A stretch of DNA of 64,000 bases from a virus. Position 1 is the stretch's first letter. The number at the start of each line of letters is the position of its first letter. The DNA is taken from the IMG/VR virus record IMGVR_UViG_3300007513_000004, positions 1-64,000 of that record. The stretch is one strand, 5' to 3'. This document shows positions 1 to 64,000 of this stretch, one piece after another. A program made the translations under genes and the position numbers. A model generated the notes under the pieces. That model searched no databases and had not been told where the DNA came from. It saw only the letters and a list, made by a program, of their open reading frames with translations.

Positions 1-76
1 CTGACTCTGCAAATACAATCCAGCCGTTACTTGCACGACGGATTATTATATCACCAGACTCAATTGTTGGTTTCAT
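1..76 (-). CDS. Partial unknown protein (C-terminus outside window)
   Basis: Only the first 25 codons are visible, beginning MKPTIESGDIIIRRASNG. The start ATG overlaps the stop of the next upstream gene (ATGA), which implies translational coupling. No family recognised. Confidence 0.6.
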   Translation of the reverse strand, partial: MKPTIESGDIIIRRASNGWIVFAES

Positions 77-300
77 TTGATATCCTCGTTAAGTTTAAGT
101 TTCTTAAGGCATAGGTCTAGTGACTCGATCAATACCTTCTCGAACCTTTTGTCGCTCCATCTTTTTAGTCCAAACGATTCCTTAAACCATTCTTTGAACT
201 CGTCTTCGAGTTCGAATACAAGGGTTGCTGTTCCGTCTGGGTTGTCGACTACTTCTGTGATTTCTAGTCTCTGCCAATCTTCCTTTTTAGTCTCGCTCAT
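73..300 (-). CDS. Small unknown acidic/basic protein
   Basis: About 75 residues, rich in charged residues, beginning MSETKKEDWQRLEITEV. The start was chosen because AAGGAAA lies about 10 nt upstream; in-frame ATGs at 351 and 366 are alternatives that would overlap the preceding gene. Its stop overlaps the next ATG. Unknown function. Confidence 0.6.
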   Translation of the reverse strand: MSETKKEDWQRLEITEVVDNPDGTATLVFELEDEFKEWFKESFGLKRWSDKRFEKVLIESLDLCLKKLKLNEDIK

Positions 301-343
301 TACTTTCGTTTCCTTTTGAATAGCAATACGCCTGTCTTGTGAT

Positions 344-646
344 TTACTCATTTGTGCTCTCAACAAACTCTGTCAAATAATCTCGCAACTCTTTTGCTTG
401 CTCAACTTTCATAACGGTTTCGCCAAACTCTCCGTATCGAGAGCGATAGCCAAAAACATATCGAATACCATACCAGATCCGCTTAAAGATGTTTGGTTCG
501 GTGGATAGATGAGACGAAATGTAGATCTCGCTATCCCAATCATCTTGTGGTTCAAAATGCGTGAGCCTTACTGTGTGGGAGTGATCCGAACACTCGCAAA
601 TAACGTGATGCACATAATGATAAACACCATTTAGTTTAATCTTCAT
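344..646 (-). CDS. Conserved phage-type unknown protein
   Basis: About 100 residues from MKIKLNGVYHYVHHV. The segment FKRIWYGIRYVFGYRSRYGEF resembles a tryptophan/tyrosine-rich motif that recurs in phage proteins of unknown function. The start ATG overlaps the stop of the upstream gene as TAATG; an upstream in-frame start at 658 is less likely. Function unknown. Confidence 0.7.
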   Translation of the reverse strand: MKIKLNGVYHYVHHVICECSDHSHTVRLTHFEPQDDWDSEIYISSHLSTEPNIFKRIWYGIRYVFGYRSRYGEFGETVMKVEQAKELRDYLTEFVESTNE

Positions 647-1218
647 TACTCTTCCCACCTTTTTCTTCTAATCTCATCCCAGTTCTTGTGGCATGTATCG
701 CAAAGAGTTCGAATCCAGCCGCCACTTCTTGCTTCTCCTGACTCTCCACACTCTTCGCAGGTTTTACAGGAGAGTGCTTCGGCCTTGTCTATCAACTCAT
801 AGATCTCATCTGTTCCGATTGTCATGTAAAATCTAAGACTACCAAATTTTTCTTTAACTTGTGCTGCTTTTGGATAGCCTCCTATGTAAGCCTCGCAGAA
901 ACAAGCCCTGTAGCTTCCAGGTGGTTCCTCTTCTGAATATGGATCAACATAAATTGATGAACACTTCCCTGGGCTATTTGTTTTACAGGCATAGTGCCTA
1001 TCTCTATCACATGCACAATTAGAGCAACTTAGGTTTGGATTATCGTCAATAAACTTCTGAATCAAAGGTTCAAGCTTGGATGATAGGTCCCAGATAATGT
1101 CGAACCAACCGTCGCCGGGGAATCCCCAGCACATGAGGGTTTCAGTCTTGTCGCCATATCTATCTCCATAGAGAAGGGGAAATGCTTTAACCAGTTTATT
1201 GTCTAGTTCTTCTTTCAT
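646..1218 (-). CDS. Conserved phage/bacterial unknown with C-terminal zinc-binding motif
   Basis: About 190 residues. The recognisable signature is GDGWFDI near the N-terminus, QVKEKFGSLRFY in the middle and two CxxC pairs near the C-terminus (CKTCEECG and LCDTCH), which suggest a zinc ribbon. A second cysteine cluster lies near residues 70-110. The start follows AAGGAG with 6 nt spacing. This family is widespread but uncharacterised. Confidence 0.75.
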   Translation of the reverse strand: MKEELDNKLVKAFPLLYGDRYGDKTETLMCWGFPGDGWFDIIWDLSSKLEPLIQKFIDDNPNLSCSNCACDRDRHYACKTNSPGKCSSIYVDPYSEEEPPGSYRACFCEAYIGGYPKAAQVKEKFGSLRFYMTIGTDEIYELIDKAEALSCKTCEECGESGEARSGGWIRTLCDTCHKNWDEIRRKRWEE

Positions 1219-1246
1219 TACTTGCTCCTTATTCATGTTCTAAAAG

Positions 1247-1813
1247 TTATTTTGCTAAATTATTATTTTCAACAACAGCTTTGCAAAATAACTTAACTTC
1301 ATCATCTGAAAAAGAATGTTTGCAATAATTTGCTATAATCGCTATAAACCTTACGTTATCTTTAATATAGCCTTTAGAGCTATCAATCCGATCAAGGGAA
1401 GCGCGGTATATTGAGCTGTTATTCCCAGGCTTAGAAGAATCCTCTGGAAGAGAAATGCTCCAACCAGTAAGCGGGCATATGCCTTGCTGCCTCTTCCATA
1501 TATCTCTTAGAAACTCTAAAGTAAGATCAGTCTCACCTTTATTAACCCTTCTCTTAACGGACCTCATAACATAGCGGAACTGTGAAAACTCATCCTTAAG
1601 CCTTCTTCTTCCCTTAAAGCTTTCGAGTGTTCCGTTCCCAAGATATTTTCCTAAGCTCTTCTTGTTTTTTGTTCCAGCGCACGATAAGGAGCAGTACCAT
1701 AATCTATCGGGATTTTTATTAATCTGTCTTTTATGCTCCTTCAACAGTTTCTCGAAGTTTGCGTCACAAATGCCGCACGTTAACATTATCTTCTTTGCTT
1801 TATTCTTTCTCAC
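1247..1813 (-). CDS. HNH-family endonuclease
   Basis: 188 residues with a GTG start preceded by GGAGG. The C-terminal half has CPLTGW followed by ASLDRIDSSKGYIKDNVRFI, the typical arrangement of a His-Me finger (HNH) nuclease in which the D-R-I-D and N-V residues flank the metal site. Two N-terminal CxxC pairs (CGIC, CSLSC) suggest a zinc finger for DNA binding. It sits directly downstream of the tmRNA on the same strand, a position typical of free-standing homing-type nucleases next to RNA genes. Whether it is mobile is inference. Confidence 0.8.
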   Translation of the reverse strand: MRKNKAKKIMLTCGICDANFEKLLKEHKRQINKNPDRLWYCSLSCAGTKNKKSLGKYLGNGTLESFKGRRRLKDEFSQFRYVMRSVKRRVNKGETDLTLEFLRDIWKRQQGICPLTGWSISLPEDSSKPGNNSSIYRASLDRIDSSKGYIKDNVRFIAIIANYCKHSFSDDEVKLFCKAVVENNNLAK

Positions 1814-1877
1814 TCTGAACCTCCACTGTCTATTGTGCTAAATTAGTAACAAAAACAGTGGAGGCGCGGAGAATAGA

Positions 1878-2227
1878 TGGTGGAGGCGGGCGGAATCGAA
1901 CCGCCGTCCAAAGCAACTCATACTTCAAGTCATTCACAAGCTTGTCTAGATTTTATAATCTAGCAAATCCTCCCGCTAAGTTATACCATCATATCCGCAG
2001 GATGATATGAGTCGAGTATTTTTTGTTATCAGTGATACTAGTCCACCTATCTCACGTTGGGTAACAAGGCCCTGAGAAGCCCCGGAACTATGCCGCTAAA
2101 GCGACTGGTTCGTAGTAATAATTGTTATTGGCAATTATAGTTTTTTGCAACAAGTTTTGAGTCATTCGTTACCGTAGACTGCTTGCACTATTCGCACTTA
2201 CTACCCTGTCGATACCATTTCGCCCCC
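1878..2227 (-). ncRNA. ssrA: tmRNA (transfer-messenger RNA)
   Basis: The 5' end is GGGGGCGAAATGGTATCGAC and the 3' end carries a T-arm (GGTTCGATTCC) and CGCCTCCACCA; the two ends form a 7-bp acceptor stem with one G-U pair, and CCA is encoded. The tag reading frame at 2132-2088 encodes ANNNYYYEPVALAA followed by TAG, with A at position -4 before the GCC resume codon, as expected. The molecule should rescue stalled ribosomes and tag products for proteolysis with the hydrophobic VALAA end. Phage-borne tmRNAs are known but rare. Confidence 0.95.
2088..2132 (-). other. tmRNA tag-peptide coding segment
   Basis: Fourteen codons plus TAG within the tmRNA: A-N-N-N-Y-Y-Y-E-P-V-A-L-A-A. The C-terminal ALAA matches the protease-recognition end of bacterial tags, while the Asn3-Tyr3 run is unusual. 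Confidence 0.85.
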
Positions 2228-2270
2228 ATATTAAATTTGTTAAAGACCAAGGCAAACTACACCTTATCAG

Positions 2271-2299
2271 ATTATAAACGGTGCTAAAATGATGTTAGA
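2271..2299 (-). promoter_or_regulatory. Promoter for tmRNA
   Basis: Read on the minus strand, TATAAT (2276-2271) is preceded by TTTTAGCACCGTT, which matches the conserved spacer of the phage promoter module found repeatedly between 26 and 52 kb. Transcription would start about 35 nt upstream of the mature tmRNA. Confidence 0.6.
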
Positions 2300-2316
2300 A
2301 ATCTTTTAACACCCTA

Positions 2317-2763
2317 TTAGGCGTGAGATAATTCGTAGATACAATAGTTGTTCTTTCTTTCTTTAACCACAGGGTAATCAAGCGAAACATTCCTCTGATA
2401 ACCCCTGGAGGTTTTGCCCTCTTTCTTTATATCACGCCTAACGGAAAGATAGGCTTTTCCGTTTTTCTTTAAATGTTTTAATATATTTGAGATTAGTTCT
2501 TGCTCATCCTTTTCCTCTACAACATTTAAAACATATGTGCAAAGAATTGTATCATACATATTTCTTTTTAAATCAATTGGATTCCAAAATGGATCATAAG
2601 AATCTATAGACATACTTTTTGATGACAGATACCTTTCGTCTGCACCTTTTCCACATCCATAATCTAAAATCTTTCCATTTATTAAGCCCATCTTCTCCAA
2701 AGATAACAATGGAGAAGATGCACCCTTTCTTGATATAGCCGTGTTATGACTTGCAATGGTCAT
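2317..2763 (-). CDS. Class I SAM-dependent methyltransferase
   Basis: 148 residues. The glycine-rich motif I ILDYGCGKGADERYL, followed by an acidic residue in SIDSYDP and a motif-IV-like YDTILCTYVLNVVEE, identifies the Rossmann methyltransferase fold. Substrate is not predictable. ATG overlaps the upstream stop (ATGA) and is preceded by GGAAAGG. Confidence 0.8.
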   Translation of the reverse strand: MTIASHNTAISRKGASSPLLSLEKMGLINGKILDYGCGKGADERYLSSKSMSIDSYDPFWNPIDLKRNMYDTILCTYVLNVVEEKDEQELISNILKHLKKNGKAYLSVRRDIKKEGKTSRGYQRNVSLDYPVVKERKNNYCIYELSHA

Positions 2764-3092
2764 AGCCTTTCCTTTCTATAAGTCCCTCTGGTAATATGAG
2801 CCTTAATAGCTCGAACCTGTGGAGTCTTTAATCCCAGCTTTTTTGCAATAGCATCTGAATCATCGCCTTCGTCAGTAAGGCGGCTAACATCATTCTTTAA
2901 TTCATCAGTATAAAACATAGGAGTGTAGCTAGTTTTGACGCTTAGCTTTCTTCCCCATTTGGATGTGGCATCCAATTCTGCGCTTCTGGCTTTGGGGTAA
3001 GAGCCCCCTATGTTTTCAACCTCTTGTGTATCCTTACACAGAGAGGCAGACCACAAACCACGTTTGTCCATATAAACATTGATAAACTCCAT
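2760..3092 (-). CDS. Unknown protein with helix-turn-helix-like segment
   Basis: About 110 residues. The C-terminal half (DSDAIAKKLGLKTPQVRAIKA) looks like a helix-turn-helix, so DNA binding is possible. The start ATG at 3092 is set by GGAGG five nt upstream. Coupled to the downstream methyltransferase by a 4-nt overlap. Confidence 0.65.
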   Translation of the reverse strand: MEFINVYMDKRGLWSASLCKDTQEVENIGGSYPKARSAELDATSKWGRKLSVKTSYTPMFYTDELKNDVSRLTDEGDDSDAIAKKLGLKTPQVRAIKAHITRGTYRKERL

Positions 3093-3121
3093 ATTAACCT
3101 CCATGCAGTTTAAGCTTTTGC

Positions 3122-3460
3122 TTAGTGGTCTAGACCTTCATCAGATGGAAACATATCCATTAGTTGAAGGGGTAGATATTCTTTAGCTTTTCTTCTCTCT
3201 TCGTCCGTTGGCTCAAAGCTTTCGCCTTCACGGGTTAAGTCTTCCAACTCACCAGCCGCTCTTACAAGGGCTTCTTCGGGAGAGAGGTTCTTTTCTGAAA
3301 TTAAATAAGAAATCATTTGACTTAATAAATCAAATTCTAAATCTGATGAACTATTTTTGATTAACAAATCAACTGCTTCATCTAAAATATCAGCTTCTTT
3401 TATAAGCCCTAAATCATCAATATCTTGTGCTATTATTGTTAATTCCTTTGCTATCTGCAT
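3122..3460 (-). CDS. Protein with N-terminal LIKLA-type module (divergent copy)
   Basis: 112 residues. Residues 1-35 (KELTIIAQDIDDLGLIKEAD ILDEAVDLL) match the helical module that recurs on about 18 proteins in this window. The rest is acidic and unrecognised (EEALVRAAGELEDL). RBS GGAG five nt before ATG. Confidence 0.65.
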   Translation of the reverse strand: MQIAKELTIIAQDIDDLGLIKEADILDEAVDLLIKNSSSDLEFDLLSQMISYLISEKNLSPEEALVRAAGELEDLTREGESFEPTDEERRKAKEYLPLQLMDMFPSDEGLDH

Positions 3461-3472
3461 TGCTGCTCCGGT

Positions 3473-3676
3473 CTAGTCTAATGTTTTAATATTAGCATCT
3501 TCAAGCAGCTGATCTTCTGTGCCTGCTCTTAACCTTAGTTGATCATCTATATTTTTAGAAAATTTTAGTAACTCTTCAGACGAAAAGGTTTCCAAATGTA
3601 AAAACCCTATATCATCTCTCCAAATTAAATATCTATACTTTTTATAGTAGTCATTAGACTTGGGCTTGACTTTCAT
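3473..3676 (-). CDS. Small unknown protein
   Basis: 67 residues, lysine- and tyrosine-rich N-terminus (KPKSNDYYKKYRYLIW) and acidic C-terminus. No recognised family; weak RBS. Confidence 0.5.
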   Translation of the reverse strand: MKVKPKSNDYYKKYRYLIWRDDIGFLHLETFSSEELLKFSKNIDDQLRLRAGTEDQLLEDANIKTLD

Positions 3677-3705
3677 ATCTATATAATACCTGAAAAGTAA
3701 TAAAT

Positions 3706-3891
3706 CTATTTGCTATTTTTAATATCACGAAGAGCTATTGCTGTTTCTGCAAAAACCTTTTTAAGCTTTTCTCTATAGCCCTCCTGCACCCATCCGTCAT
3801 TGCGAAAGTTTTTCGCTTCATTCTTCCATTCTTTTATTGAAGAAAGTATAGTTTCTAAATCTGCACGTTTTAAATAATCTTTATGATTCAT
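3706..3891 (-). CDS. Small unknown protein
   Basis: 61 residues, mostly predicted helical and charged. ATG at 3891 chosen because AGAGG precedes it by 8 nt. Lies just downstream of the sigma factor gene. Confidence 0.55.
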   Translation of the reverse strand: MNHKDYLKRADLETILSSIKEWKNEAKNFRNDGWVQEGYREKLKKVFAETAIALRDIKNSK

Positions 3892-3892
3892 A

Positions 3893-4732
3893 TCACACAC
3901 CTCTTATGTCATATTGGCTTGCTAATCTTTTCTTCATTCTATCTAAAGCTTTTATCTCTAACTTTCTAACCCACTCTCTAGATATTTTCATATCTTTAGC
4001 CAAATCTCTTAAGGTCTTTGGACTGTCAGAGAAAAACCTTTCTTGTATGATGATCTTTTCATCTGGAGGTAAAGACTTTATAACTTCACACATTGCATTA
4101 GAAACAAACGTATTCTCATTTGTATTAAAGATATGATCCTCTAACGAATGATCGTCCTCAACAAGATCTACCTTTAGAGTTTCTCCATCATTCTTGACTG
4201 GAGAATCAAGCCTTACATCAAACCCTTTTAGGGTTGTAATCATTTGACTTAAAGAGTCTTTGTTTACCCCGATTATTTTTGCAACTCTGTCTAGCTTTTT
4301 ATCTCCGACCAAACCGAGTTCTTCTGCTTCGTTTATGGCTTTGGATAAGTTAGAGAAGATTGCTCTATCTGCTCTTGTTGTTCCCATTCTAACTACGGAT
4401 CTATAGTCCATTACATATCGTCGCATGTTTGCTTTGATCCACCACATAGCATACGTTAAAAACGTAACATTTTGTGTGGAATCAAACATATCGGCGGCCT
4501 TTAATAAGCCTGCCATTCCCTCCTGTATTAAATCATCATATGATATATAATAATTTTTAGCCTTTATCTTTGACGCCTCTTTAGCTACGGCCTTAATGTT
4601 TGATAAAACTAATTTATCAAGCGCTGTTTTATCGCCAATCTGCTGCCAAGACTTTACAAGCCTTATCTGCTTATCGGACGGTAATACTGGATAGCTTTTT
4701 ACAATATGACTTATTAAATCAAAAGCCTGCAT
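3893..4732 (-). CDS. RpoH-like (sigma-32-type) RNA polymerase sigma factor
   Basis: 279 residues. Region 2 is clear: DLIQEGMAGLLKAADMFD, then TFLTYAMWWIKANMRRYV (region 2.3-2.4), followed by VRMGTTRADRAIFSNL, which parallels the RpoH box region. Region 4 ends with a helix-turn-helix (TLRDLAKDMKISREWVRKLE). Region 1.1 is absent, as in group 3/RpoH-like factors. ATG at 4732 follows AAGGAG; the upstream in-frame start has no RBS. It probably redirects host RNA polymerase to phage promoters; the repeated promoter module at 26-52 kb is a candidate target (inference). Confidence 0.9.
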   Translation of the reverse strand: MQAFDLISHIVKSYPVLPSDKQIRLVKSWQQIGDKTALDKLVLSNIKAVAKEASKIKAKNYYISYDDLIQEGMAGLLKAADMFDSTQNVTFLTYAMWWIKANMRRYVMDYRSVVRMGTTRADRAIFSNLSKAINEAEELGLVGDKKLDRVAKIIGVNKDSLSQMITTLKGFDVRLDSPVKNDGETLKVDLVEDDHSLEDHIFNTNENTFVSNAMCEVIKSLPPDEKIIIQERFFSDSPKTLRDLAKDMKISREWVRKLEIKALDRMKKRLASQYDIRGV

Positions 4733-4743
4733 ACACGCTCCTT

Positions 4744-4956
4744 TTACCACTCTTGTTTGTTGTATTTGTTTTTCTCAGATCTATCAAGTCTTCTCTTTCT
4801 GTTTTCAAAAATATTCTCATCATATATGTAGTCCCAACTATCATCATAGTCATCACCAACTTGGGGACTGTCTTGATCAGACTTGTCATCGTCTTTTTCT
4901 GCAACATTATTATTCATTGAATCATCATGATTGGTCAAGCTCTTTTGGCTTTCCAT
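4744..4956 (-). CDS. Small acidic unknown protein
   Basis: 70 residues; strongly acidic middle (EKDDDKSDQDSPQVGDDYDD) and basic end. Immediately upstream of the sigma factor in the same direction, so a role such as an anti-sigma or modifier is possible but unsupported. Confidence 0.55.
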   Translation of the reverse strand: MESQKSLTNHDDSMNNNVAEKDDDKSDQDSPQVGDDYDDSWDYIYDENIFENRKRRLDRSEKNKYNKQEW

Positions 4957-4964
4957 AGTCTGTA

Positions 4965-5207
4965 CTATATCCTCTCTCTTGCTAACCTAGATACAGTAAT
5001 GGTAACGGTATTGTCGTCATTAAGTATCTTGGTCATAATTTTAGTTCCATACTTCTTAGTAGAAAACTCTTTAAAATAATTTTTTTTCCAATTATCAATT
5101 TGATAATTATATCCTGTAATACTTGTAACAACTCTGGATGGATCAGATTCAGATCTGTGTTTAGTTCTCTCCGTCCAGTTAACTTTAAATCTATCAATTT
5201 CATACAT
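4965..5207 (-). CDS. Small unknown protein
   Basis: 80 residues from MYEIDRFKVNWTERTKHR; ATG at 5207 is preceded by GGAG with 7 nt spacing. Beta-rich C-terminus (DDNTVTITVSRLARERI). Unknown function. Confidence 0.55.
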   Translation of the reverse strand: MYEIDRFKVNWTERTKHRSESDPSRVVTSITGYNYQIDNWKKNYFKEFSTKKYGTKIMTKILNDDNTVTITVSRLARERI

Positions 5208-5247
5208 TTTTGACTCCATCTTAATTAAAAAGAGGGTCAAAATATAA

Positions 5248-5460
5248 TCAATATTTAGACCTTCCTCTCTTTCTTTCTGATTTTCTCTGACCCTTTGATG
5301 CTTCTAAAATCTTTGTCCATAAACCATCCCATGTTGTAGATTCTACTGAACCAGAAAAGGTATGGCAAATTGCAACAAAATTATCATCTTTTAAATTTTT
5401 ATAGGATTCCCATTCGAACCCATAGCATTTACGGATAGCTTTGAATTTTAAGTTAGTCAT
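5248..5460 (-). CDS. Small basic unknown protein
   Basis: 70 residues with a basic C-terminal tail (KGQRKSERKRGRSKY) that could contact nucleic acid. No RBS of note. Unknown. Confidence 0.5.
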   Translation of the reverse strand: MTNLKFKAIRKCYGFEWESYKNLKDDNFVAICHTFSGSVESTTWDGLWTKILEASKGQRKSERKRGRSKY

Positions 5461-5564
5461 ATTTTTAACAACTTGTATATAAGTTTAGTTGCTATACTTC
5501 CATTGTAGAATATAGTCATAAAATTTTGATTGTCAATAGTTTTTTATAATTTCTATTAAATAGA

Positions 5565-5999
5565 TTAAGCTGAAATATTAGTTTTAAACACAGCGTCTAG
5601 CACAGGGTATATGCCACCAAAGTTGACTTTGGGATTAACCTTATGGTGATACATGTGATGCTTTGCCCAATCTGCTTCTGACTCATGGTGCGCCTCCCAA
5701 TGTCTATAAGTATAGACTGGAAAGAATGAACAAAGGCCGACAGCAAAGGGTAGGCTTATCGAGCCTAGAACTATCATAATTCCAGCTATTAAAACCTTTG
5801 ACCAATTTGGAAAAAATAATTTCTCTAAGTCTTCTGGTCTTGCATGATGCATACTGTGAATTTTCTTTATCCTTTTTAATACAGGAAGCTTTCCAAGCTT
5901 TCCATGAAATATAAATCTATGGAAAAAATAGAATAAAAATGCACCAAAACAATGACCAGCAATTAGCAGCGAGAAGATGCCAAGTATGTGAAGAAACAA
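5565..5999 (-). CDS. Fatty acid hydroxylase / sterol desaturase family membrane protein
   Basis: 144 residues. Histidine clusters HRFIFH, HSMHH and HHMYHH form the di-iron ligand pattern of the fatty acid hydroxylase superfamily, and three hydrophobic segments (about residues 2-25, 70-95) fit membrane insertion. It would hydroxylate a lipid or carotenoid-type substrate in the host membrane. TTG start at 5999 with AAGGGG upstream. Unusual cargo for a phage; the family is normally about 200-300 residues, so this is a short form. Confidence 0.85.
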   Translation of the reverse strand: MFLHILGIFSLLIAGHCFGAFLFYFFHRFIFHGKLGKLPVLKRIKKIHSMHHARPEDLEKLFFPNWSKVLIAGIMIVLGSISLPFAVGLCSFFPVYTYRHWEAHHESEADWAKHHMYHHKVNPKVNFGGIYPVLDAVFKTNISA

Positions 6000-6056
6000 G
6001 ATAACCGACCCCTTGTATTTTATATTTTTTAATTACCTGATTATCATTGTTTAATG

Positions 6057-6398
6057 CTATTTCTTTTTAGCTTTTCTTATAATTCGTATGATTTCCCAAT
6101 CAAAAGTAAAACTTTCTGTTTTGCTAAGCTTTTCTTTTCCAGAGTATGGAACACAAGCTTCCTTTAACGCATACAAATCTTTCCTTCGAACAAAGCATCC
6201 TTCAAAGCCTTTTGCTTCTATAATTTCTTTTTTATTATGAGCTGAAAGCGATCCCCACTTTGTTTTGGTATGAATCTTTTTTAAAACTCTTTTTTGAATA
6301 ATTGGTCCTGCAAATGTTTTTACCTCTAAAACATCACCAACATCATATTTAATCGCCTTCTTCCGTCTTTTCGTGGTCTTTTTCGTTGTGGTCTTCAT
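6057..6398 (-). CDS. Small basic unknown protein
   Basis: 113 residues, lysine-rich N-terminus (MKTTTKKTTKRRKKAIKY) then a beta-rich segment (DVGDVLEVKTFAGPIIQKRV). Start overlaps the 3' end of the upstream gene by 50 nt; RBS AAAGG present. Unknown. Confidence 0.6.
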   Translation of the reverse strand: MKTTTKKTTKRRKKAIKYDVGDVLEVKTFAGPIIQKRVLKKIHTKTKWGSLSAHNKKEIIEAKGFEGCFVRRKDLYALKEACVPYSGKEKLSKTESFTFDWEIIRIIRKAKKK

Positions 6399-6729
6399 TT
6401 TGATAACCTTTTTCTAAGATTCCTTTTGTGATAAGAAAGTCCTTAAGACTTAATAGTACCATTATTTTTTCAGAATTAAGATAAAACCAAGGGTCTTTTA
6501 AGACAACTACCTTTTGCTGTTGATCAAACTTGTTAATGGCTGATACCGAATACTGATGTTTATCTACGCACCACCAACATGGGATTCTGAATGACAACTT
6601 CTTTGGTGTTTCTTTTATAAAGACCCCCAATTCCATACCCCATCCTCTTACAGAGAATATGCAAATGTCTCCTGGAGCTATTTCGTTTCCCAATAAATCA
6701 ATTGGATTATTTCGATTAGAATCATTCAT
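6349..6729 (-). CDS. Unknown protein
   Basis: 126 residues. The N-terminus (IDLLGNEIAPGDICIFSVRG) resembles small beta-barrel phage proteins of unknown role; the C-terminus is highly charged and overlaps the next gene. Coupled to the preceding gene by an 8-nt overlap. Confidence 0.6.
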   Translation of the reverse strand: MNDSNRNNPIDLLGNEIAPGDICIFSVRGWGMELGVFIKETPKKLSFRIPCWWCVDKHQYSVSAINKFDQQQKVVVLKDPWFYLNSEKIMVLLSLKDFLITKGILEKGYQNEDHNEKDHEKTEEGD

Positions 6730-6940
6730 CTTCTTCGTTATCGTTAGGGTCCTTGTTTATTTGAAGGCTTAACATTACGGCTGCGTAAGAGAAGAGGGAG
6801 AGAAACATAAGCTCAAAGTCATTAATGATAAATCCAAAAATAAAAATAATTGCATTTACTATTAGCAATGATATTAAAAATACTCTATTTTTGAACAACT
6901 CTGCAAGGTTTTTTAACACAAAGATTTTCCTATCTGCCAA
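6722..6940 (-). CDS. Small two-helix membrane protein
   Basis: 72 residues with two hydrophobic segments (about 19-38 and 42-60) and an acidic tail PNDNEEDE. Possibly an inner-membrane phage protein. Confidence 0.6.
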   Translation of the reverse strand: MADRKIFVLKNLAELFKNRVFLISLLIVNAIIFIFGFIINDFELMFLSLFSYAAVMLSLQINKDPNDNEEDE

Positions 6941-6963
6941 AAGGCAAGGACATTTAAAAGACT

Positions 6964-7314
6964 TTAGTCTCCACCATAAATGGTATACAACTCTATTTCA
7001 TCTTCATATGTTTCTATATCTCCACACTCAACAAGGGCTTTGTCTAAAGGCAGGTATTTTTCCCAACGCCATTGACCATCAGAGTCTTGTGAGAAAACCC
7101 CATTGTTGTAGAACCATTCGTTAACTCCTTCTTCGTCAACATCTTTTGCAGCTCTTTGTAACTCTTCCGGACAAAGAAGGTTTGTATGACAATAGGAGGC
7201 AAAGCCTTCTCCGTCTTCTCTGTCATAAACCTCAACTAATTTACACGTTTCTTTTGTGTCATTTGAATCTGTTGAATCAACATGAACTAATATCATTGAA
7301 TATTTCCAGAGCAT
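6964..7314 (-). CDS. Unknown acidic protein
   Basis: 116 residues, acidic, with RBS GGAGG five nt upstream of ATG. Contains EEGVNEWFYNNGVFSQDSDGQWRWEKYLPLD. No family recognised. Confidence 0.65.
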   Translation of the reverse strand: MLWKYSMILVHVDSTDSNDTKETCKLVEVYDREDGEGFASYCHTNLLCPEELQRAAKDVDEEGVNEWFYNNGVFSQDSDGQWRWEKYLPLDKALVECGDIETYEDEIELYTIYGGD

Positions 7315-7396
7315 ATTAACCTCCTAAGTATAAAATGTTTGGCTATAAAGTTGTTATTTATAAATAGCAAATACTTTTTGTGCAAACAAAAATATA

Positions 7397-7759
7397 CTAA
7401 AGCAAAAAAGACTCCCATTCTCCATTCCAATTTGTATAATAGACCTTCTTTACGCCATGTTCTCGTAAAAACTTTTGACAAAAGTGGCATGGTTTAGCCA
7501 TAGTGACTTCTCCATCTTTCTTAAATCTAATAACATGAATGGTATCGACAGCGTTTTCTTTACACTTTTTTAATAATGCCATTTCTGCATGAAGATGATA
7601 ACCTATTTGTCCATCTTTATACTTTCGTCTAAAACGTACAGAGCATTCATCAGAGTTGGTTCCATAGATGAACGAACTTCCTTTCTTGGTCCAAGCCGCA
7701 AGATGAAAGGGCTGCTCGTTATTCATCGCTATTTCACGAACAAATGGTGGATAGTACAC
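7397..7759 (-). CDS. Cytidine/deoxycytidylate deaminase-fold protein
   Basis: About 120 residues. HAEMALL supplies the His ligand and catalytic Glu, and PCHFCQ supplies the two cysteines of the deaminase zinc site. Likely acts on a cytosine nucleotide or base. Start is uncertain: GTG at 7759 with AGGAGAGG 11 nt upstream, or ATG at 7726 without a good RBS. Confidence 0.8.
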   Translation of the reverse strand: MYYPPFVREIAMNNEQPFHLAAWTKKGSSFIYGTNSDECSVRFRRKYKDGQIGYHLHAEMALLKKCKENAVDTIHVIRFKKDGEVTMAKPCHFCQKFLREHGVKKVYYTNWNGEWESFLL

Positions 7760-7798
7760 TTGGCATAAGGCCTCTCCTAATTCATTTGAAAATTATAT

Positions 7799-8062
7799 TT
7801 AACACGGCCAAGTATGATAGATCGTGTAATCTTCTTTTGGAATTACGGCAGAAAATGAAAACAAACTCCATCCGTAACTTCTCCACAGATTAGGACTAGG
7901 CGGGACTATACCTTTCATTTTAATGGTTCGCTTAGAACCAGCTCTATCAAAGGCATTTACCGCATCTTGTCTCTTTTCTGGAAAGCAGCTTTGCTCTGCC
8001 AAAAGGTTGTGCGGAAACTTGCCCGCTCCTGTAACTTCAAAATAATATGTATTACCAGTCAT
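7799..8062 (-). CDS. Small unknown protein, paralogue of 17265-17486
   Basis: 87 residues from MTGNTYYFEVTGAGKFPHNLL. It shares the pattern GxFPxxLL, a central cysteine/proline turn, and a final LWxxxGWxxx with the 17.3-kb gene, so the two are probably paralogues. Overlaps the upstream gene by 11 nt. Unknown function. Confidence 0.6.
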   Translation of the reverse strand: MTGNTYYFEVTGAGKFPHNLLAEQSCFPEKRQDAVNAFDRAGSKRTIKMKGIVPPSPNLWRSYGWSLFSFSAVIPKEDYTIYHTWPC

Positions 8063-8324
8063 ATTCTGGAAACTCCTCATAAATAGGTCCATCGGCATCT
8101 AGCTTTAAATACTTACAATTTAATGATACTGCAAATAAAACAAGAAGCTTAAGTCCTTCGCTATAATTTGAAGAAAAAGCGCTTACCGCTTCTTCGTCCC
8201 CTACGTAAACAATCCATCCACATTCATAATCATTTATTCTCCACGCATCATCTAGTTGCAATAATTCAAGATCATCAAATTCGATGTGAACCGTGGATGC
8301 AACTAGGGTTCTTTCGATCTCCAT
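8052..8324 (-). CDS. Small acidic unknown protein
   Basis: 90 residues, acidic, with a hydrophobic stretch LKLLVLFAVSLNCKYL. No family recognised. Confidence 0.55.
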   Translation of the reverse strand: MEIERTLVASTVHIEFDDLELLQLDDAWRINDYECGWIVYVGDEEAVSAFSSNYSEGLKLLVLFAVSLNCKYLKLDADGPIYEEFPEYDW

Positions 8325-8327
8325 AAC

Positions 8328-8840
8328 TCACCAATCAACAGGATCATTCGCCAAAAATCTATCAATATGAGGCTTTGCCTTTCGTTTTCCTGTTTTATTA
8401 TCAAACTCTTTATTGTAACACTCTATGCACCTGCCGCTATCTACCTTTCTAGCTTTTTGATTACAGACAATACAGGTGAAATAACAATCTTCATCGCTTA
8501 TTACTCCATCAGTTTTTATGTTTGACATTTTAACCTCTAATAAAAATGGCTCTTCTATTTCATGGCCTAATTCGATTAGCTTTATATCGGCAACAAACTT
8601 TGCCTGTTCAAGCGATTCAAAGTTTTTTCCATAGCTTACTTTTGTGCTATACTCAGAATCTTCCAAATAAATCTCATACCCATCATTCGCCTTCTTGTCG
8701 GTGTTTGTAACAATCATTCGTATTGCAGGAAAATTACAAATTGGTATACGAAACTCCCCATCCCTAATTGCGGTTTTGCATCCAAGATCGAACCCAAGTC
8801 GCGAGAATGATGGAGACTCTCGCCAAGCTTTTAGTTTCAT
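8328..8840 (-). CDS. Unknown protein with C-terminal zinc finger
   Basis: 170 residues. The C-terminal CIVCNQKARKVDSGRCIECY has two CxxC pairs 12 residues apart, a treble-clef or ribbon-type zinc site. The N-terminal part is unrecognised. Confidence 0.6.
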   Translation of the reverse strand: MKLKAWRESPSFSRLGFDLGCKTAIRDGEFRIPICNFPAIRMIVTNTDKKANDGYEIYLEDSEYSTKVSYGKNFESLEQAKFVADIKLIELGHEIEEPFLLEVKMSNIKTDGVISDEDCYFTCIVCNQKARKVDSGRCIECYNKEFDNKTGKRKAKPHIDRFLANDPVDW

Positions 8841-8841
8841 A

Positions 8842-9027
8842 TTATGGCTCTATAATCGAACTTTCTTCTGCTTCTTCGTCCTCTACAAAACTAATTATTC
8901 CGGCCGCAGCAAGAGCTTCGATAACTTGAGATAGCATCAACTCAAAAAACTCCATTCGTTGCTGCAACTCTCCTACGTCTTGTGCTAATGACTTTAATAC
9001 AATATCTGTATGATTTGGTATCGACAT
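8842..9027 (-). CDS. Small coiled-coil protein
   Basis: 61 residues; heptad-like helix LAQDVGELQQRMEFFELMLSQ followed by an acidic tail. Similar in size and design to 28937-29125. Unknown. Confidence 0.55.
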   Translation of the reverse strand: MSIPNHTDIVLKSLAQDVGELQQRMEFFELMLSQVIEALAAAGIISFVEDEEAEESSIIEP

Positions 9028-9029
9028 TT

Positions 9030-9500
9030 TTAACTCCTTTGTTTTTCTATAAAAGATTCAATAGAGTCACCCTCTGTAACTCCATCTGGATTAATAATCA
9101 GTACTGGTTTGTCCTGCTTTCTGGCCCGCCTTATCGTAGCCCAAGTGCCAGACCTTACTATCTCTTTTTTCTCCGCTGGTGTTGCTACGATAATATCAAC
9201 ACTATTAACAATTTCTTGATTTCTAGCCAAATAAGATAAAGGCTTTCTAGATTCATCGGCAGAACAAAAGGCTCGTTTTGCCTTCTTCTTGGGAGGATGA
9301 AGAACGGTTTTTACAGGACTGTCAAGATACTTCGCTAGAGCTAAAACAGAATCATGAGCATCTTTGTCGGCACCAACACAATCGCCATGATGAAACTCTG
9401 CAAAGCCAATAGAGTCTAGCTCTATTATAACTGCATCAAATATTAGCTTTTGAGAATCAGTCATTCCTTTTTGCGTTCCAGTGAATCCTACTTTATACAT
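9030..9500 (-). CDS. SLOG-superfamily (DprA/YspA-like) nucleotide-binding protein
   Basis: 156 residues from MYKVGFTGTQKGMT. The Rossmann-type GFTGTQKGMT start, FHHGDCVGADKDAHDS, then RNQEIVNSVDIIVATP and GTWATIRRARKQDKPVLII follow the SLOG pattern for binding nucleotide-derived ligands. Exact ligand unknown. Overlaps the DUF1028 gene by 8 nt. Confidence 0.8.
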   Translation of the reverse strand: MYKVGFTGTQKGMTDSQKLIFDAVIIELDSIGFAEFHHGDCVGADKDAHDSVLALAKYLDSPVKTVLHPPKKKAKRAFCSADESRKPLSYLARNQEIVNSVDIIVATPAEKKEIVRSGTWATIRRARKQDKPVLIINPDGVTEGDSIESFIEKQRS

Positions 9501-10110
9501 ACTTTTCACCCAGAAGTTTTCTAAGCTCAACAACGGGAAAGGGGTGGCTATCAACCCGAAGATTAACAGTAGGACATTCTTCTTTCGAATAAATGATTAA
9601 TGCAGCAGACCTAAAGTCTCCACCGCGTTTATCTCCACCGCGTTTATCTCCAGCTTCAAGAGCAAGCATTAACCTTTCCTTTAAAGATAAATCGCCAGTA
9701 CTTTGAAATACATCATACATATCCTTGATTACATCTTCGCTTGTAAGCAGGTTTCCTTGAACAGAAATATTTTTATCATTTATATGTCCAGACCATTCAA
9801 AACAATCTTTGCCAGTCCAAGCACACGAGTTTCCATTGTTATCCACTATGCCAAGCTGTCTCTTGTCTTTGTCTTTATCTTTTTCCAAAACAACCTCTAA
9901 AACCTCTTCGACTCTTTTGCCTTTAGCCAAAAGCTTCAACCCATCAACTCCTAGTCTTTGGTTCAACAATGACTGAACAGAGATTGCTCCCAATTCAGCC
10001 TTTACATAAGGACATAGTGAGCCAACATTGGGTACTGCCGTAGAAACAGCAATGCCCAACTGGCCTGTTTTGTCGCATCTTGCACATATTGAAAAGGTAT
10101 TTAACTCCAT
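9493..10110 (-). CDS. DUF1028 family (Ntn-hydrolase-like) protein
   Basis: 205 residues. TFSICARCDKTGQLGIAVST at the N-terminus, AISVQSLLNQRLGVDGL, RQLGIVDNNGNSCAWTG and SVQGNLLTSEDVI match the DUF1028 layout. The family is predicted to adopt an N-terminal nucleophile hydrolase fold; the reaction is unknown. A tandem 15-bp duplication at about 9629-9658 gives the repeated residues GGDKRGGDKRGGD. Confidence 0.85.
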   Translation of the reverse strand: MELNTFSICARCDKTGQLGIAVSTAVPNVGSLCPYVKAELGAISVQSLLNQRLGVDGLKLLAKGKRVEEVLEVVLEKDKDKDKRQLGIVDNNGNSCAWTGKDCFEWSGHINDKNISVQGNLLTSEDVIKDMYDVFQSTGDLSLKERLMLALEAGDKRGGDKRGGDFRSAALIIYSKEECPTVNLRVDSHPFPVVELRKLLGEKYV

Positions 10111-10121
10111 ATTGATTAAAA

Positions 10122-10322
10122 TTATACTTTACTATCTACATCTTCTTCAATCAATTCAGCAGTCCAACTATCAGTATCGGTACAATCAACAAACTCCATA
10201 GAGTTATCTACCCACCGACCATTGCCACTCGCAGCTTGGTCAATAGCATCTATTTCATCCAGGGCTTCAACCTCTATTTGAATCTGATGAATTTCTAAAA
10301 CATAAACTGTATACTTATTCAT
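10122..10322 (-). CDS. Small acidic unknown protein
   Basis: 66 residues, acidic, RBS GAGGT four nt before ATG. Resembles short phage proteins of the form YxVxxLExxxxxVEAxDExDA. Unknown. Confidence 0.6.
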   Translation of the reverse strand: MNKYTVYVLEIHQIQIEVEALDEIDAIDQAASGNGRWVDNSMEFVDCTDTDSWTAELIEEDVDSKV

Positions 10323-10355
10323 TTTAACCTCACGGAATGAAATCTTTTCATTTAA

Positions 10356-10766
10356 CTATAAAAGAATATTGTCTGTATATGGCCTTAGGGTTTCAATTGC
10401 AATTCCAAACAGCATCCATGCAGGATAATGCTTTAAGCTTATGATGCCTTTCCAGTTATATTTTATATCTGAATAATCCCAAAGCTTTCGTTTTGTTGGA
10501 AGTCCGATAACTAATTCGACAGCCCATACCCAAAGAGGATATGAAATCCACCTTAATAAGCTTCCGCCACTAATTAATGACATTGTGTAAAAAATAAAAT
10601 CCAAACCATATGTCAGTCCAAAGCCATAAATAGGAAGCATCCATATAGATGCCGTGCCCTTTAAAGATAAGTCTCTATCCCCATTTGAAAAAAATACTCT
10701 AAAAGCATTAAATACAATCTCGACAGCTATTCCTATTGTTGCATATAAAAATATGGACGCAATCAT
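10356..10766 (-). CDS. Putative ABC-transporter-permease-like (CmpB/DUF1113) membrane protein
   Basis: 136 residues with four hydrophobic segments. LWDYSDIKYNWKGIISLKHYPAWMLFGI matches the signature of the putative ABC transporter permease family PF06541. Despite the family name, transport activity is not established. Likely in the host inner membrane. Confidence 0.7.
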   Translation of the reverse strand: MIASIFLYATIGIAVEIVFNAFRVFFSNGDRDLSLKGTASIWMLPIYGFGLTYGLDFIFYTMSLISGGSLLRWISYPLWVWAVELVIGLPTKRKLWDYSDIKYNWKGIISLKHYPAWMLFGIAIETLRPYTDNILL

Positions 10767-10789
10767 TCTATAATAGACCCCTTTGTATA

Positions 10790-10865
10790 TGGAGCGGGGA
10801 ACGGGAATCGAACCCGCAACATTCAGCTTGGAAGGCTGATACTCTACCTATTGAGTTATCCCCGC
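10790..10865 (-). tRNA. tRNA-Gly (anticodon TCC)
   Basis: Cloverleaf with acceptor GCGGGGA/TCCCCGC, T-arm GCGGGTTCGATTCCCGT and anticodon loop CTTCCAA. CCA is encoded. Reads GGA codons. Confidence 0.95.
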
Positions 10866-10870
10866 ACAAT

Positions 10871-11101
10871 TTAACATTTTCTAACCGTTAGTGTAACTTT
10901 TCTTGTAGCTTCAATCATATATCCATCGTGTCTATATGAGAACTTATCTGTTTCGTTTGAATAGCTAATTGAGACTTGATTTGGGGTACGATTTGCTTGG
11001 TCTTTTATTAGTGACGTTAAGTCTTCCGTAACCCCAACCTCATGAAGCTCCTGCGAAAAACGCCGCATAAGCTCTTCATATTTTTCTTTACTCATTTCCA
11101 T
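10871..11101 (-). CDS. Small unknown protein
   Basis: 76 residues; helical N-terminus (KEKYEELMRRFSQELHEVG) then beta strands. Starts in a TAATG overlap with the preceding gene. Confidence 0.6.
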   Translation of the reverse strand: MEMSKEKYEELMRRFSQELHEVGVTEDLTSLIKDQANRTPNQVSISYSNETDKFSYRHDGYMIEATRKVTLTVRKC

Positions 11102-11544
11102 TATATACTCTTAAATAGATATTCAAAATTTGCAGTAGTTTCATTTACTTGCAATTCAATTGCATCATTTCGCAGATGAAACTTGCGAGCCATTTCTGTC
11201 AATGGAGATAGGGTGACAACTCTTGAGATATTATTTTTTTCCATCAAAAGTAATGCTTGATTTATAATTTCTCTACCGGCACCCTTCTGATAGCTCCAAA
11301 CCGTATAAGGAACAGCTATGTTTCCATCGACAGAAGTTAGCACCCCCATTGATACAATGTTCTTTGGAACGTCTGTAGTATAGGCTATGCACATAAAGGC
11401 TTTATACTCTCCATCTTCGCCCCTTAATCCAAAGACTTCTCTGCCAGCCTTCGTTCTAAACTCAACATTCAAACCGGGCCTGACCGGGTCTTTGTTAAAC
11501 CAAGCATCAATATTTTCTGTTACATTTTCAAGTGTATAATTCAT
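11101..11544 (-). CDS. GNAT-like acyltransferase fold protein (tentative)
   Basis: 147 residues. Layout of beta strands around YKAFMCIAY and AVPYTVWSYQKGAGREIINQ, followed by a helix and RVVTLSPLTEMARKFHLRND, resembles GNAT-like phage proteins. No clean acetyl-CoA loop is visible, so the assignment is tentative. Confidence 0.6.
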   Translation of the reverse strand: MNYTLENVTENIDAWFNKDPVRPGLNVEFRTKAGREVFGLRGEDGEYKAFMCIAYTTDVPKNIVSMGVLTSVDGNIAVPYTVWSYQKGAGREIINQALLLMEKNNISRVVTLSPLTEMARKFHLRNDAIELQVNETTANFEYLFKSI

Positions 11545-11795
11545 TTTTGCTTCTTATCGTAACTTTCCTTTGCCTGACCACCCAATGCTCCAATTGAGCC
11601 AAGGAAGTCATGCAACTTTTCATCGCCTGTCTTTGAGCCGGTAAAGTATCCTGGGTTAATGCGAACAACATCAGGTGCGTTTGGCATTTTGCCAGTCTGC
11701 ATATTCCTTTGTATTTCTTCGTCTGTATCACCATAAGGTGACCACCAGCCTCCACCGGGTTGAAGAATCTTTCCATCTGGTCCCATCACACTCAT
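11541..11795 (-). CDS. Small unknown protein
   Basis: 84 residues, glycine-rich (GGGWWSPYGD). RBS GAGG with 6 nt spacing; overlaps neighbours by 4 nt on both sides. Unknown. Confidence 0.6.
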   Translation of the reverse strand: MSVMGPDGKILQPGGGWWSPYGDTDEEIQRNMQTGKMPNAPDVVRINPGYFTGSKTGDEKLHDFLGSIGALGGQAKESYDKKQK

Positions 11796-11977
11796 TTCAT
11801 ACCTCGTATTTCTTTAATCTTTCTACAGATTCTGTGATTTAATACTGCAACTTCTTTTGCTTCATAAGAAGGATGATCAATCATTAACCAGCATAGCAGG
11901 TGATTGACTTCCTCTAGAAGCTCTATATCTTTGTTGGTAGACAAACATGGTTTATCTTGTATATTACGGCTTTCCAT
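11792..11977 (-). CDS. Small helical unknown protein
   Basis: 61 residues, helical, RBS GAGAG five nt upstream. Overlaps the upstream gene. Unknown. Confidence 0.55.
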   Translation of the reverse strand: MESRNIQDKPCLSTNKDIELLEEVNHLLCWLMIDHPSYEAKEVAVLNHRICRKIKEIRGMK

Positions 11978-12224
11978 CGAATCTCTCTTCGTCAGAAAAT
12001 AACCATCCCTTTGCTTTGGTATTCTCCATCAATTCATCATATTCATTTTTAGATATACTTCCAACATATACTATGCCAATATATTTATTAGCCGAACCAT
12101 CGAAGCCAACCTCTTCTATCTTTATGTCTTCAACAAGCTTCTTGAAGAAGGTTTCTAAATAAGAAAACTCATGATAGTCATCACAATCAATCCTAATTGG
12201 CAATTCTATTGTATACTTGCTCAT
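11964..12224 (-). CDS. Small unknown protein
   Basis: 86 residues with alternating strand/helix (YTIELPIRIDCDDYHEF, NKYIGIVYVGSI). RBS GGAAAG. Unknown. Confidence 0.6.
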   Translation of the reverse strand: MSKYTIELPIRIDCDDYHEFSYLETFFKKLVEDIKIEEVGFDGSANKYIGIVYVGSISKNEYDELMENTKAKGWLFSDEERFDGKP

Positions 12225-12593
12225 TTATATTTCTTTCCGGTTCGACTTGAACCTTCTATCATATTGTCTCAGAACGTTTACTAAGCCAAACTTATCATTT
12301 TCAAACACTTTGGTCTTTACTTTGCCTCTTGGTGTATCAATATATTCTCTTATTAGATCAGATATATCTGGAACATCCTCTTCCCATTCGTAAGGATATA
12401 CCTCAAAGTCTCCTGGGTAATCCCAAACAGTCTCTTTGGTTTTGCCCTTACCTATTGTAACCCAATAGCGAGGAATCTGTGGACTAGATGATTGAGACTT
12501 TGGCATCCTATATGCTCTACAATGAATCTGAAAGTTATCGCTTCTATCCATCAGGTTGTAGACAGCTTTCTGTAGTTTGCTCCAACGCTTCAC
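12225..12593 (-). CDS. Unknown basic protein
   Basis: About 122 residues. GTG at 12593 chosen because GGAAGGA is 4 nt upstream; TTG at 12605 is possible. C-terminus is basic (RQYDRRFKSNRKEI). Unknown function. Confidence 0.55.
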   Translation of the reverse strand: MKRWSKLQKAVYNLMDRSDNFQIHCRAYRMPKSQSSSPQIPRYWVTIGKGKTKETVWDYPGDFEVYPYEWEEDVPDISDLIREYIDTPRGKVKTKVFENDKFGLVNVLRQYDRRFKSNRKEI

Positions 12594-12637
12594 TTTTCCT
12601 TCCAATAAGAATGATTCTTCTGCCTCATTCTGTGACT

Positions 12638-12895
12638 CTATAATTGATCTTTCTTCTGCATGATGTAGTCTGGAGCGTGTTCTAATTCATCTTCAAGCAC
12701 GGTTGCTGTGCAGAAGTTCCATACGGCTTGCAACTCTTGAATGTAGGGCTTTCTGCCCCATGCTTCTTCGTATTCTTTGATAACTTCTTCTATAGCATTG
12801 CCAAGAATATCTGCTGGACCATCACCATTGTATAAGCCTATGTTTCCAAACGGAGATATGCCTCCGTTTTTATCAGTAATTGACCACCATCCCAT
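12638..12895 (-). CDS. Conserved small phage-type protein
   Basis: 85 residues beginning MGWWSITDKNGG, with NGDGPADILGNAIEEVIKEYEEAWGRKP. Similar MGWWS-start proteins occur in phages and are uncharacterised. RBS GGGAG. Confidence 0.65.
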   Translation of the reverse strand: MGWWSITDKNGGISPFGNIGLYNGDGPADILGNAIEEVIKEYEEAWGRKPYIQELQAVWNFCTATVLEDELEHAPDYIMQKKDQL

Positions 12896-12909
12896 TGTTT
12901 TCTCCCGTT

Positions 12910-13095
12910 CTATTCTCCAGGCATTTCGCCTTTAATGCAACACTCGCCATGAGATCCGTTTGGACATAGGTAAGTCCAAATGTCTAATTTTTTAGACAAG
13001 AAGATTGTTCCCTCTGGAAACGTAGCTCCAAGAATATTTGAGTGCCACTTTTCAGTTAAGCGAACTAGCGTTTTCTTGTTTTTAGTGATTTTCAA
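12910..13095 (-). CDS. Small unknown protein
   Basis: 61 residues; TTG start with AGAGG 9 nt upstream. Contains CPNGSHGECC. Unknown. Confidence 0.5.
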   Translation of the reverse strand: MKITKNKKTLVRLTEKWHSNILGATFPEGTIFLSKKLDIWTYLCPNGSHGECCIKGEMPGE

Positions 13096-13131
13096 TTTAT
13101 TATCCCTCTGCCTCTTCCCTCTCTATTTTAA

Positions 13132-13208
13132 TGGTCGGGGTAGCTGGATTTGAACCAACGACCCTCTGCTCCCAAAGCAGATGCGCTGCCAGACTGCGCT
13201 ATACCCCG
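13132..13208 (-). tRNA. tRNA-Pro (anticodon TGG)
   Basis: Acceptor CGGGGTA/TACCCCG, T-arm CGTTGGTTCAAATCCAGC, anticodon loop CTTTGGGA, CCA encoded. Reads CCA codons. Confidence 0.94.
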
Positions 13209-13212
13209 TTAT

Positions 13213-13470
13213 CTAACCACCCTTGCAATACCACCAGCCATTGTTGGTCGAAAAAGAAACAACATCTTCTATCTCATGCTCCTCTGTATGCAGGGTGATT
13301 GTGCTAACAATGTTGTCAATTAAACTTATAGTCTGTTCAGAATTGCCGCCGGACCAAAAATCTGTATCTTCGATGCCACAAGCAAAAGCTTCAAGAATCT
13401 GAACAAGCATTTCTGATTCCTCCCTATCTAAAGATAGTTGTATATCATATAGCTTTTCAATATTACTCAT
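13213..13470 (-). CDS. Small acidic unknown protein
   Basis: 85 residues from MSNIEKLYDIQLSLDREES; ATGA overlap with the upstream gene. Helical N-terminus. Unknown. Confidence 0.6.
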   Translation of the reverse strand: MSNIEKLYDIQLSLDREESEMLVQILEAFACGIEDTDFWSGGNSEQTISLIDNIVSTITLHTEEHEIEDVVSFSTNNGWWYCKGG

Positions 13471-13778
13471 ACCGGACACTCCATATTGTGATCTAATTCG
13501 TCAAAGAAAAAGCCTTGATCATCAGCGTAACCTGACTCTATCCATTCAGTAGGCTCGCCCGCCTCACTCCAACATGCTTCGTGATAACAGCAGCACCCAT
13601 CATCGAAATTAATCTCGTAACAGCCCACTCTGCCATACCCGTCATAACTTCCGTGAATAGGGTCACGCCCAGGCCTGATAAGAACAACATTGTTCATCCA
13701 CGCATTAACTTCATTGGTGGCATAGTTACTAAGCATCGGGTGTCCACACTCATTACAGTTCCAGCTAAAAAATCCCAT
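13467..13778 (-). CDS. Small cysteine-rich unknown protein
   Basis: 103 residues beginning MGFFSWNCNECGHPML, with a second cluster CCCYHEACW. The paired cysteines suggest zinc binding. Such MGFFSWxCxxC proteins are frequent in phages and bacteria but uncharacterised. RBS AAGGA. Confidence 0.65.
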   Translation of the reverse strand: MGFFSWNCNECGHPMLSNYATNEVNAWMNNVVLIRPGRDPIHGSYDGYGRVGCYEINFDDGCCCYHEACWSEAGEPTEWIESGYADDQGFFFDELDHNMECPV

Positions 13779-13951
13779 TATTTATCCTTGTCGTCCGAAG
13801 GTTCATCAGCATCTTCATTATAAGACTTTTCTAAATTCTGATTTAACCTTTCTAAGTTTTCATTTAACCTTTTAATTTGACCTAGAACAGCCGGAACTGT
13901 TCCTTCAAAAAATCTTTGACCCATTATTGTCTGAAAGAATTTAGGACCCAT
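13778..13951 (-). CDS. Small coiled-coil protein
   Basis: 57 residues; LKRLNENLERLNQNLEK-type heptads and an acidic tail. The second of two adjacent ATGs (13951) has the best spacing from GGGAGG. Unknown. Confidence 0.55.
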   Translation of the reverse strand: MGPKFFQTIMGQRFFEGTVPAVLGQIKRLNENLERLNQNLEKSYNEDADEPSDDKDK

Positions 13952-14156
13952 CATTTTCCTCCCACGGCTTCTCAAGAAACAGCAGTTCACAAACCTTTCC
14001 TAAGTGTTCTAGAACAGCGGCCTTTTCACCATCCCAAGCTAAAAGCTCTGGAAATGCAGTAATTGACTCATAAATAGTGTTGACGGAACTCTGGCAATCA
14101 TTCTTTGCCATTCCCCGCCAAACGTAACCCATTTTGTACATGAATTCTTCCATCAT
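13941..14156 (-). CDS. Small unknown protein
   Basis: 71 residues; helical. First gene after a phage-type promoter at 14194-14222. Unknown. Confidence 0.55.
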   Translation of the reverse strand: MMEEFMYKMGYVWRGMAKNDCQSSVNTIYESITAFPELLAWDGEKAAVLEHLGKVCELLFLEKPWEENDGS

Positions 14157-14193
14157 CTTTTATTTTTTGCGAACAATAAACCTCTTCAACTAA

Positions 14194-14222
14194 TTTATAA
14201 GCGATGCAAAAATTGAATTAAA
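14194..14222 (-). promoter_or_regulatory. Phage-type promoter
   Basis: On the minus strand, TTTTTGCATCGCT precedes a TATAAA -10 at 14199-14194. Same layout as the promoter family at 26-52 kb (one base shorter spacer core). Drives 14156 and downstream genes. Confidence 0.5.
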
Positions 14223-14472
14223 TTTCTGCTCCCTCAACCTCTCTTGGTGCAAAACTAGCCTCTGCAAACCACATATCTGATGGGTTTGATTTGTACTCAA
14301 CTTTGTTGAGTTGGTATCTGGTTGTATCATCACCATTCTTTATGATGATGTAATCATCATCAGAAAGCCCTTTTCCCCAACCTGCAAGGCGTAATGATAG
14401 TCCGTTGTTTTCAACATCAATAACCTGGTAATTGTGTCCCCACTCTCTAACGCTATAATCATGTGTACTCAT
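14218..14472 (-). CDS. Small unknown protein
   Basis: 84 residues from MSTHDYSVREWGHNYQVIDV; beta-rich. ATG at 14472 follows AGGAG. Unknown. Confidence 0.6.
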   Translation of the reverse strand: MSTHDYSVREWGHNYQVIDVENNGLSLRLAGWGKGLSDDDYIIIKNGDDTTRYQLNKVEYKSNPSDMWFAEASFAPREVEGAEI

Positions 14473-14480
14473 TCTATCTC

Positions 14481-14921
14481 CTAACATTTAAATGAATCAT
14501 AATCAAAATCGGAATGTCCCATTCCATCGAAGATTCCAGAACAATTTAACAAACTTAAAAGATGACACGCATCCGATGGTTCTTCGCCCCAAGACATACC
14601 TCCGGAAAACATATATAATGTATCTTTTAATGTCAGATATGTTACGTCCCGACGATTGTTCAGAATTTCATCTGCCGCCTCTTTGATGCGCCTTCTAACC
14701 ATAGCTCTTATTTTCATAAGATGTAAATCATCTAGTTTATATAAATCATCTTCTTTTAAATCTATTTCTTCTGCATCACTATCTTCATGAAAAAGTAATT
14801 CATCAGCAATCATATCTAAAATATCATTGTTAATATTTTCAATTCGATATTCAACCAAAGGTTTCGCCCTCCTATAAGACGTAGGACATTCGCAATGATA
14901 AAGCAGCATGTCAGCACCCAT
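14481..14921 (-). CDS. Unknown protein
   Basis: 146 residues from MGADMLLYHCECPTS. Acidic centre (EDSDAEEIDLKEDDLYKLDD) and a later helix of arginines (RAMVRRRIKEAADEIL). AGGAG 7 nt upstream. Unknown. Confidence 0.6.
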   Translation of the reverse strand: MGADMLLYHCECPTSYRRAKPLVEYRIENINNDILDMIADELLFHEDSDAEEIDLKEDDLYKLDDLHLMKIRAMVRRRIKEAADEILNNRRDVTYLTLKDTLYMFSGGMSWGEEPSDACHLLSLLNCSGIFDGMGHSDFDYDSFKC

Positions 14922-14923
14922 AA

Positions 14924-15145
14924 TCACTCTCCTATAAGTGAGAGGTCAAAAGGATCAACAAACTTTGCTTCATTTCGGTGGCTCACAGGCATTTGTGTAT
15001 CCAAAATGTCAATGATTTCATGACCTGTGATTTCATCATGTTCAAAAGAATAATCCATATCCATAACAACTTCTTGAATAGAATCTTCTGTTTGACCATT
15101 CTTCAAATAAAGTTTTACACTAACATAAACATATGTATCTTCCAT
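14924..15145 (-). CDS. Small acidic unknown protein
   Basis: 73 residues; beta-rich N-terminus TYVYVSVKLYLKNGQ. RBS AAGGAG with 7 nt spacing. Unknown. Confidence 0.6.
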   Translation of the reverse strand: MEDTYVYVSVKLYLKNGQTEDSIQEVVMDMDYSFEHDEITGHEIIDILDTQMPVSHRNEAKFVDPFDLSLIGE

Positions 15146-15156
15146 CTTAATACTCC

Positions 15157-15324
15157 TTAGACTGCTTGCTTCTTTTCTTCAAGCGGCAAAACTTCTGTAA
15201 TATTCCATTCTGGATGGACTTCGTTAAATATTTCCATTATTCGCTTTGCGGTATAATCAATTGCCTCTATAGTGTGTTCTGTTTCAACATCGTTGTTTAG
15301 AACTTTAATTATCCATTTATTCAT
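15157..15324 (-). CDS. Small unknown protein (55 aa)
   Basis: 55 codons from MNKWIIKVLNNDVETEHTI to EKKQAV. Fills an otherwise empty gap between two genes on the same strand, with coding-like composition. Unknown. Confidence 0.6.
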   Translation of the reverse strand: MNKWIIKVLNNDVETEHTIEAIDYTAKRIMEIFNEVHPEWNITEVLPLEEKKQAV

Positions 15325-15327
15325 ACT

Positions 15328-16023
15328 TCACTTAACCCCAAGAGTTTTCTTCTCTTTTTTAGAAAGAGTTTTTAATATGACCCTTTTGTTAGAGGACAAA
15401 AGTTTATCAACCCATTCTGGATTTTTACATACATAAAACGAGTAAGCGGCATCCTCCCACTCTTCCAGAGAGGCTTCAAACCATACTCCATCGGTATCTC
15501 GCCTAACAAGAAAGGTTGAAGAATCCTCGGTTTCAATAAGGTTGGGACTCTTCTCGTCTACCCTCCAAGGGGGGCGCTTATCTTTCGGCTCTCTAAGGGT
15601 TCCTTTTTCATCTACATAAAAGGTCCAGTCGCTCTTGTAAAGAGGAGACAGTCCGCCATAACCTGTGCGGTGTGGCTTTCCATCTTTAAAGACAGGGTTG
15701 CGTTCGACAAAGTCAAATAGATGTTGAAAGATATGGTCCTGCACAATACCTCTGCGGTCCATGTTCTCACATATTTCAGAATAAACCTTGTTCCAAGGAC
15801 GGCCACAATTCTTTTTTAAAAACCTAACAAGTGGCTTGAGATATTCGTTAAATTGCTTTCTTTCGTCCCACCTGCGAGACTTTGGCTTCATAGAAGAATT
15901 GCGAGGAAGGCTGTCATAGTCTCCTTCTCTCGATTTTCTTCTTGCTTCCTTAACCTCTCTATTCTTCATACTAGACCCAACGCGGGGCGTAGTAACAAGA
16001 AGCTTGTCCATATCTTTACGCAT
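15328..16023 (-). CDS. Conserved unknown protein
   Basis: 231 residues. Basic N-terminus, then NEYLKPLVRFLKKNCGRPWNKVYSEICENM and GIVQDHIFQHLFDFVE, a pattern shared by a widespread bacterial/phage family of unknown function. RBS AAGG six nt upstream. Confidence 0.7.
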   Translation of the reverse strand: MRKDMDKLLVTTPRVGSSMKNREVKEARRKSREGDYDSLPRNSSMKPKSRRWDERKQFNEYLKPLVRFLKKNCGRPWNKVYSEICENMDRRGIVQDHIFQHLFDFVERNPVFKDGKPHRTGYGGLSPLYKSDWTFYVDEKGTLREPKDKRPPWRVDEKSPNLIETEDSSTFLVRRDTDGVWFEASLEEWEDAAYSFYVCKNPEWVDKLLSSNKRVILKTLSKKEKKTLGVK

Positions 16024-16031
16024 TGTAAACC

Positions 16032-16235
16032 TTACTTGTAATAACCAATGCCTTTGAAGTTAAAATTACCTGAGCGCACAGCATTTAACTCTGCCTCTTT
16101 AGCCTCATCATATCGAGGGTGTTCTGTTTCTCTCTCCGAACAGTCTGTGCATATTAATCTTTCATCAAACCAAGACATAGAATACATGCTTGTTTTTACG
16201 CCACAACATTGACAAGAGCCTTTCCATTCAGTCAT
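16032..16235 (-). CDS. Small zinc-finger-like protein
   Basis: 67 residues with CQCCG near the start and ICTDC 20 residues later, consistent with a four-cysteine zinc site. Unknown role. Confidence 0.6.
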   Translation of the reverse strand: MTEWKGSCQCCGVKTSMYSMSWFDERLICTDCSERETEHPRYDEAKEAELNAVRSGNFNFKGIGYYK

Positions 16236-16244
16236 TTTATTTCC

Positions 16245-16454
16245 TTAGATTTCCGACTCTTCAAGTTCTGCTTTAAACTCTAATCTCAAACAGCCTTTTG
16301 TCATTTTAATCTTTGGCTTATCGTTATTTAGATAGCAGGCCAAAGAGCATGTTTCCACTGTTGATTTAGATCTAGATAGCCAACAAACTATCGCTTCGGT
16401 TAATTCCTCTTCTGAAAGAAGGATGGTTATAGTATTTTCTTTTATGACTTTCAT
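16245..16454 (-). CDS. Small unknown protein
   Basis: 69 residues; strand-helix-strand pattern (NTITILLSEEELTEAIVCWL). Next to tRNA-Thr. Unknown. Confidence 0.55.
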   Translation of the reverse strand: MKVIKENTITILLSEEELTEAIVCWLSRSKSTVETCSLACYLNNDKPKIKMTKGCLRLEFKAELEESEI

Positions 16455-16470
16455 TGTTATATTAAATTTA

Positions 16471-16545
16471 TGGAGCCACCTGTCAGACTTGAACTGACGA
16501 CCTGATGCTTACAAAGCAACTGCTCTACCACTGAGCTAAGGTGGC
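16471..16545 (-). tRNA. tRNA-Thr (anticodon TGT)
   Basis: Acceptor GCCACCT/AGGTGGC, T-arm TCAGTTCAAGTCTGA, anticodon loop CTTTGTAA, CCA encoded. Reads ACA codons. Confidence 0.95.
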
Positions 16546-16547
16546 AG

Positions 16548-16817
16548 CTACATTACAACTTCTTTAAGCCATTCTCTATTCTTATTCTTAAATCTAATAC
16601 TGCCATCTTTTTGCCTAACAGCGTATCCTTTCCAGAAGCAAGCCTTAAGATTTCTCAAGCTCTTTATATCAATCCGAGAAGCCATAAGGTTATTGGAACA
16701 ATGAACCATTGATTCTGCTCCAGATTTAGATGATTCAAGATTCCATTTTATTATGGAACCGCAATCTGGACATTTGTTGTTCCAGCTTTTTGGTTCATCA
16801 TCATAATTGAATGTCAT
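16548..16817 (-). CDS. Small unknown protein with CxxC
   Basis: 89 residues. KCPDCGSIIKW plus later single cysteines (VHCSNN, KACFW) may form a zinc site. Directly follows the upstream stop codon. Unknown. Confidence 0.55.
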   Translation of the reverse strand: MTFNYDDEPKSWNNKCPDCGSIIKWNLESSKSGAESMVHCSNNLMASRIDIKSLRNLKACFWKGYAVRQKDGSIRFKNKNREWLKEVVM

Positions 16818-17174
16818 TTAAAATTGTGCGTCCTGTCTTATCTCATCAAATACTGGCCATGAATGATAAAGATAATCCTCTACCCAGCTTGCAACACGGG
16901 GTTCGTGTCCTCCGATGTGCCACTCTGTAATCTCTTCAACTGGAAGTCCGGTTGTTCCGCAATAATTCTTGCCATTCTTCCAGTTATAAATGGTTGCAAC
17001 GAGCCCCCCTTCAAATTCAATTTGCCACTCTGCATCTGTTTTATAATTATCATACGATCCAGATGGTTCTCCAAGTTTTTCAACGAGAAGATGATAGCTA
17101 ACTGTAATCCCCCTCAAATAGCATGACCCATTAATACTTATATCTTCATCGTTTATGCGAACAATCTTAGGCAA
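16818..17174 (-). CDS. Unknown protein
   Basis: 118 residues; TTG start with AGGAG six nt upstream. Contains EWQIEFEGGLVATIYNWKNG, typical of conserved phage proteins of unknown function. Confidence 0.65.
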   Translation of the reverse strand: MPKIVRINDEDISINGSCYLRGITVSYHLLVEKLGEPSGSYDNYKTDAEWQIEFEGGLVATIYNWKNGKNYCGTTGLPVEEITEWHIGGHEPRVASWVEDYLYHSWPVFDEIRQDAQF

Positions 17175-17268
17175 AACAAGCTCCTATTAAATCTCTAATG
17201 GCCGCTTTAGCCGCCTTCTTTATAATCATTGTATAAATTACAATGATTATTAATATCCAAAAAATCAT
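17167..17268 (-). CDS. Tiny membrane protein (33 aa)
   Basis: MIFWILIIIVIYTMIIKK then a basic/alanine segment; one membrane helix. ATGA overlap with the upstream stop and overlap with the next start support translation. Confidence 0.45.
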   Translation of the reverse strand: MIFWILIIIVIYTMIIKKAAKAAIRDLIGACFA

Positions 17269-17486
17269 TTTATTATTTTCCACCCAAATGCTTGCCACAA
17301 TTTTTCATCTGGTTTACAAGCACTTTCTAGAGTTACATATCTTACGTTGCTATAAGCGGTAGGGGTTAATCTTGTTACACTAAACGGAATAGAGCTATAG
17401 TCATTTATAGACAACGGATAACACTTCTGAGTTGTTAACAGCGTTGATGGAAACTCTCCCCTTCCACAAACAACAAACCTATACAT
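17265..17486 (-). CDS. Small unknown protein, paralogue of 7799-8062
   Basis: 73 residues with GEFPSTLL and a final KLWQAFGWKIIK, matching the 8-kb protein in order of motifs. Unknown function. Confidence 0.6.
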   Translation of the reverse strand: MYRFVVCGRGEFPSTLLTTQKCYPLSINDYSSIPFSVTRLTPTAYSNVRYVTLESACKPDEKLWQAFGWKIIK

Positions 17487-17535
17487 GAGCTATAGACGGC
17501 CCACGCATAGGTTGTGTGTTAATATTGATGATGCT

Positions 17536-17607
17536 TTATTCATGATAATGAACAATTATATATATTCCAATCATTATTACAAATGACCAAATAAAAGCTA
17601 TTAACAT
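17536..17607 (-). CDS. Possible 23-aa membrane peptide
   Basis: MLIAFIWSFVIMIGIYII followed by VHYHE and stop; a single hydrophobic helix between tRNA-Asn and the next gene. No clear RBS, so uncertain. Confidence 0.25.
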   Translation of the reverse strand: MLIAFIWSFVIMIGIYIIVHYHE

Positions 17608-17611
17608 TAAA

Positions 17612-17687
17612 TGGCTCCCCGAGCAGGACTTGAACCTACGACAAGGTGGTTAACAGCCACCTGCTCTACCAACTGAGCTATCGGGGA
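17612..17687 (-). tRNA. tRNA-Asn (anticodon GTT)
   Basis: Acceptor TCCCCGA/TCGGGGA, T-arm GTAGGTTCAAGTCCTGC, anticodon loop CTGTTAA, CCA encoded. Confidence 0.95.
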
Positions 17688-17692
17688 ATATA

Positions 17693-17884
17693 TCAATCAA
17701 AGCGAACCTTTTTAAGTCTTGGGTCGGCCTCTCTGCCGGTTCTATAGGGAGGTCTTTCTTCTCCCAACATATATCCCAACTCTTTTTCAAGACCTGCTGT
17801 TGACTTCCCTTTCTTTTCAAATTTGCGAATCTTGCTACTGATACGCCGAATATGTTGATTTTTTCTTTGCGCTTTACTACCCAT
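17693..17884 (-). CDS. Small basic protein, paralogue of 44809-44988
   Basis: 63 residues. MGSKAQRKNQHIRRISSKIR continues into KFEKKGKSTAGLEKELGYMLGEE, which is nearly identical to the protein at 44.8 kb. Highly basic N-terminal half suggests RNA or DNA binding. Both copies sit beside tRNA genes. RBS AAGGA. Confidence 0.7.
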   Translation of the reverse strand: MGSKAQRKNQHIRRISSKIRKFEKKGKSTAGLEKELGYMLGEERPPYRTGREADPRLKKVRFD

Positions 17885-18018
17885 GATTTTTCCTTATTAA
17901 CTAAATTTAACTGCTGGCACCCGCCCGTCAATTCTTATCCAACCAAAATAACAATTGACAACACCAACTTTCCGCTCCTTCTGTATCAAAATATTGAGCG
18001 ACAACACTTTGAATAAAA

Positions 18019-18096
18019 TGGTAGGGCTACTCGGACTTGAACCGAGAACCTACTGCTTATGAGGCAGTTGCTCTAACCTGATTGAGCTATAGCCCT
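18019..18096 (-). tRNA. tRNA-Met (or Ile2), anticodon CAT
   Basis: Acceptor AGGGCTA/TAGCCCT, T-arm CTCGGTTCAAGTCCGAG, anticodon loop CTCATAA, CCA encoded. Elongator Met versus lys2C-modified Ile cannot be decided from sequence alone. Confidence 0.92.
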
Positions 18097-18127
18097 ATAT
18101 AGTATGTTTTAAACATCATAAATTTTT

Positions 18128-18203
18128 TGGTGAGCCGTATAGGACTCGAACCTATAACCTAAAGATTAAAAGTCTTTTGCTCTGCCTGTTGAGCTAACGG
18201 CCC
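18128..18203 (-). tRNA. tRNA-Lys (anticodon TTT)
   Basis: Acceptor GGGCCGT/ACGGCTC, T-arm ATAGGTTCGAGTCCTAT, anticodon loop CTTTTAA, CCA encoded. A second tRNA-Lys(TTT) is at 44455. Confidence 0.95.
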
Positions 18204-18241
18204 ATATTGTATACATACCATGCTGATTGACAACCAAATCT

Positions 18242-18463
18242 TTAGACAAATTTAGCTAAGTCAACAAGACTGGATCGCAACAGCGGTACAGCAGATGTTT
18301 CACAAACTACTTGCTCTGGAGGGTTTCCGTGCGTAATAACACAGCCGCCTTCTGCTCCAAAGCTTTCAATCTTGTGAATTCTGTCCACAGCAATAAGCAC
18401 AGTGTCCCGCTCTTTGTTGCCCAACAGTTTAGACCTTGTTTCTACTTTTAAAAATAAACTCAT
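18242..18463 (-). CDS. Small unknown protein
   Basis: 73 residues; beta-rich (DTVLIAVDRIHKIESFG). Preceded by a phage-type promoter at 18500-18528. Unknown. Confidence 0.6.
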   Translation of the reverse strand: MSLFLKVETRSKLLGNKERDTVLIAVDRIHKIESFGAEGGCVITHGNPPEQVVCETSAVPLLRSSLVDLAKFV

Positions 18464-18499
18464 TCGTTGTTTCCCTCTGGATATATTTCTGCCTATGTA

Positions 18500-18528
18500 T
18501 TCATAGGCGATGCAAAAATCGAATTTAA
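18500..18528 (-). promoter_or_regulatory. Phage-type promoter
   Basis: Minus strand: TTAAAT -35, spacer with TTTTTGCATCGCC, TATGAA -10. The -10 lies in a CCTATG-TATT-CATAGG dyad. Upstream of the 18242-18463 gene. Confidence 0.5.
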
Positions 18529-18620
18529 AAATTTAGTACCCACAAATTATAAAATTGCTTTGCCGGAAGTTTGGTTATACTAATTTAGTTACAAATATTG
18601 TAAGTTATTTAGGAGGAGTG

Positions 18621-19343
18621 ATGGTTGGTGATTTAATTTCAGTTTTGAACGAGTTAACAGATAGGGGTTTAACCAAAGAATCTGAATATTTATACGGAAT
18701 ATTCGAGAAGATTGCTTATGAATCCGAAGCCAGAGCAGAAGCTCTTTTAAACAGGGCTGATCCAAAAAGAAACCCTGAACCTAATGAGAGAAGCGTGGCA
18801 GCAGATCGCCTTGTAAACCTGCTCAAAAACCCCAATCGACCGGAGTTTGGCTATAAAGAACTTGCCAATTTAATTGCTCGAAGTGGCGTGCAAGACACTT
18901 TTGATTCAGAGGGCTTTCTTGGAGGGTCTCTGACCAATGCAGAAGTAACCGTATTGAGGCAGTTGCTGAGTCACGATGAAGCGCCAAGAGAAAGCGGATT
19001 TCGAAACCCCCGTTGGGAACAGGCTTATCGAGAGCAGCAGAGTGCTGGTCGAGAAGACGACACAAAGAAACCAAGATATGATCAGTATGAGGAAGACAAC
19101 CGGGCTGAAGATGTAGAGTTGATAGAAAGAATCCTAAACGCACTAGAGGGTCGAACAAAGCCTGTAAAAATAAAACGAAGCAGCGGCGTTAGTGAAGCAT
19201 GTGTTCTCACAAGAAATGGTGACTATACAACCTTTATAGTTCCGGTTTCAGATGTTAAATTGGGTCACAAGGTTTTATCAATAGATCATCTAATTGAAGA
19301 TTCGTTTCTATTTTTAAATCAAGATTTGGCCGAAATGTTCTAA
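18621..19343 (+). CDS. Protein with N-terminal LIKLA-type module (divergent)
   Basis: 240 residues. ATG at 18621 follows AGGAGG. Residues 1-33 (DLISVLNELTDRGLTKESEY LYGIFEKIAY) fit the recurring module. The remainder is charged and unrecognised with a C-terminal segment RTKPVKIKRSSGVSEACVLT. First gene of the plus-strand ExbB/ExbD operon. Confidence 0.7.
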   Translation: MVGDLISVLNELTDRGLTKESEYLYGIFEKIAYESEARAEALLNRADPKRNPEPNERSVAADRLVNLLKNPNRPEFGYKELANLIARSGVQDTFDSEGFLGGSLTNAEVTVLRQLLSHDEAPRESGFRNPRWEQAYREQQSAGREDDTKKPRYDQYEEDNRAEDVELIERILNALEGRTKPVKIKRSSGVSEACVLTRNGDYTTFIVPVSDVKLGHKVLSIDHLIEDSFLFLNQDLAEMF

Positions 19344-19349
19344 AGTAAA

Positions 19350-19856
19350 ATGGCACAATATAAGGTATTTTTAAATTGGTGGTTAGTATTTGTTTTAATA
19401 ATACTATTGTTTTTCCAAGGAACGCTCTCTGGCCTAACGGAGCAAGTATGGCAAAGTGATTTTACAAAATTAAGTTTTGTAAATTTATTATTACTATTGG
19501 GAACGTCAGTATGGTGCGGTTTTCAATCTTGGAATTTTAGCAGTTTAGTTAGTCAGCAAAGAATCCCAACTACAGCTATAAAAAGAATAGAGCAAAAGGT
19601 AGAAGCCGGATGGTTTGTTAGCGACCTAACTCTAACAATCGGCATGATAGGCACGGTGATAGGCTTTATAGCAATGCTTGGTGGGTTTATAAACTTAGAT
19701 ATAGAAAATATAGAGACAATACAAGACTTGATTACAGAACTAGGGTCTGGAATGTCAACGGCTCTATATACAACGCTAACTGGACTAATAAGCAGTGTAT
19801 TATTAAAAATACAATGTTTTAACCTTAGCTACTCTATAGATAAGTTTACAAAATGA
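19350..19856 (+). CDS. ExbB/TolQ/MotA-like proton-channel protein
   Basis: 168 residues. N-terminal membrane helix (about 9-26), a second at 40-58, then SDLTLTIGMIGTVIGFIAML and LGSGMSTALYTTLTGLISSV, the two conserved channel helices of the MotA/TolQ/ExbB family. It would use the ion gradient across the inner membrane to drive work on a partner. The partner is encoded immediately downstream with an ATGA overlap. Shorter than typical ExbB (about 240). Confidence 0.85.
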   Translation: MAQYKVFLNWWLVFVLIILLFFQGTLSGLTEQVWQSDFTKLSFVNLLLLLGTSVWCGFQSWNFSSLVSQQRIPTTAIKRIEQKVEAGWFVSDLTLTIGMIGTVIGFIAMLGGFINLDIENIETIQDLITELGSGMSTALYTTLTGLISSVLLKIQCFNLSYSIDKFTK

Positions 19857-20443
19857 AAAAAAATTATCATTCAAATTTAGCGTTTTTAGACTTATTATTC
19901 AATACACTTTTGTGCTTTGTTGCTTTGTTTGCTATTGCTTTAATTATAGTAAGTCCAGAGAAAGAAACAAAAAATGTAGAGTCAAAAGCTGAGTTTATTA
20001 TAACTGCCAGTTGGCCGGGAGATATCAATGATGATATAGACTTATATGTTGAAGACCCCGAAGGAAATATAGTATACTTTAAAAAGCAAGAAGCAGGTTT
20101 GATGCATTTAGACAGAGATGACTTAGGCTCTCCCAATGATAGAATGAAAACAAAGGTTGGAATTATAGAGCATGATGACAATAGAGAGATCGTTACAGTA
20201 AGAGGCTATATGCCAGGGGAGTATGTTGTAAATATACATGCTTATACAAAAAGAGAAGATGAAGATGTTCCAGTATTGGTAACTGTTGATAAAATAAATC
20301 CTTTTCGTACAATAGTATCTAAGACTATTGAGTTGAGCAGCCAAGGAGACGAGGTGACGGTGTGTAGATTTATACTAAATTCAAATGGAGAAGTTCTTTC
20401 CACAAATGAATTACCAAAATCCTTTACACATTTCGGATGGTAG
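19853..20443 (+). CDS. ExbD-like partner with periplasmic domain
   Basis: 196 residues. One N-terminal membrane helix (about 10-29, FLDLLFNTLLCFVALFAIAL) preceded by a short cytoplasmic part, as in ExbD/TolR/MotB; the aspartate at residue 12 is a candidate for proton coupling. The periplasmic part includes ASWPGDINDDIDLYVEDPEG, resembling beta-sandwich (DUF2135-like) domains rather than classic ExbD or OmpA domains. Confidence 0.75.
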   Translation: MKKNYHSNLAFLDLLFNTLLCFVALFAIALIIVSPEKETKNVESKAEFIITASWPGDINDDIDLYVEDPEGNIVYFKKQEAGLMHLDRDDLGSPNDRMKTKVGIIEHDDNREIVTVRGYMPGEYVVNIHAYTKREDEDVPVLVTVDKINPFRTIVSKTIELSSQGDEVTVCRFILNSNGEVLSTNELPKSFTHFGW

Positions 20444-20444
20444 T

Positions 20445-21017
20445 ATGGAAGTCACTCTTATATTCGTAATATTAAGCACCATCTTACTATGGGCGGTTAT
20501 AGGTTCCAAGGGAAATTGGACATTAAAGATGGCCGCAATATTTGTTACTTTAATGTTTTCTTTAAACATTATGAGATCATTAGAGAACCTGTCTGGCTGG
20601 CCCTCCGAAGATGATTTGCCCAATCAGTTTTTGGTTCATTGGGTAATGGTAGAAGAGCCAAGCAAAGAGTTCAAAACAGATGGGGGCATTTACTTATGGG
20701 TGCAGAATTTAGACAATGAAACTTATGAAGTTTTGGAGTTCTTTAAGAACAATGAAGACTTTCAACCCAGGGCTTATAGGCTAGACTACTCCGCTGAGTT
20801 ACACGAAATGGCTTTGAAAATGAGGCTTCGACTGTTAGATGGAAGACCAATACTTGGAATGAATGAAGAAGAGTTTAATGAACTTAACTCTCCAGACCGA
20901 TTGCTTCAATTATTATTAGAGGATAATAAGAAAAAACAAATTGGCTCAATACACAATGATGATTCCGACGACCTATTCTTTTATGAGCTACCACCCTCGG
21001 GCGCTCAACAAAAGTAA
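20445..21017 (+). CDS. Third membrane protein of the ExbB/ExbD-like operon
   Basis: 190 residues from MEVTLIFVILSTILLWAVIG; two N-terminal hydrophobic segments (about 3-20 and 27-42) then a soluble acidic domain. ATG at 20445 lies one base after the upstream stop; an in-frame ATG at 20385 would overlap it by 59 nt. Unknown, but operon position suggests it is part of the motor complex. Confidence 0.65.
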   Translation: MEVTLIFVILSTILLWAVIGSKGNWTLKMAAIFVTLMFSLNIMRSLENLSGWPSEDDLPNQFLVHWVMVEEPSKEFKTDGGIYLWVQNLDNETYEVLEFFKNNEDFQPRAYRLDYSAELHEMALKMRLRLLDGRPILGMNEEEFNELNSPDRLLQLLLEDNKKKQIGSIHNDDSDDLFFYELPPSGAQQK

Positions 21018-21031
21018 GATTAAACAAGTCT

Positions 21032-21547
21032 TTAGTCTATTCGGCGCGATTTATTTTTGAAGTCAAGTATATTGGACTGCATTTCTTCGCATCTTTTTAA
21101 GATGCTATACAGATCGCTTGGCGGCAATTGGCTTCTGTTATACAGCCTTAAGCTTTTCCAGTCTACAATGCTGGATAACCCAAGAGCATAAGCTACCCAT
21201 TCACTGCAATACCATTTGTTTATATGCTTTACTCTGAATGGAAGAATATGAGATAGGGTCATTCCAATCCAATCGTAAGATTGATCACAAGTTAGATCAT
21301 AGAAGTCCTGTATTGCCTCCACCTGTTCTGCCGTCGCTCTTAGGTTGATAAAATCCCACTCGTGAAGAAGTTGATCTTCAAGCATGTTATTTCGCACTCT
21401 AGGGCTATCTGGAGGGTATATGCCCATCCACCCCTTGTTGTCCGGTAGAACCAGCTCTACATGGCTGTATGGGCTTCTAGTCCACAATCTTATAAACCTG
21501 TCTCTCAACCGTCCATGGCCCTTATAAAATGCTATTTTGATATTCAT
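21032..21547 (-). CDS. Permuted papain-like (YiiX/NlpC-P60 type) amidase/peptidase
   Basis: 171 residues. RSPYSHVELVLPDN places the catalytic His early; SYDWIGM and WYCSEWVAYALGL place the Cys later, and PPSDLY follows. This permuted order is typical of YiiX-like hydrolases common in phages. Could act on lipids, peptides or cell-wall amides. Confidence 0.75.
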   Translation of the reverse strand: MNIKIAFYKGHGRLRDRFIRLWTRSPYSHVELVLPDNKGWMGIYPPDSPRVRNNMLEDQLLHEWDFINLRATAEQVEAIQDFYDLTCDQSYDWIGMTLSHILPFRVKHINKWYCSEWVAYALGLSSIVDWKSLRLYNRSQLPPSDLYSILKRCEEMQSNILDFKNKSRRID

Positions 21548-21604
21548 CTAATATACCTTAGGTAATAATATGTTTATTTGGTTTGGTTTGACGCGAAATT
21601 ATTT

Positions 21605-22627
21605 TTAAGAAACAGGCCCAGGTGTATCGGGATATATTCCAGAGTCATATATTGTTTTTCTTATTATTTCCATTCTTCTTTCTGCATCAATCTTCTCTCT
21701 TCTTAATTTCAGACCTACATTTTTGACCAGCCTAGATACATCGTGGGTTATCACAGGCTCTTCTCCTTTCGCAAGTTCTGCTAACTCATTCATGCCGCCT
21801 GTCTCTGCTAGGATTAAAGCATACGCAATCAATGGAGGGGGAGTTCCTGTGAGAGCTTGTGTTCTTCCGGCTAATGGCGCTCCTTCCAATGCAGCCTGTA
21901 AAGAATTAACGTCTATTTCATTAAAGTCTGCAAGACCTAATGGCCTCGCTCTGCATTGGCCTCTTCTCTTTATTGCTCCGGTCAACCCTTTGTATAAACA
22001 GTTTCTGTTTTTTCTTATGTATAAATCTATCAATTTTGTTTTTGGTCTTCCTATATTATCGAAATTCCATATTGCCAAAGCCGGTATAGCAAAAGCTGCC
22101 ATTGTTCCAAAGCCCAAGTTGAATATACGCTTCATCACAACGCCTTGTAAATGAGATTCCGGTTGGGAACTTATCCAGTCTTGCCAGCTTGAATATTCGG
22201 GAATATTCATAAACATCGAAAACAATGGAGAAGCGGAAGATATGTTGAGCCTTTGTGCTAATTGTGTGCCCAATTGTTTTCCAGCACCTTGTTCAGCCCT
22301 GTCTCTTGTGTCAAGACTTTCTTCTGCAGAAGTCTTTAAGATAAGTTCGTCTACAATGCCTGCCTCTTTAATTAATCCTCTGCTATCCAATTCGTTAGCA
22401 AGAACGATTAGTTTTTTGACAACAAGATCATCAGATGCAAAAGAGTGAACCCTACGCTCCTCCTTCGCGACCCGCTTCTTTGAGGGCTTCCTTGGTCCGA
22501 ACCATCTAAGTATCTTCTTGGGATTGGTCTTTGATACAAGAGCCCATTCTACACGGTCCTTCTTGCCTTTACCTCGCGTCGTCCTTTTCTTTCTTACAAG
22601 CTTTGATTCTTTTATCATATCATTCAT
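21605..22627 (-). CDS. Protein with internal LIKLA-type module
   Basis: 340 residues. Basic N-terminal region with VEWALVSKTNPKKILRWFGP, a motif common in phage proteins, then the recurring module at about residues 70-100 (KLIVLANELDSRGLIKEAGI). The rest has a hydrophobic stretch (GFGTMAAFAIPALAIW). C-terminus is charged. Unusual in that the module is not at the extreme N-terminus. Confidence 0.7.
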   Translation of the reverse strand: MNDMIKESKLVRKKRTTRGKGKKDRVEWALVSKTNPKKILRWFGPRKPSKKRVAKEERRVHSFASDDLVVKKLIVLANELDSRGLIKEAGIVDELILKTSAEESLDTRDRAEQGAGKQLGTQLAQRLNISSASPLFSMFMNIPEYSSWQDWISSQPESHLQGVVMKRIFNLGFGTMAAFAIPALAIWNFDNIGRPKTKLIDLYIRKNRNCLYKGLTGAIKRRGQCRARPLGLADFNEIDVNSLQAALEGAPLAGRTQALTGTPPPLIAYALILAETGGMNELAELAKGEEPVITHDVSRLVKNVGLKLRREKIDAERRMEIIRKTIYDSGIYPDTPGPVS

Positions 22628-22681
22628 GTTAGTTTGTTTAGTTTAGTTGACGCGAAATTATTTTTGCAACCTAACGGTTGT

Positions 22682-23458
22682 CTATTGCTTTTCCCAGTTA
22701 ACATCTTTTAATAAAATTCCATCTATCCTAGTGTTGCTAAGTGGTTTGTGCAGCCTGCTCCCTCTATCGTCAATATAGTATGCAGTATTTCCATCCGGCC
22801 TCATATACTTTCTCCAGCCTTTAAATCTATATTCAGTTAGATCGCCAGTCTGTGCTTGGGGAGGACTTTCCTCTACCGGCTTTAAGTCATCAGGTAGTCT
22901 CTGTATGAGGTTATCATAACCTGGCCTTCCCTTTTTTATAGAAACAGTCTTCGTGGCGTTTCCCGCTGAATCAAAGAAGCTTGTATTTATCTTTCCTGAG
23001 GTTATTAAAAACTTTGGGCCACCTTTCTCTGGAGGCACATAAACATACTTATAAGGATCTCCAGCTGTATTTATATAATACTCTTCGCCTAAACCATATC
23101 GTCGCAAAACCTTTGCCGTATAAGAACTTGGGCCTATTGCCGTCTTAATCATTCTATAGTTTCTATCTGCTGCCAACTTTTTCCCAGCCTGGAGTCTATT
23201 CTGCGTTTGGGTAATACACTTGTTGTATTGAGGAGGGCCCTTTGTAAGACCCTTGGCTGCACAATGATCTTCTTCCTTTGTCGTATAGGAGGTTGAACCT
23301 TCGCCAAGGTTTGGACTCATACAGCCGTTTAAATCATTGTTCCAGACCATTGGTGGCTTACAATATGCGCTCTTTATTATTGCATCTAAATAGTCAGCTT
23401 CTTTTGTTAAGCCTTTGCTATCCAGATGTGTTGCCAATTTAATTAATTCATTAATCAT
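22682..23458 (-). CDS. Protein with N-terminal LIKLA-type module
   Basis: 258 residues. Residues 1-32 (ELIKLATHLDSKGLTKEADY LDAIIK) are a strong copy of the module, ending KSAY. The body has CKPPMVWNNDLNGCMSPN and later FKGWRKYMRPDGNTAYYIDD. Unrecognised body. RBS AGGAG seven nt upstream. Confidence 0.75.
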   Translation of the reverse strand: MINELIKLATHLDSKGLTKEADYLDAIIKSAYCKPPMVWNNDLNGCMSPNLGEGSTSYTTKEEDHCAAKGLTKGPPQYNKCITQTQNRLQAGKKLAADRNYRMIKTAIGPSSYTAKVLRRYGLGEEYYINTAGDPYKYVYVPPEKGGPKFLITSGKINTSFFDSAGNATKTVSIKKGRPGYDNLIQRLPDDLKPVEESPPQAQTGDLTEYRFKGWRKYMRPDGNTAYYIDDRGSRLHKPLSNTRIDGILLKDVNWEKQ

Positions 23459-23533
23459 TTTATAATCTCCTAAAAATTGCCTTGCCCGTTCGAGAAGCTT
23501 TTGGCTTTAATAATATCATTCTTTAAAAGAATA

Positions 23534-24373
23534 TTAATAGGCAATATACGGGCTGGTTTCAAAGTCTTTTGAGAAGGATGCATCAAGAACAACAAGCTCT
23601 CCATTGGAGTTTGTTCCGAGGTTTCCAACCCCCAAATCTTTTGCGTCTATACCAAGCTTTGCCGAGAGCATAGCCAGCCTTCTAAACATTGGGTCTTTAT
23701 TTGCTGAATCCAATAGCTTGCGAATACTCTTCTCTTCTTCGGCGGGGGAACTGAATGGCACATAGGTTCTTAAAGAATTTATAAAAATAAAATCTTCTTC
23801 CCATTGTTTCTCGGTTTCTTTATACGCCGCCCAATGCAATAGTCTTCCTAGTACACTGGAGATAAAAGAAATATTTTGTTCTTCTATTTCCCTGATTAAC
23901 TCAGGAAAGAATTGTCCCAATTCTTTTTCATCCCTTATAACGGATACCTTATCCATTACAACCCAATCGAATTCGGAAGCTTTCATTGGTCTGTCGGAAC
24001 TTGCCGATCTACGTCCATGATGGTGAACTCTTGGAAACAGACCTCCGAATTCTGCTTGTCTATTGAACTCTGACTCATTCATCATTGATCCTCTAGGTCT
24101 TCTAGCTATCTTGACAACAAACGAATCATCCCCCGTTATTCCGATTGCATATCTGAAAGCTCCTGCTCCTGCCCAATAAAGGTTTTTATATTTCTCATGT
24201 ACCGCACGCTTTGCTTCCATGCCATCCGAATGATATAAATCCGTTGCAAGCTGCGGCAACTCTTGAAGCCAATCCCCATAATAACTGTGGATCATTTCTT
24301 CCAACTCTTCGGCCTCTTCTTCATGCTCCATATCTCTCAGGGCTATTGCCAGCTTATTTAATTTATATCTCAT
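23534..24373 (-). CDS. Protein-kinase-like / phosphotransferase-fold protein
   Basis: 279 residues. GAGAFRYAIGI (glycine loop), VVKIARRP (candidate catalytic Lys), NESEFNRQ (Glu), DWVVMDKV (hinge), AKDLGVGNLGTNSNGELVVLDAS (catalytic-loop and DFG-like Asp). The first 20 residues may be a weak form of the LIKLA module. Could phosphorylate a host or phage protein. Confidence 0.7.
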   Translation of the reverse strand: MRYKLNKLAIALRDMEHEEEAEELEEMIHSYYGDWLQELPQLATDLYHSDGMEAKRAVHEKYKNLYWAGAGAFRYAIGITGDDSFVVKIARRPRGSMMNESEFNRQAEFGGLFPRVHHHGRRSASSDRPMKASEFDWVVMDKVSVIRDEKELGQFFPELIREIEEQNISFISSVLGRLLHWAAYKETEKQWEEDFIFINSLRTYVPFSSPAEEEKSIRKLLDSANKDPMFRRLAMLSAKLGIDAKDLGVGNLGTNSNGELVVLDASFSKDFETSPYIAY

Positions 24374-24402
24374 CTCTTTCTTTTAACTTCCGAACTCTAT
24401 TC

Positions 24403-24507
24403 CTATTGTAAACGTCCACCAAACCAAACCCAACCGAAAGCATAAAGCATTATGTCCGCAATCCATACATCCGTATGACACCTCGGCTCCCATGCTTTTG
24501 CAATCAT
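24403..24507 (-). CDS. Possible small protein (34 aa)
   Basis: MIAKAWEPRCHTDVWIADIM then LYAFGWVWFGGRLQ; AGGA 10 nt upstream. Fills part of a large intergenic gap. Confidence 0.35.
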   Translation of the reverse strand: MIAKAWEPRCHTDVWIADIMLYAFGWVWFGGRLQ

Positions 24508-25080
24508 TTATATCTATCCTGCAAAACGGTAACATAACTTCTCTCCTATCTAATCTTTATCTTTTATTAGTATGCGTGTGTGTGCATGCCCTGTGTATAC
24601 TTTGCATGCGTGTGTGCGCACTCTATACAGTGCGTGTGGGCGAAGCTCTTTCCGGGGTGCTCGGGCCCTCTTGATTTAAGCGGCCTGTTTCCTTATACAA
24701 AAGTTGAAAAAAATTACCAGTAGAAAAATTTTGAATCCACGTTTTTTCTTATATGAAAAGGCAAAAAAGGTCTGGAGAGAAAAGGGTCGGTGTAGGCGTT
24801 TTTCGCCGTTTTCACAGAAAACTCAAGAATTTCTACCGGAAATATACCCTTTTTGTTCTCAGAAAAAAAGGTCGTCTGTTTTCACAGAAAAAAGGTTCTT
24901 TGGCCCCCAGAAAAAAGGCATTGATGCTTTTTAAAACAAAAAGTCTTTCTCAGCTGGGGAAAAATAAGTCTTTATATACTATATATAATAAAAAAGGCGA
25001 CCTCCGGTTAAGAAAGCCGCCCAATTTGAAGCTGAGTATAATTATATTATTATATCCAACCCATCCCTATGGTATTCGGG
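24508..25080. other. Long A/T-rich intergenic region with TG-repeat tract
   Basis: No convincing gene. Contains an alternating purine-pyrimidine tract (GTGTGTGTGCATGC and repeats, 24565-24640), several AGAAAAAAGG direct repeats (24770-24930) and a terminator at 24986-25022. Confidence 0.6.
24986..25022 (-). terminator. Rho-independent terminator
   Basis: On the minus strand GGCGGC pairs with GTCGCC followed by TTTTTT. Ends the transcript of the 25081-25521 gene. Confidence 0.6.
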
Positions 25081-25521
25081 TTATTCATCTTCTGGAATGT
25101 AATCTAATTCTCCTTCAAACATTTCTTCTTCATCTCTATCTCTCTCATCTCTATCTTCATCCTTAATGAATGTGAAATTCATTTGGTAATTGGAATCATC
25201 CGAGTTATGAAACGGATCATACAAAGAATATTCTATTTTATTATCTGTATACATTGAAGTATCCCATTGACTTTGATACTCGGGTAATCCACCCATGTCT
25301 GTGGGACTTACATTCGCAGTATCAAATGTAAATTCAAATGTATTGTTAGAATCTTCTACAACAAAAGGATGAGTTGGTTCATTGAGACTAAGAAAACTTT
25401 TCACAGTATCAACATCAACATCGAAATAAATTTCTTTATCTGTTAATGCATTATACAAGTTGTATGAATCTTCTTCCATTTTATAAATGTAGAAGTTTAA
25501 TGTTTTATTTGTTCCTGCCAT
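25081..25521 (-). CDS. Unknown acidic protein
   Basis: 146 residues, strongly acidic C-terminus (DEDRDERDRDEEEMFEGELD). RBS GGAG seven nt upstream. Beta-rich centre (NNTFEFTFDTANVS). Unknown. Confidence 0.6.
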   Translation of the reverse strand: MAGTNKTLNFYIYKMEEDSYNLYNALTDKEIYFDVDVDTVKSFLSLNEPTHPFVVEDSNNTFEFTFDTANVSPTDMGGLPEYQSQWDTSMYTDNKIEYSLYDPFHNSDDSNYQMNFTFIKDEDRDERDRDEEEMFEGELDYIPEDE

Positions 25522-25855
25522 TTTGGTACTCCGATGTTTGTTAAGACTTATCTTTCAAATTGATTTAAAGCTAAATACATTTTACTTAGCCGGGTTGGAA
25601 TAGTCTGGAAATAAAAACTAAAATTATGTCAAGACTATTCTGTTCCAATTATAGATAAAAATAATAATATAAAATCTTGGTTGAATATCAAATTGATAAA
25701 CATTCTATTTGTCTGCCCCACTTATTGTCCGTTACAAACTGAGGACATACCGCTCCACATTGGAATAGTCGGTGCCAAACTTCTGTTAAATAATATCTTA
25801 ACAAATTTTGCTGGGTAGGATGGTAAGATAAACGATGGCCGGTTAGAATAGTATG
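25522..25855. other. Intergenic region with TTGGAATAGTC repeats
   Basis: No gene seen. TTGGAATAGTC occurs at about 25594 and 25761, a variant (GTTAGAATAGT) at 25840 and an inverted variant (AAGACTATTCTG) at 25630. May be a protein-binding array. Confidence 0.5.
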
Positions 25856-26170
25856 TTAAACTTTTGCCCGAAGGATCGGCTCGTAACTCTCAGTCATGAA
25901 GTCTGCACCAAACATTTTCTCCCAACCTAGGTATCTCGTTTTATCGGAAAAGAAAATATCTAAACTATAATGATATTCATCATTAGTTCTGTCTTCTTTA
26001 ATTATCTTATCAGTATTTAATTCAACTTCCTTCATCCCAAAGTATCTGGCTTCAACGAAATAAACATAGTAATAGTTACCATTGCTCTTTTCAAATAAAG
26101 AAATATGGCCCAGCAAATCGCCTCCGCCTCCTGGAGATAAATTTACCATCGTTCTGTCGATAAGTTTCAT
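25856..26170 (-). CDS. Unknown protein
   Basis: 104 residues. C-terminus ends RAKV because the stop lies inside a TGTTAAACTTTTGCCC boundary motif read on the opposite strand. Unknown. Confidence 0.6.
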   Translation of the reverse strand: MKLIDRTMVNLSPGGGGDLLGHISLFEKSNGNYYYVYFVEARYFGMKEVELNTDKIIKEDRTNDEYHYSLDIFFSDKTRYLGWEKMFGADFMTESYEPILRAKV

Positions 26171-26289
26171 AACAGAAGTTATGATATTATTAATAGGATG
26201 TTAAGTTTTTGCCCAGGATATTTCATAGCAGTTAAAGCTGGTCTCGAAATCGAGATCCAAGTTTAATTATCATTAGATGGGCATTTAGC

Positions 26290-26398
26290 GAGCCTTAAAG
26301 TCGCAGCTCCAGAGCTCATGAAGTTTTAAAGACTATTAGATAAGTATCTAATAAAGATTAAAATAAGGAGGCAGCCTGCCGGCACAACTTTAAGGCTC
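26290..26398. repeat. Long inverted repeat with nested hairpin
   Basis: GAGCCTTAAAGT (26290-26301) is perfectly complementary to ACTTTAAGGCTC (26387-26398). Inside, TATTAGAT-AAGT-ATCTAATA (26334-26353) is a perfect hairpin. It sits upstream of the promoter at 26418. Could be an RNA or operator structure. Confidence 0.7.
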
Positions 26399-26417
26399 TA
26401 TACATCTGGATGTATTT

Positions 26418-26446
26418 TTCATTTTTAATTTTGCATCGACTACTTC
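26418..26446 (+). promoter_or_regulatory. Phage-type promoter
   Basis: TTCATT -35, 17-bp spacer containing TTTTGCATCGAC, TACTTC -10. Precedes the 26500 gene by about 50 nt. Confidence 0.55.
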
Positions 26447-26499
26447 ATTTCGTAGGGCACAATGTCCTGCACCAACCAATGAGAAAAGGAAAAGATAAA

Positions 26500-27003
26500 A
26501 TGAGCGACAAGACTGCAATTTTTGAGAATGATAACACTGAGTCTCCTCTCCAGGTGATTCGTCAGACTATGAGCGTTTCGCTGTCCGATGGCGGCGCGGC
26601 CCAGGTTTCTTTTGCCACTAATCGTGGTAAGGGTTCCGGTGCCCAGGTTCTTGCTGTCGATGACTTTGCCGAGGTTGTGAGTACTCTCCAGGGTTACTCT
26701 GATGCTGGTATCGAAGAGCGTGAGGAAGAGCAGCTTTCTCCTGCTGATACGATTCGTCGTACCATCCGTATTGAGGATGGTGTGGTCAGCTTCCGTACCC
26801 GTTCGGGTAAGGGCGCGAAGCCTGCTAAGATTCCTGCGAGTCAGTTCGCGGAAGTCTGCGAGCTTCTGTCTGGTACTCTGTCTGCGGTGGAGGCTGCTGG
26901 TCAGTCTCTTTCTCCGGCTGATGAGACTGCTGATGAAGCAGCCGAAGAGCCTGCTATGGACGGAGACTACTCCGACTATGAGGACATGGGTGACGACGAG
27001 TAA
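26500..27003 (+). CDS. Duplicated-domain protein, copy 1 of three paralogues
   Basis: 167 residues. Two related halves: IRQTMSVSL...VSFATNRGKGSGAQVL and IRRTIRIEDGVVSFRTRSGK, each with a basic glycine/lysine loop (RGKGSG, SGKGAK), and a long acidic tail. Near-identical in plan to 34530-34934 and 37888-38328. GC-rich, biased codons versus neighbours suggest high expression. The basic loops plus acidic tail could fit a nucleic-acid-binding protein; unknown. Confidence 0.8.
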   Translation: MSDKTAIFENDNTESPLQVIRQTMSVSLSDGGAAQVSFATNRGKGSGAQVLAVDDFAEVVSTLQGYSDAGIEEREEEQLSPADTIRRTIRIEDGVVSFRTRSGKGAKPAKIPASQFAEVCELLSGTLSAVEAAGQSLSPADETADEAAEEPAMDGDYSDYEDMGDDE

Positions 27004-27020
27004 TTAATACTCTGAAACGA

Positions 27021-27060
27021 AAAAGCCCACCCGGTTTAACTTCCGGGTGGGCACTCGTTT
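27021..27060. terminator. Bidirectional-looking terminator
   Basis: GCCCACCCGG-TTTAACTT-CCGGGTGGGC stem (27025-27052) flanked by A-rich and T-rich stretches after the 27003 stop. Confidence 0.75.
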
Positions 27061-27070
27061 AATCTATATG

Positions 27071-27274
27071 TCAAACTTTTGCACGAGGATATGTTGTGCC
27101 GTCGTCTGCCTTATTCCAATTACCGCCTTCTCTTCTGGCTAATTGTGCTGGAGTTAACCTGTGTTCAGGAATGTCTTTTTCTCTATCTGCCCAACTGCGA
27201 GAAGACCCCACCGGTTTGTCCCAATCGAGAAAAAGACATTCCATCACCGATAGGTCCTGGAGCAGTTTCTTCAA
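27071..27274 (-). CDS. C-terminal part of a frameshifted LIKLA-module protein (possible)
   Basis: 67 codons in the +1 frame relative to 27183-27452. The segment DWDKPVGSSRSWADREKDIP continues to a natural-looking C-terminus ending RAKV. It probably continues the upstream protein through a +1 shift near 27235 at a run of T (minus strand TTTTT), or is a separate coupled gene. Confidence 0.5.
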   Translation of the reverse strand: MKKLLQDLSVMECLFLDWDKPVGSSRSWADREKDIPEHRLTPAQLARREGGNWNKADDGTTYPRAKV

Positions 27275-27452
27275 CCTCGCCCTCAGCCCCTACAAGCCAA
27301 CCAGGACCTTCGGCCCCTTCTACTGGGTTTCCATCAATATCTAATGGAATTCCTCCAGCAAATTTAAAAATTACTTTATCAATAACATCAGCTTCTTTCA
27401 CAAGGCCTCTGCTATCTAGTTCGCTGGCTAATTTAATTAATTCTACAATCAT
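27183..27452 (-). CDS. LIKLA-module protein, N-terminal part
   Basis: 89 residues. ELIKLASELDSRGLVKEADV is a clear module, then IDKVIFKFAGG and a proline/glycine/glutamate-rich linker. The frame ends soon after it enters the overlap with 27071-27274, suggesting +1 frameshifting or an indel. Confidence 0.6.
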   Translation of the reverse strand: MIVELIKLASELDSRGLVKEADVIDKVIFKFAGGIPLDIDGNPVEGAEGPGWLVGAEGEVEETAPGPIGDGMSFSRLGQTGGVFSQLGR

Positions 27453-27571
27453 TATAGTCTCACGATATTAATTAAAATAATTAATAGAACTTTAAAGCTC
27501 TCGATAAAACTCTCTATAGAACAAAATTTCTTTGATTAATCTTTTAAAATTACTGGTAGAAATCTTTTTCA

Positions 27572-27754
27572 TCAATCGACTTCTTTACCAAGAGTTAACT
27601 TAACTAATTGAGCTGCATTTTGCTTCAAAGTTCTAAGACCCTTTCTGGCCCTGGTTCCTGCCGCAGCATTACCAGCAGCATTCTTTGAAACATCAGTTTC
27701 TAAACTTGCAACCAACTCTTTAATCTCTTCCCATTTACTTTCTACTGTAGCCAT
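27572..27754 (-). CDS. Histone H1/HC1-like DNA-binding protein
   Basis: 60 residues. WEEIKELVASLETDVSKNAA followed by AGTRARKGLRTLKQNAAQLVK follows the HC1-like pattern (alanine-rich helix, AGTRxRK). Likely a nucleoid-associated protein that coats or compacts DNA. Ideal RBS AGGAGG. Confidence 0.7.
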   Translation of the reverse strand: MATVESKWEEIKELVASLETDVSKNAAGNAAAGTRARKGLRTLKQNAAQLVKLTLGKEVD

Positions 27755-27806
27755 AACTACCTCCTTTGTTTTTTATTATACTATTTGTCAAACTTTTGCC
27801 CAAGGG

Positions 27807-28208
27807 CTACCTGTGGCCCCAGTAAGATTGCGAAGCCTGATTTGGCTCAATAATCCTTACTGTAGTTTGATCATGCCAACATTGACATTCTTCATCATAC
27901 TCTGGGCCGGAGATTTTCTTAATCAAAATCCCATCATCCCTTACTCCTAAAGAGAAATAGTGAGTGGCATTAAACCCAACCTCAAACCATTCCACGGCAT
28001 CGCCACTGAAAGGATCTTTATAAGAATAAGGCCCTGTGGGATCGGAAGAGCAAGAGATAAGCCACTCCTTAATATTGTCGGGACAAAGATTTAGAGCCGC
28101 CTCGGTAGCCGCCCTTCTTTCTGCCCTATATTCCCGATCTCGCTGCTTTGCTGCAATCTCATCTCTGTCGAAATGCCAATCGGGAATCGATGCGAGATCA
28201 TCAATCAT
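27807..28208 (-). CDS. Unknown protein
   Basis: 133 residues from MIDDLASIPDWHFDRDEIAAK; ATG chosen by GGAAG six nt upstream. Charged helix (KQRDREYRAERRAATEAAL), then GDAVEWFEVGFNATHYFSLG. Unknown. Confidence 0.6.
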   Translation of the reverse strand: MIDDLASIPDWHFDRDEIAAKQRDREYRAERRAATEAALNLCPDNIKEWLISCSSDPTGPYSYKDPFSGDAVEWFEVGFNATHYFSLGVRDDGILIKKISGPEYDEECQCWHDQTTVRIIEPNQASQSYWGHR

Positions 28209-28428
28209 GGTTATCTTCCTGTTCTTCCGTAAAGGTTTCAATATTTTCTACAGTTGTGTAAAAGCCTTCCTCGTCATCAATCTGATAACTCATAGAAACA
28301 GCTTTAGATTGATTATGATATCTAACGGCATAATCAATATGCCCCCACTCTGGGAGGTTGGTTATAAAATTATGACCACTATAAAATCTTTCGCCCCAGG
28401 GGACGCCACCACGTTCAATTACAAACAT
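28201..28428 (-). CDS. Small unknown protein
   Basis: 75 residues from MFVIERGGVPWGERFYSGHN; starts in a TAATG overlap, GGAGG upstream. Unknown. Confidence 0.6.
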   Translation of the reverse strand: MFVIERGGVPWGERFYSGHNFITNLPEWGHIDYAVRYHNQSKAVSMSYQIDDEEGFYTTVENIETFTEEQEDNHD

Positions 28429-28682
28429 TATTCCATAACCTCCGCGTCGTAAACTTTGATCCATTGTTTTTGCTTTTGCGAAAAAGCAAGCGATTGACGA
28501 GAAATATGATTAATTAATTCTTCCCGCTTTTGTGCCTGCGAGCGTCGGATAGGCTCTTCCATCATTAATTCAAAACGAGCCTTGGCTACGCCATAATCCT
28601 TTCCGCTTGACCACCCCATAATATTTCCTGCCAAGTATGCCAAAATTCCAACACAACTAATGACAATTATTTCTGCAATCAT
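28428..28682 (-). CDS. Small membrane-anchored protein
   Basis: 84 residues; N-terminal membrane helix (IIVISCVGILAYLAGNIMGW) then a charged helix (RRSQAQKREELINHIS). RBS GGAGG. Coupled to both neighbours. Confidence 0.6.
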   Translation of the reverse strand: MIAEIIVISCVGILAYLAGNIMGWSSGKDYGVAKARFELMMEEPIRRSQAQKREELINHISRQSLAFSQKQKQWIKVYDAEVME

Positions 28683-28837
28683 TATTCGGCCCTCCGATAA
28701 TTATTAAAACAATATCCTGCCAAAACTGTGCATAACAATGCAAAGCCCCAGCTGTGGGCAGTAAACGCTTGCCATGCAAATACAGTATTTAGAATTGCGC
28801 AAAACAAGCTGACTCTTCGAGAACTTAAAAAATCCAT
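28682..28837 (-). CDS. Small membrane protein (51 aa)
   Basis: MDFLSSRRVSLFCAILNTVF with two hydrophobic segments (9-26, 31-44); ideal RBS AGGAG and a TAATG overlap with the next gene. Confidence 0.6.
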   Translation of the reverse strand: MDFLSSRRVSLFCAILNTVFAWQAFTAHSWGFALLCTVLAGYCFNNYRRAE

Positions 28838-28855
28838 AGTATTCTCCTATATGTA

Positions 28856-28932
28856 TGGCACGCCCGATAGGATTCGAACCTATGACCCTCGGCTTAGAAG
28901 GCCGATGCTCTATCCAACTGAGCTACGGGCGC
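28856..28932 (-). tRNA. tRNA-Arg (anticodon TCT)
   Basis: Acceptor GCGCCCG/CGGGCGT with one G-U, T-arm ATAGGTTCGAATCCTAT, anticodon loop CTTCTAA, CCA encoded. Reads AGA codons. Confidence 0.95.
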
Positions 28933-28936
28933 TCAA

Positions 28937-29125
28937 TTAAAATTGATGCTCGCCTTCATCTGAATCAACAATCACTCCGCCGTCTCTTAAGGCGATGATT
29001 AAAGTAAGCATAGTATTTTCAATAAAGGTAAGTCTTTCATCAAACGAAGTAACCTGTTCAACCATTAATCTGCATTGGTTCGTAAGCCTCTGCACTTGCT
29101 CTTCCCATAAATCTCTAGTATCCAT
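28937..29125 (-). CDS. Small coiled-coil protein
   Basis: 62 residues, helical with acidic tail; TAATG coupling to the upstream gene. Similar design to 8842-9027. Unknown. Confidence 0.55.
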   Translation of the reverse strand: MDTRDLWEEQVQRLTNQCRLMVEQVTSFDERLTFIENTMLTLIIALRDGGVIVDSDEGEHQF

Positions 29126-29349
29126 TATTCTGACTCTATATCTTTTGGTGCTGTTAACATTATAACACCTAGAAAGTCTAAAATGTCATCCAGCATGGCT
29201 ATTTTTTCTTTCACGCCTTCTTGGTCGCTAGAAAATTCTAAGTCTCTTATAAAAGATAGCAACGCATTATATTGCGCTTCAACTTCTGCGGAATCTTTGA
29301 AAACCTTAATTTGGCTCTTCAACGACTCTATCGTCAGAACTATCTCCAT
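29125..29349 (-). CDS. Small acidic helical protein
   Basis: 74 residues, helical (IESLKSQIKVFKDSAEVEAQ). Overlaps both neighbours. Unknown. Confidence 0.55.
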   Translation of the reverse strand: MEIVLTIESLKSQIKVFKDSAEVEAQYNALLSFIRDLEFSSDQEGVKEKIAMLDDILDFLGVIMLTAPKDIESE

Positions 29350-29857
29350 TACCCTCTTCTTTTATAATTTTCTGAAGTTGACCCATCAGAGCTTCTCCCC
29401 AAGCATCTTCTGTTTCTTGGGACGCCTGATAGTCTTCACTATAATACTCATCTTCTGTAATATAACCTGCATGACGTATAACTTCTCCATCCGGAGGTGA
29501 TAAATAGGTATCACAATCCATGTGCAAGTGCGCGGTCCAACGGTCCTTGGGCAGCGTCATACTCCCAGAGAGGGGAACCAACTCTCGGCATCCTTCCTCT
29601 TTTACAAAGAAGAATTCATCTTCTTGCAAGCCAACACTATCTGCGCCATGCAAGTCCTTGTGCCAACTCGGCTCATAATAAACCTGATGAATCTTGCCGG
29701 GAAAAGCCGTAGGTCCATCATAAAAATATGATGCAACAGTTGGCATAGCCTCCCACCACTCTTTCAGTTCTTCGGCAGACATTTCGGGAATCCAAACCCA
29801 ATGTCTATATCCGTATTCTTCTTCAAGAAGGACGACAATTTCTTCGGCCAAGCTCAT
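29306..29857 (-). CDS. Unknown acidic protein
   Basis: 183 residues; RBS GAGG six nt upstream. Contains SAEELKEWWEAMPTVASYFY and a highly acidic C-terminus. Unknown. Confidence 0.65.
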   Translation of the reverse strand: MSLAEEIVVLLEEEYGYRHWVWIPEMSAEELKEWWEAMPTVASYFYDGPTAFPGKIHQVYYEPSWHKDLHGADSVGLQEDEFFFVKEEGCRELVPLSGSMTLPKDRWTAHLHMDCDTYLSPPDGEVIRHAGYITEDEYYSEDYQASQETEDAWGEALMGQLQKIIKEEGNGDSSDDRVVEEPN

Positions 29858-29874
29858 TCCACACCTCAGTTTTG

Positions 29875-30078
29875 TTACTTGATAACTGATGATAAAACAG
29901 TATTAATTTTTTCTTGAAGATCATAGTTAAGTTTGATCTCAAGAATATTATTAATTTTCTTGCCTGCCTTTTCCAGCAAGCCCTTGGGTGTCTGCACACC
30001 CGCGCATGTGTTACAAGGGTCAACCTCGCCACATAACTCACAGGCTCCTTGGCCTGGATATACCGTTGTTCTATTCAT
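29875..30078 (-). CDS. Small cysteine-rich protein
   Basis: 67 residues; CELCGEVDPCNTC gives two CxxC pairs for zinc. RBS AGGAAGG. Unknown. Confidence 0.6.
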   Translation of the reverse strand: MNRTTVYPGQGACELCGEVDPCNTCAGVQTPKGLLEKAGKKINNILEIKLNYDLQEKINTVLSSVIK

Positions 30079-30089
30079 TGTCCTTCCTA

Positions 30090-30242
30090 TTAACTATCAA
30101 TTCTAATGCGTGCGCGCACGGGTTCTCTGTCATCATCCTGCACGGTACTCGTTATCCTTTCCATGCTATTGGCAATAGAAAAGAGGGGAAAACTTAAAGC
30201 CATTACCCCAAGGCAGGCTACTATATAAAAAAGAAACTCCAT
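30090..30242 (-). CDS. Small membrane protein (50 aa)
   Basis: MEFLFYIVACLGVMALSFPL is a membrane helix, then a basic C-terminus (REPVRARIRIDS). GGAG upstream. Confidence 0.5.
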   Translation of the reverse strand: MEFLFYIVACLGVMALSFPLFSIANSMERITSTVQDDDREPVRARIRIDS

Positions 30243-30259
30243 GTAAAACTCCATAATGT

Positions 30260-31387
30260 TTATTCATAATCCCTGACGGCAATTCCGACAGGGAATCTTG
30301 GACGACCATCGTCCGTTAACTCTTGATACCTGACTGTCAAGTATTTTCCAATATAATCATCTAAATTTTTATAGATTACTGCGCGTTCTTCATGACTTCC
30401 GCGTGGACGCACACTAAACTCAAGTCCATCGGAAGTGGTACAGCGATATACGACAAGACCAGCTTCCCGACCGGAACCGTCCTCTCCACCAATAATCTTA
30501 AACTCATCATCAACAAATCTCTTTACCTTTTGCAAATCATATGAACGATGCTTGTACTTGTACGCACTCGCTTGGTTGCGCACCATCATGCCCTCATAGC
30601 CTTGCTGAACAAACATGCTTTCATACATATCAAACTCTGCTTGGTCAACAACATCATATGTTGATATGATTTTAATATTCTTTCCAATGATGGTCCACCC
30701 CTGACAATAATGTGGAAACATTGTTGAGCCAACTCCTTTTTGCGGCAACCTACACTCAAATGCGAGAGAAGGGTGTGGGGAATCATAGATATGATATTCA
30801 AGCAAATCTGTATCATCCCTCTTCTTCTTGACGGCAGCAATGATTCTTTGGAACGTCCACCCATGCACGTACAACTCTCCATCCGTGCATTGCCCGTTCG
30901 CGAGCATGGCACAAAGCTGTGCATTAATCTTATCGGGGATATCAATAACCTTTCCCTTGCGCGACCACATAGTTACAACACCATCGTCTTTGCGTGCGAG
31001 CATACGCACTCCATCCAGCTTAGGCTGAACAAGACAGGGAAAGTTAATCTTCGCGCTATGCTTGTCATACCTGTGCGCGAGCATAGGTAGGAACAATCCT
31101 TCTGACGTAGTAGGAATCTTATCCTTATCCTCTACATATCCTGAATCCTTTTTACGGCTATGTGCAGATTGAGCTTCAGAACATGCCTGTTCGTAGACAG
31201 AGGTTTCGTTTGCTCTACCGAGATTCTTGCCCTCTCCAACATAGCGTTGGTCAAGTTGTTTCTTGCCGTCCTCATAGCCATGTTCAGTTTCGATGTAACA
31301 GGAGCCGTCACCCATCTTGAGAACCGAGATATTCCACTCTTTAATCTTTCCATTGGTGGACTTTCCATATAGTGTAGGTAGATTCAT
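30260..31387 (-). CDS. ATP-dependent DNA ligase
   Basis: 375 residues. Motif I is QPKLDGVRML with the lysine adenylation site at about residue 115; DGELYVHG (motif III), EGMMVRN (IV) and LQKVKRF (V) follow in order, then an OB-fold C-terminus (DDEFKIIGGEDGSGREAG). Seals nicks during phage replication and recombination. N-terminal 100 residues are divergent. RBS AAGGAAA. Confidence 0.92.
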   Translation of the reverse strand: MNLPTLYGKSTNGKIKEWNISVLKMGDGSCYIETEHGYEDGKKQLDQRYVGEGKNLGRANETSVYEQACSEAQSAHSRKKDSGYVEDKDKIPTTSEGLFLPMLAHRYDKHSAKINFPCLVQPKLDGVRMLARKDDGVVTMWSRKGKVIDIPDKINAQLCAMLANGQCTDGELYVHGWTFQRIIAAVKKKRDDTDLLEYHIYDSPHPSLAFECRLPQKGVGSTMFPHYCQGWTIIGKNIKIISTYDVVDQAEFDMYESMFVQQGYEGMMVRNQASAYKYKHRSYDLQKVKRFVDDEFKIIGGEDGSGREAGLVVYRCTTSDGLEFSVRPRGSHEERAVIYKNLDDYIGKYLTVRYQELTDDGRPRFPVGIAVRDYE

Positions 31388-31396
31388 AATATTTCC

Positions 31397-31687
31397 TTAC
31401 AAGCATCCGTCTTTGCGGGCTGTTTCGTATAGATAGTTTGCCGAGGTTGCAAGAAAATCCTCTTGCTTGTGCCACCTATCTCGTTCTCTTTCCCAAACAG
31501 GTTGGGAAACCTTGCCTTGTTTGTAATCTTGAACAGTCAAGCTAAAATCTTTGCCGGAGACATCTCTGAGATTTTGAACATTCAGAATATCCTCAAGTAC
31601 GGGCGTGCATCTTGCCTCAAACTGTTCTTGAGTTTCCTGACTGGAGCATCCCAAGCAAAGAAATAACAATGGTATATATTTTAACAT
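31397..31687 (-). CDS. Putative lipoprotein
   Basis: 96 residues. Signal peptide MLKYIPLLFLCLGC with a lipobox (L-C-L-G-C) suggests lipid attachment at Cys14. The body is helical. Could be an outer-membrane-facing spanin or entry-exclusion protein, but no partner is recognised. Confidence 0.65.
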   Translation of the reverse strand: MLKYIPLLFLCLGCSSQETQEQFEARCTPVLEDILNVQNLRDVSGKDFSLTVQDYKQGKVSQPVWERERDRWHKQEDFLATSANYLYETARKDGCL

Positions 31688-31902
31688 TATGCTTCCGCCA
31701 TGTCTGCAAAGGATAACGCAACTTCGCTCATGTATACGTCCGTACCTTCTTTGGAGATTTGAACAAGAGGCTCTCCATCAACCATCCTGATATCAACAAA
31801 GCCCTTTTTATATAAACTCAATAGAGTTTTATCAAAGGCCACCTCGTCTGATGGGCCACTTTTAATCTTGTTTTCCATATATTCAATAACATCCTTACTC
31901 AT
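31687..31902 (-). CDS. Small unknown protein
   Basis: 71 residues from MSKDVIEYMENKIKSG; GAGGAGG six nt upstream decides the start. Unknown. Confidence 0.55.
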   Translation of the reverse strand: MSKDVIEYMENKIKSGPSDEVAFDKTLLSLYKKGFVDIRMVDGEPLVQISKEGTDVYMSEVALSFADMAEA

Positions 31903-32482
31903 CTTCATCCTCCTCATAGTATTCTTCTGTGTTTTCAAAAGTTAGGCAACCCTCTTCCCAAACAGCTTCTCCCCGAAAGCCCATACCCGGTTCATCATAT
32001 TGCAAATGAAAGGCAAGGCTGGGCCAATCTTCTGCCACCTTCTCAAAAAACTCCATAGGCGGCCCCCATGCTGTAGTAAAACTATACTGCAAATCGTTAT
32101 CTTCGGAAACATCTAAAGAACTATCGCAGCCTCCCCATTTACAACCCCAATGTGTTCCTTCCCATTTGTATCCACCATACGGGCGAATCTGACCAACAAG
32201 CTCTCCAAGTTCAACAGCTCTTGTGTCATCATAAGGAAAGCATCTAAAGTCTTCCGGCACAGGGTAAAGAGCGTGAAACGAAAGGTCCACAGTGTCTCCC
32301 GGCTCTGGAGGAGAAGATACCATAGACTGCAACCTAATATCATCATGCAAAGGCCAGCTCTCACCACTATGAGGAGAAAAGCTATTGTACGACTGTGTTG
32401 GTCCCCGCGCTTTTACGCGAAACCTTTTGATATCCTTCTCTGGACCTGTAATATACAATGAGTTCATACACCAATTAGGCAT
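31895..32482 (-). CDS. Api92-like (DUF1281-type ferredoxin-like) protein
   Basis: 195 residues. Starts MPNWCMNSLYITGP and has GTHWGCKWGG, FTTAWGPPMEFFEKVA and FHLQYDEPGMGFRGE, the ordered signatures of the Api92/YubB family carried by phages and plasmids. Function unknown. Confidence 0.85.
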   Translation of the reverse strand: MPNWCMNSLYITGPEKDIKRFRVKARGPTQSYNSFSPHSGESWPLHDDIRLQSMVSSPPEPGDTVDLSFHALYPVPEDFRCFPYDDTRAVELGELVGQIRPYGGYKWEGTHWGCKWGGCDSSLDVSEDNDLQYSFTTAWGPPMEFFEKVAEDWPSLAFHLQYDEPGMGFRGEAVWEEGCLTFENTEEYYEEDEDE

Positions 32483-32483
32483 T

Positions 32484-32657
32484 TTATTCCTCGTCTGTTA
32501 GGTTGTTTCCAATCTCTTTAGCTTTACTTACAGTTGCTTCAATGCCTGCATCCACCGAGGCCTTTACGCTTGCAAGGCTTTTCGGATTATTTGTTGCCCA
32601 ATAAAGCAATCCATATACCCCAATACATACTAATGCGATTCTAAATAATTGTTTCAT
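32484..32657 (-). CDS. Small membrane protein (57 aa)
   Basis: MKQLFRIALVCIGVYGLLYW then a hydrophilic tail; ideal RBS AGGAG. One membrane helix. Confidence 0.6.
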   Translation of the reverse strand: MKQLFRIALVCIGVYGLLYWATNNPKSLASVKASVDAGIEATVSKAKEIGNNLTDEE

Positions 32658-32665
32658 AAGCTCTC

Positions 32666-33055
32666 CTATTCAAGTTCTTGAAGTTTCTCCTCAAACAATG
32701 CACAGTGGCTATCGCATGGTCCAAGCTGCACACCTTCTTTGCACGCATACGTGGACCCCTCAAGCTCTTCTCCCATGATAAACGCACCATGCTCGCAGTC
32801 CATACAAATTTGTGAAGAAGGCCAAGTATTTATTGTAACAGAATCTCCATCATCCCAAATGTCATCTTGGGCAAAAACATTACAACTTTCGTGCTTATCT
32901 CTCAATTCTTGTATTAGTTCAAGCCTTCTTCTTAGCGCATCGTAATGATTGCTTGTGGGAGCAAGCCCTTCCTCAACATCCTTTAGCAAGGCTGAGACAT
33001 GATGAGACAACATCGTGTATTGCCATTCAAGGTCTAATTTATAAATATCTTTCAT
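32666..33055 (-). CDS. Unknown protein with C-terminal cysteines
   Basis: 129 residues; helical N-terminus (ALRRRLELIQELRDKHESC) and CMDCEHGAFIM plus later Cys pairs. TAATG coupling. Possibly a small zinc protein. Confidence 0.6.
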   Translation of the reverse strand: MKDIYKLDLEWQYTMLSHHVSALLKDVEEGLAPTSNHYDALRRRLELIQELRDKHESCNVFAQDDIWDDGDSVTINTWPSSQICMDCEHGAFIMGEELEGSTYACKEGVQLGPCDSHCALFEEKLQELE

Positions 33056-33267
33056 TACCACAACCTACCATTGTTATAATCTGCGCCACAGTCCTTACAG
33101 TAAACATCTTCATAGTTGCCCCCACAATTCTTATGTGGGCAGCAATCTACGTGCATAAGATAAATGCCTCCGCTAACAGCTCTGTCGCGAGTATACTCTT
33201 CTGTCTCAAAGACATTATCAAAACATACGCCGCAAGTGCCGATAGCAGCTTTAGCTTCACTCTTCAT
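33055..33267 (-). CDS. Small zinc-ribbon-like protein
   Basis: 70 residues with CGVC, CCPHKNCGG and CKDCG clusters typical of a zinc ribbon. ATG at 33267 follows GGAG. Unknown target. Confidence 0.6.
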   Translation of the reverse strand: MKSEAKAAIGTCGVCFDNVFETEEYTRDRAVSGGIYLMHVDCCPHKNCGGNYEDVYCKDCGADYNNGRLW

Positions 33268-33505
33268 TCCACTTTCTCCATGCCTCAAGCTGTGGGTCAT
33301 CATCCTCTCCCCAACGCTGATTTAGCCCTTGTTCAAGAAACAAACCTTCTTGGTCCAATGCCCAAGCAATAGCTGCTTCCGAAGTTAGAATGTTACTATC
33401 ATCAAGAAAATCAAGAATATCTTTATCATCCCAACACTCGTCCACAGACGTACACGTACCTCTGCCTACCTTTGGATGACTACGAATTGCGTCTACTCTG
33501 TGCAT
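33257..33505 (-). CDS. Small unknown phage-type protein
   Basis: 82 residues from MHRVDAIRSHPKVGRGTCTS; GGGAG six nt upstream. The pattern RSHPKVGRGTCxSVDEC recurs in phage proteins of unknown function. Confidence 0.6.
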   Translation of the reverse strand: MHRVDAIRSHPKVGRGTCTSVDECWDDKDILDFLDDSNILTSEAAIAWALDQEGLFLEQGLNQRWGEDDDPQLEAWRKWNEE

Positions 33506-33506
33506 C

Positions 33507-33698
33507 TTATTCTCCCGCCTCTTCACTTGTTGCCAAGTCGTGCCCAATTTTGTGCAAAACTTTTACAATTGTTTCTATGGTTTCTTTATCTTCCAAGTCT
33601 AACCCTGTATACATAGCCTCTGAGTATAGAATATCCCAAACAGCTTTCTCTAAACCTTCAGAAAGGTCCACCTGTTTGCTCAACATTGGTGAGGTCAT
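33507..33698 (-). CDS. Small unknown protein
   Basis: 63 residues, helical (DKETIETIVKVLHKIGHDLA). Unknown. Confidence 0.55.
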   Translation of the reverse strand: MTSPMLSKQVDLSEGLEKAVWDILYSEAMYTGLDLEDKETIETIVKVLHKIGHDLATSEEAGE

Positions 33699-33702
33699 AA
33701 CT

Positions 33703-33957
33703 CTACCCTTCCTCTTTCCAGCGGTCAGTCTTTGAGAAAATCATTGTTGCTTCTTTCGCATCCTCACGCGCAAGTGCATCCTCTGAACGCTTACTGCCAG
33801 AAAGAGCCTTATCTTTGTGATACATGGTTCTACGAGAAGTGTTTACATCCTTTTGAGAAGCATAACGAAGGCGAGTAATCTCCCCACCATCTGATAGATA
33901 CTGCTCAACCATAGCGTTTAGTTCATCGTTAGAAATTCTTTTTGTATCGTCTGACAT
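33703..33957 (-). CDS. Small unknown protein
   Basis: 84 residues from MSDDTKRISNDELNAMVEQY; GGAG six nt upstream. Charged helical C-terminus. Unknown. Confidence 0.55.
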   Translation of the reverse strand: MSDDTKRISNDELNAMVEQYLSDGGEITRLRYASQKDVNTSRRTMYHKDKALSGSKRSEDALAREDAKEATMIFSKTDRWKEEG

Positions 33958-33991
33958 TGTATTCTCCAATATGTAATGTAAAATGTAATCA

Positions 33992-34015
33992 CCGGGGTTG
34001 AAAGGTCAACCCCGG
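33992..34015 (-). terminator. Terminator-like hairpin
   Basis: CCGGGGTTGA-AAGG-TCAACCCCGG, a 10-bp perfect stem, just past the 34025 stop on the minus strand. Confidence 0.6.
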
Positions 34016-34024
34016 CGAAGATGA

Positions 34025-34285
34025 TTAGAAGATTGAAATGGAAGGTCCGTTGCTTTTCTTTGCAGTCCTAACAGACTTCTTCTTTTCAGGCTTTTCAGTT
34101 ACAAAGTCTGACCTTGAACAGCCTCCTGCAATAGCAGACCTTTGAAGCTCACTCCAGAGAGAGACTGGAGCAACAGTGTTTGCTCCGGGGTAAAGCCCTC
34201 CGTTGCCAGATACTCCAACCCAATAGTTGCCTTTCTTTGTCTTACAGTAACGGTATTTGTTTCCGTCAAAAATAGCCTCAATCAC
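34025..34285 (-). CDS. Unknown basic protein
   Basis: 86 residues. GTG at 34285 selected because CGGAGG is six nt upstream. Middle contains KKGNYWVGVSGNGGLYPGAN; C-terminus is lysine-rich (EKPEKKKSVRTAKKSNG). Unknown. Confidence 0.6.
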   Translation of the reverse strand: MIEAIFDGNKYRYCKTKKGNYWVGVSGNGGLYPGANTVAPVSLWSELQRSAIAGGCSRSDFVTEKPEKKKSVRTAKKSNGPSISIF

Positions 34286-34331
34286 AATAAACCTCCGGTT
34301 TACCCCACGTTGAATCAAGGGGGTTCACAAT

Positions 34332-34360
34332 GAGGTATTCGATGCAAAAACCGTGCCAAA
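34332..34360 (-). promoter_or_regulatory. Promoter region with sigma-54-like overlap
   Basis: On the minus strand TTTTTGCATCGAA leads to TACCTC, matching the phage promoter layout; the same stretch reads TTGGCACGGTTTTTGCA, a good sigma-54 -24/-12 match. Drives the 34285 gene. Confidence 0.5.
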
Positions 34361-34387
34361 TAATATTTGAGGACAGTTTGTGGTATT

Positions 34388-34441
34388 TGTTAAACTTTTG
34401 CCCGGGGATTATTTGATTTCTGTTTTATCATCGACTACTTT
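34388..34441 (+). promoter_or_regulatory. Phage-type promoter with boundary motif
   Basis: TGTTAAACTTTTGCCC (34388-34403), then TTGATT -35 (34413), spacer TCTGTTTTATCATCGAC and TACTTT -10 (34436-34441). Upstream of 34530. Confidence 0.65.
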
Positions 34442-34529
34442 GTATCACAAGGGGTTGAGCCCTTGACCCGCCATCGGGAAGGTGGAGAGCAGCCTCGCTG
34501 GTGTCGGGGCAAACACAAATGGAGTTGTA

Positions 34530-34934
34530 ATGAACATTTTTGGAAATGACAACGAGAGTCCCGCCGCCATTCTTCGTCAGACGATGAGCGTCAGCCTTAC
34601 TGATGACGGTATTCCGGTGGTTTCTTTCGCCACTAACCGTGGCAAGGGTAGCGGTTCGCAGGTGATTCCGGTTGCCGAGTTTTCCGAGTACGTTTCGACG
34701 TTGGAAGACATTTTGGAGTCCGGTATCCCCGAGGATGCTGATGAGGATTTGTCGGCAGGAGAGATGGTGCGTCGTACCATTCGTCAGGATGACGGTGTTA
34801 TCTCCTTCCGCGTGCGTGGAGGAAAGGGTGCAAAGCCCGCCAAGGTCAGCACTGATAACTTCGCAGAAGTTGTCGAGCTTCTTCGGTCCACGGTCGATGC
34901 GGTTGAAGGAGCCTGTGAGTCGCTGACAAAGTAG
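34530..34934 (+). CDS. Duplicated-domain protein, copy 2
   Basis: 134 residues from MNIFGNDNESPAAILRQTMS. Same two-repeat plan as 26500-27003 (VSFATNRGKGSGSQVI and VISFRVRGGKGAKPAK) but lacks the long acidic tail. RBS GGAG. Paralogue; unknown function. Confidence 0.8.
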   Translation: MNIFGNDNESPAAILRQTMSVSLTDDGIPVVSFATNRGKGSGSQVIPVAEFSEYVSTLEDILESGIPEDADEDLSAGEMVRRTIRQDDGVISFRVRGGKGAKPAKVSTDNFAEVVELLRSTVDAVEGACESLTK

Positions 34935-34996
34935 CGTACACACGCATGCACAATGTACGCACAATGCGTGCGTGTGCGCGAAGTCCCCTCCGCGCA

Positions 34997-35034
34997 GGGT
35001 AGCGTCGTTAATAGCGGCGCTACCCACTCTTTTA
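34997..35034 (+). terminator. Rho-independent terminator
   Basis: GGGTAGCG (34997) pairs with CGCTACCC (35018) followed by ACTCTTTT. Ends the 34530 transcript. Confidence 0.7.
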
Positions 35035-35069
35035 ACCTATATGTCAAACTTTTGCCCAGAGGGCAATGG

Positions 35070-35399
35070 TTAGCCAGTCAAAAGATTGATAAAGATATAA
35101 TAATGAAAGATACTTACGGCGAAATAGGCAACAAGTAAAATTCCAATACCCAATTGAGATAACCTGTTGTAAAGAAATTTATTTAATAAATAAATACTTG
35201 GCAAAGATAAAGTTAACTTTGTTATAACAAAGTTAAGCAATGACTTTTCAATTGGGCCGGACAAAACCGGATTAAGTTCTGGAATGTCATAACATGCAAA
35301 CCACACGATAGTCGCAATTAAATCAAACAACACCAGCATCAAAAGTAATTTGGTATGCCGTTGTTTAAAAAAACTTACATATCGCGCATTAGGTGTCAT
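35070..35399 (-). CDS. DUF5658-like membrane protein
   Basis: 109 residues, three to four hydrophobic helices. LLLMLVLFDLIATIVWF and IPELNPVLSGPIE match the pattern of DUF5658-like small membrane proteins (Glu-Leu-Asn-Pro). Unknown role. Confidence 0.65.
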   Translation of the reverse strand: MTPNARYVSFFKQRHTKLLLMLVLFDLIATIVWFACYDIPELNPVLSGPIEKSLLNFVITKLTLSLPSIYLLNKFLYNRLSQLGIGILLVAYFAVSIFHYYIFINLLTG

Positions 35400-35426
35400 A
35401 TCACATTACTACCGTTAACTATCCAT

Positions 35427-35528
35427 TTATTCAAACATGTTCCAAACTTCATAAGCCAAACATGTGCCAGCAAGAATCCATAGTGACGATAAAACGCCAG
35501 AGCCAGCAATAATCAATAATGAGTCCAT
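35427..35528 (-). CDS. Tiny membrane protein (33 aa)
   Basis: MDSLLIIAGSGVLSSLWILA then a short tail; AAGGAGG five nt upstream and a promoter at 35570. Real despite its length. Confidence 0.55.
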   Translation of the reverse strand: MDSLLIIAGSGVLSSLWILAGTCLAYEVWNMFE

Positions 35529-35569
35529 CAAAACCTCCTTCGTCAAGGGCAGTCGTCGCCCTCTAACCC

Positions 35570-35598
35570 TATGTAGTCGGTGTAAATTTCTTGACAAA
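35570..35598 (-). promoter_or_regulatory. Phage-type promoter
   Basis: Minus strand TTTACACCGAC leads to TACATA -10 (35575-35570); upstream the boundary motif at about 35627. Drives the 33-aa gene. Confidence 0.45.
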
Positions 35599-35660
35599 AA
35601 ACTTGTAATTACTTTACAAATTGATTTGTAAAACTTTTGCCCAGAACTGGACATTAAAAA

Positions 35661-35689
35661 TCGAATTCTATTTTATCATCGGCTATTTT
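35661..35689 (+). promoter_or_regulatory. Phage-type promoter
   Basis: TCGAAT -35, spacer with TTTTATCATCGGC, TATTTT -10 (35684). Directly upstream of a noncoding transcript candidate. Confidence 0.55.
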
Positions 35690-35694
35690 AGAGT

Positions 35695-35866
35695 GAAGGA
35701 AAAACGAAGGCAATGCAAAGAGGCAACCAGAATGGCCGTCACGAATCATATCTGATATCCAATTAGTGTTAGAATAGATATATTCAAAGAGCGGGCTGTC
35801 AAGCGGTTACTTTACCGAAAGCGGCGCTACTGTTTAGTCCTTGAGTACCGGGGAAACTCGGTACTC
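35695..35866 (+). ncRNA. Candidate small RNA (about 170 nt)
   Basis: Bounded by a phage-type promoter at 35661-35689 and the terminator hairpin GAGTACCG-N8-CGGTACTC at 35843-35866. Only a 17-codon reading frame lies inside. Likely an untranslated RNA. Confidence 0.45.
35843..35866 (+). terminator. Rho-independent-type hairpin
   Basis: Perfect 8-bp stem with a GGGAAACT loop, followed by ATTTATCTTT. Confidence 0.6.
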
Positions 35867-35899
35867 ATTTATCTTTATTGTAAATTTTTTGCCCGAAGG

Positions 35900-35940
35900 G
35901 AAAACCCCGAAGGCACCTAGTACCTTCGGGGTTGAGTTTA
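35900..35940. terminator. Second terminator-like hairpin
   Basis: CCCCGAAGG (35905) pairs with CCTTCGGGG (35923), flanked by AAAA and TTGAGTTTA; may stop minus-strand transcripts from the GP88-like gene. Confidence 0.5.
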
Positions 35941-36047
35941 ATGCCATTGGCATGACCCGCTCACGGGTGAATTATCGGAATGTTTCTGTTTCCAGCCGCT
36001 TGACCCGTTGCAACGGCGCGGCATCTTGTTTATAGTAACCTCCTCGA

Positions 36048-36680
36048 TTAGTGTTTGTGATAGTCGACGTTTGATACCTTGGGGTTCCAACAAGCCCGGC
36101 ACGATCCGCACTTGCCGTCTTGCTTAAGAGCGGGGCAACCATGGCCCATACCCGCATCAATCGTACTCGTAGGCAGGTCGGTGCGCGGCGGCTTGCCACC
36201 TATCATCGTAGCCGATAGCCGGATGACAAGGTTAACGGGCCATGCTGCTACCCGTGCGAACGCTTCCCGGATCATCTTACCTTCACGAGACGGTGCCCAG
36301 AACTCTGCCCATGGTAGGCGTTCGGCTACCTCTACCCACATCAGAACATGATCGACGCTCTGAAAGTCACCGCTATCATGGATACGGAAGTATGGATCGT
36401 CCGGGTTAGTGTAGTGACCGATTAGCTTAACCATACCATCGGTCCATAGTGGATGGGTCAAAGCCTGATAGCGGCGCTCGTGCCCTAACTTGACGTTCGG
36501 GTACATGTAGTTATTTTTCATGGCGTAGCAGTTGCTACAACTTGATCCCTCTATCCCGGCAAGGATACTGCCCAGGATACAGCGTGTTGCACTTAGTGCG
36601 GTGCTGAACCCTGGCATCTTGCTCGGCTTACCTAATCCGCTACGATGCCCGGTTATCTCTTTCGCTTGTTTTAGATTCAT
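36048..36680 (-). CDS. GP88-like phage protein
   Basis: 210 residues from MNLKQAKEITGHRSGLGKPS; SKMPGFSTALSATRCILG and SCSNCYAMKNNYMYPNV match the phage gene product 88 family with a CxxC motif, then PYFRIHDSGDFQSVDH. C-terminal Cys cluster (CPALKQDGKCGSCRAC). Suggests a metal-cluster protein, but function is unestablished. RBS GAAGGGA. Confidence 0.8.
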   Translation of the reverse strand: MNLKQAKEITGHRSGLGKPSKMPGFSTALSATRCILGSILAGIEGSSCSNCYAMKNNYMYPNVKLGHERRYQALTHPLWTDGMVKLIGHYTNPDDPYFRIHDSGDFQSVDHVLMWVEVAERLPWAEFWAPSREGKMIREAFARVAAWPVNLVIRLSATMIGGKPPRTDLPTSTIDAGMGHGCPALKQDGKCGSCRACWNPKVSNVDYHKH

Positions 36681-36739
36681 TGTGTTCCCTTCAATGATTT
36701 GATTTGGTATTGTCAGTATTACCGCCACGTCATCTACTG

Positions 36740-37505
36740 TCTACAAGTTTTTCAAAAAAGTTTATAATCCCGCTCGGCGCACCCGTCTGGCCCGGTTTAC
36801 ACCGTCGCCCCGTTGATACCGTAGCGGTACTGAATAATATCGGACCCTGCATATTGGGTGAGCATATAATGAAAGGGGTGAGCATTAGCACGTCTGCCCA
36901 CTTACCTGTGACCACCAAACATATTTATATATGTATGATGTACGCACACGGGTGAGTAACACCCTGCACAGGCTTTCTCCCTGTTCTTGTCCTTTGGAGA
37001 CGCTGAACAGCAAGCAATACTTCTGACCGACATTCTGTGCTCAAGTTGGTAAGCTGTACACTTCCCCCGCTTGTTACACGTTATCATTCAACCTCATGGT
37101 AAGGTATCCTAATAACCCCTTTCGGGACGACAAAATCGTTGCCGACTTTGCCAGAGAGACTTCTGCCTTCAGAAGTTAAGTTCTATCAGATTTCTCCGAT
37201 TTACCATGACTCTTTAGTCAGTGCCCTTATCCCGTTTCCACGATGAACCTACAAGTCCGCAGATACCCTCGGCTGCACTTCCACAGTAGTATGTGGACTC
37301 ATGCCTTAGATTACTGAATGATATTCAAGGCCACTACACCTCTTAACTCATTCCCCCTCACAGCCAAGCGGCAGGTCCATATGAATAGCACCCTTCTTGG
37401 GCGGGGTTCTCTCTATCTCCGAAGAGTGCAGGAGCCGGTAACTCCACCTGCATTTAAAGACCCAAGAACGGGGGTCAGTTTAAGTTTTCAAAGAACTTTC
37501 GCTCT
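36740..37505 (-). ncRNA. Large structured noncoding RNA candidate (GOLLD/ROOL-like class)
   Basis: About 765 nt without a plausible gene, starting just after a phage promoter at 37511-37539 and running on the minus strand. Contains many perfect hairpins: ACTTCTG-CCTT-CAGAAGT (37159-37176), TGACT-CTTT-AGTCA (37207-37220), TCCACA-GTAGTA-TGTGGA (near 37271) and a GNRA-type CCCGAAAGGG on the RNA strand near 37120. Size and phage setting fit ornate large RNAs such as GOLLD or ROOL, but I cannot run a covariance search. Confidence 0.6.
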
Positions 37506-37510
37506 GTCAT

Positions 37511-37539
37511 AACATAGTTGATGTTAAAACAGAATCCAA
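37511..37539 (-). promoter_or_regulatory. Promoter of the large noncoding RNA
   Basis: Minus strand TTGGAT -35, spacer TCTGTTTTAACATCAAC (17), TATGTT -10; best match to the module consensus. Confidence 0.65.
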
Positions 37540-37587
37540 AAATTTTCGGGGAAAAGATTTACATAAATGTAAAAGTTTTGCCCCGAT

Positions 37588-37620
37588 GAGTTTATCATAC
37601 GCGTCTGCGCAGATAAACTC
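37588..37620 (-). terminator. Hairpin downstream of 37631 gene
   Basis: GAGTTTATC (37588) and GATAAACTC (37612) form a 9-bp stem just after the 37631 stop. Confidence 0.5.
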
Positions 37621-37630
37621 AAAGGGAATT

Positions 37631-37825
37631 TTAGAGGTTTTTCCAACTCCAAGGTTCGCCGTCCAGCTTTCGCTGAAGTCGAATTCTGAAGCCCAAAGCC
37701 TTATGCCCCGTCAACGGAGTCAATAACTCAATGGCATACTTGACCTCGTCCTCGGTTGCTTTTCGCAAAAGAGCATCGCGGGCAAAGCCATAAACGAATT
37801 TCCGGTGTTCTGGATTGTCAGGCAT
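37631..37825 (-). CDS. Small unknown protein
   Basis: 64 residues, basic; RBS GAGG eight nt upstream. ARDALLRKATEDEVKYAIEL is helical. Unknown. Confidence 0.55.
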   Translation of the reverse strand: MPDNPEHRKFVYGFARDALLRKATEDEVKYAIELLTPLTGHKALGFRIRLQRKLDGEPWSWKNL

Positions 37826-37887
37826 GTGTGTGTCCTCAAGTTAGGTGGCGAGGGCAGCGGGCGGAAAGTCCACCCGCCGCCTTTGTC

Positions 37888-38328
37888 TTACTCTTCGTCG
37901 GGAGAGCCGCCAGCAAGCTGACTACCCGCGTTCTCGACAGCATCAAGAGTGCTGCGGAGAAGTCCCACGACCTCTGCAAATTCACCGACTGGCATCTTGG
38001 CTGGCTTGGCACCCTTACCGGAACGAACCCGGAAGGAAATCACACCTTCGTCAGACTTGATAGTTCGGCGCACCGTTTCAGCGGCAGAAAGCAACTCTTG
38101 CTCGGCAGTCTCGGGGATGCCATTATCAACGTAGCTTTCCAATGTTTCAACGTAATCCCGATATTCCTCAACAGGAAGAATCTGGGCACCTGAACCCTTG
38201 CCGCGATTCGTGGCAAAGCTGACGACCGCTTGGCCGTCGTCGTCCAGAGAAACAGCCATTGTCTGACGAATCGTCTGGGCCGGAGACTCATTGTGCTCCG
38301 ATGCAAAAATGTTAGTTTTGTCGCTCAT
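37888..38328 (-). CDS. Duplicated-domain protein, copy 3
   Basis: 146 residues; TIRQTMAVSLDDDGQAVVSF and VISFRVRSGKGAKPAKMPV reproduce the two-repeat plan of the 26.5- and 34.5-kb proteins. GGAG seven nt upstream. Paralogous to both. Confidence 0.8.
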   Translation of the reverse strand: MSDKTNIFASEHNESPAQTIRQTMAVSLDDDGQAVVSFATNRGKGSGAQILPVEEYRDYVETLESYVDNGIPETAEQELLSAAETVRRTIKSDEGVISFRVRSGKGAKPAKMPVGEFAEVVGLLRSTLDAVENAGSQLAGGSPDEE

Positions 38329-38384
38329 TTATTCTACTCCATGCGGCATTTTTGGTTGATAGCTATATTGCTCGCCGCTACTGC

Positions 38385-38413
38385 GATATAGCCGATGCTA
38401 AAATGAAAATCGA
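38385..38413 (-). promoter_or_regulatory. Phage-type promoter (proximal)
   Basis: Minus strand TCGATT -35, TTTTAGCATCGGC spacer core, TATATC -10; 60 nt before 38328. Confidence 0.5.
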
Positions 38414-38451
38414 AAATCTCTATCTCTTTCTCTTTCTTCTCTCTCTGCTAC

Positions 38452-38480
38452 AAAGTAGTTGATGTTAAAATCAAATTGAA
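38452..38480 (-). promoter_or_regulatory. Phage-type promoter (distal)
   Basis: Minus strand TTCAAT -35, spacer TTTTAACATCAAC, TACTTT -10. Boundary motif TGTCAATCTTTTGCCC at 38492 lies between this and the plus-strand promoter at 38517. Confidence 0.55.
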
Positions 38481-38516
38481 AAATTGCCAAATGTCAATCT
38501 TTTGCCCCGTCTGTTT

Positions 38517-38545
38517 TTGAATTCTGTTTTATCATCAGATACATA
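38517..38545 (+). promoter_or_regulatory. Phage-type promoter
   Basis: TTGAAT -35, spacer TCTGTTTTATCATCAGA, TACATA -10. Upstream of 38568. Confidence 0.6.
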
Positions 38546-38567
38546 GAAACATAAGGAGTAAAGCAAT

Positions 38568-38810
38568 ATGTTCATCACAAAAACTTCAATGATTTCTGGC
38601 AGAACCAATACTCTTTGGGTTGAAGGCTTGACCCAGGATATGCTAAAGGCATGGGAAAACGGAGCCTTGATTCAAGACGCCTTGGCAGGAATTCCGCAGG
38701 AATTGCGAGAATTCGTAATGACTGGTGTCTCCCCTGACGAATGGAATAGAACATTCCCGGAAGAGGAAGAAGAGGAATGGGACGAAGATGATAAGAGCCT
38801 TCAGAACTAG
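38568..38810 (+). CDS. Small acidic unknown protein
   Basis: 80 residues with a glutamate/aspartate-rich end (PEEEEEEWDEDD). RBS AAGGAG. Unknown. Confidence 0.65.
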   Translation: MFITKTSMISGRTNTLWVEGLTQDMLKAWENGALIQDALAGIPQELREFVMTGVSPDEWNRTFPEEEEEEWDEDDKSLQN

Positions 38811-38873
38811 TAAAAGTTTTGCCCAGTGTAGGTTTGCTTCCTGATAAGAAAATATACCGAGAGGGCTGAAAAT

Positions 38874-38902
38874 TTCAACTTTATTTTAGCATCAAATACA
38901 TT
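38874..38902 (+). promoter_or_regulatory. Phage-type promoter
   Basis: TTCAAC -35, spacer with TTTTAGCATCAAA, TACATT -10. Upstream of 38920. Confidence 0.55.
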
Positions 38903-38919
38903 TAGACAGGAGAAAAGAA

Positions 38920-39249
38920 ATGGGACTTGACCAATATGGATTTGCCAGAAAAGGCGAAGAACAACTTGATATCGCCTACTGGAGAAAGCATGCCAACCTC
39001 GAAGGCTGGATGGCACGCCTTTATGTTGAAAGAGGTGGGGTAGAGGAAGAGTTCAACTGTACCGAACTACGACTTTTTGCAGATGACCTTTTAGCGTTGG
39101 AACATCAATATCAAAATCTCACCCTTGCTTCTGGCTTCTTTTGGGGAGTCTCGGAAGAGGAAGACGATGCGACGACCAGAGCATTTATTGAAGATGCTAA
39201 ATCGTTGATGGCCGATGGATACGAAATCATTTACACCTCATGGTGGTAG
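38920..39249 (+). CDS. Conserved phage protein (MGLDQY family)
   Basis: 109 residues. MGLDQYGFARKGEEQLDIAY and WRKHANLEGWMARLY follow a conserved phage protein pattern (MGLDxY ... AYWRKHxxLxGWM). Unknown function. RBS AGGAG. Confidence 0.75.
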   Translation: MGLDQYGFARKGEEQLDIAYWRKHANLEGWMARLYVERGGVEEEFNCTELRLFADDLLALEHQYQNLTLASGFFWGVSEEEDDATTRAFIEDAKSLMADGYEIIYTSWW

Positions 39250-39258
39250 GAGAATAAA

Positions 39259-39450
39259 ATGGCAAGAGGAATCAACAGGGGCCATCAACGGCGAAGCGAA
39301 ATTGCAGAACGAGTAAAAGTTCTCGCAGAGGAAAGGGCCACGCGCACACCTGCGCAACAACTGGCCTTGCTGGATAAGCGGTTGGGCAAGGACACAGGCG
39401 CACGCAAGGAGCGTGCCAAGTTGACCGCCGAAATAGAATCTAAAAAGTAA
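39259..39450 (+). CDS. Small basic protein
   Basis: 63 residues, strongly basic (RGINRGHQRRSEIAERVK). Ideal RBS AGGAG. May bind nucleic acid. Unknown. Confidence 0.6.
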   Translation: MARGINRGHQRRSEIAERVKVLAEERATRTPAQQLALLDKRLGKDTGARKERAKLTAEIESKK

Positions 39451-39470
39451 ATCTTTTGCCCGGAGCCAGA

Positions 39471-39686
39471 ATGAACATCGAGATTTGTGTCGTGGACGTA
39501 GACGCGGCTTGTTATAATTCGCAAGCCTTGTGTGCTGCCGAGGCACAATTCCCCGGTGGGGCATGGAAGGCTTTTGGTCACCAAGAGGGTACGCCAGCAG
39601 AAAGCACAATTGTGCGTACGCATAGAATTTCGCTCGCTTATGGTCTGCCGAGCTGGGCCTATTGCTACTGGCGGGAGGTAGTTTAA
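39471..39686 (+). CDS. Small unknown protein
   Basis: 71 residues from MNIEICVVDVDAACYNSQAL. Its RBS (CGGAG) is part of the CTTTTGCCCGGAG boundary motif, so the motif sits directly on the ribosome-binding site. Unknown. Confidence 0.6.
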   Translation: MNIEICVVDVDAACYNSQALCAAEAQFPGGAWKAFGHQEGTPAESTIVRTHRISLAYGLPSWAYCYWREVV

Positions 39687-39754
39687 AATTAAAGTTCAGG
39701 CCCAGGAATAATTTAATTTACTTTATTCAATATGTAAAGTTTTTGCACAAGTGC

Positions 39755-39859
39755 TTATGAATACATAATAATAATGAATATCATAAATAAAGCAATAGAA
39801 GAAAAAGCACCAGTTGCAATTATTACATTACACCATCTGATGAATCTATGTATACTCAT
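39755..39859 (-). CDS. Tiny membrane protein (34 aa)
   Basis: MSIHRFIRWCNVIIATGAFS then a hydrophobic end; start overlaps the upstream stop. One membrane helix. Confidence 0.45.
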   Translation of the reverse strand: MSIHRFIRWCNVIIATGAFSSIALFMIFIIIMYS

Positions 39860-40133
39860 TTTCCTGCATCCTAATTTCAGCCATCGGCAGCCACCCGCTC
39901 CATGATTCTTTTTCACCTGGTCGTCCCCACCGAGATAAAGATACATTCTCTTCAAGCGAACGTACGCGTATCCACTTTGCACCACGAGTACAGAACGATG
40001 GTACGGTAGGCTCCTGCAGGATGATAAATCCCGAGCTCCCGTGCTCATGGATTTTATTCCTTGTACGTTGTGATACCTTCTTCCGATCTTGAATCGGAAA
40101 GATATTTATATGGTCGCCTATTTGAAATTCCAT
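39846..40133 (-). CDS. Unknown protein
   Basis: 95 residues from MEFQIGDHINIFPIQDRKKV; beta-rich with basic patches. Unknown. Confidence 0.55.
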   Translation of the reverse strand: MEFQIGDHINIFPIQDRKKVSQRTRNKIHEHGSSGFIILQEPTVPSFCTRGAKWIRVRSLEENVSLSRWGRPGEKESWSGWLPMAEIRMQENEYT

Positions 40134-40196
40134 CAATCACTCGAATCTGTGCTCATTATATTACCACATTCTGCACATTCGCGTATACAAGTTTCA

Positions 40197-40568
40197 TCAT
40201 GCCGGACCACCTTCCGAGCGTCCCTCGATAGGTTGCCGCTCCATCTGAATATCTCCAGAGCAGAGTCCGATGCAAACCTCCAGCATATTCATCCCGAGAG
40301 ATTCTGTATCAACCGGGATGCCCCAATTGCATTCCCGGTCTGGAATCCTCTCAACGAAGATGCCGCTATACTCAACGTTTCCCAAGATGGTAAATGTCGA
40401 CTCATGGCACTTTGGCACCGTAACGGTAACTCGCTCGCCGGATTCATCTTCCTTATCATAAGTAAGGCCGATTCGGGTCATTTGAAGTCTTGACTTTTTA
40501 AAGCCGAGCCTTTTCATGCGGCCAAAAAACTGTCGCCGTGTCATCGGTTTACCTGGGAGTGTTAGCAT
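40197..40568 (-). CDS. Unknown protein
   Basis: 123 residues from MLTLPGKPMTRRQFFGRMKR; basic helical N-terminus. AAAGGA eight nt upstream. Unknown. Confidence 0.6.
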   Translation of the reverse strand: MLTLPGKPMTRRQFFGRMKRLGFKKSRLQMTRIGLTYDKEDESGERVTVTVPKCHESTFTILGNVEYSGIFVERIPDRECNWGIPVDTESLGMNMLEVCIGLCSGDIQMERQPIEGRSEGGPA

Positions 40569-40689
40569 TTTTCTTTTCCTTTCGTTCAAATTCACGTTCA
40601 AATTCACGCTTGCGACGTTCTTTGATTTGAGCAAGCAGATGCTCCTGCCTGCTCCGGTCTGGCGCGTATACCACTCTAATTCCCCACAT
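40549..40689 (-). CDS. Small charged protein (46 aa)
   Basis: MWGIRVVYAPDRSRQEHLLA followed by a basic/acidic helix containing a 12-bp tandem repeat that encodes EFEREFER. Ideal RBS GGAGG. Overlaps the next gene. Confidence 0.55.
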   Translation of the reverse strand: MWGIRVVYAPDRSRQEHLLAQIKERRKREFEREFERKEKKNANTPR

Positions 40690-40713
40690 TTCCTGCCTCC
40701 ATGCTTACATATG

Positions 40714-40742
40714 AATGTAAGTGATGATAAAATGAAAATCAA
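40714..40742 (-). promoter_or_regulatory. Phage-type promoter
   Basis: Minus strand TTGATT -35, spacer with TTTTATCATCACT, TACATT -10. Drives 40689. Confidence 0.6.
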
Positions 40743-40792
40743 AAATATATGTCAATTTATTGCCCGGAGGGCGGCTATAAGGAAAGCCAGAT

Positions 40793-41122
40793 TCATCGCC
40801 TAATCCTTTTTCGATGTTGAAGCCAAGAAATTCCTTCTTCATCGCAAATATACCTATATGTAGTCTTGGTATAAACCTGTCCAACCTTTATCTTTCCATC
40901 AACATGGTTGCGCCTGCAAGTATGTGTTGATGAGCAAACGAATCGTACCCAGTTGCCATCTTCCCATTCATATCCAGATTCTTGAAGCCAAGGCCTGCTG
41001 GACTCCGCAATAGCACCTTCGTCACAATCACACCCGCCCTCGCTCATGTGATACCGAGTACCACAATAACCACAGTTGGTATAATAGCATCCCCAATCGT
41101 CTGGCACATTATCATAAGACAT
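40793..41122 (-). CDS. Cysteine-rich unknown protein
   Basis: 109 residues from MSYDNVPDDWGCYYTNCGYC; clusters NCGYCG and EGGCDCDEG suggest zinc binding; CSSTHTCRRNHVDGK is basic. AGGAG seven nt upstream. Unknown. Confidence 0.6.
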   Translation of the reverse strand: MSYDNVPDDWGCYYTNCGYCGTRYHMSEGGCDCDEGAIAESSRPWLQESGYEWEDGNWVRFVCSSTHTCRRNHVDGKIKVGQVYTKTTYRYICDEEGISWLQHRKRIRR

Positions 41123-41132
41123 CTTTACTCTC

Positions 41133-41708
41133 CTAAAACTTTGAAGGGAACATATTGATAGAGGCCTGCTTTCTCGTATCCACGAACACAACGCGACTCC
41201 TGCATCCTCGACAGATATGGCCATTGGGCCTCTTTGGCATACGAACCTTCCAGCCCTCGGCGGCACAACCAGTGCAAGTCCACTTGACTTTCTTTTCCTG
41301 CTTCCGACGCAGACCTTCCGTATTGTAGTTATGACAACGATGGTTCTTATACTCTCCGGTGATGTTAGTCATCATCTGCTGGAAACGTCGGGTATGACCC
41401 TTTTCGTTATACTTGTGAACCAAGAAGGCATGAACCATTTCGTGAATCAGAGTTCTCTCAATCTTAGCAAGGTCATAGCCCTCATTTCGAAACAACTTAT
41501 CGGACAGGTCAATCTTGGTAGGCTCAAGATTTTGGCCTCTCGCATAACGGTTGGCAAAAGTTTCGACAAGCCCGCTTCGCTTGTAACGGCAGTAGCCTGC
41601 CGTAGTGGTCATACGGTTATTCCATACGACCGGGATATCGGGAATCTCGCTATTGAAATGCTCATCATTCAATCGGATAAACATTGCTCTGATGTTGGGT
41701 CTGGTCAT
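41133..41708 (-). CDS. SprT-like zinc metalloprotease
   Basis: 191 residues. LIHEMVHAFLVHKYNEKGHT holds the HExxH active site with a third ligand downstream; the C-terminal CTGCAAEGWKVRMPKRPNGH and CRGCRSR form a zinc ribbon. SprT/Spartan relatives cleave DNA-protein cross-links. RBS GGGAG. Probably supports phage DNA repair. Confidence 0.88.
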   Translation of the reverse strand: MTRPNIRAMFIRLNDEHFNSEIPDIPVVWNNRMTTTAGYCRYKRSGLVETFANRYARGQNLEPTKIDLSDKLFRNEGYDLAKIERTLIHEMVHAFLVHKYNEKGHTRRFQQMMTNITGEYKNHRCHNYNTEGLRRKQEKKVKWTCTGCAAEGWKVRMPKRPNGHICRGCRSRVVFVDTRKQASINMFPSKF

Positions 41709-41726
41709 GGTTTTCTCCCTTGTTAC

Positions 41727-41755
41727 AAAGTAACTGATGGAAAAATGAAAATGAA
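41727..41755 (-). promoter_or_regulatory. Phage-type promoter
   Basis: Minus strand TTCATT -35, TTTTTCCATCAGT spacer core, TACTTT -10. Drives the SprT-like gene. Confidence 0.6.
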
Positions 41756-41795
41756 AAAAGGCGCAAAACTTTTGCCCAACAATTTAAAAGCAAGC

Positions 41796-41830
41796 TGGCA
41801 TAGTTCTTGCTAATGCAAGAATCGTGCCAA
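41796..41830. repeat. TTGGCAC-type palindrome, copy A
   Basis: TGGCAT-N5-TTGC then GCAAG-N4-GTGCCA, an almost perfect dyad. One of five. Each half also matches a sigma-54 -24/-12 element. Confidence 0.6.
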
Positions 41831-41965
41831 TTAAATATGTTAAAGTTTTGCCCGGCAAAGTGTAGGGGCAGGCCCTACACCCAACCCCCTTACTCTTCCC
41901 TGCTACCTTTAGGATGGCACCAGGGTCGAACCACTAATGGTAGTTGCCAAATCTACACGGGGCCT

Positions 41966-42014
41966 CCCCGAGGCTGGAACTGAACCAGCTTCACCATTAG
42001 CGCACTTCTCGGGC
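41966..42014 (-). other. tRNA-like minihelix
   Basis: On the minus strand, GCCCGAG (42014-42008) pairs with CTCGGGG (41972-41966) and brackets a T-arm-like hairpin GCTGG-TTCAGTT-CCAGC (41989-41973). The D and anticodon arms are replaced by about 18 nt. The acceptor resembles tRNA-Leu at 44545. Could be a decayed tRNA. Confidence 0.35.
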
Positions 42015-42032
42015 CGACCGGCAGCCCTTGTC

Positions 42033-42404
42033 TTATTCTTCGGAAGAAGACTCTTCCATGGCCTTCCACATCTTAGCTTGCAGTCGTTTTGAGTTTGGAA
42101 ACCGCATTGCCTCAAGTTGTGCTAACTCCAGCTTTACCTCTGGAGTCGCATCGACCTCGCCATCAAAAATGGCGAGATGCAGGTCGGCAGCTTCTTTGCT
42201 CATCGGACTATGCTCTTGAGCTTTGCCATTGATATACATGATTGGAGCTTCACCTTGAAACATCTCAAGAAAGCCAACAAGCTGTCTCCTATGTGCTGCC
42301 TTCTTTTCTTCAGGCGACATAGCTTCATATTCCGCATCCCGCCTGTGCTGCTCAGCAGTCTTCGCCACAGGCTCTGTTCCTTTCCAGTCTTTCTTTTTAC
42401 TCAC
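42033..42404 (-). CDS. Unknown acidic/basic protein
   Basis: 123 residues; GTG at 42404 follows GGAG with 5 nt spacing. SPEEKKAAHRRQLVGFLEMF and TPEVKLELAQLEAMRFPNSK are helical. Unknown. Confidence 0.6.
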   Translation of the reverse strand: MSKKKDWKGTEPVAKTAEQHRRDAEYEAMSPEEKKAAHRRQLVGFLEMFQGEAPIMYINGKAQEHSPMSKEAADLHLAIFDGEVDATPEVKLELAQLEAMRFPNSKRLQAKMWKAMEESSSEE

Positions 42405-42630
42405 ACACTCTCCTTTGTTGTTGTGCAAAAGTTTTTCATATTGTGATTAGGGTTGATGACTCTTCTTATAGAAGAATGAAACAGTGCGGCTTGCCCACGT
42501 CCTTTGCCATCTTTGGGTTCGAATCCCTTTGCTTGCGCGCAAGCAGGAAGAGCCCCTAGCTCCTCCCTTTGTATGAAAAAGTCGGCAGAGTATTGTCCCC
42601 CCGCTCTGCCAGCGGTCGATACGTCGATCT
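42405..42630 (-). other. Structured 5' leader
   Basis: About 225 nt between a promoter at 42636-42664 and the 42404 start. Contains GGCAGAG/CTCTGCC (42584 and 42604), GAGCCCCTAGCTC and CTTGCGCGCAAG hairpins. Could be a regulatory leader. Confidence 0.4.
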
Positions 42631-42635
42631 ATACA

Positions 42636-42664
42636 AATGTAGTTGATGATAAAATGAAAATGAA
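42636..42664 (-). promoter_or_regulatory. Phage-type promoter
   Basis: Minus strand spacer core TTTTATCATCAAC followed by TACATT -10. Confidence 0.6.
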
Positions 42665-42665
42665 A

Positions 42666-43001
42666 TTAGATAGACAATTCCATCCAAGCATATTCGTGTT
42701 CATCCGCTTCCAAGATACACATGTCTTCCTCGTCGTCAACAAGATTATCAGAAAGACGAGGATATGCGTAAATAATAGGATTAGGAGGTGAGGTTGGATC
42801 TCCAAGACGACGAGTAACAGAAAGACCCGCCACAAAAGTACCAACGGTAGATGCTGCCATATAATGAAAATCACGAAGATCGACAGGACCATCGGCCTCC
42901 ATAAGAGCCAAAATATCTGCTAAAGCGACTTGAACGCTATTAGCTGCACGAGATGCTTCCTCGGTCCAAGCATCCTCTCCTTCAAATAGACGACGAGCCA
43001 T
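42666..43001 (-). CDS. Unknown acidic protein
   Basis: 111 residues from MARRLFEGEDAWTEEASRAA; overlaps the upstream gene's 3' end. Strongly acidic C-terminus (DDEEDMCILEADEHEYAW). Unknown. Confidence 0.6.
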   Translation of the reverse strand: MARRLFEGEDAWTEEASRAANSVQVALADILALMEADGPVDLRDFHYMAASTVGTFVAGLSVTRRLGDPTSPPNPIIYAYPRLSDNLVDDEEDMCILEADEHEYAWMELSI

Positions 43002-43341
43002 TTTCTTCTTCCTCTTCTTCCTCATCCGCCCAAACGAATGGATTGGTTGTGTCAAGTTCGCTGTTTGCAACGAACGCTATAAATTCCGCTACTTGGTCTG
43101 GGGTTAGCCAGCCCTTAACTTGGTCGCCACCACAGTTGTGCCATTCTCCATCACTGTTCCATGCAGCAACCTCAACGCTCTTTGCTCCCCAATCATCGAC
43201 TCCCATCGGTGCATCAAAAGGCGCATTGCGTCCGCGCTCATCCGTGGGCTCGCAATAGTTGCTCGGCCCCCACTGAACGGAAACGGTATTCCCATTCGCA
43301 AAAGAAATCTGAAAGCCTTTGTTGCCCATTGCTCTAAACAT
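42982..43341 (-). CDS. Conserved phage/bacterial unknown protein
   Basis: 119 residues from MFRAMGNKGFQISFANGNTV. The MGNKGFQxxFANGxTVSVQWGP segment is a recurring signature of uncharacterised bacterial and phage proteins; VKGWLTPDQVAEFIAFV follows. Poly-Glu tail. RBS GGGAG. Confidence 0.75.
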   Translation of the reverse strand: MFRAMGNKGFQISFANGNTVSVQWGPSNYCEPTDERGRNAPFDAPMGVDDWGAKSVEVAAWNSDGEWHNCGGDQVKGWLTPDQVAEFIAFVANSELDTTNPFVWADEEEEEEENGSSSI

Positions 43342-43361
43342 TTGTTGTCTCCCTATGTGAC

Positions 43362-43390
43362 AATGTAACTGATGATAAAACAGAAATGAA
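43362..43390 (-). promoter_or_regulatory. Phage-type promoter
   Basis: Minus strand TTCATT -35, spacer TCTGTTTTATCATCAGT, TACATT -10. Drives 43341. Confidence 0.65.
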
Positions 43391-43439
43391 ATAATACCGT
43401 GCAAAAACTTAACATGTGTGTGCAAATCTTTTGCACGGT

Positions 43440-43471
43440 GGTGCAGCCTAACCCACCCTTTAGGCTGCACC
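43440..43471. repeat. Strong hairpin
   Basis: GGTGCAGCCTA and TAGGCTGCACC form an 11-bp stem, after the 43504 gene on the minus strand. Confidence 0.6.
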
Positions 43472-43503
43472 GATTTTCTGCAGGGGGTAGGCCCCGTCAC
43501 ACA

Positions 43504-43635
43504 TTACGCGCAGTTAAGATAATGCCAACCGAAGAAGACCAAGGCAGTCCAGGCTGCAACATCAATAGCTACCACAATCGGAAGCAGGGTCAAACGATGA
43601 GCTAAAACCCATTCAATAGCAGTAGTGCGCCACAT
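43504..43635 (-). CDS. Small membrane protein (43 aa)
   Basis: MWRTTAIEWVLAHRLTLLPI with a hydrophobic helix to VFFGWHYL; ideal RBS GGAGG five nt upstream. Confidence 0.55.
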   Translation of the reverse strand: MWRTTAIEWVLAHRLTLLPIVVAIDVAAWTALVFFGWHYLNCA

Positions 43636-43646
43636 AGTTTCCTCCA

Positions 43647-43961
43647 TTATCGGGGCCGACAAGGCCCCTGAGTGGTTCCGGCAGGTCGCGGAGACTTCTT
43701 CCAAAGTCGAAGCTCTGCCTGTTCCGGGGGCGGTGCAATCTCAAAGCCGGAAACGTGAAGCGCAAGGCCCACATGCTTTGAGGTTGTCTGGCTATAATAC
43801 TCGCCACCGCCTCGCGTGTAGTTGAAGACTCGACCAGATTGGCGGTCGCCAATCACAAGGTCATAGGACAAGAGATGCGAACCATCCGTAGTAAGCGACC
43901 CTCGACCATTCGAAGCCTTACTACCAGCAGCCCACGCTCTCACAACTTGTTCATTCGTCAT
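43647..43961 (-). CDS. Unknown basic protein
   Basis: 104 residues from MTNEQVVRAWAAGSKASNGR; the segment LLSYDLVIGDRQSGRVFNYT is beta-rich. GC-rich. The end carries a GGGGCC/GGCCCC hairpin. Unknown. Confidence 0.6.
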   Translation of the reverse strand: MTNEQVVRAWAAGSKASNGRGSLTTDGSHLLSYDLVIGDRQSGRVFNYTRGGGEYYSQTTSKHVGLALHVSGFEIAPPPEQAELRLWKKSPRPAGTTQGPCRPR

Positions 43962-43988
43962 TTTCAAAACCCTCCAGGTTAGTACTCC

Positions 43989-44017
43989 TATGTAGCTGAT
44001 GATAAAACAGAGTTGAG
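43989..44017 (-). promoter_or_regulatory. Phage-type promoter (divergent pair, minus)
   Basis: Spacer TCTGTTTTATCATCAGC with TACATA -10 on the minus strand. Shares the central boundary motif GCAAATCTTTTGCCC with the plus-strand promoter at 44050. Confidence 0.6.
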
Positions 44018-44049
44018 ATTTTTATGCAAATCTTTTGCCCAGGGCTAAT

Positions 44050-44078
44050 TTGGTTTCTGTTTTATCATCAGCTACATA
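44050..44078 (+). promoter_or_regulatory. Phage-type promoter (divergent pair, plus)
   Basis: TTGGTT -35, spacer TCTGTTTTATCATCAGC, TACATA -10. Same spacer as the minus partner. Confidence 0.65.
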
Positions 44079-44188
44079 AAGACATAAGGAAAGGAACACT
44101 GTTCGCGCTGCCTCCCCATAGGGAATAAGGTGGCCGTCTGGAATCGAAAGATTAGGTTCCCAACCTTTTGACTCACAAAGGAGATTCA

Positions 44189-44446
44189 ATGTTCATCAGC
44201 GCAGAAAAGATTATTGAGCTAATTCAGGCCGCCAACGATTGTGTAGAGAGGTTGCCGGAAGCTGAACAGTGGATTCATGTTAGTGATATTGCCGCTACCC
44301 TTCAGAAGCTGATTGATGATGAAGAGGCAAGGTTGGAAACTTTGGCCGACCAATGGCACGGCGAGGAGTGGGTGGAAATCGACCTTGGGCGGGAACCAAC
44401 TGAAAAAGAGCTTGAAGTAGACTTTAACTGGCCTCATGGAGTATAA
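44189..44446 (+). CDS. Unknown acidic protein
   Basis: 85 residues from MFISAEKIIELIQAANDCVE; helical. RBS AAAGGAG. An ~110-nt untranslated leader follows the promoter. Unknown. Confidence 0.6.
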   Translation: MFISAEKIIELIQAANDCVERLPEAEQWIHVSDIAATLQKLIDDEEARLETLADQWHGEEWVEIDLGREPTEKELEVDFNWPHGV

Positions 44447-44454
44447 GACTTTTT

Positions 44455-44530
44455 GGGTCCATAGCTCAACAGGCAGAGCGCCGGACTTTTAATCCGTAGG
44501 TTCAGGGTTCGAGTCCCTGTGGACTCACCA
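44455..44530 (+). tRNA. tRNA-Lys (anticodon TTT), plus strand
   Basis: Acceptor GGGTCCA/TGGACTC, T-arm CAGGGTTCGAGTCCCTG, anticodon loop CTTTTAA, CCA encoded. Same anticodon as 18128 but opposite strand and different acceptor stem. Confidence 0.95.
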
Positions 44531-44544
44531 TTTATCAAACTTTT

Positions 44545-44629
44545 GCCCGAGTGGTGGAATCGGTATACACAGCAGACTTAAAATCTGCCGCCTTTGGGCT
44601 TGCCGGTTCGAGTCCGGCCTCGGGTACCA
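44545..44629 (+). tRNA. tRNA-Leu (anticodon TAA)
   Basis: Class II tRNA with long variable arm; acceptor GCCCGAG/CTCGGGT, T-arm GCCGGTTCGAGTCCGGC, anticodon loop CTTAAAA, CCA encoded. Its 5' GCCCGAG is the end of a TATCAAACTTTTGCCCGAG boundary motif. Confidence 0.95.
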
Positions 44630-44634
44630 AATAA

Positions 44635-44663
44635 ATCAAATCCATTTTAACATCAATTACATT
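44635..44663 (+). promoter_or_regulatory. Phage-type promoter
   Basis: Spacer core TTTTAACATCAAT, TACATT -10. Follows tRNA-Leu. Confidence 0.5.
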
Positions 44664-44785
44664 GAGTCATGGGAGGGGAGAAGTAGAACGGCAAGGCCTC
44701 CAGGCGATGAGCCAACCGCTAAATGCGGCATACGGCGTCCGCCCTAAACCAATTGCTGCGCTATTGCTTCCCCCTCCCTTTTTCT
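44664..44785 (+). ncRNA. Structured RNA / attenuator leader candidate
   Basis: GGGAGGGGAGAAG (44671) can pair with CTTCCCCCTCCC (44767-44778), followed by TTTTTCTTT. Inner hairpins CCGC-TAAAT-GCGG and GGCG-TC-CGCC. Looks like a small RNA with its own terminator, or an attenuator for the downstream 44809 gene. Confidence 0.45.
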
Positions 44786-44808
44786 TTCACCAACCAGGAA
44801 TAAATCAA

Positions 44809-44988
44809 ATGGGAAATAAAGCACAACGACAGAACCAGCACGTTCGTCGCATCAACAGCAAAATCCGCAAGTTCGAAAAGCGGGGCTGGTCTACGGCGGG
44901 GCTGGAAAAGGAGCTTGGCTTTATGCTGGGCGAGGACCGCCCTTCCTTCAAAACTGGGCGAGATGCTCGCCCAGCAGACAAGGAATAA
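44809..44988 (+). CDS. Small basic protein, paralogue of 17693-17884
   Basis: 59 residues; MGNKAQRQNQHVRRINSKIR then KFEKRGWSTAGLEKELGFM. About 75% identical by eye to the 17.7-kb protein. Tandem to tRNA-Leu and tRNA-Lys. Suggests a tRNA-associated RNA-binding role, unproven. Confidence 0.7.
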   Translation: MGNKAQRQNQHVRRINSKIRKFEKRGWSTAGLEKELGFMLGEDRPSFKTGRDARPADKE

Positions 44989-44990
44989 AA

Positions 44991-45022
44991 CAACCGGGGC
45001 TTTGCCCCGGGCCTTTCTTTAT
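44991..45022 (+). terminator. Rho-independent terminator
   Basis: CCGGGGC-TTT-GCCCCGG (44994-45010) followed by GCCTTTCTTT. Confidence 0.7.
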
Positions 45023-45049
45023 CTTAAATGTCAAACTTTTGCCCGAGGG

Positions 45050-45310
45050 CTACCGAGGGAGTACCCATATATCATCGGATGAAGGATCTCCATATTGTGT
45101 ACACACGCACTTGGATCGAGTAACAGACTCCATCCTTGTTCCAAGATCATCGCACGATTGTTTACATTGAGTTATCGTAGCTTCCTTCAAATTGCAATTT
45201 GACATAAGCATCCCAGCGGTGACCGTGAGGCAAATATAGAATACAGATTTGCTGATTGCTCCAGTTACGGAGATTATCAACTGTCTGTCCGTGTCTGCAT
45301 GCTTATCCAT
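45050..45310 (-). CDS. Small membrane protein with cysteines
   Basis: 86 residues from MDKHADTDRQLIISVTGAIS; membrane helix about 17-36 then several cysteines. AAGGAAGG upstream of ATG 45310. Unknown. Confidence 0.55.
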   Translation of the reverse strand: MDKHADTDRQLIISVTGAISKSVFYICLTVTAGMLMSNCNLKEATITQCKQSCDDLGTRMESVTRSKCVCTQYGDPSSDDIWVLPR

Positions 45311-45992
45311 TCCTTCCTTCCTTATACTCTCCATGAAACCCACAACAGTGAAAGTTTATTCCTTTAATCTGCCAATCCTGCAAAACATGATGGTGACCAA
45401 AATACCAATCCACAGGCGCATGGTCACAATAGTCCATGACATTCTGGAGATTTTTGGGGGTGGGATTGGTGTTTCGGTTGAGTCTGTCAATCTCCACACA
45501 AATTGGCGCATCATGGGTTACCACAATTTCTGGCTTCGCCATTTCCATTGACTCGAAGAATGTGTTGAATTCTGCGGCGGAGGGACTTTCCTCGGCCCAC
45601 CAAGAAACTCCTTCGACTCGATGTGCCCGGTCTGTCGATTCGGCACCTCCGAAGAAAATATGCGACTTTCCATCGAGGTCGATAGCCGAACCACGGATGA
45701 CATAAAAGCAGCCTGGCGCCAACTCCACGGTTTTGTCGGAATCTTGGGCCGCCTGCAATTCAAGCCATTTAGTCCAATTTTCATGATTTCCACCGCAGGT
45801 ATACCACGCCGGGCCGGCTCGGCCTTGCCTCTCCCTCTTTGCAAAATACTTTGCGATTGGGCAATTGCTGGCCCAAAGAGCCCCAAAGTCTCCGACTTGA
45901 ACCACAATATCAACACCTGCTGCAATAGCAGCCCGGTCAATTGCAGCAACGTCATCAACCCTGCCATGAATATCGCCAACGTAAAAAATCAC
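45303..45992 (-). CDS. Calcineurin-like metallophosphoesterase
   Basis: 229 residues; GTG start with AGGAGG. YVGDIHGR (GDxHG), VVQVGDFGALW (GD), CGGNHENW (GNHE), VTHDAP and FGHHHV give the full metal-ligand set. Hydrolyses phosphate esters or nucleotides; substrate unknown. Confidence 0.9.
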   Translation of the reverse strand: MIFYVGDIHGRVDDVAAIDRAAIAAGVDIVVQVGDFGALWASNCPIAKYFAKRERQGRAGPAWYTCGGNHENWTKWLELQAAQDSDKTVELAPGCFYVIRGSAIDLDGKSHIFFGGAESTDRAHRVEGVSWWAEESPSAAEFNTFFESMEMAKPEIVVTHDAPICVEIDRLNRNTNPTPKNLQNVMDYCDHAPVDWYFGHHHVLQDWQIKGINFHCCGFHGEYKEGRNG

Positions 45993-46007
45993 TCTGCCTC
46001 CTGTTAT

Positions 46008-46036
46008 ATGGTAACCGATGGATAAATAGAAATCAA
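46008..46036 (-). promoter_or_regulatory. Phage-type promoter
   Basis: Minus strand TTGATT -35, spacer TCTATTTATCCATCGGT, TACCAT -10. Drives the phosphoesterase. Confidence 0.6.
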
Positions 46037-46067
46037 AAAGAAATGTAAAAGTTTTGCCCGGGCTTAT

Positions 46068-46096
46068 TTCAAATCTGTTTGAGCATCGGTTACTTT
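46068..46096 (+). promoter_or_regulatory. Phage-type promoter; possibly leaderless
   Basis: TTCAAA -35, spacer TCTGTTTGAGCATCGGT, TACTTT -10 (46091-46096). The next ATG at 46102 lies at the expected start site, so the mRNA may be leaderless. Confidence 0.5.
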
Positions 46097-46101
46097 ACGA
46101 T

Positions 46102-46395
46102 ATGGAAAAGAACATTCAGACTTTGGTGGAGTTGTGGCGGGATGCCGAGGCCAGGAAGTTGGAGGCCGACCGTAACGAGTTTGGTGCCAAGATGGAGGTT
46201 CGACGGGCTTTGTCCAAGTCTCTTGGAAGCTACACTGAACCGGGAACCAGTGGCGTTGGAATCTGCGCTGCGGCCATCGATATTGGTCATTGGGCCTGTG
46301 AAACGAGCCCTGTCGCGGTCTGCGTCTATGATGATTGGTCCGACCCGATTCATGACAACTGCCTTTACTGCAACAACCCAGAGGAACGAAAATGA
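46102..46395 (+). CDS. Unknown protein
   Basis: 97 residues from MEKNIQTLVELWRDAEARKL; helical N-terminus, then a cysteine-containing C-terminus (HDNCLYCNNPEERK). The start may be leaderless. Unknown. Confidence 0.6.
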   Translation: MEKNIQTLVELWRDAEARKLEADRNEFGAKMEVRRALSKSLGSYTEPGTSGVGICAAAIDIGHWACETSPVAVCVYDDWSDPIHDNCLYCNNPEERK

Positions 46396-46502
46396 CTTGG
46401 AAAGCCTTTCTTAAATCAAAACTGCGCGAGCGGTCCATCAGTAATCAGACAGTATATATTTCTGTCTTTGTAGCATTCTTCGCCGGGTGGGTCGTGGGAT
46501 AG
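46392..46502 (+). CDS. Small membrane protein (36 aa)
   Basis: MTWKAFLKSKLRERSISNQT then TVYISVFVAFFAGWVVG; one membrane helix. ATGA overlap with the upstream gene. Confidence 0.5.
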   Translation: MTWKAFLKSKLRERSISNQTVYISVFVAFFAGWVVG

Positions 46503-46510
46503 GCATTTTA

Positions 46511-46630
46511 ATGCCAATAATAAAAACTAAATTATTTACGTCCCCGCCAGCCAATCGTGGGACTGCTCCTTCCAAATTACGAACGCGAATTATAAAATCC
46601 TTTAGCGCAAACCGCCGGGCAAAAAGTTGA
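46511..46630 (+). CDS. Possible basic peptide (39 aa)
   Basis: MPIIKTKLFTSPPANRGTAP to NRRAKS; basic. Ends inside a reversed boundary motif. RBS weak. Confidence 0.3.
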   Translation: MPIIKTKLFTSPPANRGTAPSKLRTRIIKSFSANRRAKS

Positions 46631-46645
46631 CATTTATAATAAAAA

Positions 46646-46665
46646 GAGGCTGCCGAGGCAGCCTC
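46646..46665 (-). terminator. Rho-independent terminator (minus)
   Basis: GAGGCTGCC-GA-GGCAGCCTC perfect stem; on the minus strand it is followed by TTTTTATTAT. Terminates 46680. Confidence 0.75.
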
Positions 46666-46679
46666 GATATTTAGGCAAT

Positions 46680-47129
46680 TTAGCAACCGTATCGGCGCTC
46701 CATCGCAACCTCCGCTTCGTATTCGGCCTCCCACCGTGCTCGTTCTTCCAAGTCCTGTAGAACCTTCCGATTATTATCGGAGAGCCTATCCTCGTCAACG
46801 ACTGGCGAAACTCGCTTGCCGCCACATTCGTAGCAGGTCACGTCATAGCTTCCAGAAAAATAGTCCCGCTCGAAATCCGGGTCATCATAGAAGTCATCGG
46901 AGGTCAATCCGTTGCAATCGATGGAAGGATTGACGTGGGAGCCTCGACCGGAGCAGGTGGCGCACACCTCAAACTTTACGGGCAGCAGCTCAAAGAATTC
47001 CTCGCCATCCTCATCCTCAATGGCGACTTGAACCATCATCTGGCTCTCGTCAAAGGAATTATACCAAGTGCCACGGCGGGCCGCTCGGGTGCGGGGGTCG
47101 TTGTAATAGTTGTAATCATCGATGGACAT
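46680..47129 (-). CDS. Conserved phage protein with zinc ribbon
   Basis: 149 residues. N-terminal IDDYNYYNDPRTRAARRGTW; CATCSGRGSHVNPSIDCNGL and TCYECGGKRV form a DnaJ-type zinc ribbon. Related uncharacterised proteins occur in phages. RBS GAGGAG. Confidence 0.7.
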   Translation of the reverse strand: MSIDDYNYYNDPRTRAARRGTWYNSFDESQMMVQVAIEDEDGEEFFELLPVKFEVCATCSGRGSHVNPSIDCNGLTSDDFYDDPDFERDYFSGSYDVTCYECGGKRVSPVVDEDRLSDNNRKVLQDLEERARWEAEYEAEVAMERRYGC

Positions 47130-47151
47130 TAGACACTCCTCTGTGTATGGA

Positions 47152-47180
47152 TGAGTAAACGATGGAAAAACAAAGTTGAA
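47152..47180 (-). promoter_or_regulatory. Phage-type promoter
   Basis: Minus strand TTCAAC -35, TTTTTCCATCGTT spacer core, TACTCA -10. Drives 47129. Confidence 0.5.
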
Positions 47181-47222
47181 ATAAGCATGTGCAAATCTTT
47201 TGCCCAGAGTAATATTTATCTT

Positions 47223-47363
47223 ATGAAGTGGTTAGATGACATAAAACAGAAACTATGGTGGAGAGGAATTACTGGCAAGGATCTTGCAGTACTTACGCTC
47301 ATGCCCGTATCTTTCGTAGCAATTATATTGTTTTTAATTTGGGGGCTGGCGCAAGGTATGTAA
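47223..47363 (+). CDS. Small membrane protein (46 aa)
   Basis: MKWLDDIKQKLWWRGITGKD then a hydrophobic helix; follows a boundary motif without an obvious promoter core. Confidence 0.5.
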   Translation: MKWLDDIKQKLWWRGITGKDLAVLTLMPVSFVAIILFLIWGLAQGM

Positions 47364-47378
47364 ATATTTTGCCCGGCG

Positions 47379-47582
47379 TTATAATAAATAAACAAGGCTG
47401 GCGACTAAAACAACACCAGCAGAGAATATTGCCATTGGAACATAGGCTCCAGCGGTGAACGAAAGTGTTGCGCCCGCAGCAGATATCATAAAGGCAAAGT
47501 ACATAACTATAGCTATCAACTCCCCAATATGTTCTGGAACGCCCATTGCCCAGCTTCTATATTTTGCAATTAAGTTATTCAT
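47379..47582 (-). CDS. Small two-helix membrane protein
   Basis: 67 residues; two hydrophobic helices (about 18-42 and 46-66). Unknown. Confidence 0.55.
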   Translation of the reverse strand: MNNLIAKYRSWAMGVPEHIGELIAIVMYFAFMISAAGATLSFTAGAYVPMAIFSAGVVLVASLVYLL

Positions 47583-47641
47583 TTAACGATGATACTCCGG
47601 GCAAAAAATTGACACAAAGGTTGAACCAAAAGGCTCTCAGT

Positions 47642-47857
47642 CTAAAAGTCATCCCGAGAAACCTTCTTGCGGCAAGCCTTCTTGCTCTGCTCCTTACGAG
47701 CATCACCGTGAGAGCCGGAACCGTTCCGAAGAATCAGTCCAAGCATATCAAGGTTGCGAGTCTTACGTCGCTTACCCTCTCCGCGCATGGTGGCGCGAAG
47801 TTCCCGCTCCTCACGGCGGGCATTACGCTTGCGGTTCTTTCGTGCTGTCTTGGCCAT
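47642..47857 (-). CDS. Small highly basic protein
   Basis: 71 residues, lysine/arginine-rich throughout (KTARKNRKRNARREERELRA). Ideal RBS AAGGAGG. Likely nucleic-acid binding, e.g. RNA. Unknown. Confidence 0.65.
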   Translation of the reverse strand: MAKTARKNRKRNARREERELRATMRGEGKRRKTRNLDMLGLILRNGSGSHGDARKEQSKKACRKKVSRDDF

Positions 47858-47876
47858 GATAGCCTCCTTCTGTCTC

Positions 47877-47905
47877 TATGTAACCGATGGAGAAATAGAA
47901 ATCAA
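47877..47905 (-). promoter_or_regulatory. Phage-type promoter
   Basis: Minus strand TTGATT -35, TTTCTCCATCGGT, TACATA -10. Drives 47857. Confidence 0.55.
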
Positions 47906-47933
47906 AAATGTGTTGTAAAACTTTTGCCCAGGC

Positions 47934-48368
47934 TCACCGTCTAATTTTTACATTAGGTATGTCAGCAATCCGGTCAGCCAGTAAATCTCGACCATCAGGA
48001 CAAGAGCGATTCAACATAGTCAGTATAGACTGAATCTCAACCCAAAGCTGTTCTGGGAGCACAAGACAGGAGTATCCAAGATAAACCTTGACCCAATCCT
48101 CTCCCAAGCTACGAAAGGCGCAATCGGATGCAGCGTAAAGATGCTCCGGCTTTACCGAGAAGATTGCGCCCTTTACTGTAAATTCGATGGGTTCCGTATC
48201 AGTAAAGGCAAAGCCACCAGGGTCGAGGTGGGCAACATCAATAGCGGTTTTTTCCTCTGGAGTAACACTATATCGTTCAGCTATGTCATCCTCACACACG
48301 CTCGTACCAACGAGTGAAATGTGCAAACGAATTTTGGAATCTGCGGGGTAACGGATTGACTCAAGCAT
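47934..48368 (-). CDS. Unknown protein
   Basis: 144 residues; RBS AGGAGG. Beta-rich with EPIEFTVKGAIFSVKPEHLY and LVLPEQLWVEIQSILTMLN. Unknown. Confidence 0.65.
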   Translation of the reverse strand: MLESIRYPADSKIRLHISLVGTSVCEDDIAERYSVTPEEKTAIDVAHLDPGGFAFTDTEPIEFTVKGAIFSVKPEHLYAASDCAFRSLGEDWVKVYLGYSCLVLPEQLWVEIQSILTMLNRSCPDGRDLLADRIADIPNVKIRR

Positions 48369-48383
48369 ACTTCCTCCTGTGTG

Positions 48384-48412
48384 TATGTATGTGATGATAA
48401 AATAATACTGGA
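48384..48412 (-). promoter_or_regulatory. Phage-type promoter
   Basis: Minus strand spacer core TTTTATCATCACA, TACATA -10. Drives 48368. Confidence 0.5.
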
Positions 48413-48468
48413 AAAGTCTGGGGAAAAGATTGACATACGTGTGAATGTTTTGCCCAAATGGGAGTGGG

Positions 48469-48497
48469 CCCGGTGGAATTACCCCAATTCCACCGGG
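48469..48497. repeat. Perfect 12-bp hairpin
   Basis: CCCGGTGGAATT-ACCCC-AATTCCACCGGG. Lies after the P-loop kinase stop. Confidence 0.65.
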
Positions 48498-48515
48498 CGG
48501 CGTGTGCCCATCACC

Positions 48516-48986
48516 TCACACGCCCTCTCGCTCCCAAGGGGGACGCGGGTTACCATTTCTCCAATCATGCTCCCAACGCTCACGCATGTTAGAGATACCC
48601 GTAGCATCAACCCCGTGCTGATTGCGAGTTGCCAACTCCTCATCTGTGCAGCCTCCATCATAAAGAGAGACTACCGAAACCTCGTATCCATGTTCCTCTG
48701 CCATACGCAAGTACGGCTCCATTTCCCATCGCTGGGTAAAAGTATTGTGAACCACCACGGTCGCTGCCAGTCGATTCCTCATGGAATTTTCGGCCTGCTC
48801 CTGACACCAAAAGTGTGCAGCGGGCAGCTTTCGAGGGTTAAAATTGTAAATTCCATCCTCATCAAGAAAGAAATCATCAGCGGCAAAGAAGCACTTGCCA
48901 AGCGGTGCGCCTACGTTCAGTAGCATCCGACCAAGCCTTGTCTTTCCTGAACCGGAAATTCCGCGAACCAAAATAAGTCTATACAT
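48516..48986 (-). CDS. P-loop nucleotide kinase-like ATPase
   Basis: 156 residues. GISGSGKTRLGRML (Walker A) and FFAADDFFLDEDGIYNFNP, which resembles the NEDD4-binding-protein-2/PNKP-type kinase fold; VVHNTFTQRWEMEPYLRMAE follows. Could phosphorylate nucleic-acid ends or a nucleotide. RBS GAGG. Confidence 0.8.
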   Translation of the reverse strand: MYRLILVRGISGSGKTRLGRMLLNVGAPLGKCFFAADDFFLDEDGIYNFNPRKLPAAHFWCQEQAENSMRNRLAATVVVHNTFTQRWEMEPYLRMAEEHGYEVSVVSLYDGGCTDEELATRNQHGVDATGISNMRERWEHDWRNGNPRPPWEREGV

Positions 48987-49027
48987 GCGTGTCCTCGTTG
49001 GGCAAAAAATTGTCATACTTCTCCCTT

Positions 49028-49046
49028 GGAGGCCCCCGGCACAATG
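49028..49046. repeat. GC-rich hairpin after the 49068 gene
   Basis: CCCCGGC-ACAAT-GCCGGGG just past the 49068 stop on the minus strand; possible terminator without clear T run. Confidence 0.5.
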
Positions 49047-49067
49047 CCGGGGAACCTCGGGAGGCGG

Positions 49068-49511
49068 CTACTTCTTGACGGCTGCTCCATCAAACTTGAC
49101 GTAGCCTTTGGTAGCAATCCGGGGAAGGTTATCGACAATCTCCGAATCAAACATATCGAGCATCGTCCGATACTTGACCTGCTCATCGGCGGTCAACGAG
49201 CTAACCCGCTTCTCCATCGCAGCTTTGGTCAGACCGGAAAGCCGATTCCAAAGTTCGATAATGTGGTCCGGCGCATACTCTCGCGTGCATCCAAGCTCTT
49301 GAAGGAGCATACAGATAGTCGGAACCGACCGTGCGCGGTTTGTGCCTGCGCGTGTACTGGATGGTCCTCGGGAGAGGACACCTTCCACCTCGGCGGTGAA
49401 CTTGACATGCACATCCGACTCGGGTACAAGCACGGATTCGTCGTTGCAGGATTGAAGGTTGATAACTTTGGCGAGGGCCAACTGTTCGATGGGCGAAAGG
49501 GTCTGGGACAT
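49068..49511 (-). CDS. Unknown protein
   Basis: 147 residues; helical. RSVPTICMLLQELGCTREYA and LTADEQVKYRTMLDMFDSEI. GGAG upstream. GC-rich relative to the genome. Unknown. Confidence 0.65.
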   Translation of the reverse strand: MSQTLSPIEQLALAKVINLQSCNDESVLVPESDVHVKFTAEVEGVLSRGPSSTRAGTNRARSVPTICMLLQELGCTREYAPDHIIELWNRLSGLTKAAMEKRVSSLTADEQVKYRTMLDMFDSEIVDNLPRIATKGYVKFDGAAVKK

Positions 49512-49558
49512 TGATTGTCTCTCCTAAAGAGGGTGGGTTTGTCTCCCTCTTACATCAT

Positions 49559-49587
49559 AATGTAGCCGATGATAAAACAGAATCGAA
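49559..49587 (-). promoter_or_regulatory. Phage-type promoter
   Basis: Minus strand TTCGAT -35, spacer TCTGTTTTATCATCGGC, TACATT -10. Drives 49511. Confidence 0.65.
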
Positions 49588-49639
49588 AAATGAAATGTTA
49601 AAGTTTTGCCCAGCGGTCTGCAATAATCATGCCAAAAAG

Positions 49640-49674
49640 TTGGCACAGTTCTTGCATTAGCAAGAAGCATGCCA
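49640..49674. repeat. TTGGCAC-type palindrome, copy B
   Basis: TTGGCAC-N5-TTGC then GCAAG-N4-ATGCCA; a nearly perfect dyad upstream of a boundary motif at 49684. Confidence 0.65.
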
Positions 49675-49754
49675 GTTAATTAAGTTAAAGTTTTGCCCGA
49701 TTAAATAAATAATTAACTTAATCTGGGCAAAAAGTTGACATTTAAAACAAATAA

Positions 49755-50022
49755 AAAGAAGGGGGGCAAAGGCCCCTCTGGGTAGCGCGGCTTGTGTGCA
49801 AAACAGCAGCAGGGGAGCTTGCTCTTTGAGAGGTGTGTGGTTCGCGACCCGAACAAATCTCGTGACATCCCTTGGCTTTTCAGTTTGCCTTGCCTTCCCA
49901 GAGGGGCATAGCTGCTCATTACTTTACCGGGGGTCTATCCTGTACCCCGAACAGTTACACGGTATGAGTCAACCGTGCGGTGTATAACTAGTATTCCACC
50001 GTTTCTGAATCTCTCTCCTTGT
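49755..50022 (-). ncRNA. Structured noncoding RNA candidate
   Basis: Minus-strand transcript from the promoter at 50028-50056. Includes CACGGT-N8-ACCGTG, an 11-bp long-range stem GCCCCTCTGGG/CCCAGAGGGGC (49772-49782 with 49897-49907) and a terminator-like GGGGC-N4-GCCCC with TTCTTTTT just after. The same AGAGGGG strand can pair either way, like a terminator/antiterminator switch. No credible gene. Confidence 0.5.
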
Positions 50023-50027
50023 GTTCT

Positions 50028-50056
50028 AAAGTAATTGATGCAAAAATCGAAATGAA
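50028..50056 (-). promoter_or_regulatory. Phage-type promoter of RNA candidate
   Basis: Minus strand TTCATT -35, TTTTTGCATCAAT, TACTTT -10. Confidence 0.55.
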
Positions 50057-50092
50057 AAACATATTTGCAAAGTTTTTGCCCATACGTAAGGC

Positions 50093-50128
50093 TTGGCACA
50101 CTTTTTGCTAATGCAAGAAACATGCCAA
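50093..50128. repeat. TTGGCAC-type palindrome, copy C
   Basis: TTGGCACACTTTTTGC facing GCAAGAAACATGCCAA. Confidence 0.65.
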
Positions 50129-50164
50129 CAAACATGTCAATGTTTTGCCCTTGGGCAAAAGTTT
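50129..50164. repeat. Head-to-head boundary motifs
   Basis: TGTCAATGTTTTGCCC, TT, then GGGCAAAAGTTTGACA: two copies of the 16-bp motif in opposite orientation form a near-perfect dyad. Confidence 0.7.
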
Positions 50165-50183
50165 GACACAAAGCATAAAAGAA

Positions 50184-50203
50184 GGCCGGGCATATGCCCG
50201 GCC
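50184..50203 (-). terminator. Terminator of ArdC gene
   Basis: GGCCGGGCATATGCCCGGCC, perfect palindromic stem, followed on the minus strand by TTCTTTTATG. Confidence 0.75.
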
Positions 50204-50234
50204 TTGCGTATGGCCCCACTCGGGGCGTCTGGCC

Positions 50235-51176
50235 CTACTTGCGCTGGCCCTCCCCCTTGTCGATGAGGTAGCGCATGACCTTGCCCGCTTCATTCGCGGC
50301 CCGCTGAATCACGGTAGGGTCATCCTTGAGAGCCTTCCGCCAGTTGGCAAGGTAGGCCACATGGTTGTCCATCAAACCCTCTCGCTTGACTCCCAGATAG
50401 GCGCATGTGAACGCCGCGCCAATCTCGGCAACCAACTCCTCGTAAGCATACGCCTCCGAGCCGAAGCCCGTGAACTTGACGATGCCATCCCGGTTGAGTC
50501 GGTCCTTTGCACCTGACCAGTGGGCGTGCTCATGGATGGTAGTGGCCCAAAAATCAGCAACAGTGGTGAAGGCTCCGGCCTCGGGCACCATGATGTAGTC
50601 CTCGCGAGGGGAGTAGAAAGCACGCCCGCCGCCCGTGCGGAAATCCGCGTCGATACCTTTGACAAGTGCAGCCGCCGCCTCATGGCCCACCTTTGGGTCA
50701 ACCTCTGAAATCTCGGCAGACGGTAGGGGGTTCGTCGTTTGCTGGTTGTTGAAAGTGTACGAGCTTCCAAATCCGATGAACTTTGTGGACCCCTTGACCA
50801 AGAGACTCGCGCCACAGGGCTTGCACTTTTTTGCAAATCCACATGGGCGGCCACAACTGTTGCAGGCCAGCTTCGGGAAGAAAATAGGAGTCCCCTTCTC
50901 GCCTTTGCGCACGTAGTTGCCGCTCTTTTGCCACTGGCCAAACCCGGCCCAACGGTTGTCACCAAACTGAACCCCGGCCATCATCAGCATAAAGCCATTG
51001 AAGTTTCCGCCGTAGGCGCGGCCCGTCAGGATGTTGATTGGCATCCCACCAGCAAGGGACCTATCCCACGGCATAATCCAAGGGGTGCCGTCCTCGGGCG
51101 GGTTGTCGAGGGCTTCGATAATCTGCGCGGCTATACGCTCGCACGTCTCTTGAATCTTGTCGTTGGGCTTGCTCAT
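50235..51176 (-). CDS. ArdC-like antirestriction protein
   Basis: 313 residues. N-terminal IAAQIIEALDNPPEDGTPW and MPINILTGRAYGGNFNGFM match the ArdC N-domain; a Cys-rich insert CNSCGRPCGFAKKCKPCG; then TTIHEHAHWSGAKDRLNRDG is the HExxH zincin-like site with YEELVAEIGAAF as third-ligand helix. Protects incoming DNA from host restriction. RBS GGAGG. Confidence 0.92.
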   Translation of the reverse strand: MSKPNDKIQETCERIAAQIIEALDNPPEDGTPWIMPWDRSLAGGMPINILTGRAYGGNFNGFMLMMAGVQFGDNRWAGFGQWQKSGNYVRKGEKGTPIFFPKLACNSCGRPCGFAKKCKPCGASLLVKGSTKFIGFGSSYTFNNQQTTNPLPSAEISEVDPKVGHEAAAALVKGIDADFRTGGGRAFYSPREDYIMVPEAGAFTTVADFWATTIHEHAHWSGAKDRLNRDGIVKFTGFGSEAYAYEELVAEIGAAFTCAYLGVKREGLMDNHVAYLANWRKALKDDPTVIQRAANEAGKVMRYLIDKGEGQRK

Positions 51177-51224
51177 GGTGGTCCTCCGGGGACTAAAGCG
51201 GGTATTGACGGGGGCTTACATACA

Positions 51225-51253
51225 TGAGTAACCGATGCTCAAATAGAAATGAA
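51225..51253 (-). promoter_or_regulatory. Phage-type promoter
   Basis: Minus strand TTCATT -35, TTTGAGCATCGGT, TACTCA -10. Drives ardC-like gene. Confidence 0.55.
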
Positions 51254-51259
51254 AAAACC

Positions 51260-51530
51260 AATTGCCAATCTTTTGCCCAGACAGGTGTGCTTCTTTATGC
51301 AAAAACCATGCCAACCCAATTGACAAAGTTTTGCCCAGACTCAGACGCATTTCCTTGCAAGAACCATGCCAATGTGTATGAAAATGTTTTGCCCAAATGT
51401 AAAAACATATTTTACAAAACCTCGACAGAGGTTGGCATGGTTCTTGCTAATGCAAGAACTGTGCCATATGTTATGCAAATGTTTTGCCCAATGCTTTGGG
51501 CAAAAAAATGACATGTGTACGAAAATACAC
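51260..51530. repeat. Cluster of boundary motifs and dyads
   Basis: Four TTTTGCCC motifs (about 51266, 51319, 51376, 51475) and one inverted copy (51487), with half-sites of the TTGGCAC palindrome between them. No gene seen in this stretch. Confidence 0.65.
51432..51466. repeat. TTGGCAC-type palindrome, copy D
   Basis: TTGGCATGGTTCTTGC facing GCAAGAACTGTGCCA. Confidence 0.65.
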
Positions 51531-51567
51531 ACGTCTTTACATTTTCTTTACATCGGACAAAAGAAAA

Positions 51568-51595
51568 CCCCTCACCGCCTTTCGGCGGTGAGGGG
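51568..51595 (-). terminator. Strong terminator
   Basis: CCCCTCACCGCC-TTTC-GGCGGTGAGGGG, 12-bp stem; on the minus strand followed by TTTTCTTTTG. Ends 51624. Confidence 0.8.
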
Positions 51596-51623
51596 GTAGG
51601 AGGTTAGCCCCGCCCCGGCCCTA

Positions 51624-52322
51624 CTATGCGTAGGGGATGGGGAGGGGGGAGGAGGCGTCAAACTCGACCCAATCGGCGTCCAGCCACATGTCGGCGGGGA
51701 CGTGCCGCCACTCGATGCGAACTCGGCGGTAGCGGCCAGCGTAGGCACCGGAGCCGAAGGGACGGAGCCAGCACACGGGCTTGCCTTTCGGGGTGGTCAG
51801 GTCCTGACCCTCGGCCCAGACCTTGCTGGCATCGGCGCGGCGCATCATCAGCACCCCGTCAATCTCGGTCAGGAGGCAGACGTAAACCGGGACACCAGCA
51901 TCGACGGCGGCAAGGAAGGCGGCCAGCGGGGTTCCGGCCTTGGCACAGTCGGCCTCAGCATCCCAGACGCCGCTGGTCAGGTCGCGATTCCCGTAGGGGT
52001 CGCCGGTGCTTCCCTTGAAGTTGACCGGGACCATTTCGACAATCGCCGGGTAGGGGTGGCCCGCGAGCGACGGGTGAACCACGGGCCACACGTCATCAAA
52101 GAGGCCCAGACCCCGGCCACGCTGCAAGGGGCGGCCCAATCGGTCCAGGTCGCCATTCTGCGCGACACCATCCCGGCACGGAGGGACCGCGACACCAGCC
52201 GCTTCCATCCAATATGCGACGTGCTTGTACCCGTCGCCCACTCCGGCACCCATTCCGCCCGCTTCCGCGAGGCGGCAGCCGCCCTCAATCTCAAGTCCGT
52301 TTCTGTCGTTCTTCTTAGTCAT
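51624..52322 (-). CDS. GC-rich unknown protein
   Basis: 232 residues, high GC compared with neighbours. N-terminal glycine-rich (GLEIEGGCRLAEAGGMGAGV); HPSLAGHPYPAIVEMVPVNF and RVRIEWRHVPADMWLDADWV. RBS AGGAGG. The composition suggests horizontal acquisition from a GC-rich source. No family recognised. Confidence 0.65.
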   Translation of the reverse strand: MTKKNDRNGLEIEGGCRLAEAGGMGAGVGDGYKHVAYWMEAAGVAVPPCRDGVAQNGDLDRLGRPLQRGRGLGLFDDVWPVVHPSLAGHPYPAIVEMVPVNFKGSTGDPYGNRDLTSGVWDAEADCAKAGTPLAAFLAAVDAGVPVYVCLLTEIDGVLMMRRADASKVWAEGQDLTTPKGKPVCWLRPFGSGAYAGRYRRVRIEWRHVPADMWLDADWVEFDASSPLPIPYA

Positions 52323-52338
52323 AGTGACCTCCTACACA

Positions 52339-52367
52339 TAGGTAAGTGATGCTCAAACAGAAATGAA
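52339..52367 (-). promoter_or_regulatory. Phage-type promoter
   Basis: Minus strand TTCATT -35, spacer TCTGTTTGAGCATCACT, TACCTA -10. Drives 52322. Confidence 0.6.
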
Positions 52368-52394
52368 AAACTATTGCCCAAACAAAACGAAAGG

Positions 52395-52431
52395 TTGGCA
52401 CGCGTCTTGCTATATGCACAAAGCATGCCAA
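52395..52431. repeat. TTGGCAC-type palindrome, copy E
   Basis: TTGGCACGCGTCTTGC facing GCACAAAGCATGCCAA, imperfect centre. Confidence 0.6.
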
Positions 52432-52544
52432 CTTATATGCTTATATATTTTTGACATTTGCCAGCGCATGTTGGCACGGCGCGTGCCACCGCCTACGACG
52501 CATTTCCTGCTCAGGGTATATTTTATTTTGTTTTCTATACCCTA

Positions 52545-52573
52545 TAAAAGAAAAAACCAGCGGTTTGCTGGTT
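52545..52573 (-). terminator. Terminator of the 52.7-64 kb minus-strand operon
   Basis: AACCAGC-GGTTT-GCTGGTT; on the minus strand followed by TTTTCTTTTATAG. Confidence 0.65.
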
Positions 52574-52708
52574 CTTGTATAAGGACTATATAAGGTAGAT
52601 TATATAGTTTATGTTCTTAGGGGATTATTTAAATTACTTATAGGGTTATTGTTATTGGGAACTTACTGTTCTCTCATACTCTAATCAAAAACAATCCGCT
52701 TTTTATTA

Positions 52709-53116
52709 TTATATAATTTGCTTATTATAAAAGAAGTTATAACCAAAGCTTAAAGCCTCTTGTATTTCCCTGCCACCCAAAACATTAGAAATTGCATTGC
52801 CTTTTTTATCATTATATTTCCATCCAGCTTGTGATTCTCTTGTCCAATCATTAATGGCCTGCCAAACAGGCTGTACAGGACTCGCTTTAGCTGCAAGTAA
52901 AGCTTTAGCCTGCTCTTCTGAGGTTGGCTTCAAAGTTATCTTGAAAAGTCCTGGTCGAACTCTTTCCATTGTAACAGGAATATCCAGTTTTGCTCCAGCA
53001 AGAATTTCTTTAAGCTTTGCAACAACTCTGGTGGGTCCTTCGCGCTGCTCACGACGTTGCATACGCTTTTCGGCTTTTGGAGACCTGTCTCTGTTGAGCC
53101 TTCTTAACCACGGCAT
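52709..53116 (-). CDS. C-terminal part of frameshifted LIKLA-module protein
   Basis: Up to 135 codons. RSPKAEKRMQRREQREGPTR then VVAKLKEILAGAKLDIPVTM and SQAGWKYNDKKGNAISNVLG. Lies in the +1 frame relative to the N-terminal module at 53049-53189. Either a +1 shift joins them or an indel split the gene. Its own ATG lacks a good RBS. Confidence 0.55.
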   Translation of the reverse strand: MPWLRRLNRDRSPKAEKRMQRREQREGPTRVVAKLKEILAGAKLDIPVTMERVRPGLFKITLKPTSEEQAKALLAAKASPVQPVWQAINDWTRESQAGWKYNDKKGNAISNVLGGREIQEALSFGYNFFYNKQII

Positions 53117-53189
53117 CCAAATAATCAGCTTCTTTGTGAAGGCCTTTCTTATCCAAATGTGTTGCTAGTTTTATTAATTCGTTAATCAT
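53049..53189 (-). CDS. LIKLA-module N-terminal part, frame ends early
   Basis: 46 residues: ELIKLATHLDKKGLHKEADY LDAVVKKAQ then a short tail and TGA. RBS AAGGA. The real protein probably continues in the +1 frame (52709-53116). Confidence 0.6.
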   Translation of the reverse strand: MINELIKLATHLDKKGLHKEADYLDAVVKKAQQRQVSKSRKAYATS

Positions 53190-53478
53190 CTTTCTTTTTC
53201 CTTGTCGATTTTGCTATGGCCTTATCATCGCATGGTATACAGAGGTTTCCCGTTGGCGTACTTTCGTGTTCCGTTTTGCATCCGCATGTGGGACAATCGC
53301 GATAATGATATCCTTCATCCATGCCTCCGCGATCATCGTCATACCAGGGATCTCGATATCTTCTTCCCCAGATATCTCTTGGGAGAGCTTTCTTTATAAC
53401 TGCATCAATATAATCAGCTTCTTTGTGAAAACCTTTATTATCTAAATGTGTTGCTAGCTTTATTAATTCGTTAATCAT
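53182..53478 (-). CDS. LIKLA-module protein with zinc-ribbon-like C-terminus
   Basis: 98 residues. Strong module (ELIKLATHLDNKGFHKEADY), then DCPTCGCKTEHESTPTGNLC IPCD giving two CxxC pairs. GGAG seven nt upstream decides the start at 53478. Confidence 0.75.
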   Translation of the reverse strand: MINELIKLATHLDNKGFHKEADYIDAVIKKALPRDIWGRRYRDPWYDDDRGGMDEGYHYRDCPTCGCKTEHESTPTGNLCIPCDDKAIAKSTRKKKDD

Positions 53479-53780
53479 TTTATAATCTCCGTGTAATCCG
53501 GTATCGTGTCTTGACCTATTAAGTTTTCCCCTCTCCAAATAATACCAAGCTCTGCCTGCTTTTCTTTAAGATTCTTTCCCGTATCATTTGGCACAAAGGC
53601 TTGCGGTGTTCGACCATATTGAAATGTTCCAACAACAACTGTATTCCATACATTTTTAATACGCACATTTTTAATGGGTGCTTCCGCATTCTTTTTAATC
53701 ACAGCATCAATATAATTAGCTTCTTTGTGAAGGCCCTTCTTATCCAAGTGTGTTGCCAGTTTTATTAATTCATTTATCAT
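53475..53780 (-). CDS. LIKLA-module protein, short body
   Basis: 101 residues. ELIKLATHLDKKGLHKEANY IDAVIKKNAEA, then a beta-rich body (KNVRIKNVWNTVVVGTFQYG). Unknown body. Confidence 0.7.
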   Translation of the reverse strand: MINELIKLATHLDKKGLHKEANYIDAVIKKNAEAPIKNVRIKNVWNTVVVGTFQYGRTPQAFVPNDTGKNLKEKQAELGIIWRGENLIGQDTIPDYTEIIK

Positions 53781-53792
53781 TATTCTCTTCCC

Positions 53793-54959
53793 TTATTGGG
53801 CGCTTGCCCAAAACATATCGCCCTCATACTCTTTCAAGGCTTCGCCCAAATCTTCATCCTCATCGGTCCTTGCGGCTATTGCCTCCTCCATACTTGAGTA
53901 TTGAGGCTCTTGAGGTCTTCCGGTTCCGAAAAGTTCGTTAACATCTTGAGTAGAAATCGGAGAAGGTTGACCCATAGGAACTGCAGAAGGAACCGGAGGC
54001 GGAGGCGGAGCATCTTGGACCATTGCTGCCAAACTTGGAATCTCATCCCACTTCTTCCAGCCAGGCCAGCCTGTTGTCCAGACTAAATGCCTGGCATTAA
54101 TATCTTCTGAAACCTTAGCCGCTATTTCCTCTACGGATAATTTGGCCTGACCGCTTGGGCCATGATAATGCATTGTGGCTGTCTCCGGAATAGGCGGAGG
54201 GGCTGCTCCTTCTGGGGCGGCTCCCTCTGGGGCTGCAACCGCAGCTGCACCTCCGGCGGCCATCACGGCTGCAACAGCATCTTTTTCTGACATTTCTTTT
54301 TCCGCCATAAGCTGAGAAGCCCTTACGGCCTGCTCTTCGGTTAAGCTCTCTCTCTCCATTAAATCTTTAATTTTTTCTGCTGCTTTGTATTGTTCTTCGA
54401 AAATATCAACTAGGACATTCCAAGCATCAACCCATCCATTTTCATTGTCCAGACCGGTCAACATTCTGGTCGCCGCATTGGCTCCCCAGTAATCATAGAT
54501 GTTATCTTGAAAATATTTTTCATCTATTTTAATATTTTCAAAATCTCCTTTCATCATCTTTTTCATTCTTACATCAAAGATTTCTCGAACAAAGGTTCCG
54601 CCTCTCGCCTTCCCGGCCGGAAAAGAACCAGGGCCGTCTATAAGGTCAGCCTGAGTCAAAGTTGTTCTGAAAGATTCCCAAAGATCTCCGGCAGGGGTGG
54701 CCGTTAGGTCTGTTACTCCCATTGTCTCAAAAACAGACATAGCATCTTCGCTTGCTTTGCTGACGCCAACAGCGGCAGTGGTTCCTGCTACGGCTGCGAT
54801 GATAGCTGCCGTCAGGTATGACACTCCAAAAATGGTTGCAGTTATCGGTTCTGCCATTTTTATCAATGCATCTATCTCATCAGATTCTTTCATCAATCTT
54901 CTTGAATCTAATTCGTTTGCAATTTTAACAAGCTGTTCCAAGGAAGCATTGTTTAACAT
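53793..54959 (-). CDS. Large LIKLA-module protein with hydrophobic and Ala/Pro-rich segments
   Basis: 388 residues. Module at about 8-37 (QLVKIANELDSRRLMKESDE), then a hydrophobic segment (SYLTAAIIAAVAGTTAAVGV), a helical central part with EEQYKAAEKIKDLMERESLT, an alanine/proline low-complexity run (AAPEGAAPEGAAPPPIPETA) and a C-terminal DEDLGEALKEYEGDMFWASA. Possibly a structural or membrane-interacting protein. Confidence 0.7.
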   Translation of the reverse strand: MLNNASLEQLVKIANELDSRRLMKESDEIDALIKMAEPITATIFGVSYLTAAIIAAVAGTTAAVGVSKASEDAMSVFETMGVTDLTATPAGDLWESFRTTLTQADLIDGPGSFPAGKARGGTFVREIFDVRMKKMMKGDFENIKIDEKYFQDNIYDYWGANAATRMLTGLDNENGWVDAWNVLVDIFEEQYKAAEKIKDLMERESLTEEQAVRASQLMAEKEMSEKDAVAAVMAAGGAAAVAAPEGAAPEGAAPPPIPETATMHYHGPSGQAKLSVEEIAAKVSEDINARHLVWTTGWPGWKKWDEIPSLAAMVQDAPPPPPVPSAVPMGQPSPISTQDVNELFGTGRPQEPQYSSMEEAIAARTDEDEDLGEALKEYEGDMFWASAQ

Positions 54960-55279
54960 GACCTTTGTCTCCTAGTTGTTAACTCAAATATTACCATGTC
55001 CATTTGACTTTACCTTCACCTTTAATCCACTTTATTACCACTTCAACCCACTTTGCTCCACTATTTACCACCACATAGAAATTATGGGCGAGTTTATCTT
55101 TGATAATCAAAGGCAAATAGATGTATAAAGAGGGTCTGTTCTCTGAAATTCCATTTTTATATAAAAAGATGTGTAATAAAAACCAATGATTTTCAATAAA
55201 AAATTAGTGATGAAAAAAGATGCTTATTGAAACGAATAAGAGATTTTTAAAAAACATATAATTTATATAGTGAAACGAA
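54960..55279. other. Intergenic region without clear gene
   Basis: AT-rich. Contains a pyrimidine-rich stretch (55010-55075) with repeated CCACTTTA-like units. On the minus strand this gives a 60-codon open frame without a start codon. Confidence 0.5.
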
Positions 55280-55474
55280 TCAATCAAAGCATCCTATTTC
55301 ATCTGCCCTAATTAGTAATTTCATATGCTGATTTGTGGTCAAACCTTTCTTTCCCAGAGAAATATTTTCATAGCTTTGCTCTATCCTTGGAAGAAGTATT
55401 TTGCATTCCGGTTCGCGGGGCGGTTCACAATAACTAATCATTACAAAAAAGAATATAGATAATTTAAAATTCAT
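55280..55474 (-). CDS. Small exported or lipoprotein-like protein
   Basis: 64 residues; N-terminal hydrophobic MNFKLSIFFFVMISYCEPP with a Cys after Ser-Tyr, so lipidation is possible but the lipobox is atypical. Unknown. Confidence 0.5.
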   Translation of the reverse strand: MNFKLSIFFFVMISYCEPPREPECKILLPRIEQSYENISLGKKGLTTNQHMKLLIRADEIGCFD

Positions 55475-55480
55475 TTAAGA

Positions 55481-55948
55481 TTAAACATCTTCGGGGTTTA
55501 TAAGGCTCCATATATCCTGCCATCTTGCGCTGGGCTTTTGATGATCAGGAGGAACAACATCGTAAACCTTTCGGCCTTCCTCTATTTCTTCCATCTGTTC
55601 TGGACTAACCTTTACCACGGATGCTTCGCCAGAATATGTTTCCTCATCATCTAAAACGACTATATGAAAGTTCATATCTCCAGGCGGCTCTTTGTCTAAC
55701 TCGTCTATAGCCTTTTGTATTTCTGGCCAATTTTCTGCAAGATAACTTCTGTATTCCTCTGGAGTTCTACGCCTTTCTGATCGATCTTTCTTCTTTTCTC
55801 TATATTCATCAAGGTCAACTAATTCGCCAAAGCCTTCTGGACTATCCAGTTCTGTCGAAAGCTTTACAAGGGAATCCAAAAGATCCGCTTCTTTCAGAAG
55901 ACCTCTGCTGTCCAGTTCGTTTGCTATTTTAATTAATTCCTTTAACAC
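55481..55948 (-). CDS. LIKLA-module protein, charged body
   Basis: 155 residues; GTG start. ELIKIANELDSRGLLKEADL LDSLVKLST, then a highly charged segment (DEYREKKKDRSERRRTPEEY) and MNFHIVVLDDEETYSGEASV. Unknown body. Confidence 0.7.
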   Translation of the reverse strand: MLKELIKIANELDSRGLLKEADLLDSLVKLSTELDSPEGFGELVDLDEYREKKKDRSERRRTPEEYRSYLAENWPEIQKAIDELDKEPPGDMNFHIVVLDDEETYSGEASVVKVSPEQMEEIEEGRKVYDVVPPDHQKPSARWQDIWSLINPEDV

Positions 55949-56217
55949 TTTAGGCCACTATTTCCTTCCAGCCTTTCTATGATAATTAAGCATCCAAGAT
56001 TGTACCAATCCTTAAAATAATAATAGAAGCCATGCTCCTTTAGGATGCCAAAAACAAGATCTTTCATGCCAGCACTGTTGCCTGTAATAATCTGAATGGG
56101 GAAGTTTTCCAATAAAACAAAATTAGTTACAGCAGTCTCCGCTTGATCATAGTCCATCCCATGTAAATCAAGGGTTTTTATACTATCTTTTCTTTTTTTT
56201 AGTCTTTTTTTTCGCAT
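55942..56217 (-). CDS. Smr-domain protein
   Basis: 91 residues. KTLDLHGMDYDQAETAVTNF and IITGNSAGMKDLVFGILKEH contain the DLHGxxxxxA and TGxGxxS-like signatures of Smr domains. Smr proteins are nucleases or nucleic-acid binders. Stand-alone short form with a basic N-terminus. Confidence 0.82.
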   Translation of the reverse strand: MRKKRLKKRKDSIKTLDLHGMDYDQAETAVTNFVLLENFPIQIITGNSAGMKDLVFGILKEHGFYYYFKDWYNLGCLIIIERLEGNSGLKC

Positions 56218-56310
56218 ATTCTTCTAACCTTACACAGTTTGATGTTATATTAATATTTTCAAAAACTTACAAGATGGTCATGAAGACTGTCGATACAAAG
56301 GAGCCGTAAT

Positions 56311-56721
56311 ATGTTAGAATTATTACAAAACTTACTAAATCTTGCCGTAGAACTAGGTATGTCTCTATGGGGCTTGTTGATGTTACTTCTTAGCTTTTCA
56401 GCGGAAACACTTCACTTGTTGCATACAGAGATGCCTCGCCTTGAAGGCTTGCTAGCAGGAGTTTTGCTAGCATGGTTGATGGCAAGGCGAAACAAACACC
56501 CACTGCTTCGCGCTTTAAGCGCACCGCTCAAGCTTGTCTTGGACATACTTGACTTAGTGTGGGACCAATGTGTTGAAGTTCTTCAGGATGTATTGGGAAC
56601 AGCAAAGAATTGGGTAAAAGGATCTTTAGGATGGGTTCGCAATAAGGTTGTGGGATTATACAACTGGAATATGAATCTATTAAAAGGACTTCTGTCCAAG
56701 CTTAAGAGAAAGTCAGAATAA
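56311..56721 (+). CDS. Membrane/amphipathic protein of unknown role
   Basis: 136 residues; leucine-rich with two to three hydrophobic helices (LLQNLLNLAVELGMSLWGLL, LLAGVLLAWLMARR) and a basic C-terminal end (LSKLKRKSE). AAAGGAG RBS. Only plus gene in this operon. Could be a holin-like or structural membrane protein; unproven. Confidence 0.65.
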   Translation: MLELLQNLLNLAVELGMSLWGLLMLLLSFSAETLHLLHTEMPRLEGLLAGVLLAWLMARRNKHPLLRALSAPLKLVLDILDLVWDQCVEVLQDVLGTAKNWVKGSLGWVRNKVVGLYNWNMNLLKGLLSKLKRKSE

Positions 56722-56753
56722 CGATAATAATCATTGTTATTTTGATACTTTAA

Positions 56754-56780
56754 AAGCAAGGCTTCGGCCTTGCTTTTTTA
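56754..56780. terminator. Terminator between convergent genes
   Basis: AAGCAAGGC-TTCG-GCCTTGCTT followed by TTTTA, ending the 56311 gene and overlapping the Nudix stop region. Confidence 0.75.
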
Positions 56781-57182
56781 GTCTTTACTATATTGAGACC
56801 ATATTTCCAATATCTTTATTAAAGATTCCGGCGTTGGTATAAATTGTAACTCTCGAAGCTTTGTAGGATGAACCCATTGATAGTCATCACTCTCCCAGTC
56901 TATCTTGACTTCTCCTTCCCAGTCAAATGATGTAAAGAAATGAATTTCTTTGTCTTCATCTTTAATTATTGTATCTAAATACATTAAAGTTAAAGGGTTT
57001 ACCTTCAGGGATGTTTCTTCAAAGGTTTCTCGAACAGCACATTCTTTAGCCGTCTCTCCCTCATCTGCGCCACCGCCAGGAAAGCACCAGTAGCCCACAA
57101 AGGTCTCCACTGCGGGACTTCTCTTGACAATGAGAATCTCCTCTTTTTCGTTGAAAACAATTATGACACCAGCATAAAGCAT
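56778..57182 (-). CDS. Nudix hydrolase
   Basis: 134 residues. GGGADEGETAKECAVRETFE followed by ETSLKV is a complete Nudix box (GX5EX7REUXEEXGU). Likely hydrolyses nucleoside diphosphate derivatives; substrate unknown. Confidence 0.92.
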   Translation of the reverse strand: MLYAGVIIVFNEKEEILIVKRSPAVETFVGYWCFPGGGADEGETAKECAVRETFEETSLKVNPLTLMYLDTIIKDEDKEIHFFTSFDWEGEVKIDWESDDYQWVHPTKLRELQFIPTPESLIKILEIWSQYSKD

Positions 57183-57213
57183 TTTGATATTCCATTTTAT
57201 ATTATACTATTAA

Positions 57214-57504
57214 TTAGTTTAAAGTTTCTTTAGAATTTGAATGAAAAGATCCCCAGATATTATTTAGCACATCAAGATCTGGAAGCGATTCTCTCCACGC
57301 GTAAAGCTCTTCAATTGCAACTATTGCATTGCGTAGATCTCGTATAATATAAACCAATTCAATCTCAAGACCCCTGAGCCTCTCTTCGGTGCTTGTCAGG
57401 CGAGCTTGCGACTCTTCATCAAGAGGACAGGGCTGTACATCAACGGCTTTATCCCAAAGCTGTTTTAGTCGCTGATAATTACCTTTTGCAGCAATTTTTT
57501 TCAC
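57214..57504 (-). CDS. Unknown helical protein
   Basis: 96 residues; GTG at 57504 chosen because AGGAG is 6 nt upstream; a TTG at 57546 would add an N-terminal CKCN segment. RLRGLEIELVYIIRDLRNAI is coiled-coil-like. Unknown. Confidence 0.6.
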   Translation of the reverse strand: MKKIAAKGNYQRLKQLWDKAVDVQPCPLDEESQARLTSTEERLRGLEIELVYIIRDLRNAIVAIEELYAWRESLPDLDVLNNIWGSFHSNSKETLN

Positions 57505-57669
57505 CTGAATCTCCTGCCAATTACATTTACAGTAATAAGAGTTCAAATTTGTGTTAAACTATTTTAAGTAGTTAAAATTGCATTATTTATAGGTTTTTCA
57601 ACCATTTTATGATATTATTTACCATCTTTTTCTTTTTTTCTTCCCGCCCCGGGAAGACTCTTGGTCCGC

Positions 57670-57897
57670 TCACGTATCGACCAAATCATGGGTTTCATTT
57701 TCCTGCTCTGTATCTTCAAGCATTTCAGACAGATTTTTAAAATAATATAGCTCATCACCAAGGCTTTGCTCGCAATCTGATTCATCTCTTTCAAGACTAT
57801 GAGATATCTTTTTAATTATAACATCCAAATAATCAGCCTCGACCTGCAAGCCGTTGCTGTCTAAGAAGTCTGCAAGTTTAATTAGTTCACTTATCAT
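57670..57897 (-). CDS. LIKLA-module protein, very short body
   Basis: 75 residues. ELIKLADFLDSNGLQVEADY LDVIIKKIS then an acidic tail. Nearly the bare module. Coupled to the next gene. Confidence 0.7.
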   Translation of the reverse strand: MISELIKLADFLDSNGLQVEADYLDVIIKKISHSLERDESDCEQSLGDELYYFKNLSEMLEDTEQENETHDLVDT

Positions 57898-57899
57898 CT

Positions 57900-58934
57900 T
57901 TAGCCTACCAATGTACCTTCTTCTGAAATATTAGTCGATTGCTTGGACTTATCCACAATTGCGGCTTCTTCTTCGTTTAGATTATAATTAGTCATATGAA
58001 TGAGCCTGTCTGGATCAAGCTTAAACGAAGAAGAAGAATCTTCATGCTCTTCAAACAGCGTTGCAATCTCCTCAGTGGTTAGAGGTCGGTTCTCCCTATC
58101 TCCCAAAGCCTCATTTAAAGTACTTAATTCATCTGGCGCTTTAAGCTCTGAGTTGGGTGTCGATAAGAACTCCTTCCCAGCAGAGGTAACTCCCAATACG
58201 GTGATATGCCAATGAGGCCCTGCCTTAGCCCTTTCTTCCTCGGACAGCTCCATTCTCCTTTCGTCAATTGGATCTAATCTGACCAAATTATTCTTTATAA
58301 TATATTGTAGCATTCTAGATATTTCTTCATCACTATTGCTTACAATGCCATAGTCTATAGCTTCCCCATCCTGATGAGAAGATATACCGCCTGCATCTTC
58401 TATTATCTTTGCAGAAATCTCCATCCCCTCTGGTTTGATAGCATAGCGATGCTCCGGAGGTTGCGCATATTCTTCCCATACAGAAATCAAGTCTTGTGCG
58501 ATAGATCCAGCACTAGCATGACAGCTTGCACAGTTGGAGTAAAGATTTGCTATATATTTGCTTCCTGTATTTTCAGTTCCCAAAAGACCATTCGCAACAC
58601 CGTCTGGTCCTCCATTCTTTTTCCACAGCCCAAGCATGGCCTGGACCTGTCTAAGGGGAGGTCTTAACCCACTTGTTACTATAGGTTCTGAAAATCCCAA
58701 CAACTCTGATAGCTTATCCATTATTAGCGCGAAACCTTGGGCTTCCTGAGTGACATTCAAATCAGAACCACTAAAGGAAACCTCTGTATCTTCCCAGTTG
58801 CCAGAGTAAGCTCCGGCTGCTGGTAGACTCATTTTTTCAGAATATTTTTTAATTATTTCATCTAAACAATTAGCTTCGATAATCAAATTTTTATTATCTA
58901 AAAAATCAGCCAACTTTATCAGCCTGCTTAACAT
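57900..58934 (-). CDS. LIKLA-module protein with M15-type peptidase domain
   Basis: 344 residues. Module LIKLADFLDNKNLIIEANCL at 5-24; then a region with TSGLRPPLRQVQAMLGLWKK, a helical part, and ISSHQDGEAIDYGIVSNSDE plus GPHWHITVLG, which supply the SxHxxGxAxD and HxH metal ligands of M15 (VanY-like) D,D-carboxypeptidases/endolysins. A CxxC pair (CASC) is also present. Could digest peptidoglycan at entry or exit. Confidence 0.82.
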   Translation of the reverse strand: MLSRLIKLADFLDNKNLIIEANCLDEIIKKYSEKMSLPAAGAYSGNWEDTEVSFSGSDLNVTQEAQGFALIMDKLSELLGFSEPIVTSGLRPPLRQVQAMLGLWKKNGGPDGVANGLLGTENTGSKYIANLYSNCASCHASAGSIAQDLISVWEEYAQPPEHRYAIKPEGMEISAKIIEDAGGISSHQDGEAIDYGIVSNSDEEISRMLQYIIKNNLVRLDPIDERRMELSEEERAKAGPHWHITVLGVTSAGKEFLSTPNSELKAPDELSTLNEALGDRENRPLTTEEIATLFEEHEDSSSSFKLDPDRLIHMTNYNLNEEEAAIVDKSKQSTNISEEGTLVG

Positions 58935-59539
58935 TAGCTCTCCAAGAGATCCCCTAAGTCAACAGTCTGGTGTGTTGATCGCTCTCTCTTTGACCCACCT
59001 ATTGTTCTCTCAAGCTCTTTTATCGTCGCCCCAGTTTGCGCCATGGCCTCTCGGGCTCTAGCCTCAGCCTCTTGTTGCTTGAGGTCTCCTTGTGCCTTAT
59101 AGGGGTCAAGGTCATCATATTCTGCTTCTTTTTCTGCACCTGCATCAGGAGGAGAGCCTTTCTCCAACACTAGTTCTTTTTTTCCAGAGAAGAAATCTAA
59201 AACAGCTTTGACCGTCGCCGTATGTTCATCGGCACTTAACATGTCCGTTAGTTCGTCAATGTCCGTTTCTGCGTCTTGGCCAAATACGGGAGTTCCGCCG
59301 ACAATCCATCCCGCCACTTTTCGAGCATCGGCCATCTTTGCGTTCTCTCGGGCATAGAAGTTATGCATTTCTTCGCCAGCCTCTGCTCCGGGAGCTTCCA
59401 AAGACTTAGCGTGTTCTTCATGCTCCATCCCCTCGTCTCTTCCCGCTGTCTTTCCCAATAATGAATCAAGATAGTCAGCTTCTTTTCTCAAGCCTTTCTT
59501 GTCCAATTCATTTGCTAGTTTTATAAGTTGTTTAATCAT
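58934..59539 (-). CDS. LIKLA-module protein, charged body
   Basis: 201 residues. QLIKLANELDKKGLRKEADY LDSLLGKTAG, then a highly charged body including ADARKVAGWIVGGTPVFGQD. DNA for the module is identical over about 75 nt to that at 60371-60445. Confidence 0.7.
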   Translation of the reverse strand: MIKQLIKLANELDKKGLRKEADYLDSLLGKTAGRDEGMEHEEHAKSLEAPGAEAGEEMHNFYARENAKMADARKVAGWIVGGTPVFGQDAETDIDELTDMLSADEHTATVKAVLDFFSGKKELVLEKGSPPDAGAEKEAEYDDLDPYKAQGDLKQQEAEARAREAMAQTGATIKELERTIGGSKRERSTHQTVDLGDLLES

Positions 59540-59548
59540 TAGTTCACC

Positions 59549-59884
59549 TTATCTATATTTAATAATCTTAAGATTTGAGTAATCACCGCCCCCGCGAGCT
59601 GTGGTGTCGGTGCCAATAAGATTCTTTGGACCTTCAAAATTTTCATAGCTTCCATCAGACGAAGTAAACTTGTAATTGGGAGGCTTTGCATAAGGAGTTG
59701 ACATCAAAGTGCCAATCCTCTTTGCTTTTGGACACGGATCCTCTCCTGGGCATTGATCACTTGTGGTAATATCATCAACCAATGTCCTAGCCGTTTTCTT
59801 AATCACAGCATCAATATAATTGGCCTCTCTATGAAGCCCCTTCCTATCCAAATGTGTTGCTAGCTTTATTAATTCGTTAATCAT
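59549..59884 (-). CDS. LIKLA-module protein, short basic body
   Basis: 111 residues from ATG 59884. ELIKLATHLDRKGLHREANY IDAVIKKTA, then a body with CPGEDPCPKAKRIGTLMSTP. Unknown. Confidence 0.7.
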   Translation of the reverse strand: MINELIKLATHLDRKGLHREANYIDAVIKKTARTLVDDITTSDQCPGEDPCPKAKRIGTLMSTPYAKPPNYKFTSSDGSYENFEGPKNLIGTDTTARGGGDYSNLKIIKYR

Positions 59885-60461
59885 TCTGCTCAGGCCCCCA
59901 GTTTGGATCAGTCCACGATGGATGACCAGTCTCTTCCTTGGGCCACACCTTTGCCTTAACTCCAGAAACTGACACAATTAGACCTTCCTGGGAGGCAAAA
60001 TAAGGCAGTCCATCGAGCCACCGACCGTCCGCTCCTCTGTATTTCTTAGATGATTTTCCGACAATCCTATCCCACATTGGGTCAGACCATGGTTTGGAAT
60101 TTCCTTGTGTATCTGTAAACATTATTGTTGACTCCAAAGGCGATGCTCTTCCCTTATATTTTACATCATACAAAGCTTGCGGAAGCTCTACTTTTATTTT
60201 GTCCTCATCTACCCCAAAGTGTGCTGCGCCCAATGGCCGAGCGTTTTTGAAAACGGAGCCAAAAACATTAAAGATAGACATGGGAGAATCAAGTTTGGCA
60301 TTCCCCAGGTCCACAACCTTTGGGTTTGGATGCTTTTTTTCTACGGGGAAGCTCACCCTGGCCCCCGCTGTCTTTCTCAATAATGAATCAAGATAGTCAG
60401 CTTCTTTTCTCAAGCCTTTCTTGTCCAATTCATTTGCTAGTTTTATAAGTTCATTAAGCAT
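59877..60461 (-). CDS. LIKLA-module protein, unknown body
   Basis: 194 residues from ATG 60461. ELIKLANELDKKGLRKEADY LDSLLRKTAGA then VVDLGNAKLDSPMSIFNVFG and ESTIMFTDTQGNSKPWSDPM. RBS AGGAGGGG. Unknown body. Confidence 0.72.
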   Translation of the reverse strand: MLNELIKLANELDKKGLRKEADYLDSLLRKTAGARVSFPVEKKHPNPKVVDLGNAKLDSPMSIFNVFGSVFKNARPLGAAHFGVDEDKIKVELPQALYDVKYKGRASPLESTIMFTDTQGNSKPWSDPMWDRIVGKSSKKYRGADGRWLDGLPYFASQEGLIVSVSGVKAKVWPKEETGHPSWTDPNWGPEQND

Positions 60462-60924
60462 TTGCGACCCCTCCTGCCGAGTCAGTGTTTGCTGCGGCCA
60501 ATAATCCGAAGCTGGTTCTAAGATTTGCAATAAATGGCTCAACCTCTGCACCGCCATGAAGCCTCCCGGCATCAGACAGCCAATACCCTATGTCATCATC
60601 TGTCAGCGGTGGATTATAATCATCTTTTGCGCTATTAAAAGCAGCTTTTGTTTCTTGAAGAGTAATTAAGGATGCTCCCAAGTCTTTTTCTTTGTAAGAT
60701 ATGTTTCCACCTGCACCCTCAGGTACAATATGGCCTTTTATTATATTCCTTTTAAGCTTAGGAATAACATTTTCACCAACGAAATATTCTATTAATTCAA
60801 GAAAACTCTGTTGCTCATCTGACATGCCGGCGTGCTTTTTAAGCATGTCATCCAAATAATCAGCCTCTTTGCACAAGCCTCTGCTATCCAAAAAGTCCGC
60901 CAATTTTATAAGTTCATTAATCAT
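60454..60924 (-). CDS. LIKLA-module protein, unknown body
   Basis: 156 residues. ELIKLADFLDSRGLCKEADY LDDMLKKHAG; body with ELIEYFVGENVIPKLKRNII and NPPLTDDDIGYWLSDAGRLH. Unknown. Confidence 0.72.
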   Translation of the reverse strand: MINELIKLADFLDSRGLCKEADYLDDMLKKHAGMSDEQQSFLELIEYFVGENVIPKLKRNIIKGHIVPEGAGGNISYKEKDLGASLITLQETKAAFNSAKDDYNPPLTDDDIGYWLSDAGRLHGGAEVEPFIANLRTSFGLLAAANTDSAGGVANA

Positions 60925-60954
60925 TTGATTCTCTATAATAATCCCACTTTGTTT

Positions 60955-61743
60955 TTAAAAATTAGTAGGTATCTCTTCTTCCGGTTCTTCCGCTTCTTCT
61001 TCGGCGCTTGAAGCTCCCTGATTTGGAAGAATCACGGCCCACACAGGACTCTCCGTGCCGCCCCATTGAGACGACTTGGGCACCTCCTGCCCCTCTATGG
61101 TCATACCACCGGGAAAGGCCGAAGCAAGAGCATATAGATCGCCATCATCGCGCACATCCGCAAGACGCTCTTCGACCAAAGCTTTCGTTGCTTCATCAGC
61201 ATACTTGGGGTCATAGTTAGGAACAATTACCGTTGTCTCATCCGTTGAAAAATCTTCAATACTTGCCGACGTTGCAACCTTGGCCACGGGAATGTCCACC
61301 CAATCACCCGCCTCTTGGCTAAACTCTCGCTTATGAGGAGGGCCATCTTGCCTTTCGGCATCGGGCAACTCCATAGCATGTTCATAAGGTTTAACAAGCT
61401 CGTATCCGCCTCCTGGAAACTTTGCGGAATAAAATGGACTGCCGCCAGATTTTAAATCAGCCGTGGACAAGAAATCAAGAATTTGTTGAGGACTTATGTT
61501 TCCGGAGAAGATAGATCCAATGCCAAGCTCTTGGTGCGTTCCGATATGATCAAGAACTTCTTTTCCAACCAATACAACCTTGCCATCGGTTCGATTTACA
61601 AGCGTCACATCTCCAACCTTTTCAAAGGTTGAGTCTCCCATTTCTTCGGCAAACTTTAAGATCACAGCATCCAATCTGTCCGCGAGCTTTAGATGCCCTT
61701 TCTCATCCAGAGTATTTGCAACTTTTATTAATTTATTAAGCAT
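60955..61743 (-). CDS. LIKLA-module protein, unknown body
   Basis: 262 residues. KLIKVANTLDEKGHLKLADR LDAVILKFAEE, then a beta-rich body (DVTLVNRTDGKVVLVGKEVL) and an acidic C-terminus. RBS AAGGAG. Unknown. Confidence 0.72.
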   Translation of the reverse strand: MLNKLIKVANTLDEKGHLKLADRLDAVILKFAEEMGDSTFEKVGDVTLVNRTDGKVVLVGKEVLDHIGTHQELGIGSIFSGNISPQQILDFLSTADLKSGGSPFYSAKFPGGGYELVKPYEHAMELPDAERQDGPPHKREFSQEAGDWVDIPVAKVATSASIEDFSTDETTVIVPNYDPKYADEATKALVEERLADVRDDGDLYALASAFPGGMTIEGQEVPKSSQWGGTESPVWAVILPNQGASSAEEEAEEPEEEIPTNF

Positions 61744-61761
61744 TTATTTTCTCCTTGATTA

Positions 61762-63999
61762 TTATAATTGTTTTGATTCTAAAGCAAACTTTCGAAGCTC
61801 CAGCCATCTCGAAAAGTCCGAAGCAATATTTTCGTCCAAGCCCGCCTCTTCTTCGTCCTCTTCATCTTCTTGTTCCAAACCCAGCGGTTCGACAGGCTCA
61901 TGCTCAAACCCTTCAGGCTCAAGGCTCTTAAGGTCGGGCACGGCCTCTTGCGGCTCCTCGGCAGCCGGAGGCGCTTCTTTTATAAAGATATCAAACCTTT
62001 CCATCCGTCGAACCTGATCACATTCGCCAGAATAAAGCCTTTCCAAATCCTCTTCATCCAATAAGAAATTAAAAAACGGAATACTTTTTACTTCTTTTAA
62101 ATATTCTTCTTTATTATTTTTTGAAATTCTATTTAATTCATTTCTTTTGCCTTCATAAAATTTTAACACTTTATTCATCACAATCTTAACGCCATTAATT
62201 GATCTGTTCCATACCTTTTGCTTTTCTCCCTTTTTTACATAAGAGCTTACATGCTGGGGATCTTCTTCGGCAATATCCATTCTTCTCCATCCATAAAATT
62301 TTGACATAAGCATACTTGTTTCTGTTTCAGAATACAAAAGCAAAGCATTTCCAAGCTTGGAGTTTACACTTAACATAAGCTTGAAAAAGTTAAAAGCAAA
62401 ATCTTCCACGCCTCTTTCTGTATCAAAGATATCCGAATTTCTTTTGTGAAGAGAACGCAAATAAAGATTGCCATCGGAACATAGTCCGTAAATATTATTC
62501 TTGGAAAAAATCTCTTTCATCTTATCCAACTTCAGTTTGGCTCTTTCTTCGGAAGATGCAGACACTCTTTCATTATACGGTCGAGACTCATCCAAAAGCT
62601 TAATGGCCTCGACTCGATCTCTTTCCAGCTGCTCAATTTCCGACGCTCCATCGGTTACGATGGCCTCTATGGTATGCGCGCAAGGCTCTCCCATAATGGG
62701 GGTCTCATGAGTTATCGGCTTTTTAATTATCCTATTGGACTTTAATACAACACTTCTTATGTATTTTCTTACATCGCCAATTGTTCGAAAGTATGTTTTT
62801 TTGGCATATGTGCGAACCATTGGGTCGGTTATAAGGCTTGTGCTATGCTCTGGGTTTGCCGCTCTTCCAAACCTTGTATCTTTACCGATATCTAATTTAG
62901 CAGCCTTACCATAATATCCTTGAAGCTTATGCCTTGTGAGCCATTTTTCGCCCATCTCCATCTCCAGGGCTTGTCCAGATACATTATGACTTGGCTGATT
63001 GGCATACATGTCTTCTTCGCTCATTCCTTTTCGGTATTGCTCACGAGCCCATGTATACTTCTCTCTATACTGCTCTTGCTCCCATTCGTTTCTTTTTTTT
63101 CTATATTCACAAGGCAAAAAGTTGGTGGCATTTTGTTTAAATGCAGGTATTGCAGCATAGCTGAGTGCTTCTAAGTCTTTTTGAACATCTTCCGAAAATC
63201 CATTTAATAGAATAATTTTTGTTAACTCTTGAACAAGAGGGCTGCGCACATGGTTCCATTGCCTTCCCGGCTTGCCCTGCACGTCCCACAGAGTCTTTAT
63301 TGATAATTCTTTATTGATAATTTTATAAACAAACTCTTCTAAAGACTCCTCTTCTATGTTGTCAACATATTTGTCGTTGATTCTTCTGATTACAGACATA
63401 AAATTCTCTTGCCTTCTCGCTCCGCTATCAGACCTTCTTTTGACTCTTCCGACCAAGTTTCCTCTGATCTTTCTTCGCAAGTATGAATCTTCTTCTGGTT
63501 CTAAATTCTCTGTATCAAAAGAGGTTAGGCCTGCGGCCACATCCTTCATTTCATCATCATATTCGCTTGCCAATGCTCTTTCTATATTTTCAGGATGGTT
63601 GCTGCCTGCTTGAGCACCGGGCCATTTTATCGGAATCCAAGGAGCTTGCTCCAAAGAGCACTGGCCACCGGATACGCCTCTGACAAATCTTGTTCCGACC
63701 AGATTATAAAGCATTATCGTTAGGTCTTGTTCTCTTTCGATTCTCAAGTTCCTTCTTACTCTGCCATCCTCTTTGTCCCAAGGTGGCGTATCTGGACTTC
63801 TGAGGTTTAGGTTTTCTAAATAAAAAATCTCTATAGGCCTATGAGCCCTCGTCCAAATGGCCCCACAGGATGTTGCGGAAATATCAAAGCCATCTTCGGC
63901 AGAATCGATATCTTCAATTATGTTTCTAAAAAGCTTTATCTCTCGCGCAACCACAGATCTCATTTCATTATAATCACGAGGACTTAACTTCTTTCTCAT
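61762..63999 (-). CDS. Large unknown protein (possibly continuing beyond the window)
   Basis: At least 745 residues; the ATG at 63999 sits at the edge of the window, so an upstream start cannot be excluded. Contains many charged helical stretches, a Gly-Ser segment TRFVRGVSGGQCSLEQAPWI, and a low-complexity acidic C-terminus (EQEDEEDEEEAGLDEN). No structural or enzymatic motif recognised. Large size and position suggest a virion or internal protein. Confidence 0.6.
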   Translation of the reverse strand: MRKKLSPRDYNEMRSVVAREIKLFRNIIEDIDSAEDGFDISATSCGAIWTRAHRPIEIFYLENLNLRSPDTPPWDKEDGRVRRNLRIEREQDLTIMLYNLVGTRFVRGVSGGQCSLEQAPWIPIKWPGAQAGSNHPENIERALASEYDDEMKDVAAGLTSFDTENLEPEEDSYLRRKIRGNLVGRVKRRSDSGARRQENFMSVIRRINDKYVDNIEEESLEEFVYKIINKELSIKTLWDVQGKPGRQWNHVRSPLVQELTKIILLNGFSEDVQKDLEALSYAAIPAFKQNATNFLPCEYRKKRNEWEQEQYREKYTWAREQYRKGMSEEDMYANQPSHNVSGQALEMEMGEKWLTRHKLQGYYGKAAKLDIGKDTRFGRAANPEHSTSLITDPMVRTYAKKTYFRTIGDVRKYIRSVVLKSNRIIKKPITHETPIMGEPCAHTIEAIVTDGASEIEQLERDRVEAIKLLDESRPYNERVSASSEERAKLKLDKMKEIFSKNNIYGLCSDGNLYLRSLHKRNSDIFDTERGVEDFAFNFFKLMLSVNSKLGNALLLYSETETSMLMSKFYGWRRMDIAEEDPQHVSSYVKKGEKQKVWNRSINGVKIVMNKVLKFYEGKRNELNRISKNNKEEYLKEVKSIPFFNFLLDEEDLERLYSGECDQVRRMERFDIFIKEAPPAAEEPQEAVPDLKSLEPEGFEHEPVEPLGLEQEDEEDEEEAGLDENIASDFSRWLELRKFALESKQL

Positions 64000-64000
64000 C

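Follow-up and report, generated by a model that had tools for sequence, protein, structure and literature searches.

A 16-bp motif recurring at the edges of transcription units in the accessory-gene region of jumbo phages

The accessory-gene region of a jumbo phage (phage A; IMGVR_UViG_3300007513_000004, a 223-kb record that is possibly incomplete) carries a 16-base motif, R1 (TGTNAAANTTTTGCCC), which recurs at the edges of transcription units. We judge the chances about even that R1 is recognized by a sequence-specific, most likely phage-encoded protein that punctuates the accessory-gene region of a jumbo-phage group; its arrangement suggests a docking site of a candidate protein controlling and insulating each gene. 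The system recurs in five related jumbo phages (B-F), with R1 and the repeated promoter taking a distinct form in each of them, and together the six phages hold 218 R1 sites. The window analyzed comprises 64,000 nt, positions 1 to 64,000 of the phage A record.

Copies and distribution of R1

Allowing up to two mismatches, the window contains 46 matches to R1, whereas 100 dinucleotide shuffles averaged 1.18 and never exceeded 4, indicating that the repeated 16-bp motif, which an earlier note on this DNA had put at 35-40 copies, is real. At no more than one mismatch, 27 matches were found in the whole 223-kb record, all of them at 25.8-51.3 kb, while the reversed pattern had zero matches across the same record; reversed-sequence controls of the six phages gave 0-1 sites per phage. 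R1 ranges in phage A over about 25.8-52.4 kb only, i.e. the accessory-gene region of ~26 kb. About 43-46 sites in the window are genuine, and the weak matches at 32869 and 33552 (within coding sequence) and at 42423 are probably due to chance. The bases GCCC are nearly invariant. A weight-matrix scan of the region recovered all 25 plus-strand and all 6 minus-strand positions listed in the earlier note, on the strand given there and within 8-12 bp. The orientation, described there as almost always the same, was less uniform, given that the 47 scanned sites split into 34 plus and 13 minus and that 28% of those in the window lie on the minor strand; the bias is real but weaker. R1 is recognizable in the five other phages despite different flanks, and its consensus differs among phages A-F, shifting as a set (phage E version: TTTTTCTCCC).

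R1 at genes, terminators and promoters

The density of R1 was 0.11/kb within homology-supported genes versus 1.38/kb across the regions, with only 4 sites inside the 37 kb of genes backed by cross-phage homology. Thus the motif is not equally frequent in coding sequence, and its proposed location at transcription-unit edges, after stop codons or terminators and upstream of promoters, held up. The sites form two populations, those at promoters (72 of 218 in the six phages) and those behind terminators or stop codons. The 146 non-promoter sites have no promoter core within 60 bp. Where a non-promoter site was nearest downstream of a gene (n = 36), it was oriented with that gene in 29 cases and against it in 7. 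Of the 146 non-promoter sites, 35 have a terminator-like hairpin on their 5' side and 17 have one on their 3' side. A forward box was found 50-110 bp past the stop codon in 13 of 17 copies of one shared gene family, in phages with differing R1. Sites upstream of genes, mostly 40-160 nt from the start codon, were mixed in orientation (30 reverse versus 19 forward, P = 0.15). Tandem R1 arrays, with a 34-bp period in phage D and a 58-bp spacing in phage A, resemble sites that are bound cooperatively.

R1 is accompanied by two further repeats, R2 and R3, which the earlier note had not separated. R2 is a promoter-like element of ~40 bp with 24 good copies in phage A. At promoters a gap of 22-28 bp separates the core from the R1 box upstream of it, which is mostly reversed; in phage A the box occurs in either orientation, and each of three boxes (38492, 44025 and 46044) is common to two divergent promoters. 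Reversed boxes 20-30 bp from the core numbered 10 in phage A (0.27 expected from the shifted control), 7 in phage B (0.15), 7 in phage D (0.33) and 3 in phage C (0.14), and forward boxes in phage A numbered 7 (0.21 expected). In phage B the distance was 27-28 bp for seven of seven reversed boxes and 39-41 bp for five of five forward ones. This fixed position just upstream of a repeated, phage-specific core indicates that R1 is part of the promoter architecture; many promoter cores found with a loose pattern have no R1 nearby. Given that 16 of the 24 best R2 sites lie on the minus strand, R1 is not mainly placed ahead of plus-strand promoters, which had been taken as the main pattern. We also observed a conserved structured RNA of ~550 nt that has no match in Rfam.

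R3 (TTGGCAYNNTTYTTGCW) has 14 copies in phage A, including five head-to-head dyads, where 0.09 copies are expected. Its pattern, TTGGCAYR-N4-TTGCW, has a GG-N10-GC core in a TGGCAY...TTGC context. Sigma54 promoters are characterized by a -24/-12 consensus and its spacing; R3 fits both, but differs from them in being often a head-to-head dyad and in being largely absent from phages C-F. Neither a phage-borne RpoN DNA-binding domain nor a sigma54 activator gene was found in the phage A record.

Table 1. Positions of R1, R2 and R3 elements in phage A
Element	Position	Strand	Context
R1	25854..25869	+	spans stop codon of minus gene 25856-26149
R1	26199..26214	+	in divergent spacer
R1	27069..27084	+	past terminator of gene 26479-27003 (+); convergent spacer
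R1	27786..27801	+	upstream of Hc1-like minus gene 27572-27754
R1	34388..34403	+	at promoter R2 34404 (+)
R1	35042..35057	+	past terminator of gene 34530-34934 (+); convergent spacer
R1	35627..35642	+	upstream of R2 35652 (+)
R1	35879..35894	+	past terminator-like hairpin
R1	37548..37563	-	at promoter R2 37490 (-)
R1	37568..37583	+	head-to-head with 37548
R1	38492..38507	+	common to divergent promoters R2 38431 (-) and 38508 (+)
R1	38809..38824	+	on stop codon, gene 38568-38810 (+)
R1	39446..39461	+	on stop codon, gene 39259-39450 (+)
R1	39733..39748	+	
R1	40750..40765	+	at promoter R2 40693 (-)
R1	41762..41777	+	at promoter R2 41706 (-)
R1	41838..41853	+	adjoins R3 dyad
R1	43399..43414	-	at promoter R2 43341 (-)
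R1	43421..43436	+	head-to-head with 43399
R1	44025..44040	+	common to divergent promoters R2 43968 (-) and 44041 (+)
R1-like	44533..44548	+	between two tRNA genes
R1	45029..45044	+	past terminator of gene 44662-44988 (+); convergent spacer
R1	46044..46059	+	common to divergent promoters R2 45987 (-) and 46059 (+)
R1	46617..46632	-	past terminator of minus gene 46680-47129
R1	47190..47205	+	at promoter R2 47131 (-)
R1	47359..47374	+	directly past 3' end of minus gene 47379-47582
R1	47599..47614	-	behind minus gene 47642-47857
R1	47914..47929	+	at promoter R2 47856 (-)
R1	48420..48435	-	at promoter R2 48363 (-)
R1	48440..48455	+	head-to-head with 48420
R1	49000..49015	-	past terminator of minus gene 49068-49511
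R1	49596..49611	+	at promoter R2 49538 (-)
R1	49683..49698	+	adjoins R3 dyad
R1	49725..49740	-	behind minus-strand terminator
R1	50066..50081	+	at promoter R2 50007 (-)
R1	50135..50150	+	adjoins R3 dyad
R1	50153..50168	-	past terminator of ArdC-like gene 50235-51176 (-)
R1	51263..51278	+	at promoter R2 51204 (-)
R1	51321..51336	+	member of R3/R1 array, 58-bp period
R1	51379..51394	+	member of R3/R1 array
R1	51474..51489	+	member of R3/R1 array
R1	51498..51513	-	downstream of minus gene 51624-52322
R1	52364..52379	+	at promoter R2 52318 (-)
R2 promoter-like	26409..26467	+	
R2 promoter-like	34404..34462	+	
R2 promoter-like	35652..35710	+	
R2 promoter-like	37490..37548	-	upstream of large non-coding RNA
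R2 promoter-like	38364..38422	-	
R2 promoter-like	38431..38489	-	
R2 promoter-like	38508..38566	+	
R2 promoter-like	38865..38923	+	
R2 promoter-like	40693..40751	-	
R2 promoter-like	41706..41764	-	
R2 promoter-like	42615..42673	-	
R2 promoter-like	43341..43399	-	
R2 promoter-like	43968..44026	-	
R2 promoter-like	44041..44099	+	
R2 promoter-like	44626..44684	+	
R2 promoter-like	45987..46045	-	
R2 promoter-like	46059..46117	+	
R2 promoter-like	47131..47189	-	
R2 promoter-like	47856..47914	-	
R2 promoter-like	48363..48421	-	
R2 promoter-like	49538..49596	-	
R2 promoter-like	50007..50065	-	
R2 promoter-like	51204..51262	-	
R2 promoter-like	52318..52376	-	
R3 single site	34343..34359	-	sigma54-like TTGGCAC-N5-TTGCA
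R3 head-to-head dyad	41795..41830	.	
R3 single site	49619..49635	-	
R3 head-to-head dyad	49640..49675	.	
R3 head-to-head dyad	50093..50128	.	
R3 single site	51298..51314	-	
R3 single site	51356..51372	-	
R3 head-to-head dyad	51432..51467	.	
R3 head-to-head dyad	52395..52431	.	

Competing readings and a proposed mechanism

R1 could instead, as the earlier note's comparison with boundary sequences of mosaic phages would have it, be a recombination site at cassette boundaries (a terminal inverted repeat, an att-like site or a short homology linker) at which promoter-gene-terminator units are exchanged, inverted or duplicated, a reading that we consider rather unlikely. In line with it, many units have R1 at each end, often arranged so that TGT faces inward and GCCC outward; genes common to phages A and B differ in order, and some in orientation, between collinear flanks; a multi-copy gene family is present in all six phages; and promoters, R1 and R3 are dispersed repeats that might pair. 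However, no cognate tyrosine recombinase/integrase gene (PF00589) was found in the 223-kb, possibly incomplete record of phage A, and no gain or loss of a cassette was seen among near-identical contigs of A or among those of B, few of which overlap and then only a little. Comparing gene order among the phages, in which breakpoints were not located, caught no exchange breakpoint at R1, and duplicates within one phage (F 160319/171445, E 9907/15035) are similar from 25-35 bp off R1 and not inside it. Nor does recombination predict fixed promoter spacing, periodic arrays or boxes common to divergent promoters. R1 may alternatively be just a part of the phage early promoter (extended -35 or UP-like) that is read by host RNA polymerase, the copies behind terminators being relics or orphan promoters. 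In phage A, reversed R1 indeed stands at a constant distance upstream of R2 and ends in TTGACA, TTTACA or TTAACA, this TTNACA end lying ~17 nt before TTTTAT; yet two thirds of the sites (146/218), including those between convergent genes, have no core within 60 bp, forward boxes of phage A stand at the same distance with GCCC next to the promoter, the -35/-10 spacing misfits in phage B (27-28 or 39-41 bp) and phage D has tandem arrays, leaving this reading a little less probable than recombination.

Improbable in our view, though not to the degree of a chance origin, is a protein-bound polar terminator or fork-barrier site (like Reb1, TTF-I or Tus) that mainly ends or blocks elongation or replication and, near promoters, shields them from read-through. 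The forward orientation behind genes (29:7), the hairpins on the 5' side and the presence of R1 both in convergent spacers and immediately ahead of promoters agree with such a barrier. Among sites upstream of genes, however, reversed ones outnumber forward ones, and a barrier acting in one direction only would then leave the promoter exposed to transcription reading through from upstream. A chance or low-complexity similarity from AT-rich terminator tails, to which some sites following T-rich tails might point, was rejected and is given almost no weight, since shuffle and reversed controls were near zero, GCCC is nearly invariant and the 72 promoter sites rarely adjoin a hairpin. The same 72 sites, together with the persistence of the motif between different flanks in five other phages, indicate that the similarity does not come solely from shared terminator ends.

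We return to the reading of R1 as the site of a sequence-specific protein. The candidate protein would bind R1 and, at promoters, would control initiation; the position of R1 upstream of the core would fit activation as well as an operator located upstream. At sites that follow terminators, the protein would block residual read-through as a stoperator-like or insulator-like roadblock, and this block would keep adjacent one-gene units independent amid the reshuffled gene order and orientation that we found between phages in the R1 region. A bolder proposal, which we hold only tentatively and think unlikely, places R1 at the heart of an insulation system of jumbo phages that has not been described before, in which one protein with a co-evolving 16-17-bp site drives the accessory promoters and also halts transcription, in a polar manner, after each unit; if so, genes could be rearranged and turned around as modules, each self-contained and insulated.

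Comparison with known systems

Unlike integron-like or other site-specific cassette systems, phage A has no detected cognate tyrosine recombinase (PF00589) in its possibly incomplete record. The boundary or linker sequences of lambdoid phages, mentioned in PMC3029335, are short, conserved and located at module joints; R1 resembles them as a short conserved sequence at junctions and differs from them in that an exchange event at R1 was not observed. Start-associated sequences (SAS/ESAS) of Cluster K mycobacteriophages lie 3-7 bp before start codons, contain the ribosome-binding site, are confined to non-structural genes and sometimes overlap the upstream stop codon (PMC3203893). R1 is likewise a repeated short oriented motif that keeps to non-structural genes and sometimes overlaps an upstream stop codon, but it is mostly far upstream of starts or behind genes. 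Cluster O mycobacteriophages (Corndog) carry more than 30 copies of 17-bp perfect dyad repeats, many intergenic and one third in genes, of unknown function and probably regulator-bound, with deletions between copies (PMC4351075). They share with R1 the many copies, often intergenic, and the probable binding by a regulator, but as dyads they have no orientation, whereas R1 is asymmetric and avoids genes.

Promoter early stem-loops (PeSLs) of T4-like phages (Arbiol 2010 and Comeau 2014, as cited in PMC4503421) are composites of an early promoter and a stem-loop terminator between small genes in a hyperplastic region, and genes are exchanged at them. The R1 region may be similar in that promoters and terminators recur between its small genes and flank R1, although they often do not form a single composite, and in that shared genes are reordered between the phages. 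The element common to the sites here is a separate conserved 16-mer, distinct from both promoter and hairpin. For the few proteins that were compared, none of the phage matches was T4-like.

In Cluster A mycobacteriophages (L5, Bxb1, Trixie), each phage has 20-50 operators and stoperators, short asymmetric sites of which some lie within promoters and most outside, mostly oriented with transcription and with a consensus that drifts between phages; such sites are bound by the immunity repressor of a temperate phage, and those of L5 are spread over its genome (PMC6550527). R1, too, is a short asymmetric site present in tens of copies, which lie outside genes or at gene edges, and it diverges along with its phage. 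Its orientation agrees with that of stoperators behind genes but not upstream of them; the stoperator-like logic suggested in the earlier note is supported to that extent, the near-uniform orientation is not. R1 also differs in being confined to 26 kb of accessory genes and not genome-wide, in the constant position of its box ahead of promoters whichever way the box points, and in belonging to a different, uncultured jumbo-phage group; we found no repressor or temperate functions and no integrase family match in the phage A record. On our best reading, R1, a demonstrated member of neither class, would work like mycobacteriophage stoperators, in a reshuffled region reminiscent of T4 PeSLs.

Copies of R1 in phage A and its relatives

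Matching the window, the first 64 kb of the phage A record, to R1, an asymmetric 16-bp motif with a TGT side and a GCCC side (TGTNAAANTTTTGCCC), we found 46 copies at two or fewer mismatches against 1.2 expected, and in the whole 223,402-bp record the 27 copies at one mismatch or fewer all lay at 25.8-51.3 kb. Each of the R1 coordinates in the earlier note, which was made from the sequence alone, was recovered on the strand it gave; the near-uniform orientation that it claimed was overstated, the strand split in phage A being 34 to 13. Weight-matrix refinement across the whole record told R1 apart from two companion repeats. R2, T-rich and promoter-like with the core TTTTATCATCRNYTACAT, is in most cases followed by a ribosome-binding site; phage A has 24 good copies (16 on the minus strand). 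R3 (TTGGCAYNNTTYTTGCW) forms a head-to-head dyad in many cases. All three meet in arrays in long spacers, in the order R3, 19 nt, reversed R1, 6 nt, R3, 19 nt, reversed R1, R2 and gene (at 51.2-51.5 kb).

A motif scan of IMG/VR contigs identified phage B (L013/L014/L020), which carries R1 and R3 together with a promoter different from that of A, and a protein search with a multi-copy gene family led to four more phages, C (L027), D (L031/L033), E (L032) and F (L034/L035). Each of these four has its own promoter repeat and its own version of R1, namely TGTAAAACTATTGCCC in C, TGTAAATNNTTTGCCC in D, TGTAAACTTTTTCTCCC in E and TGTNAANNTTTTGCCC in F. The six phages together contain 218 R1 sites, against 0-1 per reversed-sequence control. 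Homologous genes of the region stand in different order in A and B, some of them inverted, and both flanks are collinear. Phage L026, picked up by the R2 pattern, turned out to be unrelated; no close relative was found among annotated phages, and a host search in bacterial genomes found no relative. Contig L022 of phage B has degenerate repeats in multiple copies, each several hundred bp long, at ~86.1-88.0 kb, with related copies near 70.2 and 73.8 kb.

Several other explanations of R1 were weighed. Similarity by chance or through terminator tails was ruled out by shuffles and reversed controls. The reversed motif, in its TGCAAA variants (GGGCAAAAGATTTGCA), aligns with the -24/-12 consensus of sigma54 promoters; we did not adopt this assignment, since the GC at -12 is missing in most copies and R3 is a far better fit. 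R3 itself closely matches that consensus; neither sigma54 nor a sigma54 activator was found in the phage A record, and its frequent dyad form suits a palindromic operator equally well. R3 is mostly absent from phages C-F, and the R1 system can therefore do without it. Integron attC or dif-like arms were dropped after inspection by eye, as the defining structure was absent, and a pattern of abutting R1 copies gave no matches in viral contigs.

R1 at promoters and at gene ends

In phage A the distance between R1 and R2 is constant, with R1 upstream, in both orientations, and at 38492, 44025 and 46044 two divergent R2 promoters have a single R1 between them. Boxes 20-30 bp from a promoter numbered 10 in reversed and 7 in forward orientation, against 0.27 and 0.21, respectively, expected from random shifts of the promoter positions. 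Over the six phages, 72 of the 218 sites had a promoter core, taken as a pattern match, at 60 bp or less. The usual distance from the core to the reversed box was 22-27 bp in A, 27-28 bp in B and 23 bp in C, and 25-26 bp in most of phage D, where R1 also occurs in tandem with a 34-bp period. For the forward box the usual distance was 23-25 bp in A and 39-41 bp in B, the latter longer by about one helical turn.

R1 copies are also found at the ends of transcription units (see table), some of them in spacers between convergent genes, where promoters are not expected. The nearest sites that lie downstream of a gene and do not precede a promoter were oriented with the gene in 29 cases and against it in 7, counting a site common to two neighbouring genes once per gene over six phages within each of which sites are not independent. 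Of the 146 non-promoter sites, 35 had a strong hairpin on their TGT side and 17 on their GCCC side. Inside genes, called within the present analysis and supported by homologues in another phage, there were 4 sites in 37 kb, or 0.11 per kb versus 1.38 per kb over the whole regions.

Coordinates of features in the window and on comparison contigs (L numbers)
Feature	Position	Strand	Remarks
R1 behind unit terminator	27069, 35042, 45029	plus	
R1 behind unit terminator	46617, 49000, 49725, 50153	minus	
R1 overlapping stop codon of unit	38809, 39446		
R3 repeat TTGGCAYR-N4-TTGCW	34343-52431; L013; L021		phages A and B, one copy in C
Small protein family	26479-27003 (+), 34530-34934 (+), 37888-38328 (-)		
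84-aa protein	33703-33957	-	conserved in 6/6 phages
60-aa histone H1-like protein (Hc1, E 2e-12)	27572-27754	-	R1 box directly upstream
Gene product 88 family (PF17338, E 1.5e-25)	36048-36728	-	relatives in C, D
Proteins with LIKLANELDSRGLVKEADxID	53049-61743, 22682-23458, 27183-27452		most in 53-62 kb cluster
Phage-borne tmRNA	1878-2227	-	tag ANNNYYYEPVALAA
~550-nt conserved structured non-coding RNA	36900-37475	-	downstream of R2 37490
~550-nt RNA, other loci	L027:8878-9470, L037:2680-3290, L038:550-1150, L040:2850-3450		

Neighbouring proteins and RNAs

The small protein family has an internal duplication (SFATNRGKGSGAQ / RSGKGAKPAK) and comprises three members per phage in all six. As a candidate R1-binding protein it was set aside: it occurs in all six phages, yet its predicted fold gave insignificant matches only, to the nucleic-acid-binding Pur-alpha and PC4/Sub1 (E 0.2-0.9), and its presence in four of the phages is no evidence because these were found by searching with it. 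The 84-aa protein matched the RNA-polymerase-binding domain of SutA below threshold (E 0.018) and is a possible transcription modulator. The Hc1-like protein has relatives in C, D and F. The many proteins with LIKLANELDSRGLVKEADxID have this near-identical N-terminus of ~30 residues in common; it recurs in B, D, E and F and is possibly a shared sorting or cleavage leader. The window holds nine tRNAs, and one R1 copy (44533-44548) lies between two tRNAs, its GCCC being the 5' end of a tRNA-Leu gene.

The minus-strand R2 promoter at 37490 is directed into a segment of ~550 nt that lacks a long ORF and shares 72% identity with phage C over 567 bp. Within this RNA CTTGTAGGTTCATCGTGGAAACGGG is invariant, and a 25-mer of the segment recurs in L037, L038, L040 and L041, at which loci R1 was not seen. 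Folding of the single sequence gave z = -3.0, and in a common fold of five distinct sequences both sides were changed in 69 of 163 predicted pairs; the RNA matched no Rfam family.

R1 as a putative boundary element and known systems

The fixed promoter spacing, the arrays, the boxes shared by divergent promoters and the fact that the motif drifts as a set all speak for a putative trans-acting DNA-binding protein with R1 as its site. The R1 pattern is strong and spans the whole phage group. Jumbo phages carry dozens of small accessory genes in fast-reshuffled regions, and the question at stake is how a newly moved gene is expressed without upsetting its neighbours. A group-wide motif at both ends of many units, keeping its promoter spacing despite drift, suggests a common punctuation factor, to which DNA pull-down with R1 is a direct route; the motif may also allow prediction of accessory-gene boundaries in uncultured phages.

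The behaviour of the whole R1 region resembles that of hyperplastic regions in T4-like phages; according to work cited in PMC4503421, shuffling there is mediated by promoter/stem-loop composites (PeSLs). R1 may have a role in recombination; no tyrosine recombinase was found in the phage A record. Operators and stoperators at unit boundaries are already a known concept, and in Cluster A mycobacteriophages stoperators comprise both promoter operators and elongation-blocking non-promoter sites (PMC6550527). The oriented R1 copies that follow terminators and stop codons match stoperator logic. This likeness is a functional fit and not a proof of membership, because R1 is restricted to the accessory region.

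What the first reader, a model, noticed from the sequence alone, without database searches (positions are those of the whole stretch)
26500..38328. Three paralogous duplicated-domain proteins with GC-rich, biased codons
Copies at 26500-27003, 34530-34934 and 37888-38328 all contain two related repeats with basic glycine loops (RGKGSG, SGKGAK). Each has its own phage-type promoter, and the DNA is much more GC-rich than the genome background, a sign of strong expression or transfer. The family is not recognised.
Basis: partly seen in the sequence, partly recalled or inferred. Interest (0 to 1): 0.72.

Follow-up and report, generated by a model that had tools for sequence, protein, structure and literature searches.

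The report
Three strongly expressed PUR-like phage proteins
A group of very large uncultured phages keeps the same small protein at three separate places in its genome, with signs of very strong expression, and the protein's predicted shape resembles human Pur-alpha, which grips and melts single-stranded DNA and RNA.

Summary
Copies at 26500-27003(+), 34530-34934(+) and 37888-38328(-) are intact paralogs (59-66% identical), each an internal duplication. No sequence library recognises them. All three have lineage-specific promoter motifs (27 such sites in the window, none in two other 20-kb stretches of the same record), and each ranks first of 99 window genes for the family's own codon bias. 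High GC is real (54% vs 42%) but not extreme, and recent transfer is not supported: all five known records over 100 kb carry three copies, in corresponding positions. In two of these phages the three copies resemble each other more than their positional counterparts, so copies appear to be homogenised within a lineage. AlphaFold models (pLDDT 73-79) give a repeated a-bbb-a unit. For the compact model the top ten Foldseek PDB hits are all Pur-alpha repeats I-II (best VIA Z 8.3); the open model's single repeats match Pur repeat III and PC4. Most likely these are abundant single-stranded nucleic-acid-binding proteins that work like PUR/PC4 domains, made from a promoter-dense, probably early region. 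They are probably not the replicative SSB: relatives encode a separate SSB-like gene. Binding and function are inferred, not shown.

The parts
26500..27003 (+). copy A: 167-aa two-repeat protein with a long acidic C-terminal tail
   Evidence: conserved N-terminus MSDKT supports the 26500 start over the upstream in-frame ATGs
26412..26449 (+). phage promoter-like motif of copy A (...TTTTGCATCGACTAC...)
   Evidence: score 36.2
27025..27052 (.). 10-bp G+C-rich hairpin just after copy A (terminator-like; listed with its T tail on the - strand)
34530..34934 (+). copy B: 134-aa two-repeat protein without an acidic tail
34407..34444 (+). phage promoter-like motif of copy B
   Evidence: score 44.2
34997..35025 (+). 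13-bp terminator-like hairpin after copy B
37888..38328 (-). copy C: 146-aa two-repeat protein with a short acidic tail
38449..38486 (-). distal phage promoter-like motif of copy C
   Evidence: score 40.4
38382..38419 (-). proximal phage promoter-like motif of copy C
   Evidence: score 34.7

Best explanation
The three genes encode abundant single-stranded nucleic-acid-binding proteins that work like a PUR/PC4-type domain: two copies of a small a-bbb-a repeat pack against each other in one chain, as repeats I and II of Pur-alpha do. The conserved basic Gly loops (NRGKGSG and SGKGAK) would contact the backbone of ssDNA or RNA and destabilise duplexes. They are made in quantity as separate transcription units from lineage-specific promoters in the small-gene (probably early) region. 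Three loci are kept, and in some lineages homogenised, to keep the dose high. Likely role: coating or remodelling phage or host nucleic acids early in infection, next to a separate replicative SSB. Shown: paralogy, repeat, promoter motifs, codon bias, conservation of three loci. Predicted: fold. Inferred: nucleic-acid binding, dose, timing and role.
For: Compact model: Foldseek PDB ranks 1-10 are all Pur-alpha I-II (E 0.003-0.04, probability 0.85-0.99; rank 11 is the Whirly protein PBF-2). VIA: human PURA I-II Z 8.3, 3.3 A over 110 residues, fly Pur-alpha 7.3, then Whirly 4.1-4.7 and MRP1/2 3.9. In the open second model single repeats hit Pur-alpha repeat III (Z 4.3), Borrelia PUR (3.8), PC4 (3.8) and MoSub1 (3.3). 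Many of the residues invariant across 17 homologs lie in the two loops: N41, G43, K44, G45, G47, Q49 and R100, G104, K105, G106, K108, P109, A110. Codon bias; promoters; hairpins soon after the promoter motif in most leaders, mean z -1.6. Three copies in G000, G001, G005, G006, G007, in corresponding positions. [quoted passage not shown]
Against: No sequence-level similarity to PUR (profile-profile probability 0.6%, within shuffled controls) and no PF04845 or PF11680 match. No Foldseek hit reaches E 0.001, and the tool's note says best Z values of 7-8 are common for models without clear relatives. The model with higher pLDDT is open (pTM 0.41) and its top Foldseek hits are PAXX, E 0.04. Each repeat shows three strands plus an N-terminal helix, not the four strands of the PC4 fold. 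The proteins are net acidic (-10, -11 and -21 here).
Confidence: 0.5

Rival explanations
1. They are the phage's main replicative single-stranded DNA-binding protein, as proposed for the PC4-like protein of phage T5.
For: Predicted PC4/PUR-like fold, abundance signature, acidic tails on two of three copies; no PF00436 SSB in six records.
Against: Relatives G001, G005, G006 and G007 carry another protein; its G005 and G007 versions match PHROG single-strand DNA binding families (E 1e-9 to 1e-6) and lie next to Pol III alpha, UvsX-like recombinase and RuvC-like genes. The three loci lie in another region, whose promoters are absent from the replication stretches sampled.
Confidence: 0.1
2. They are transcription factors of the PC4 type: they bind melted promoter DNA and activate, or autoregulate, the phage's lineage-specific promoters.
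For: PC4 acts in transcription (PMC9600219); promoter motif and protein family lie in the same region; each phage has its own promoter sequence shared by its copies.
Against: The motif has 27 sites in the window and is not special to these genes. No direct evidence of binding. A sigma-like protein is already encoded (3893-4750).
Confidence: 0.15
3. They act against a host defence, for example by altering DNA topology as the PC4-like anti-CRISPR AcrIIA22 does, or as partly acidic nucleic-acid mimics.
For: Probably early region that includes an anti-restriction protein (50235-51176); AcrIIA22 is a PC4-like nickase (PMC8545432); net acidic proteins.
Against: The conserved positions are mainly Gly, hydrophobic and basic residues, with one invariant acidic residue; no PADLOC match (a library of defence systems, so weak evidence). 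Nothing tests nicking.
Confidence: 0.12
4. The fold match is spurious and the proteins are abundant structural or regulatory proteins that do not bind nucleic acid.
For: Moderate pLDDT, no Foldseek E under 0.001, three-stranded repeats, net acidic charge.
Against: PUR/PC4 folds lead the VIA lists of both models and the Foldseek list of the compact one; the two models share data and method, so this is not independent confirmation.
Confidence: 0.13

Closest known systems
Pur-alpha repeats I-II (eukaryotic PURA; Borrelia PUR-domain protein)
   Same: Two repeats in one chain (as in PURA), best structural match of the compact model over 110 residues
   Different: No detectable sequence similarity; three strands plus an N-terminal helix per repeat instead of four strands; phage-encoded, three loci, acidic tails on two copies
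PC4/Sub1-type ssDNA-binding proteins, including the phage T5 PC4-like protein
   Same: Single repeats of the second model match PC4 and MoSub1; T5 is a precedent for a phage PC4-like protein (PMC8545432)
   Different: Two repeats per chain and three paralogs; a separate SSB-like gene is present in relatives
Whirly / PBF-2 and MRP1/MRP2
   Same: Further structural matches after Pur-alpha (Z 3.9-4.7)
   Different: Clearly weaker match; no sequence similarity found
AcrIIA22 (PC4-like anti-CRISPR nickase)
   Same: Phage/prophage protein reported to have a PC4-like fold
   Different: Single domain without the C-terminal helix; no sequence or structure comparison was made here

Membership tests
PUR domain (Pur-alpha type) | two repeats in one chain that pack into one domain | tested here: met
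   internal repeat P 1.3e-8; compact model aligns with PURA I-II over 110 residues at 3.3 A. Packing is seen in a predicted model only; the second model is open
PUR domain (Pur-alpha type) | b-b-b-b-a topology of each repeat | tested here: not met
   DSSP on both models gives a-b-b-b-a, three strands; a prediction, not a structure. For this reason the proteins are not filed as members
PUR domain (Pur-alpha type) | sequence match to PurA (PF04845) or DUF3276 (PF11680) | tested here: not met
   hhalign with PUR repeats 0.6%
PC4-like proteins | binding of single-stranded nucleic acid / duplex melting | not testable with these tools
   needs purified protein
bacterial OB-fold SSB (PF00436) | SSB profile match | tested here: not met
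   no Pfam SSB match in the proteins and no PF00436 match in six records, controls positive
replicative phage SSB | location with replication genes | tested here: not met
   a different SSB-like gene lies in the replication cluster of G005 and G007; the PUR-like genes lie elsewhere
AcrIIA22-like nickase | nicking of supercoiled DNA and its key Asp | not tested
   no comparison with AcrIIA22 was made

The most novel reading that the evidence does not exclude
A phage lineage uses a tandem-repeat PUR-like protein, kept at three corresponding loci and homogenised by gene conversion, as one of its most strongly expressed early products to coat or melt host and phage nucleic acids: a phage counterpart of Pur-alpha with a variant repeat.
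Probability: 0.3. Interest if true: 0.7.

Novelty: new variant of a known kind. Interest (0 to 1): 0.5.

Why it matters
Phage PC4-like proteins are known, but a two-repeat, PUR-like version kept in three copies would extend the fold and pose a clear dosage question. Three dispersed phage genes that appear to evolve in concert while their neighbours stay put would be an unusual case of selection to keep copies alike. The family also marks a promoter-dense region of an uncultured large-phage lineage; no record in the phage collection searched matches this protein.

Tried and rejected
Sequence libraries (Pfam, PHROGs, NCBIfam, PADLOC), PDB sequences by phmmer and by profile, and tblastn against INPHARED phages found nothing of note. 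A scan of genome contigs found no relative. Direct profile comparison with PUR repeats was negative. Replicative SSB was my leading idea until a separate SSB-like gene was found in the replication cluster of relatives. Horizontal transfer as the cause of high GC was rejected on the conserved positions. Searches for a phage RNA polymerase (PF00940, PF00623) found none; PF00940 and gp32 (PF08804) rang in no control genome, so those two negatives are weak. BFVD Foldseek gave only weak matches to mostly uncharacterised phage proteins, one named Whirly.

Full report
What is there. The window is part of a 223,402-base virus record. The three copies are intact, the only ones in that record, and 59-66% identical in protein. 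Here they are called A (26500-27003, +), B (34530-34934, +) and C (37888-38328, -). A has a long acidic tail, C a short one, B none. Each is an internal duplication; repeat 1 against repeat 2 gives P 1.3e-8.

Expression signs. GC is 54% against 42% for the window, ranks 5, 7 and 9 of 101 genes. Codon choice departs strongly from the rest of the window, and each copy ranks first of 99 by codon adaptation trained on the other two; because the copies are related this is partly shared ancestry. A 38-bp motif, roughly TTTTTcATTTCTgTTTTatCATCrgTTACaTt, precedes each copy, twice for C. It has 27 strong sites in the window, mostly at 32-52 kb, and none in two other 20-kb stretches of the same record. 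Each related phage has a different motif shared by its own copies, and in G005 and G007 that motif is frequent near the family and absent from the replication stretches. So these look like regional promoters, probably early; timing is inferred. Most leaders can form a hairpin soon after the motif (mean z -1.6), individually weak.

Relatives. Eight other IMG/VR records encode the family. All those over 100 kb (G001, G005, G006, G007) have three copies, as G000 has. G003 (88 kb) has two full copies, G004 (47 kb) and G008 (87 kb) one each, and G002 ends inside one. G003, G004 and G008 also have a single-repeat relative. No record in INPHARED matched.

Concerted evolution. Neighbouring genes place the copies in corresponding positions: B lies beside homologs of 34025-34318 and 33703-33969 in G000, G001, G006 and G007. 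Yet in G006 and G007 the three copies group by phage (support 96/93 and 84/84), and holding all A, all B or all C copies together is rejected (p-AU 1.3e-6, 0.0008, 2e-8). In contrast A and B copies of G000 and G001 pair by position (90/85 and 99/97), and C copies did in a first tree (91/82). This fits gene conversion within some lineages. Caveats: the groups were tested after a first tree had been seen, and positions for the G005 copies and for A and C of G006 are less certain than for B.

Fold. Two AlphaFold2 models (6 and 17 sequences; pLDDT 72.9 and 79.3, pTM 0.66 and 0.41) give a-bbb-a twice. The compact one matches Pur-alpha repeats I-II best by Foldseek and VIA; single repeats of the open one match PUR and PC4 domains, but its Foldseek list is led by PAXX. 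The two models share data and method. No sequence similarity to PUR was found. I therefore say it works like a PUR/PC4 protein and do not file it as a member, since four-stranded repeats were not seen.

Role. G005 and G007 have a Pol III alpha gene, and near it a UvsX-like recombinase, RuvC-like nuclease, GroEL and an SSB-like protein, with a primase in G007. The SSB-like gene was also found in G001 and G006 but not in G000, whose record may be incomplete. So the family is probably not the replicative SSB. Binding, strand melting and any counter-defence role remain untested.

Noticed in passing
34343-34358(-), 41796-41829, 49619-49674, 50094-50127, 51298-51466, 52396-52411: Thirteen matches to the sigma-54 promoter consensus TGGCAYRNNNNTTGCW, 0.06 expected, several in facing pairs forming palindromes; the one at 34343 precedes the gene at 34025-34318. 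Also in G001 and G003 loci, none in two other G000 stretches.
   Followed up: partly
25855-51336, 26 sites: Motif GTCAAACTTTTGCCC (GGGCAAAAGTTTGAC on the other strand), 26 matches with up to two mismatches, 0.19 expected, often upstream of the promoter motif or of sigma-54-like sites.
   Followed up: partly
22682-23458, 27183-27452, 53475-61743 (-): About ten proteins share an N-terminal leader like MINELIKLANELDSKGLxKEADYLD; possibly a targeting or cleaved leader.
   Followed up: no
1878-2227 (-): tmRNA gene with tag ANNNYYYEPVALAA, plus nine tRNAs in the window.
   Followed up: no
3893-4750 (-): Sigma-factor-like protein (phrog_351, E 2e-43).
   Followed up: no
L011 3364-3633 (+), also L010 and L022: Single-repeat relative of the family in G003, G004 and G008, possibly like the ancestral unit.
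   Followed up: partly
L047 6669-8315 (-), L048 16039-17676 (+): GroEL-type chaperonin in the replication cluster; the L047 copy matches PHROG groEL at E 2.7e-127.
   Followed up: no
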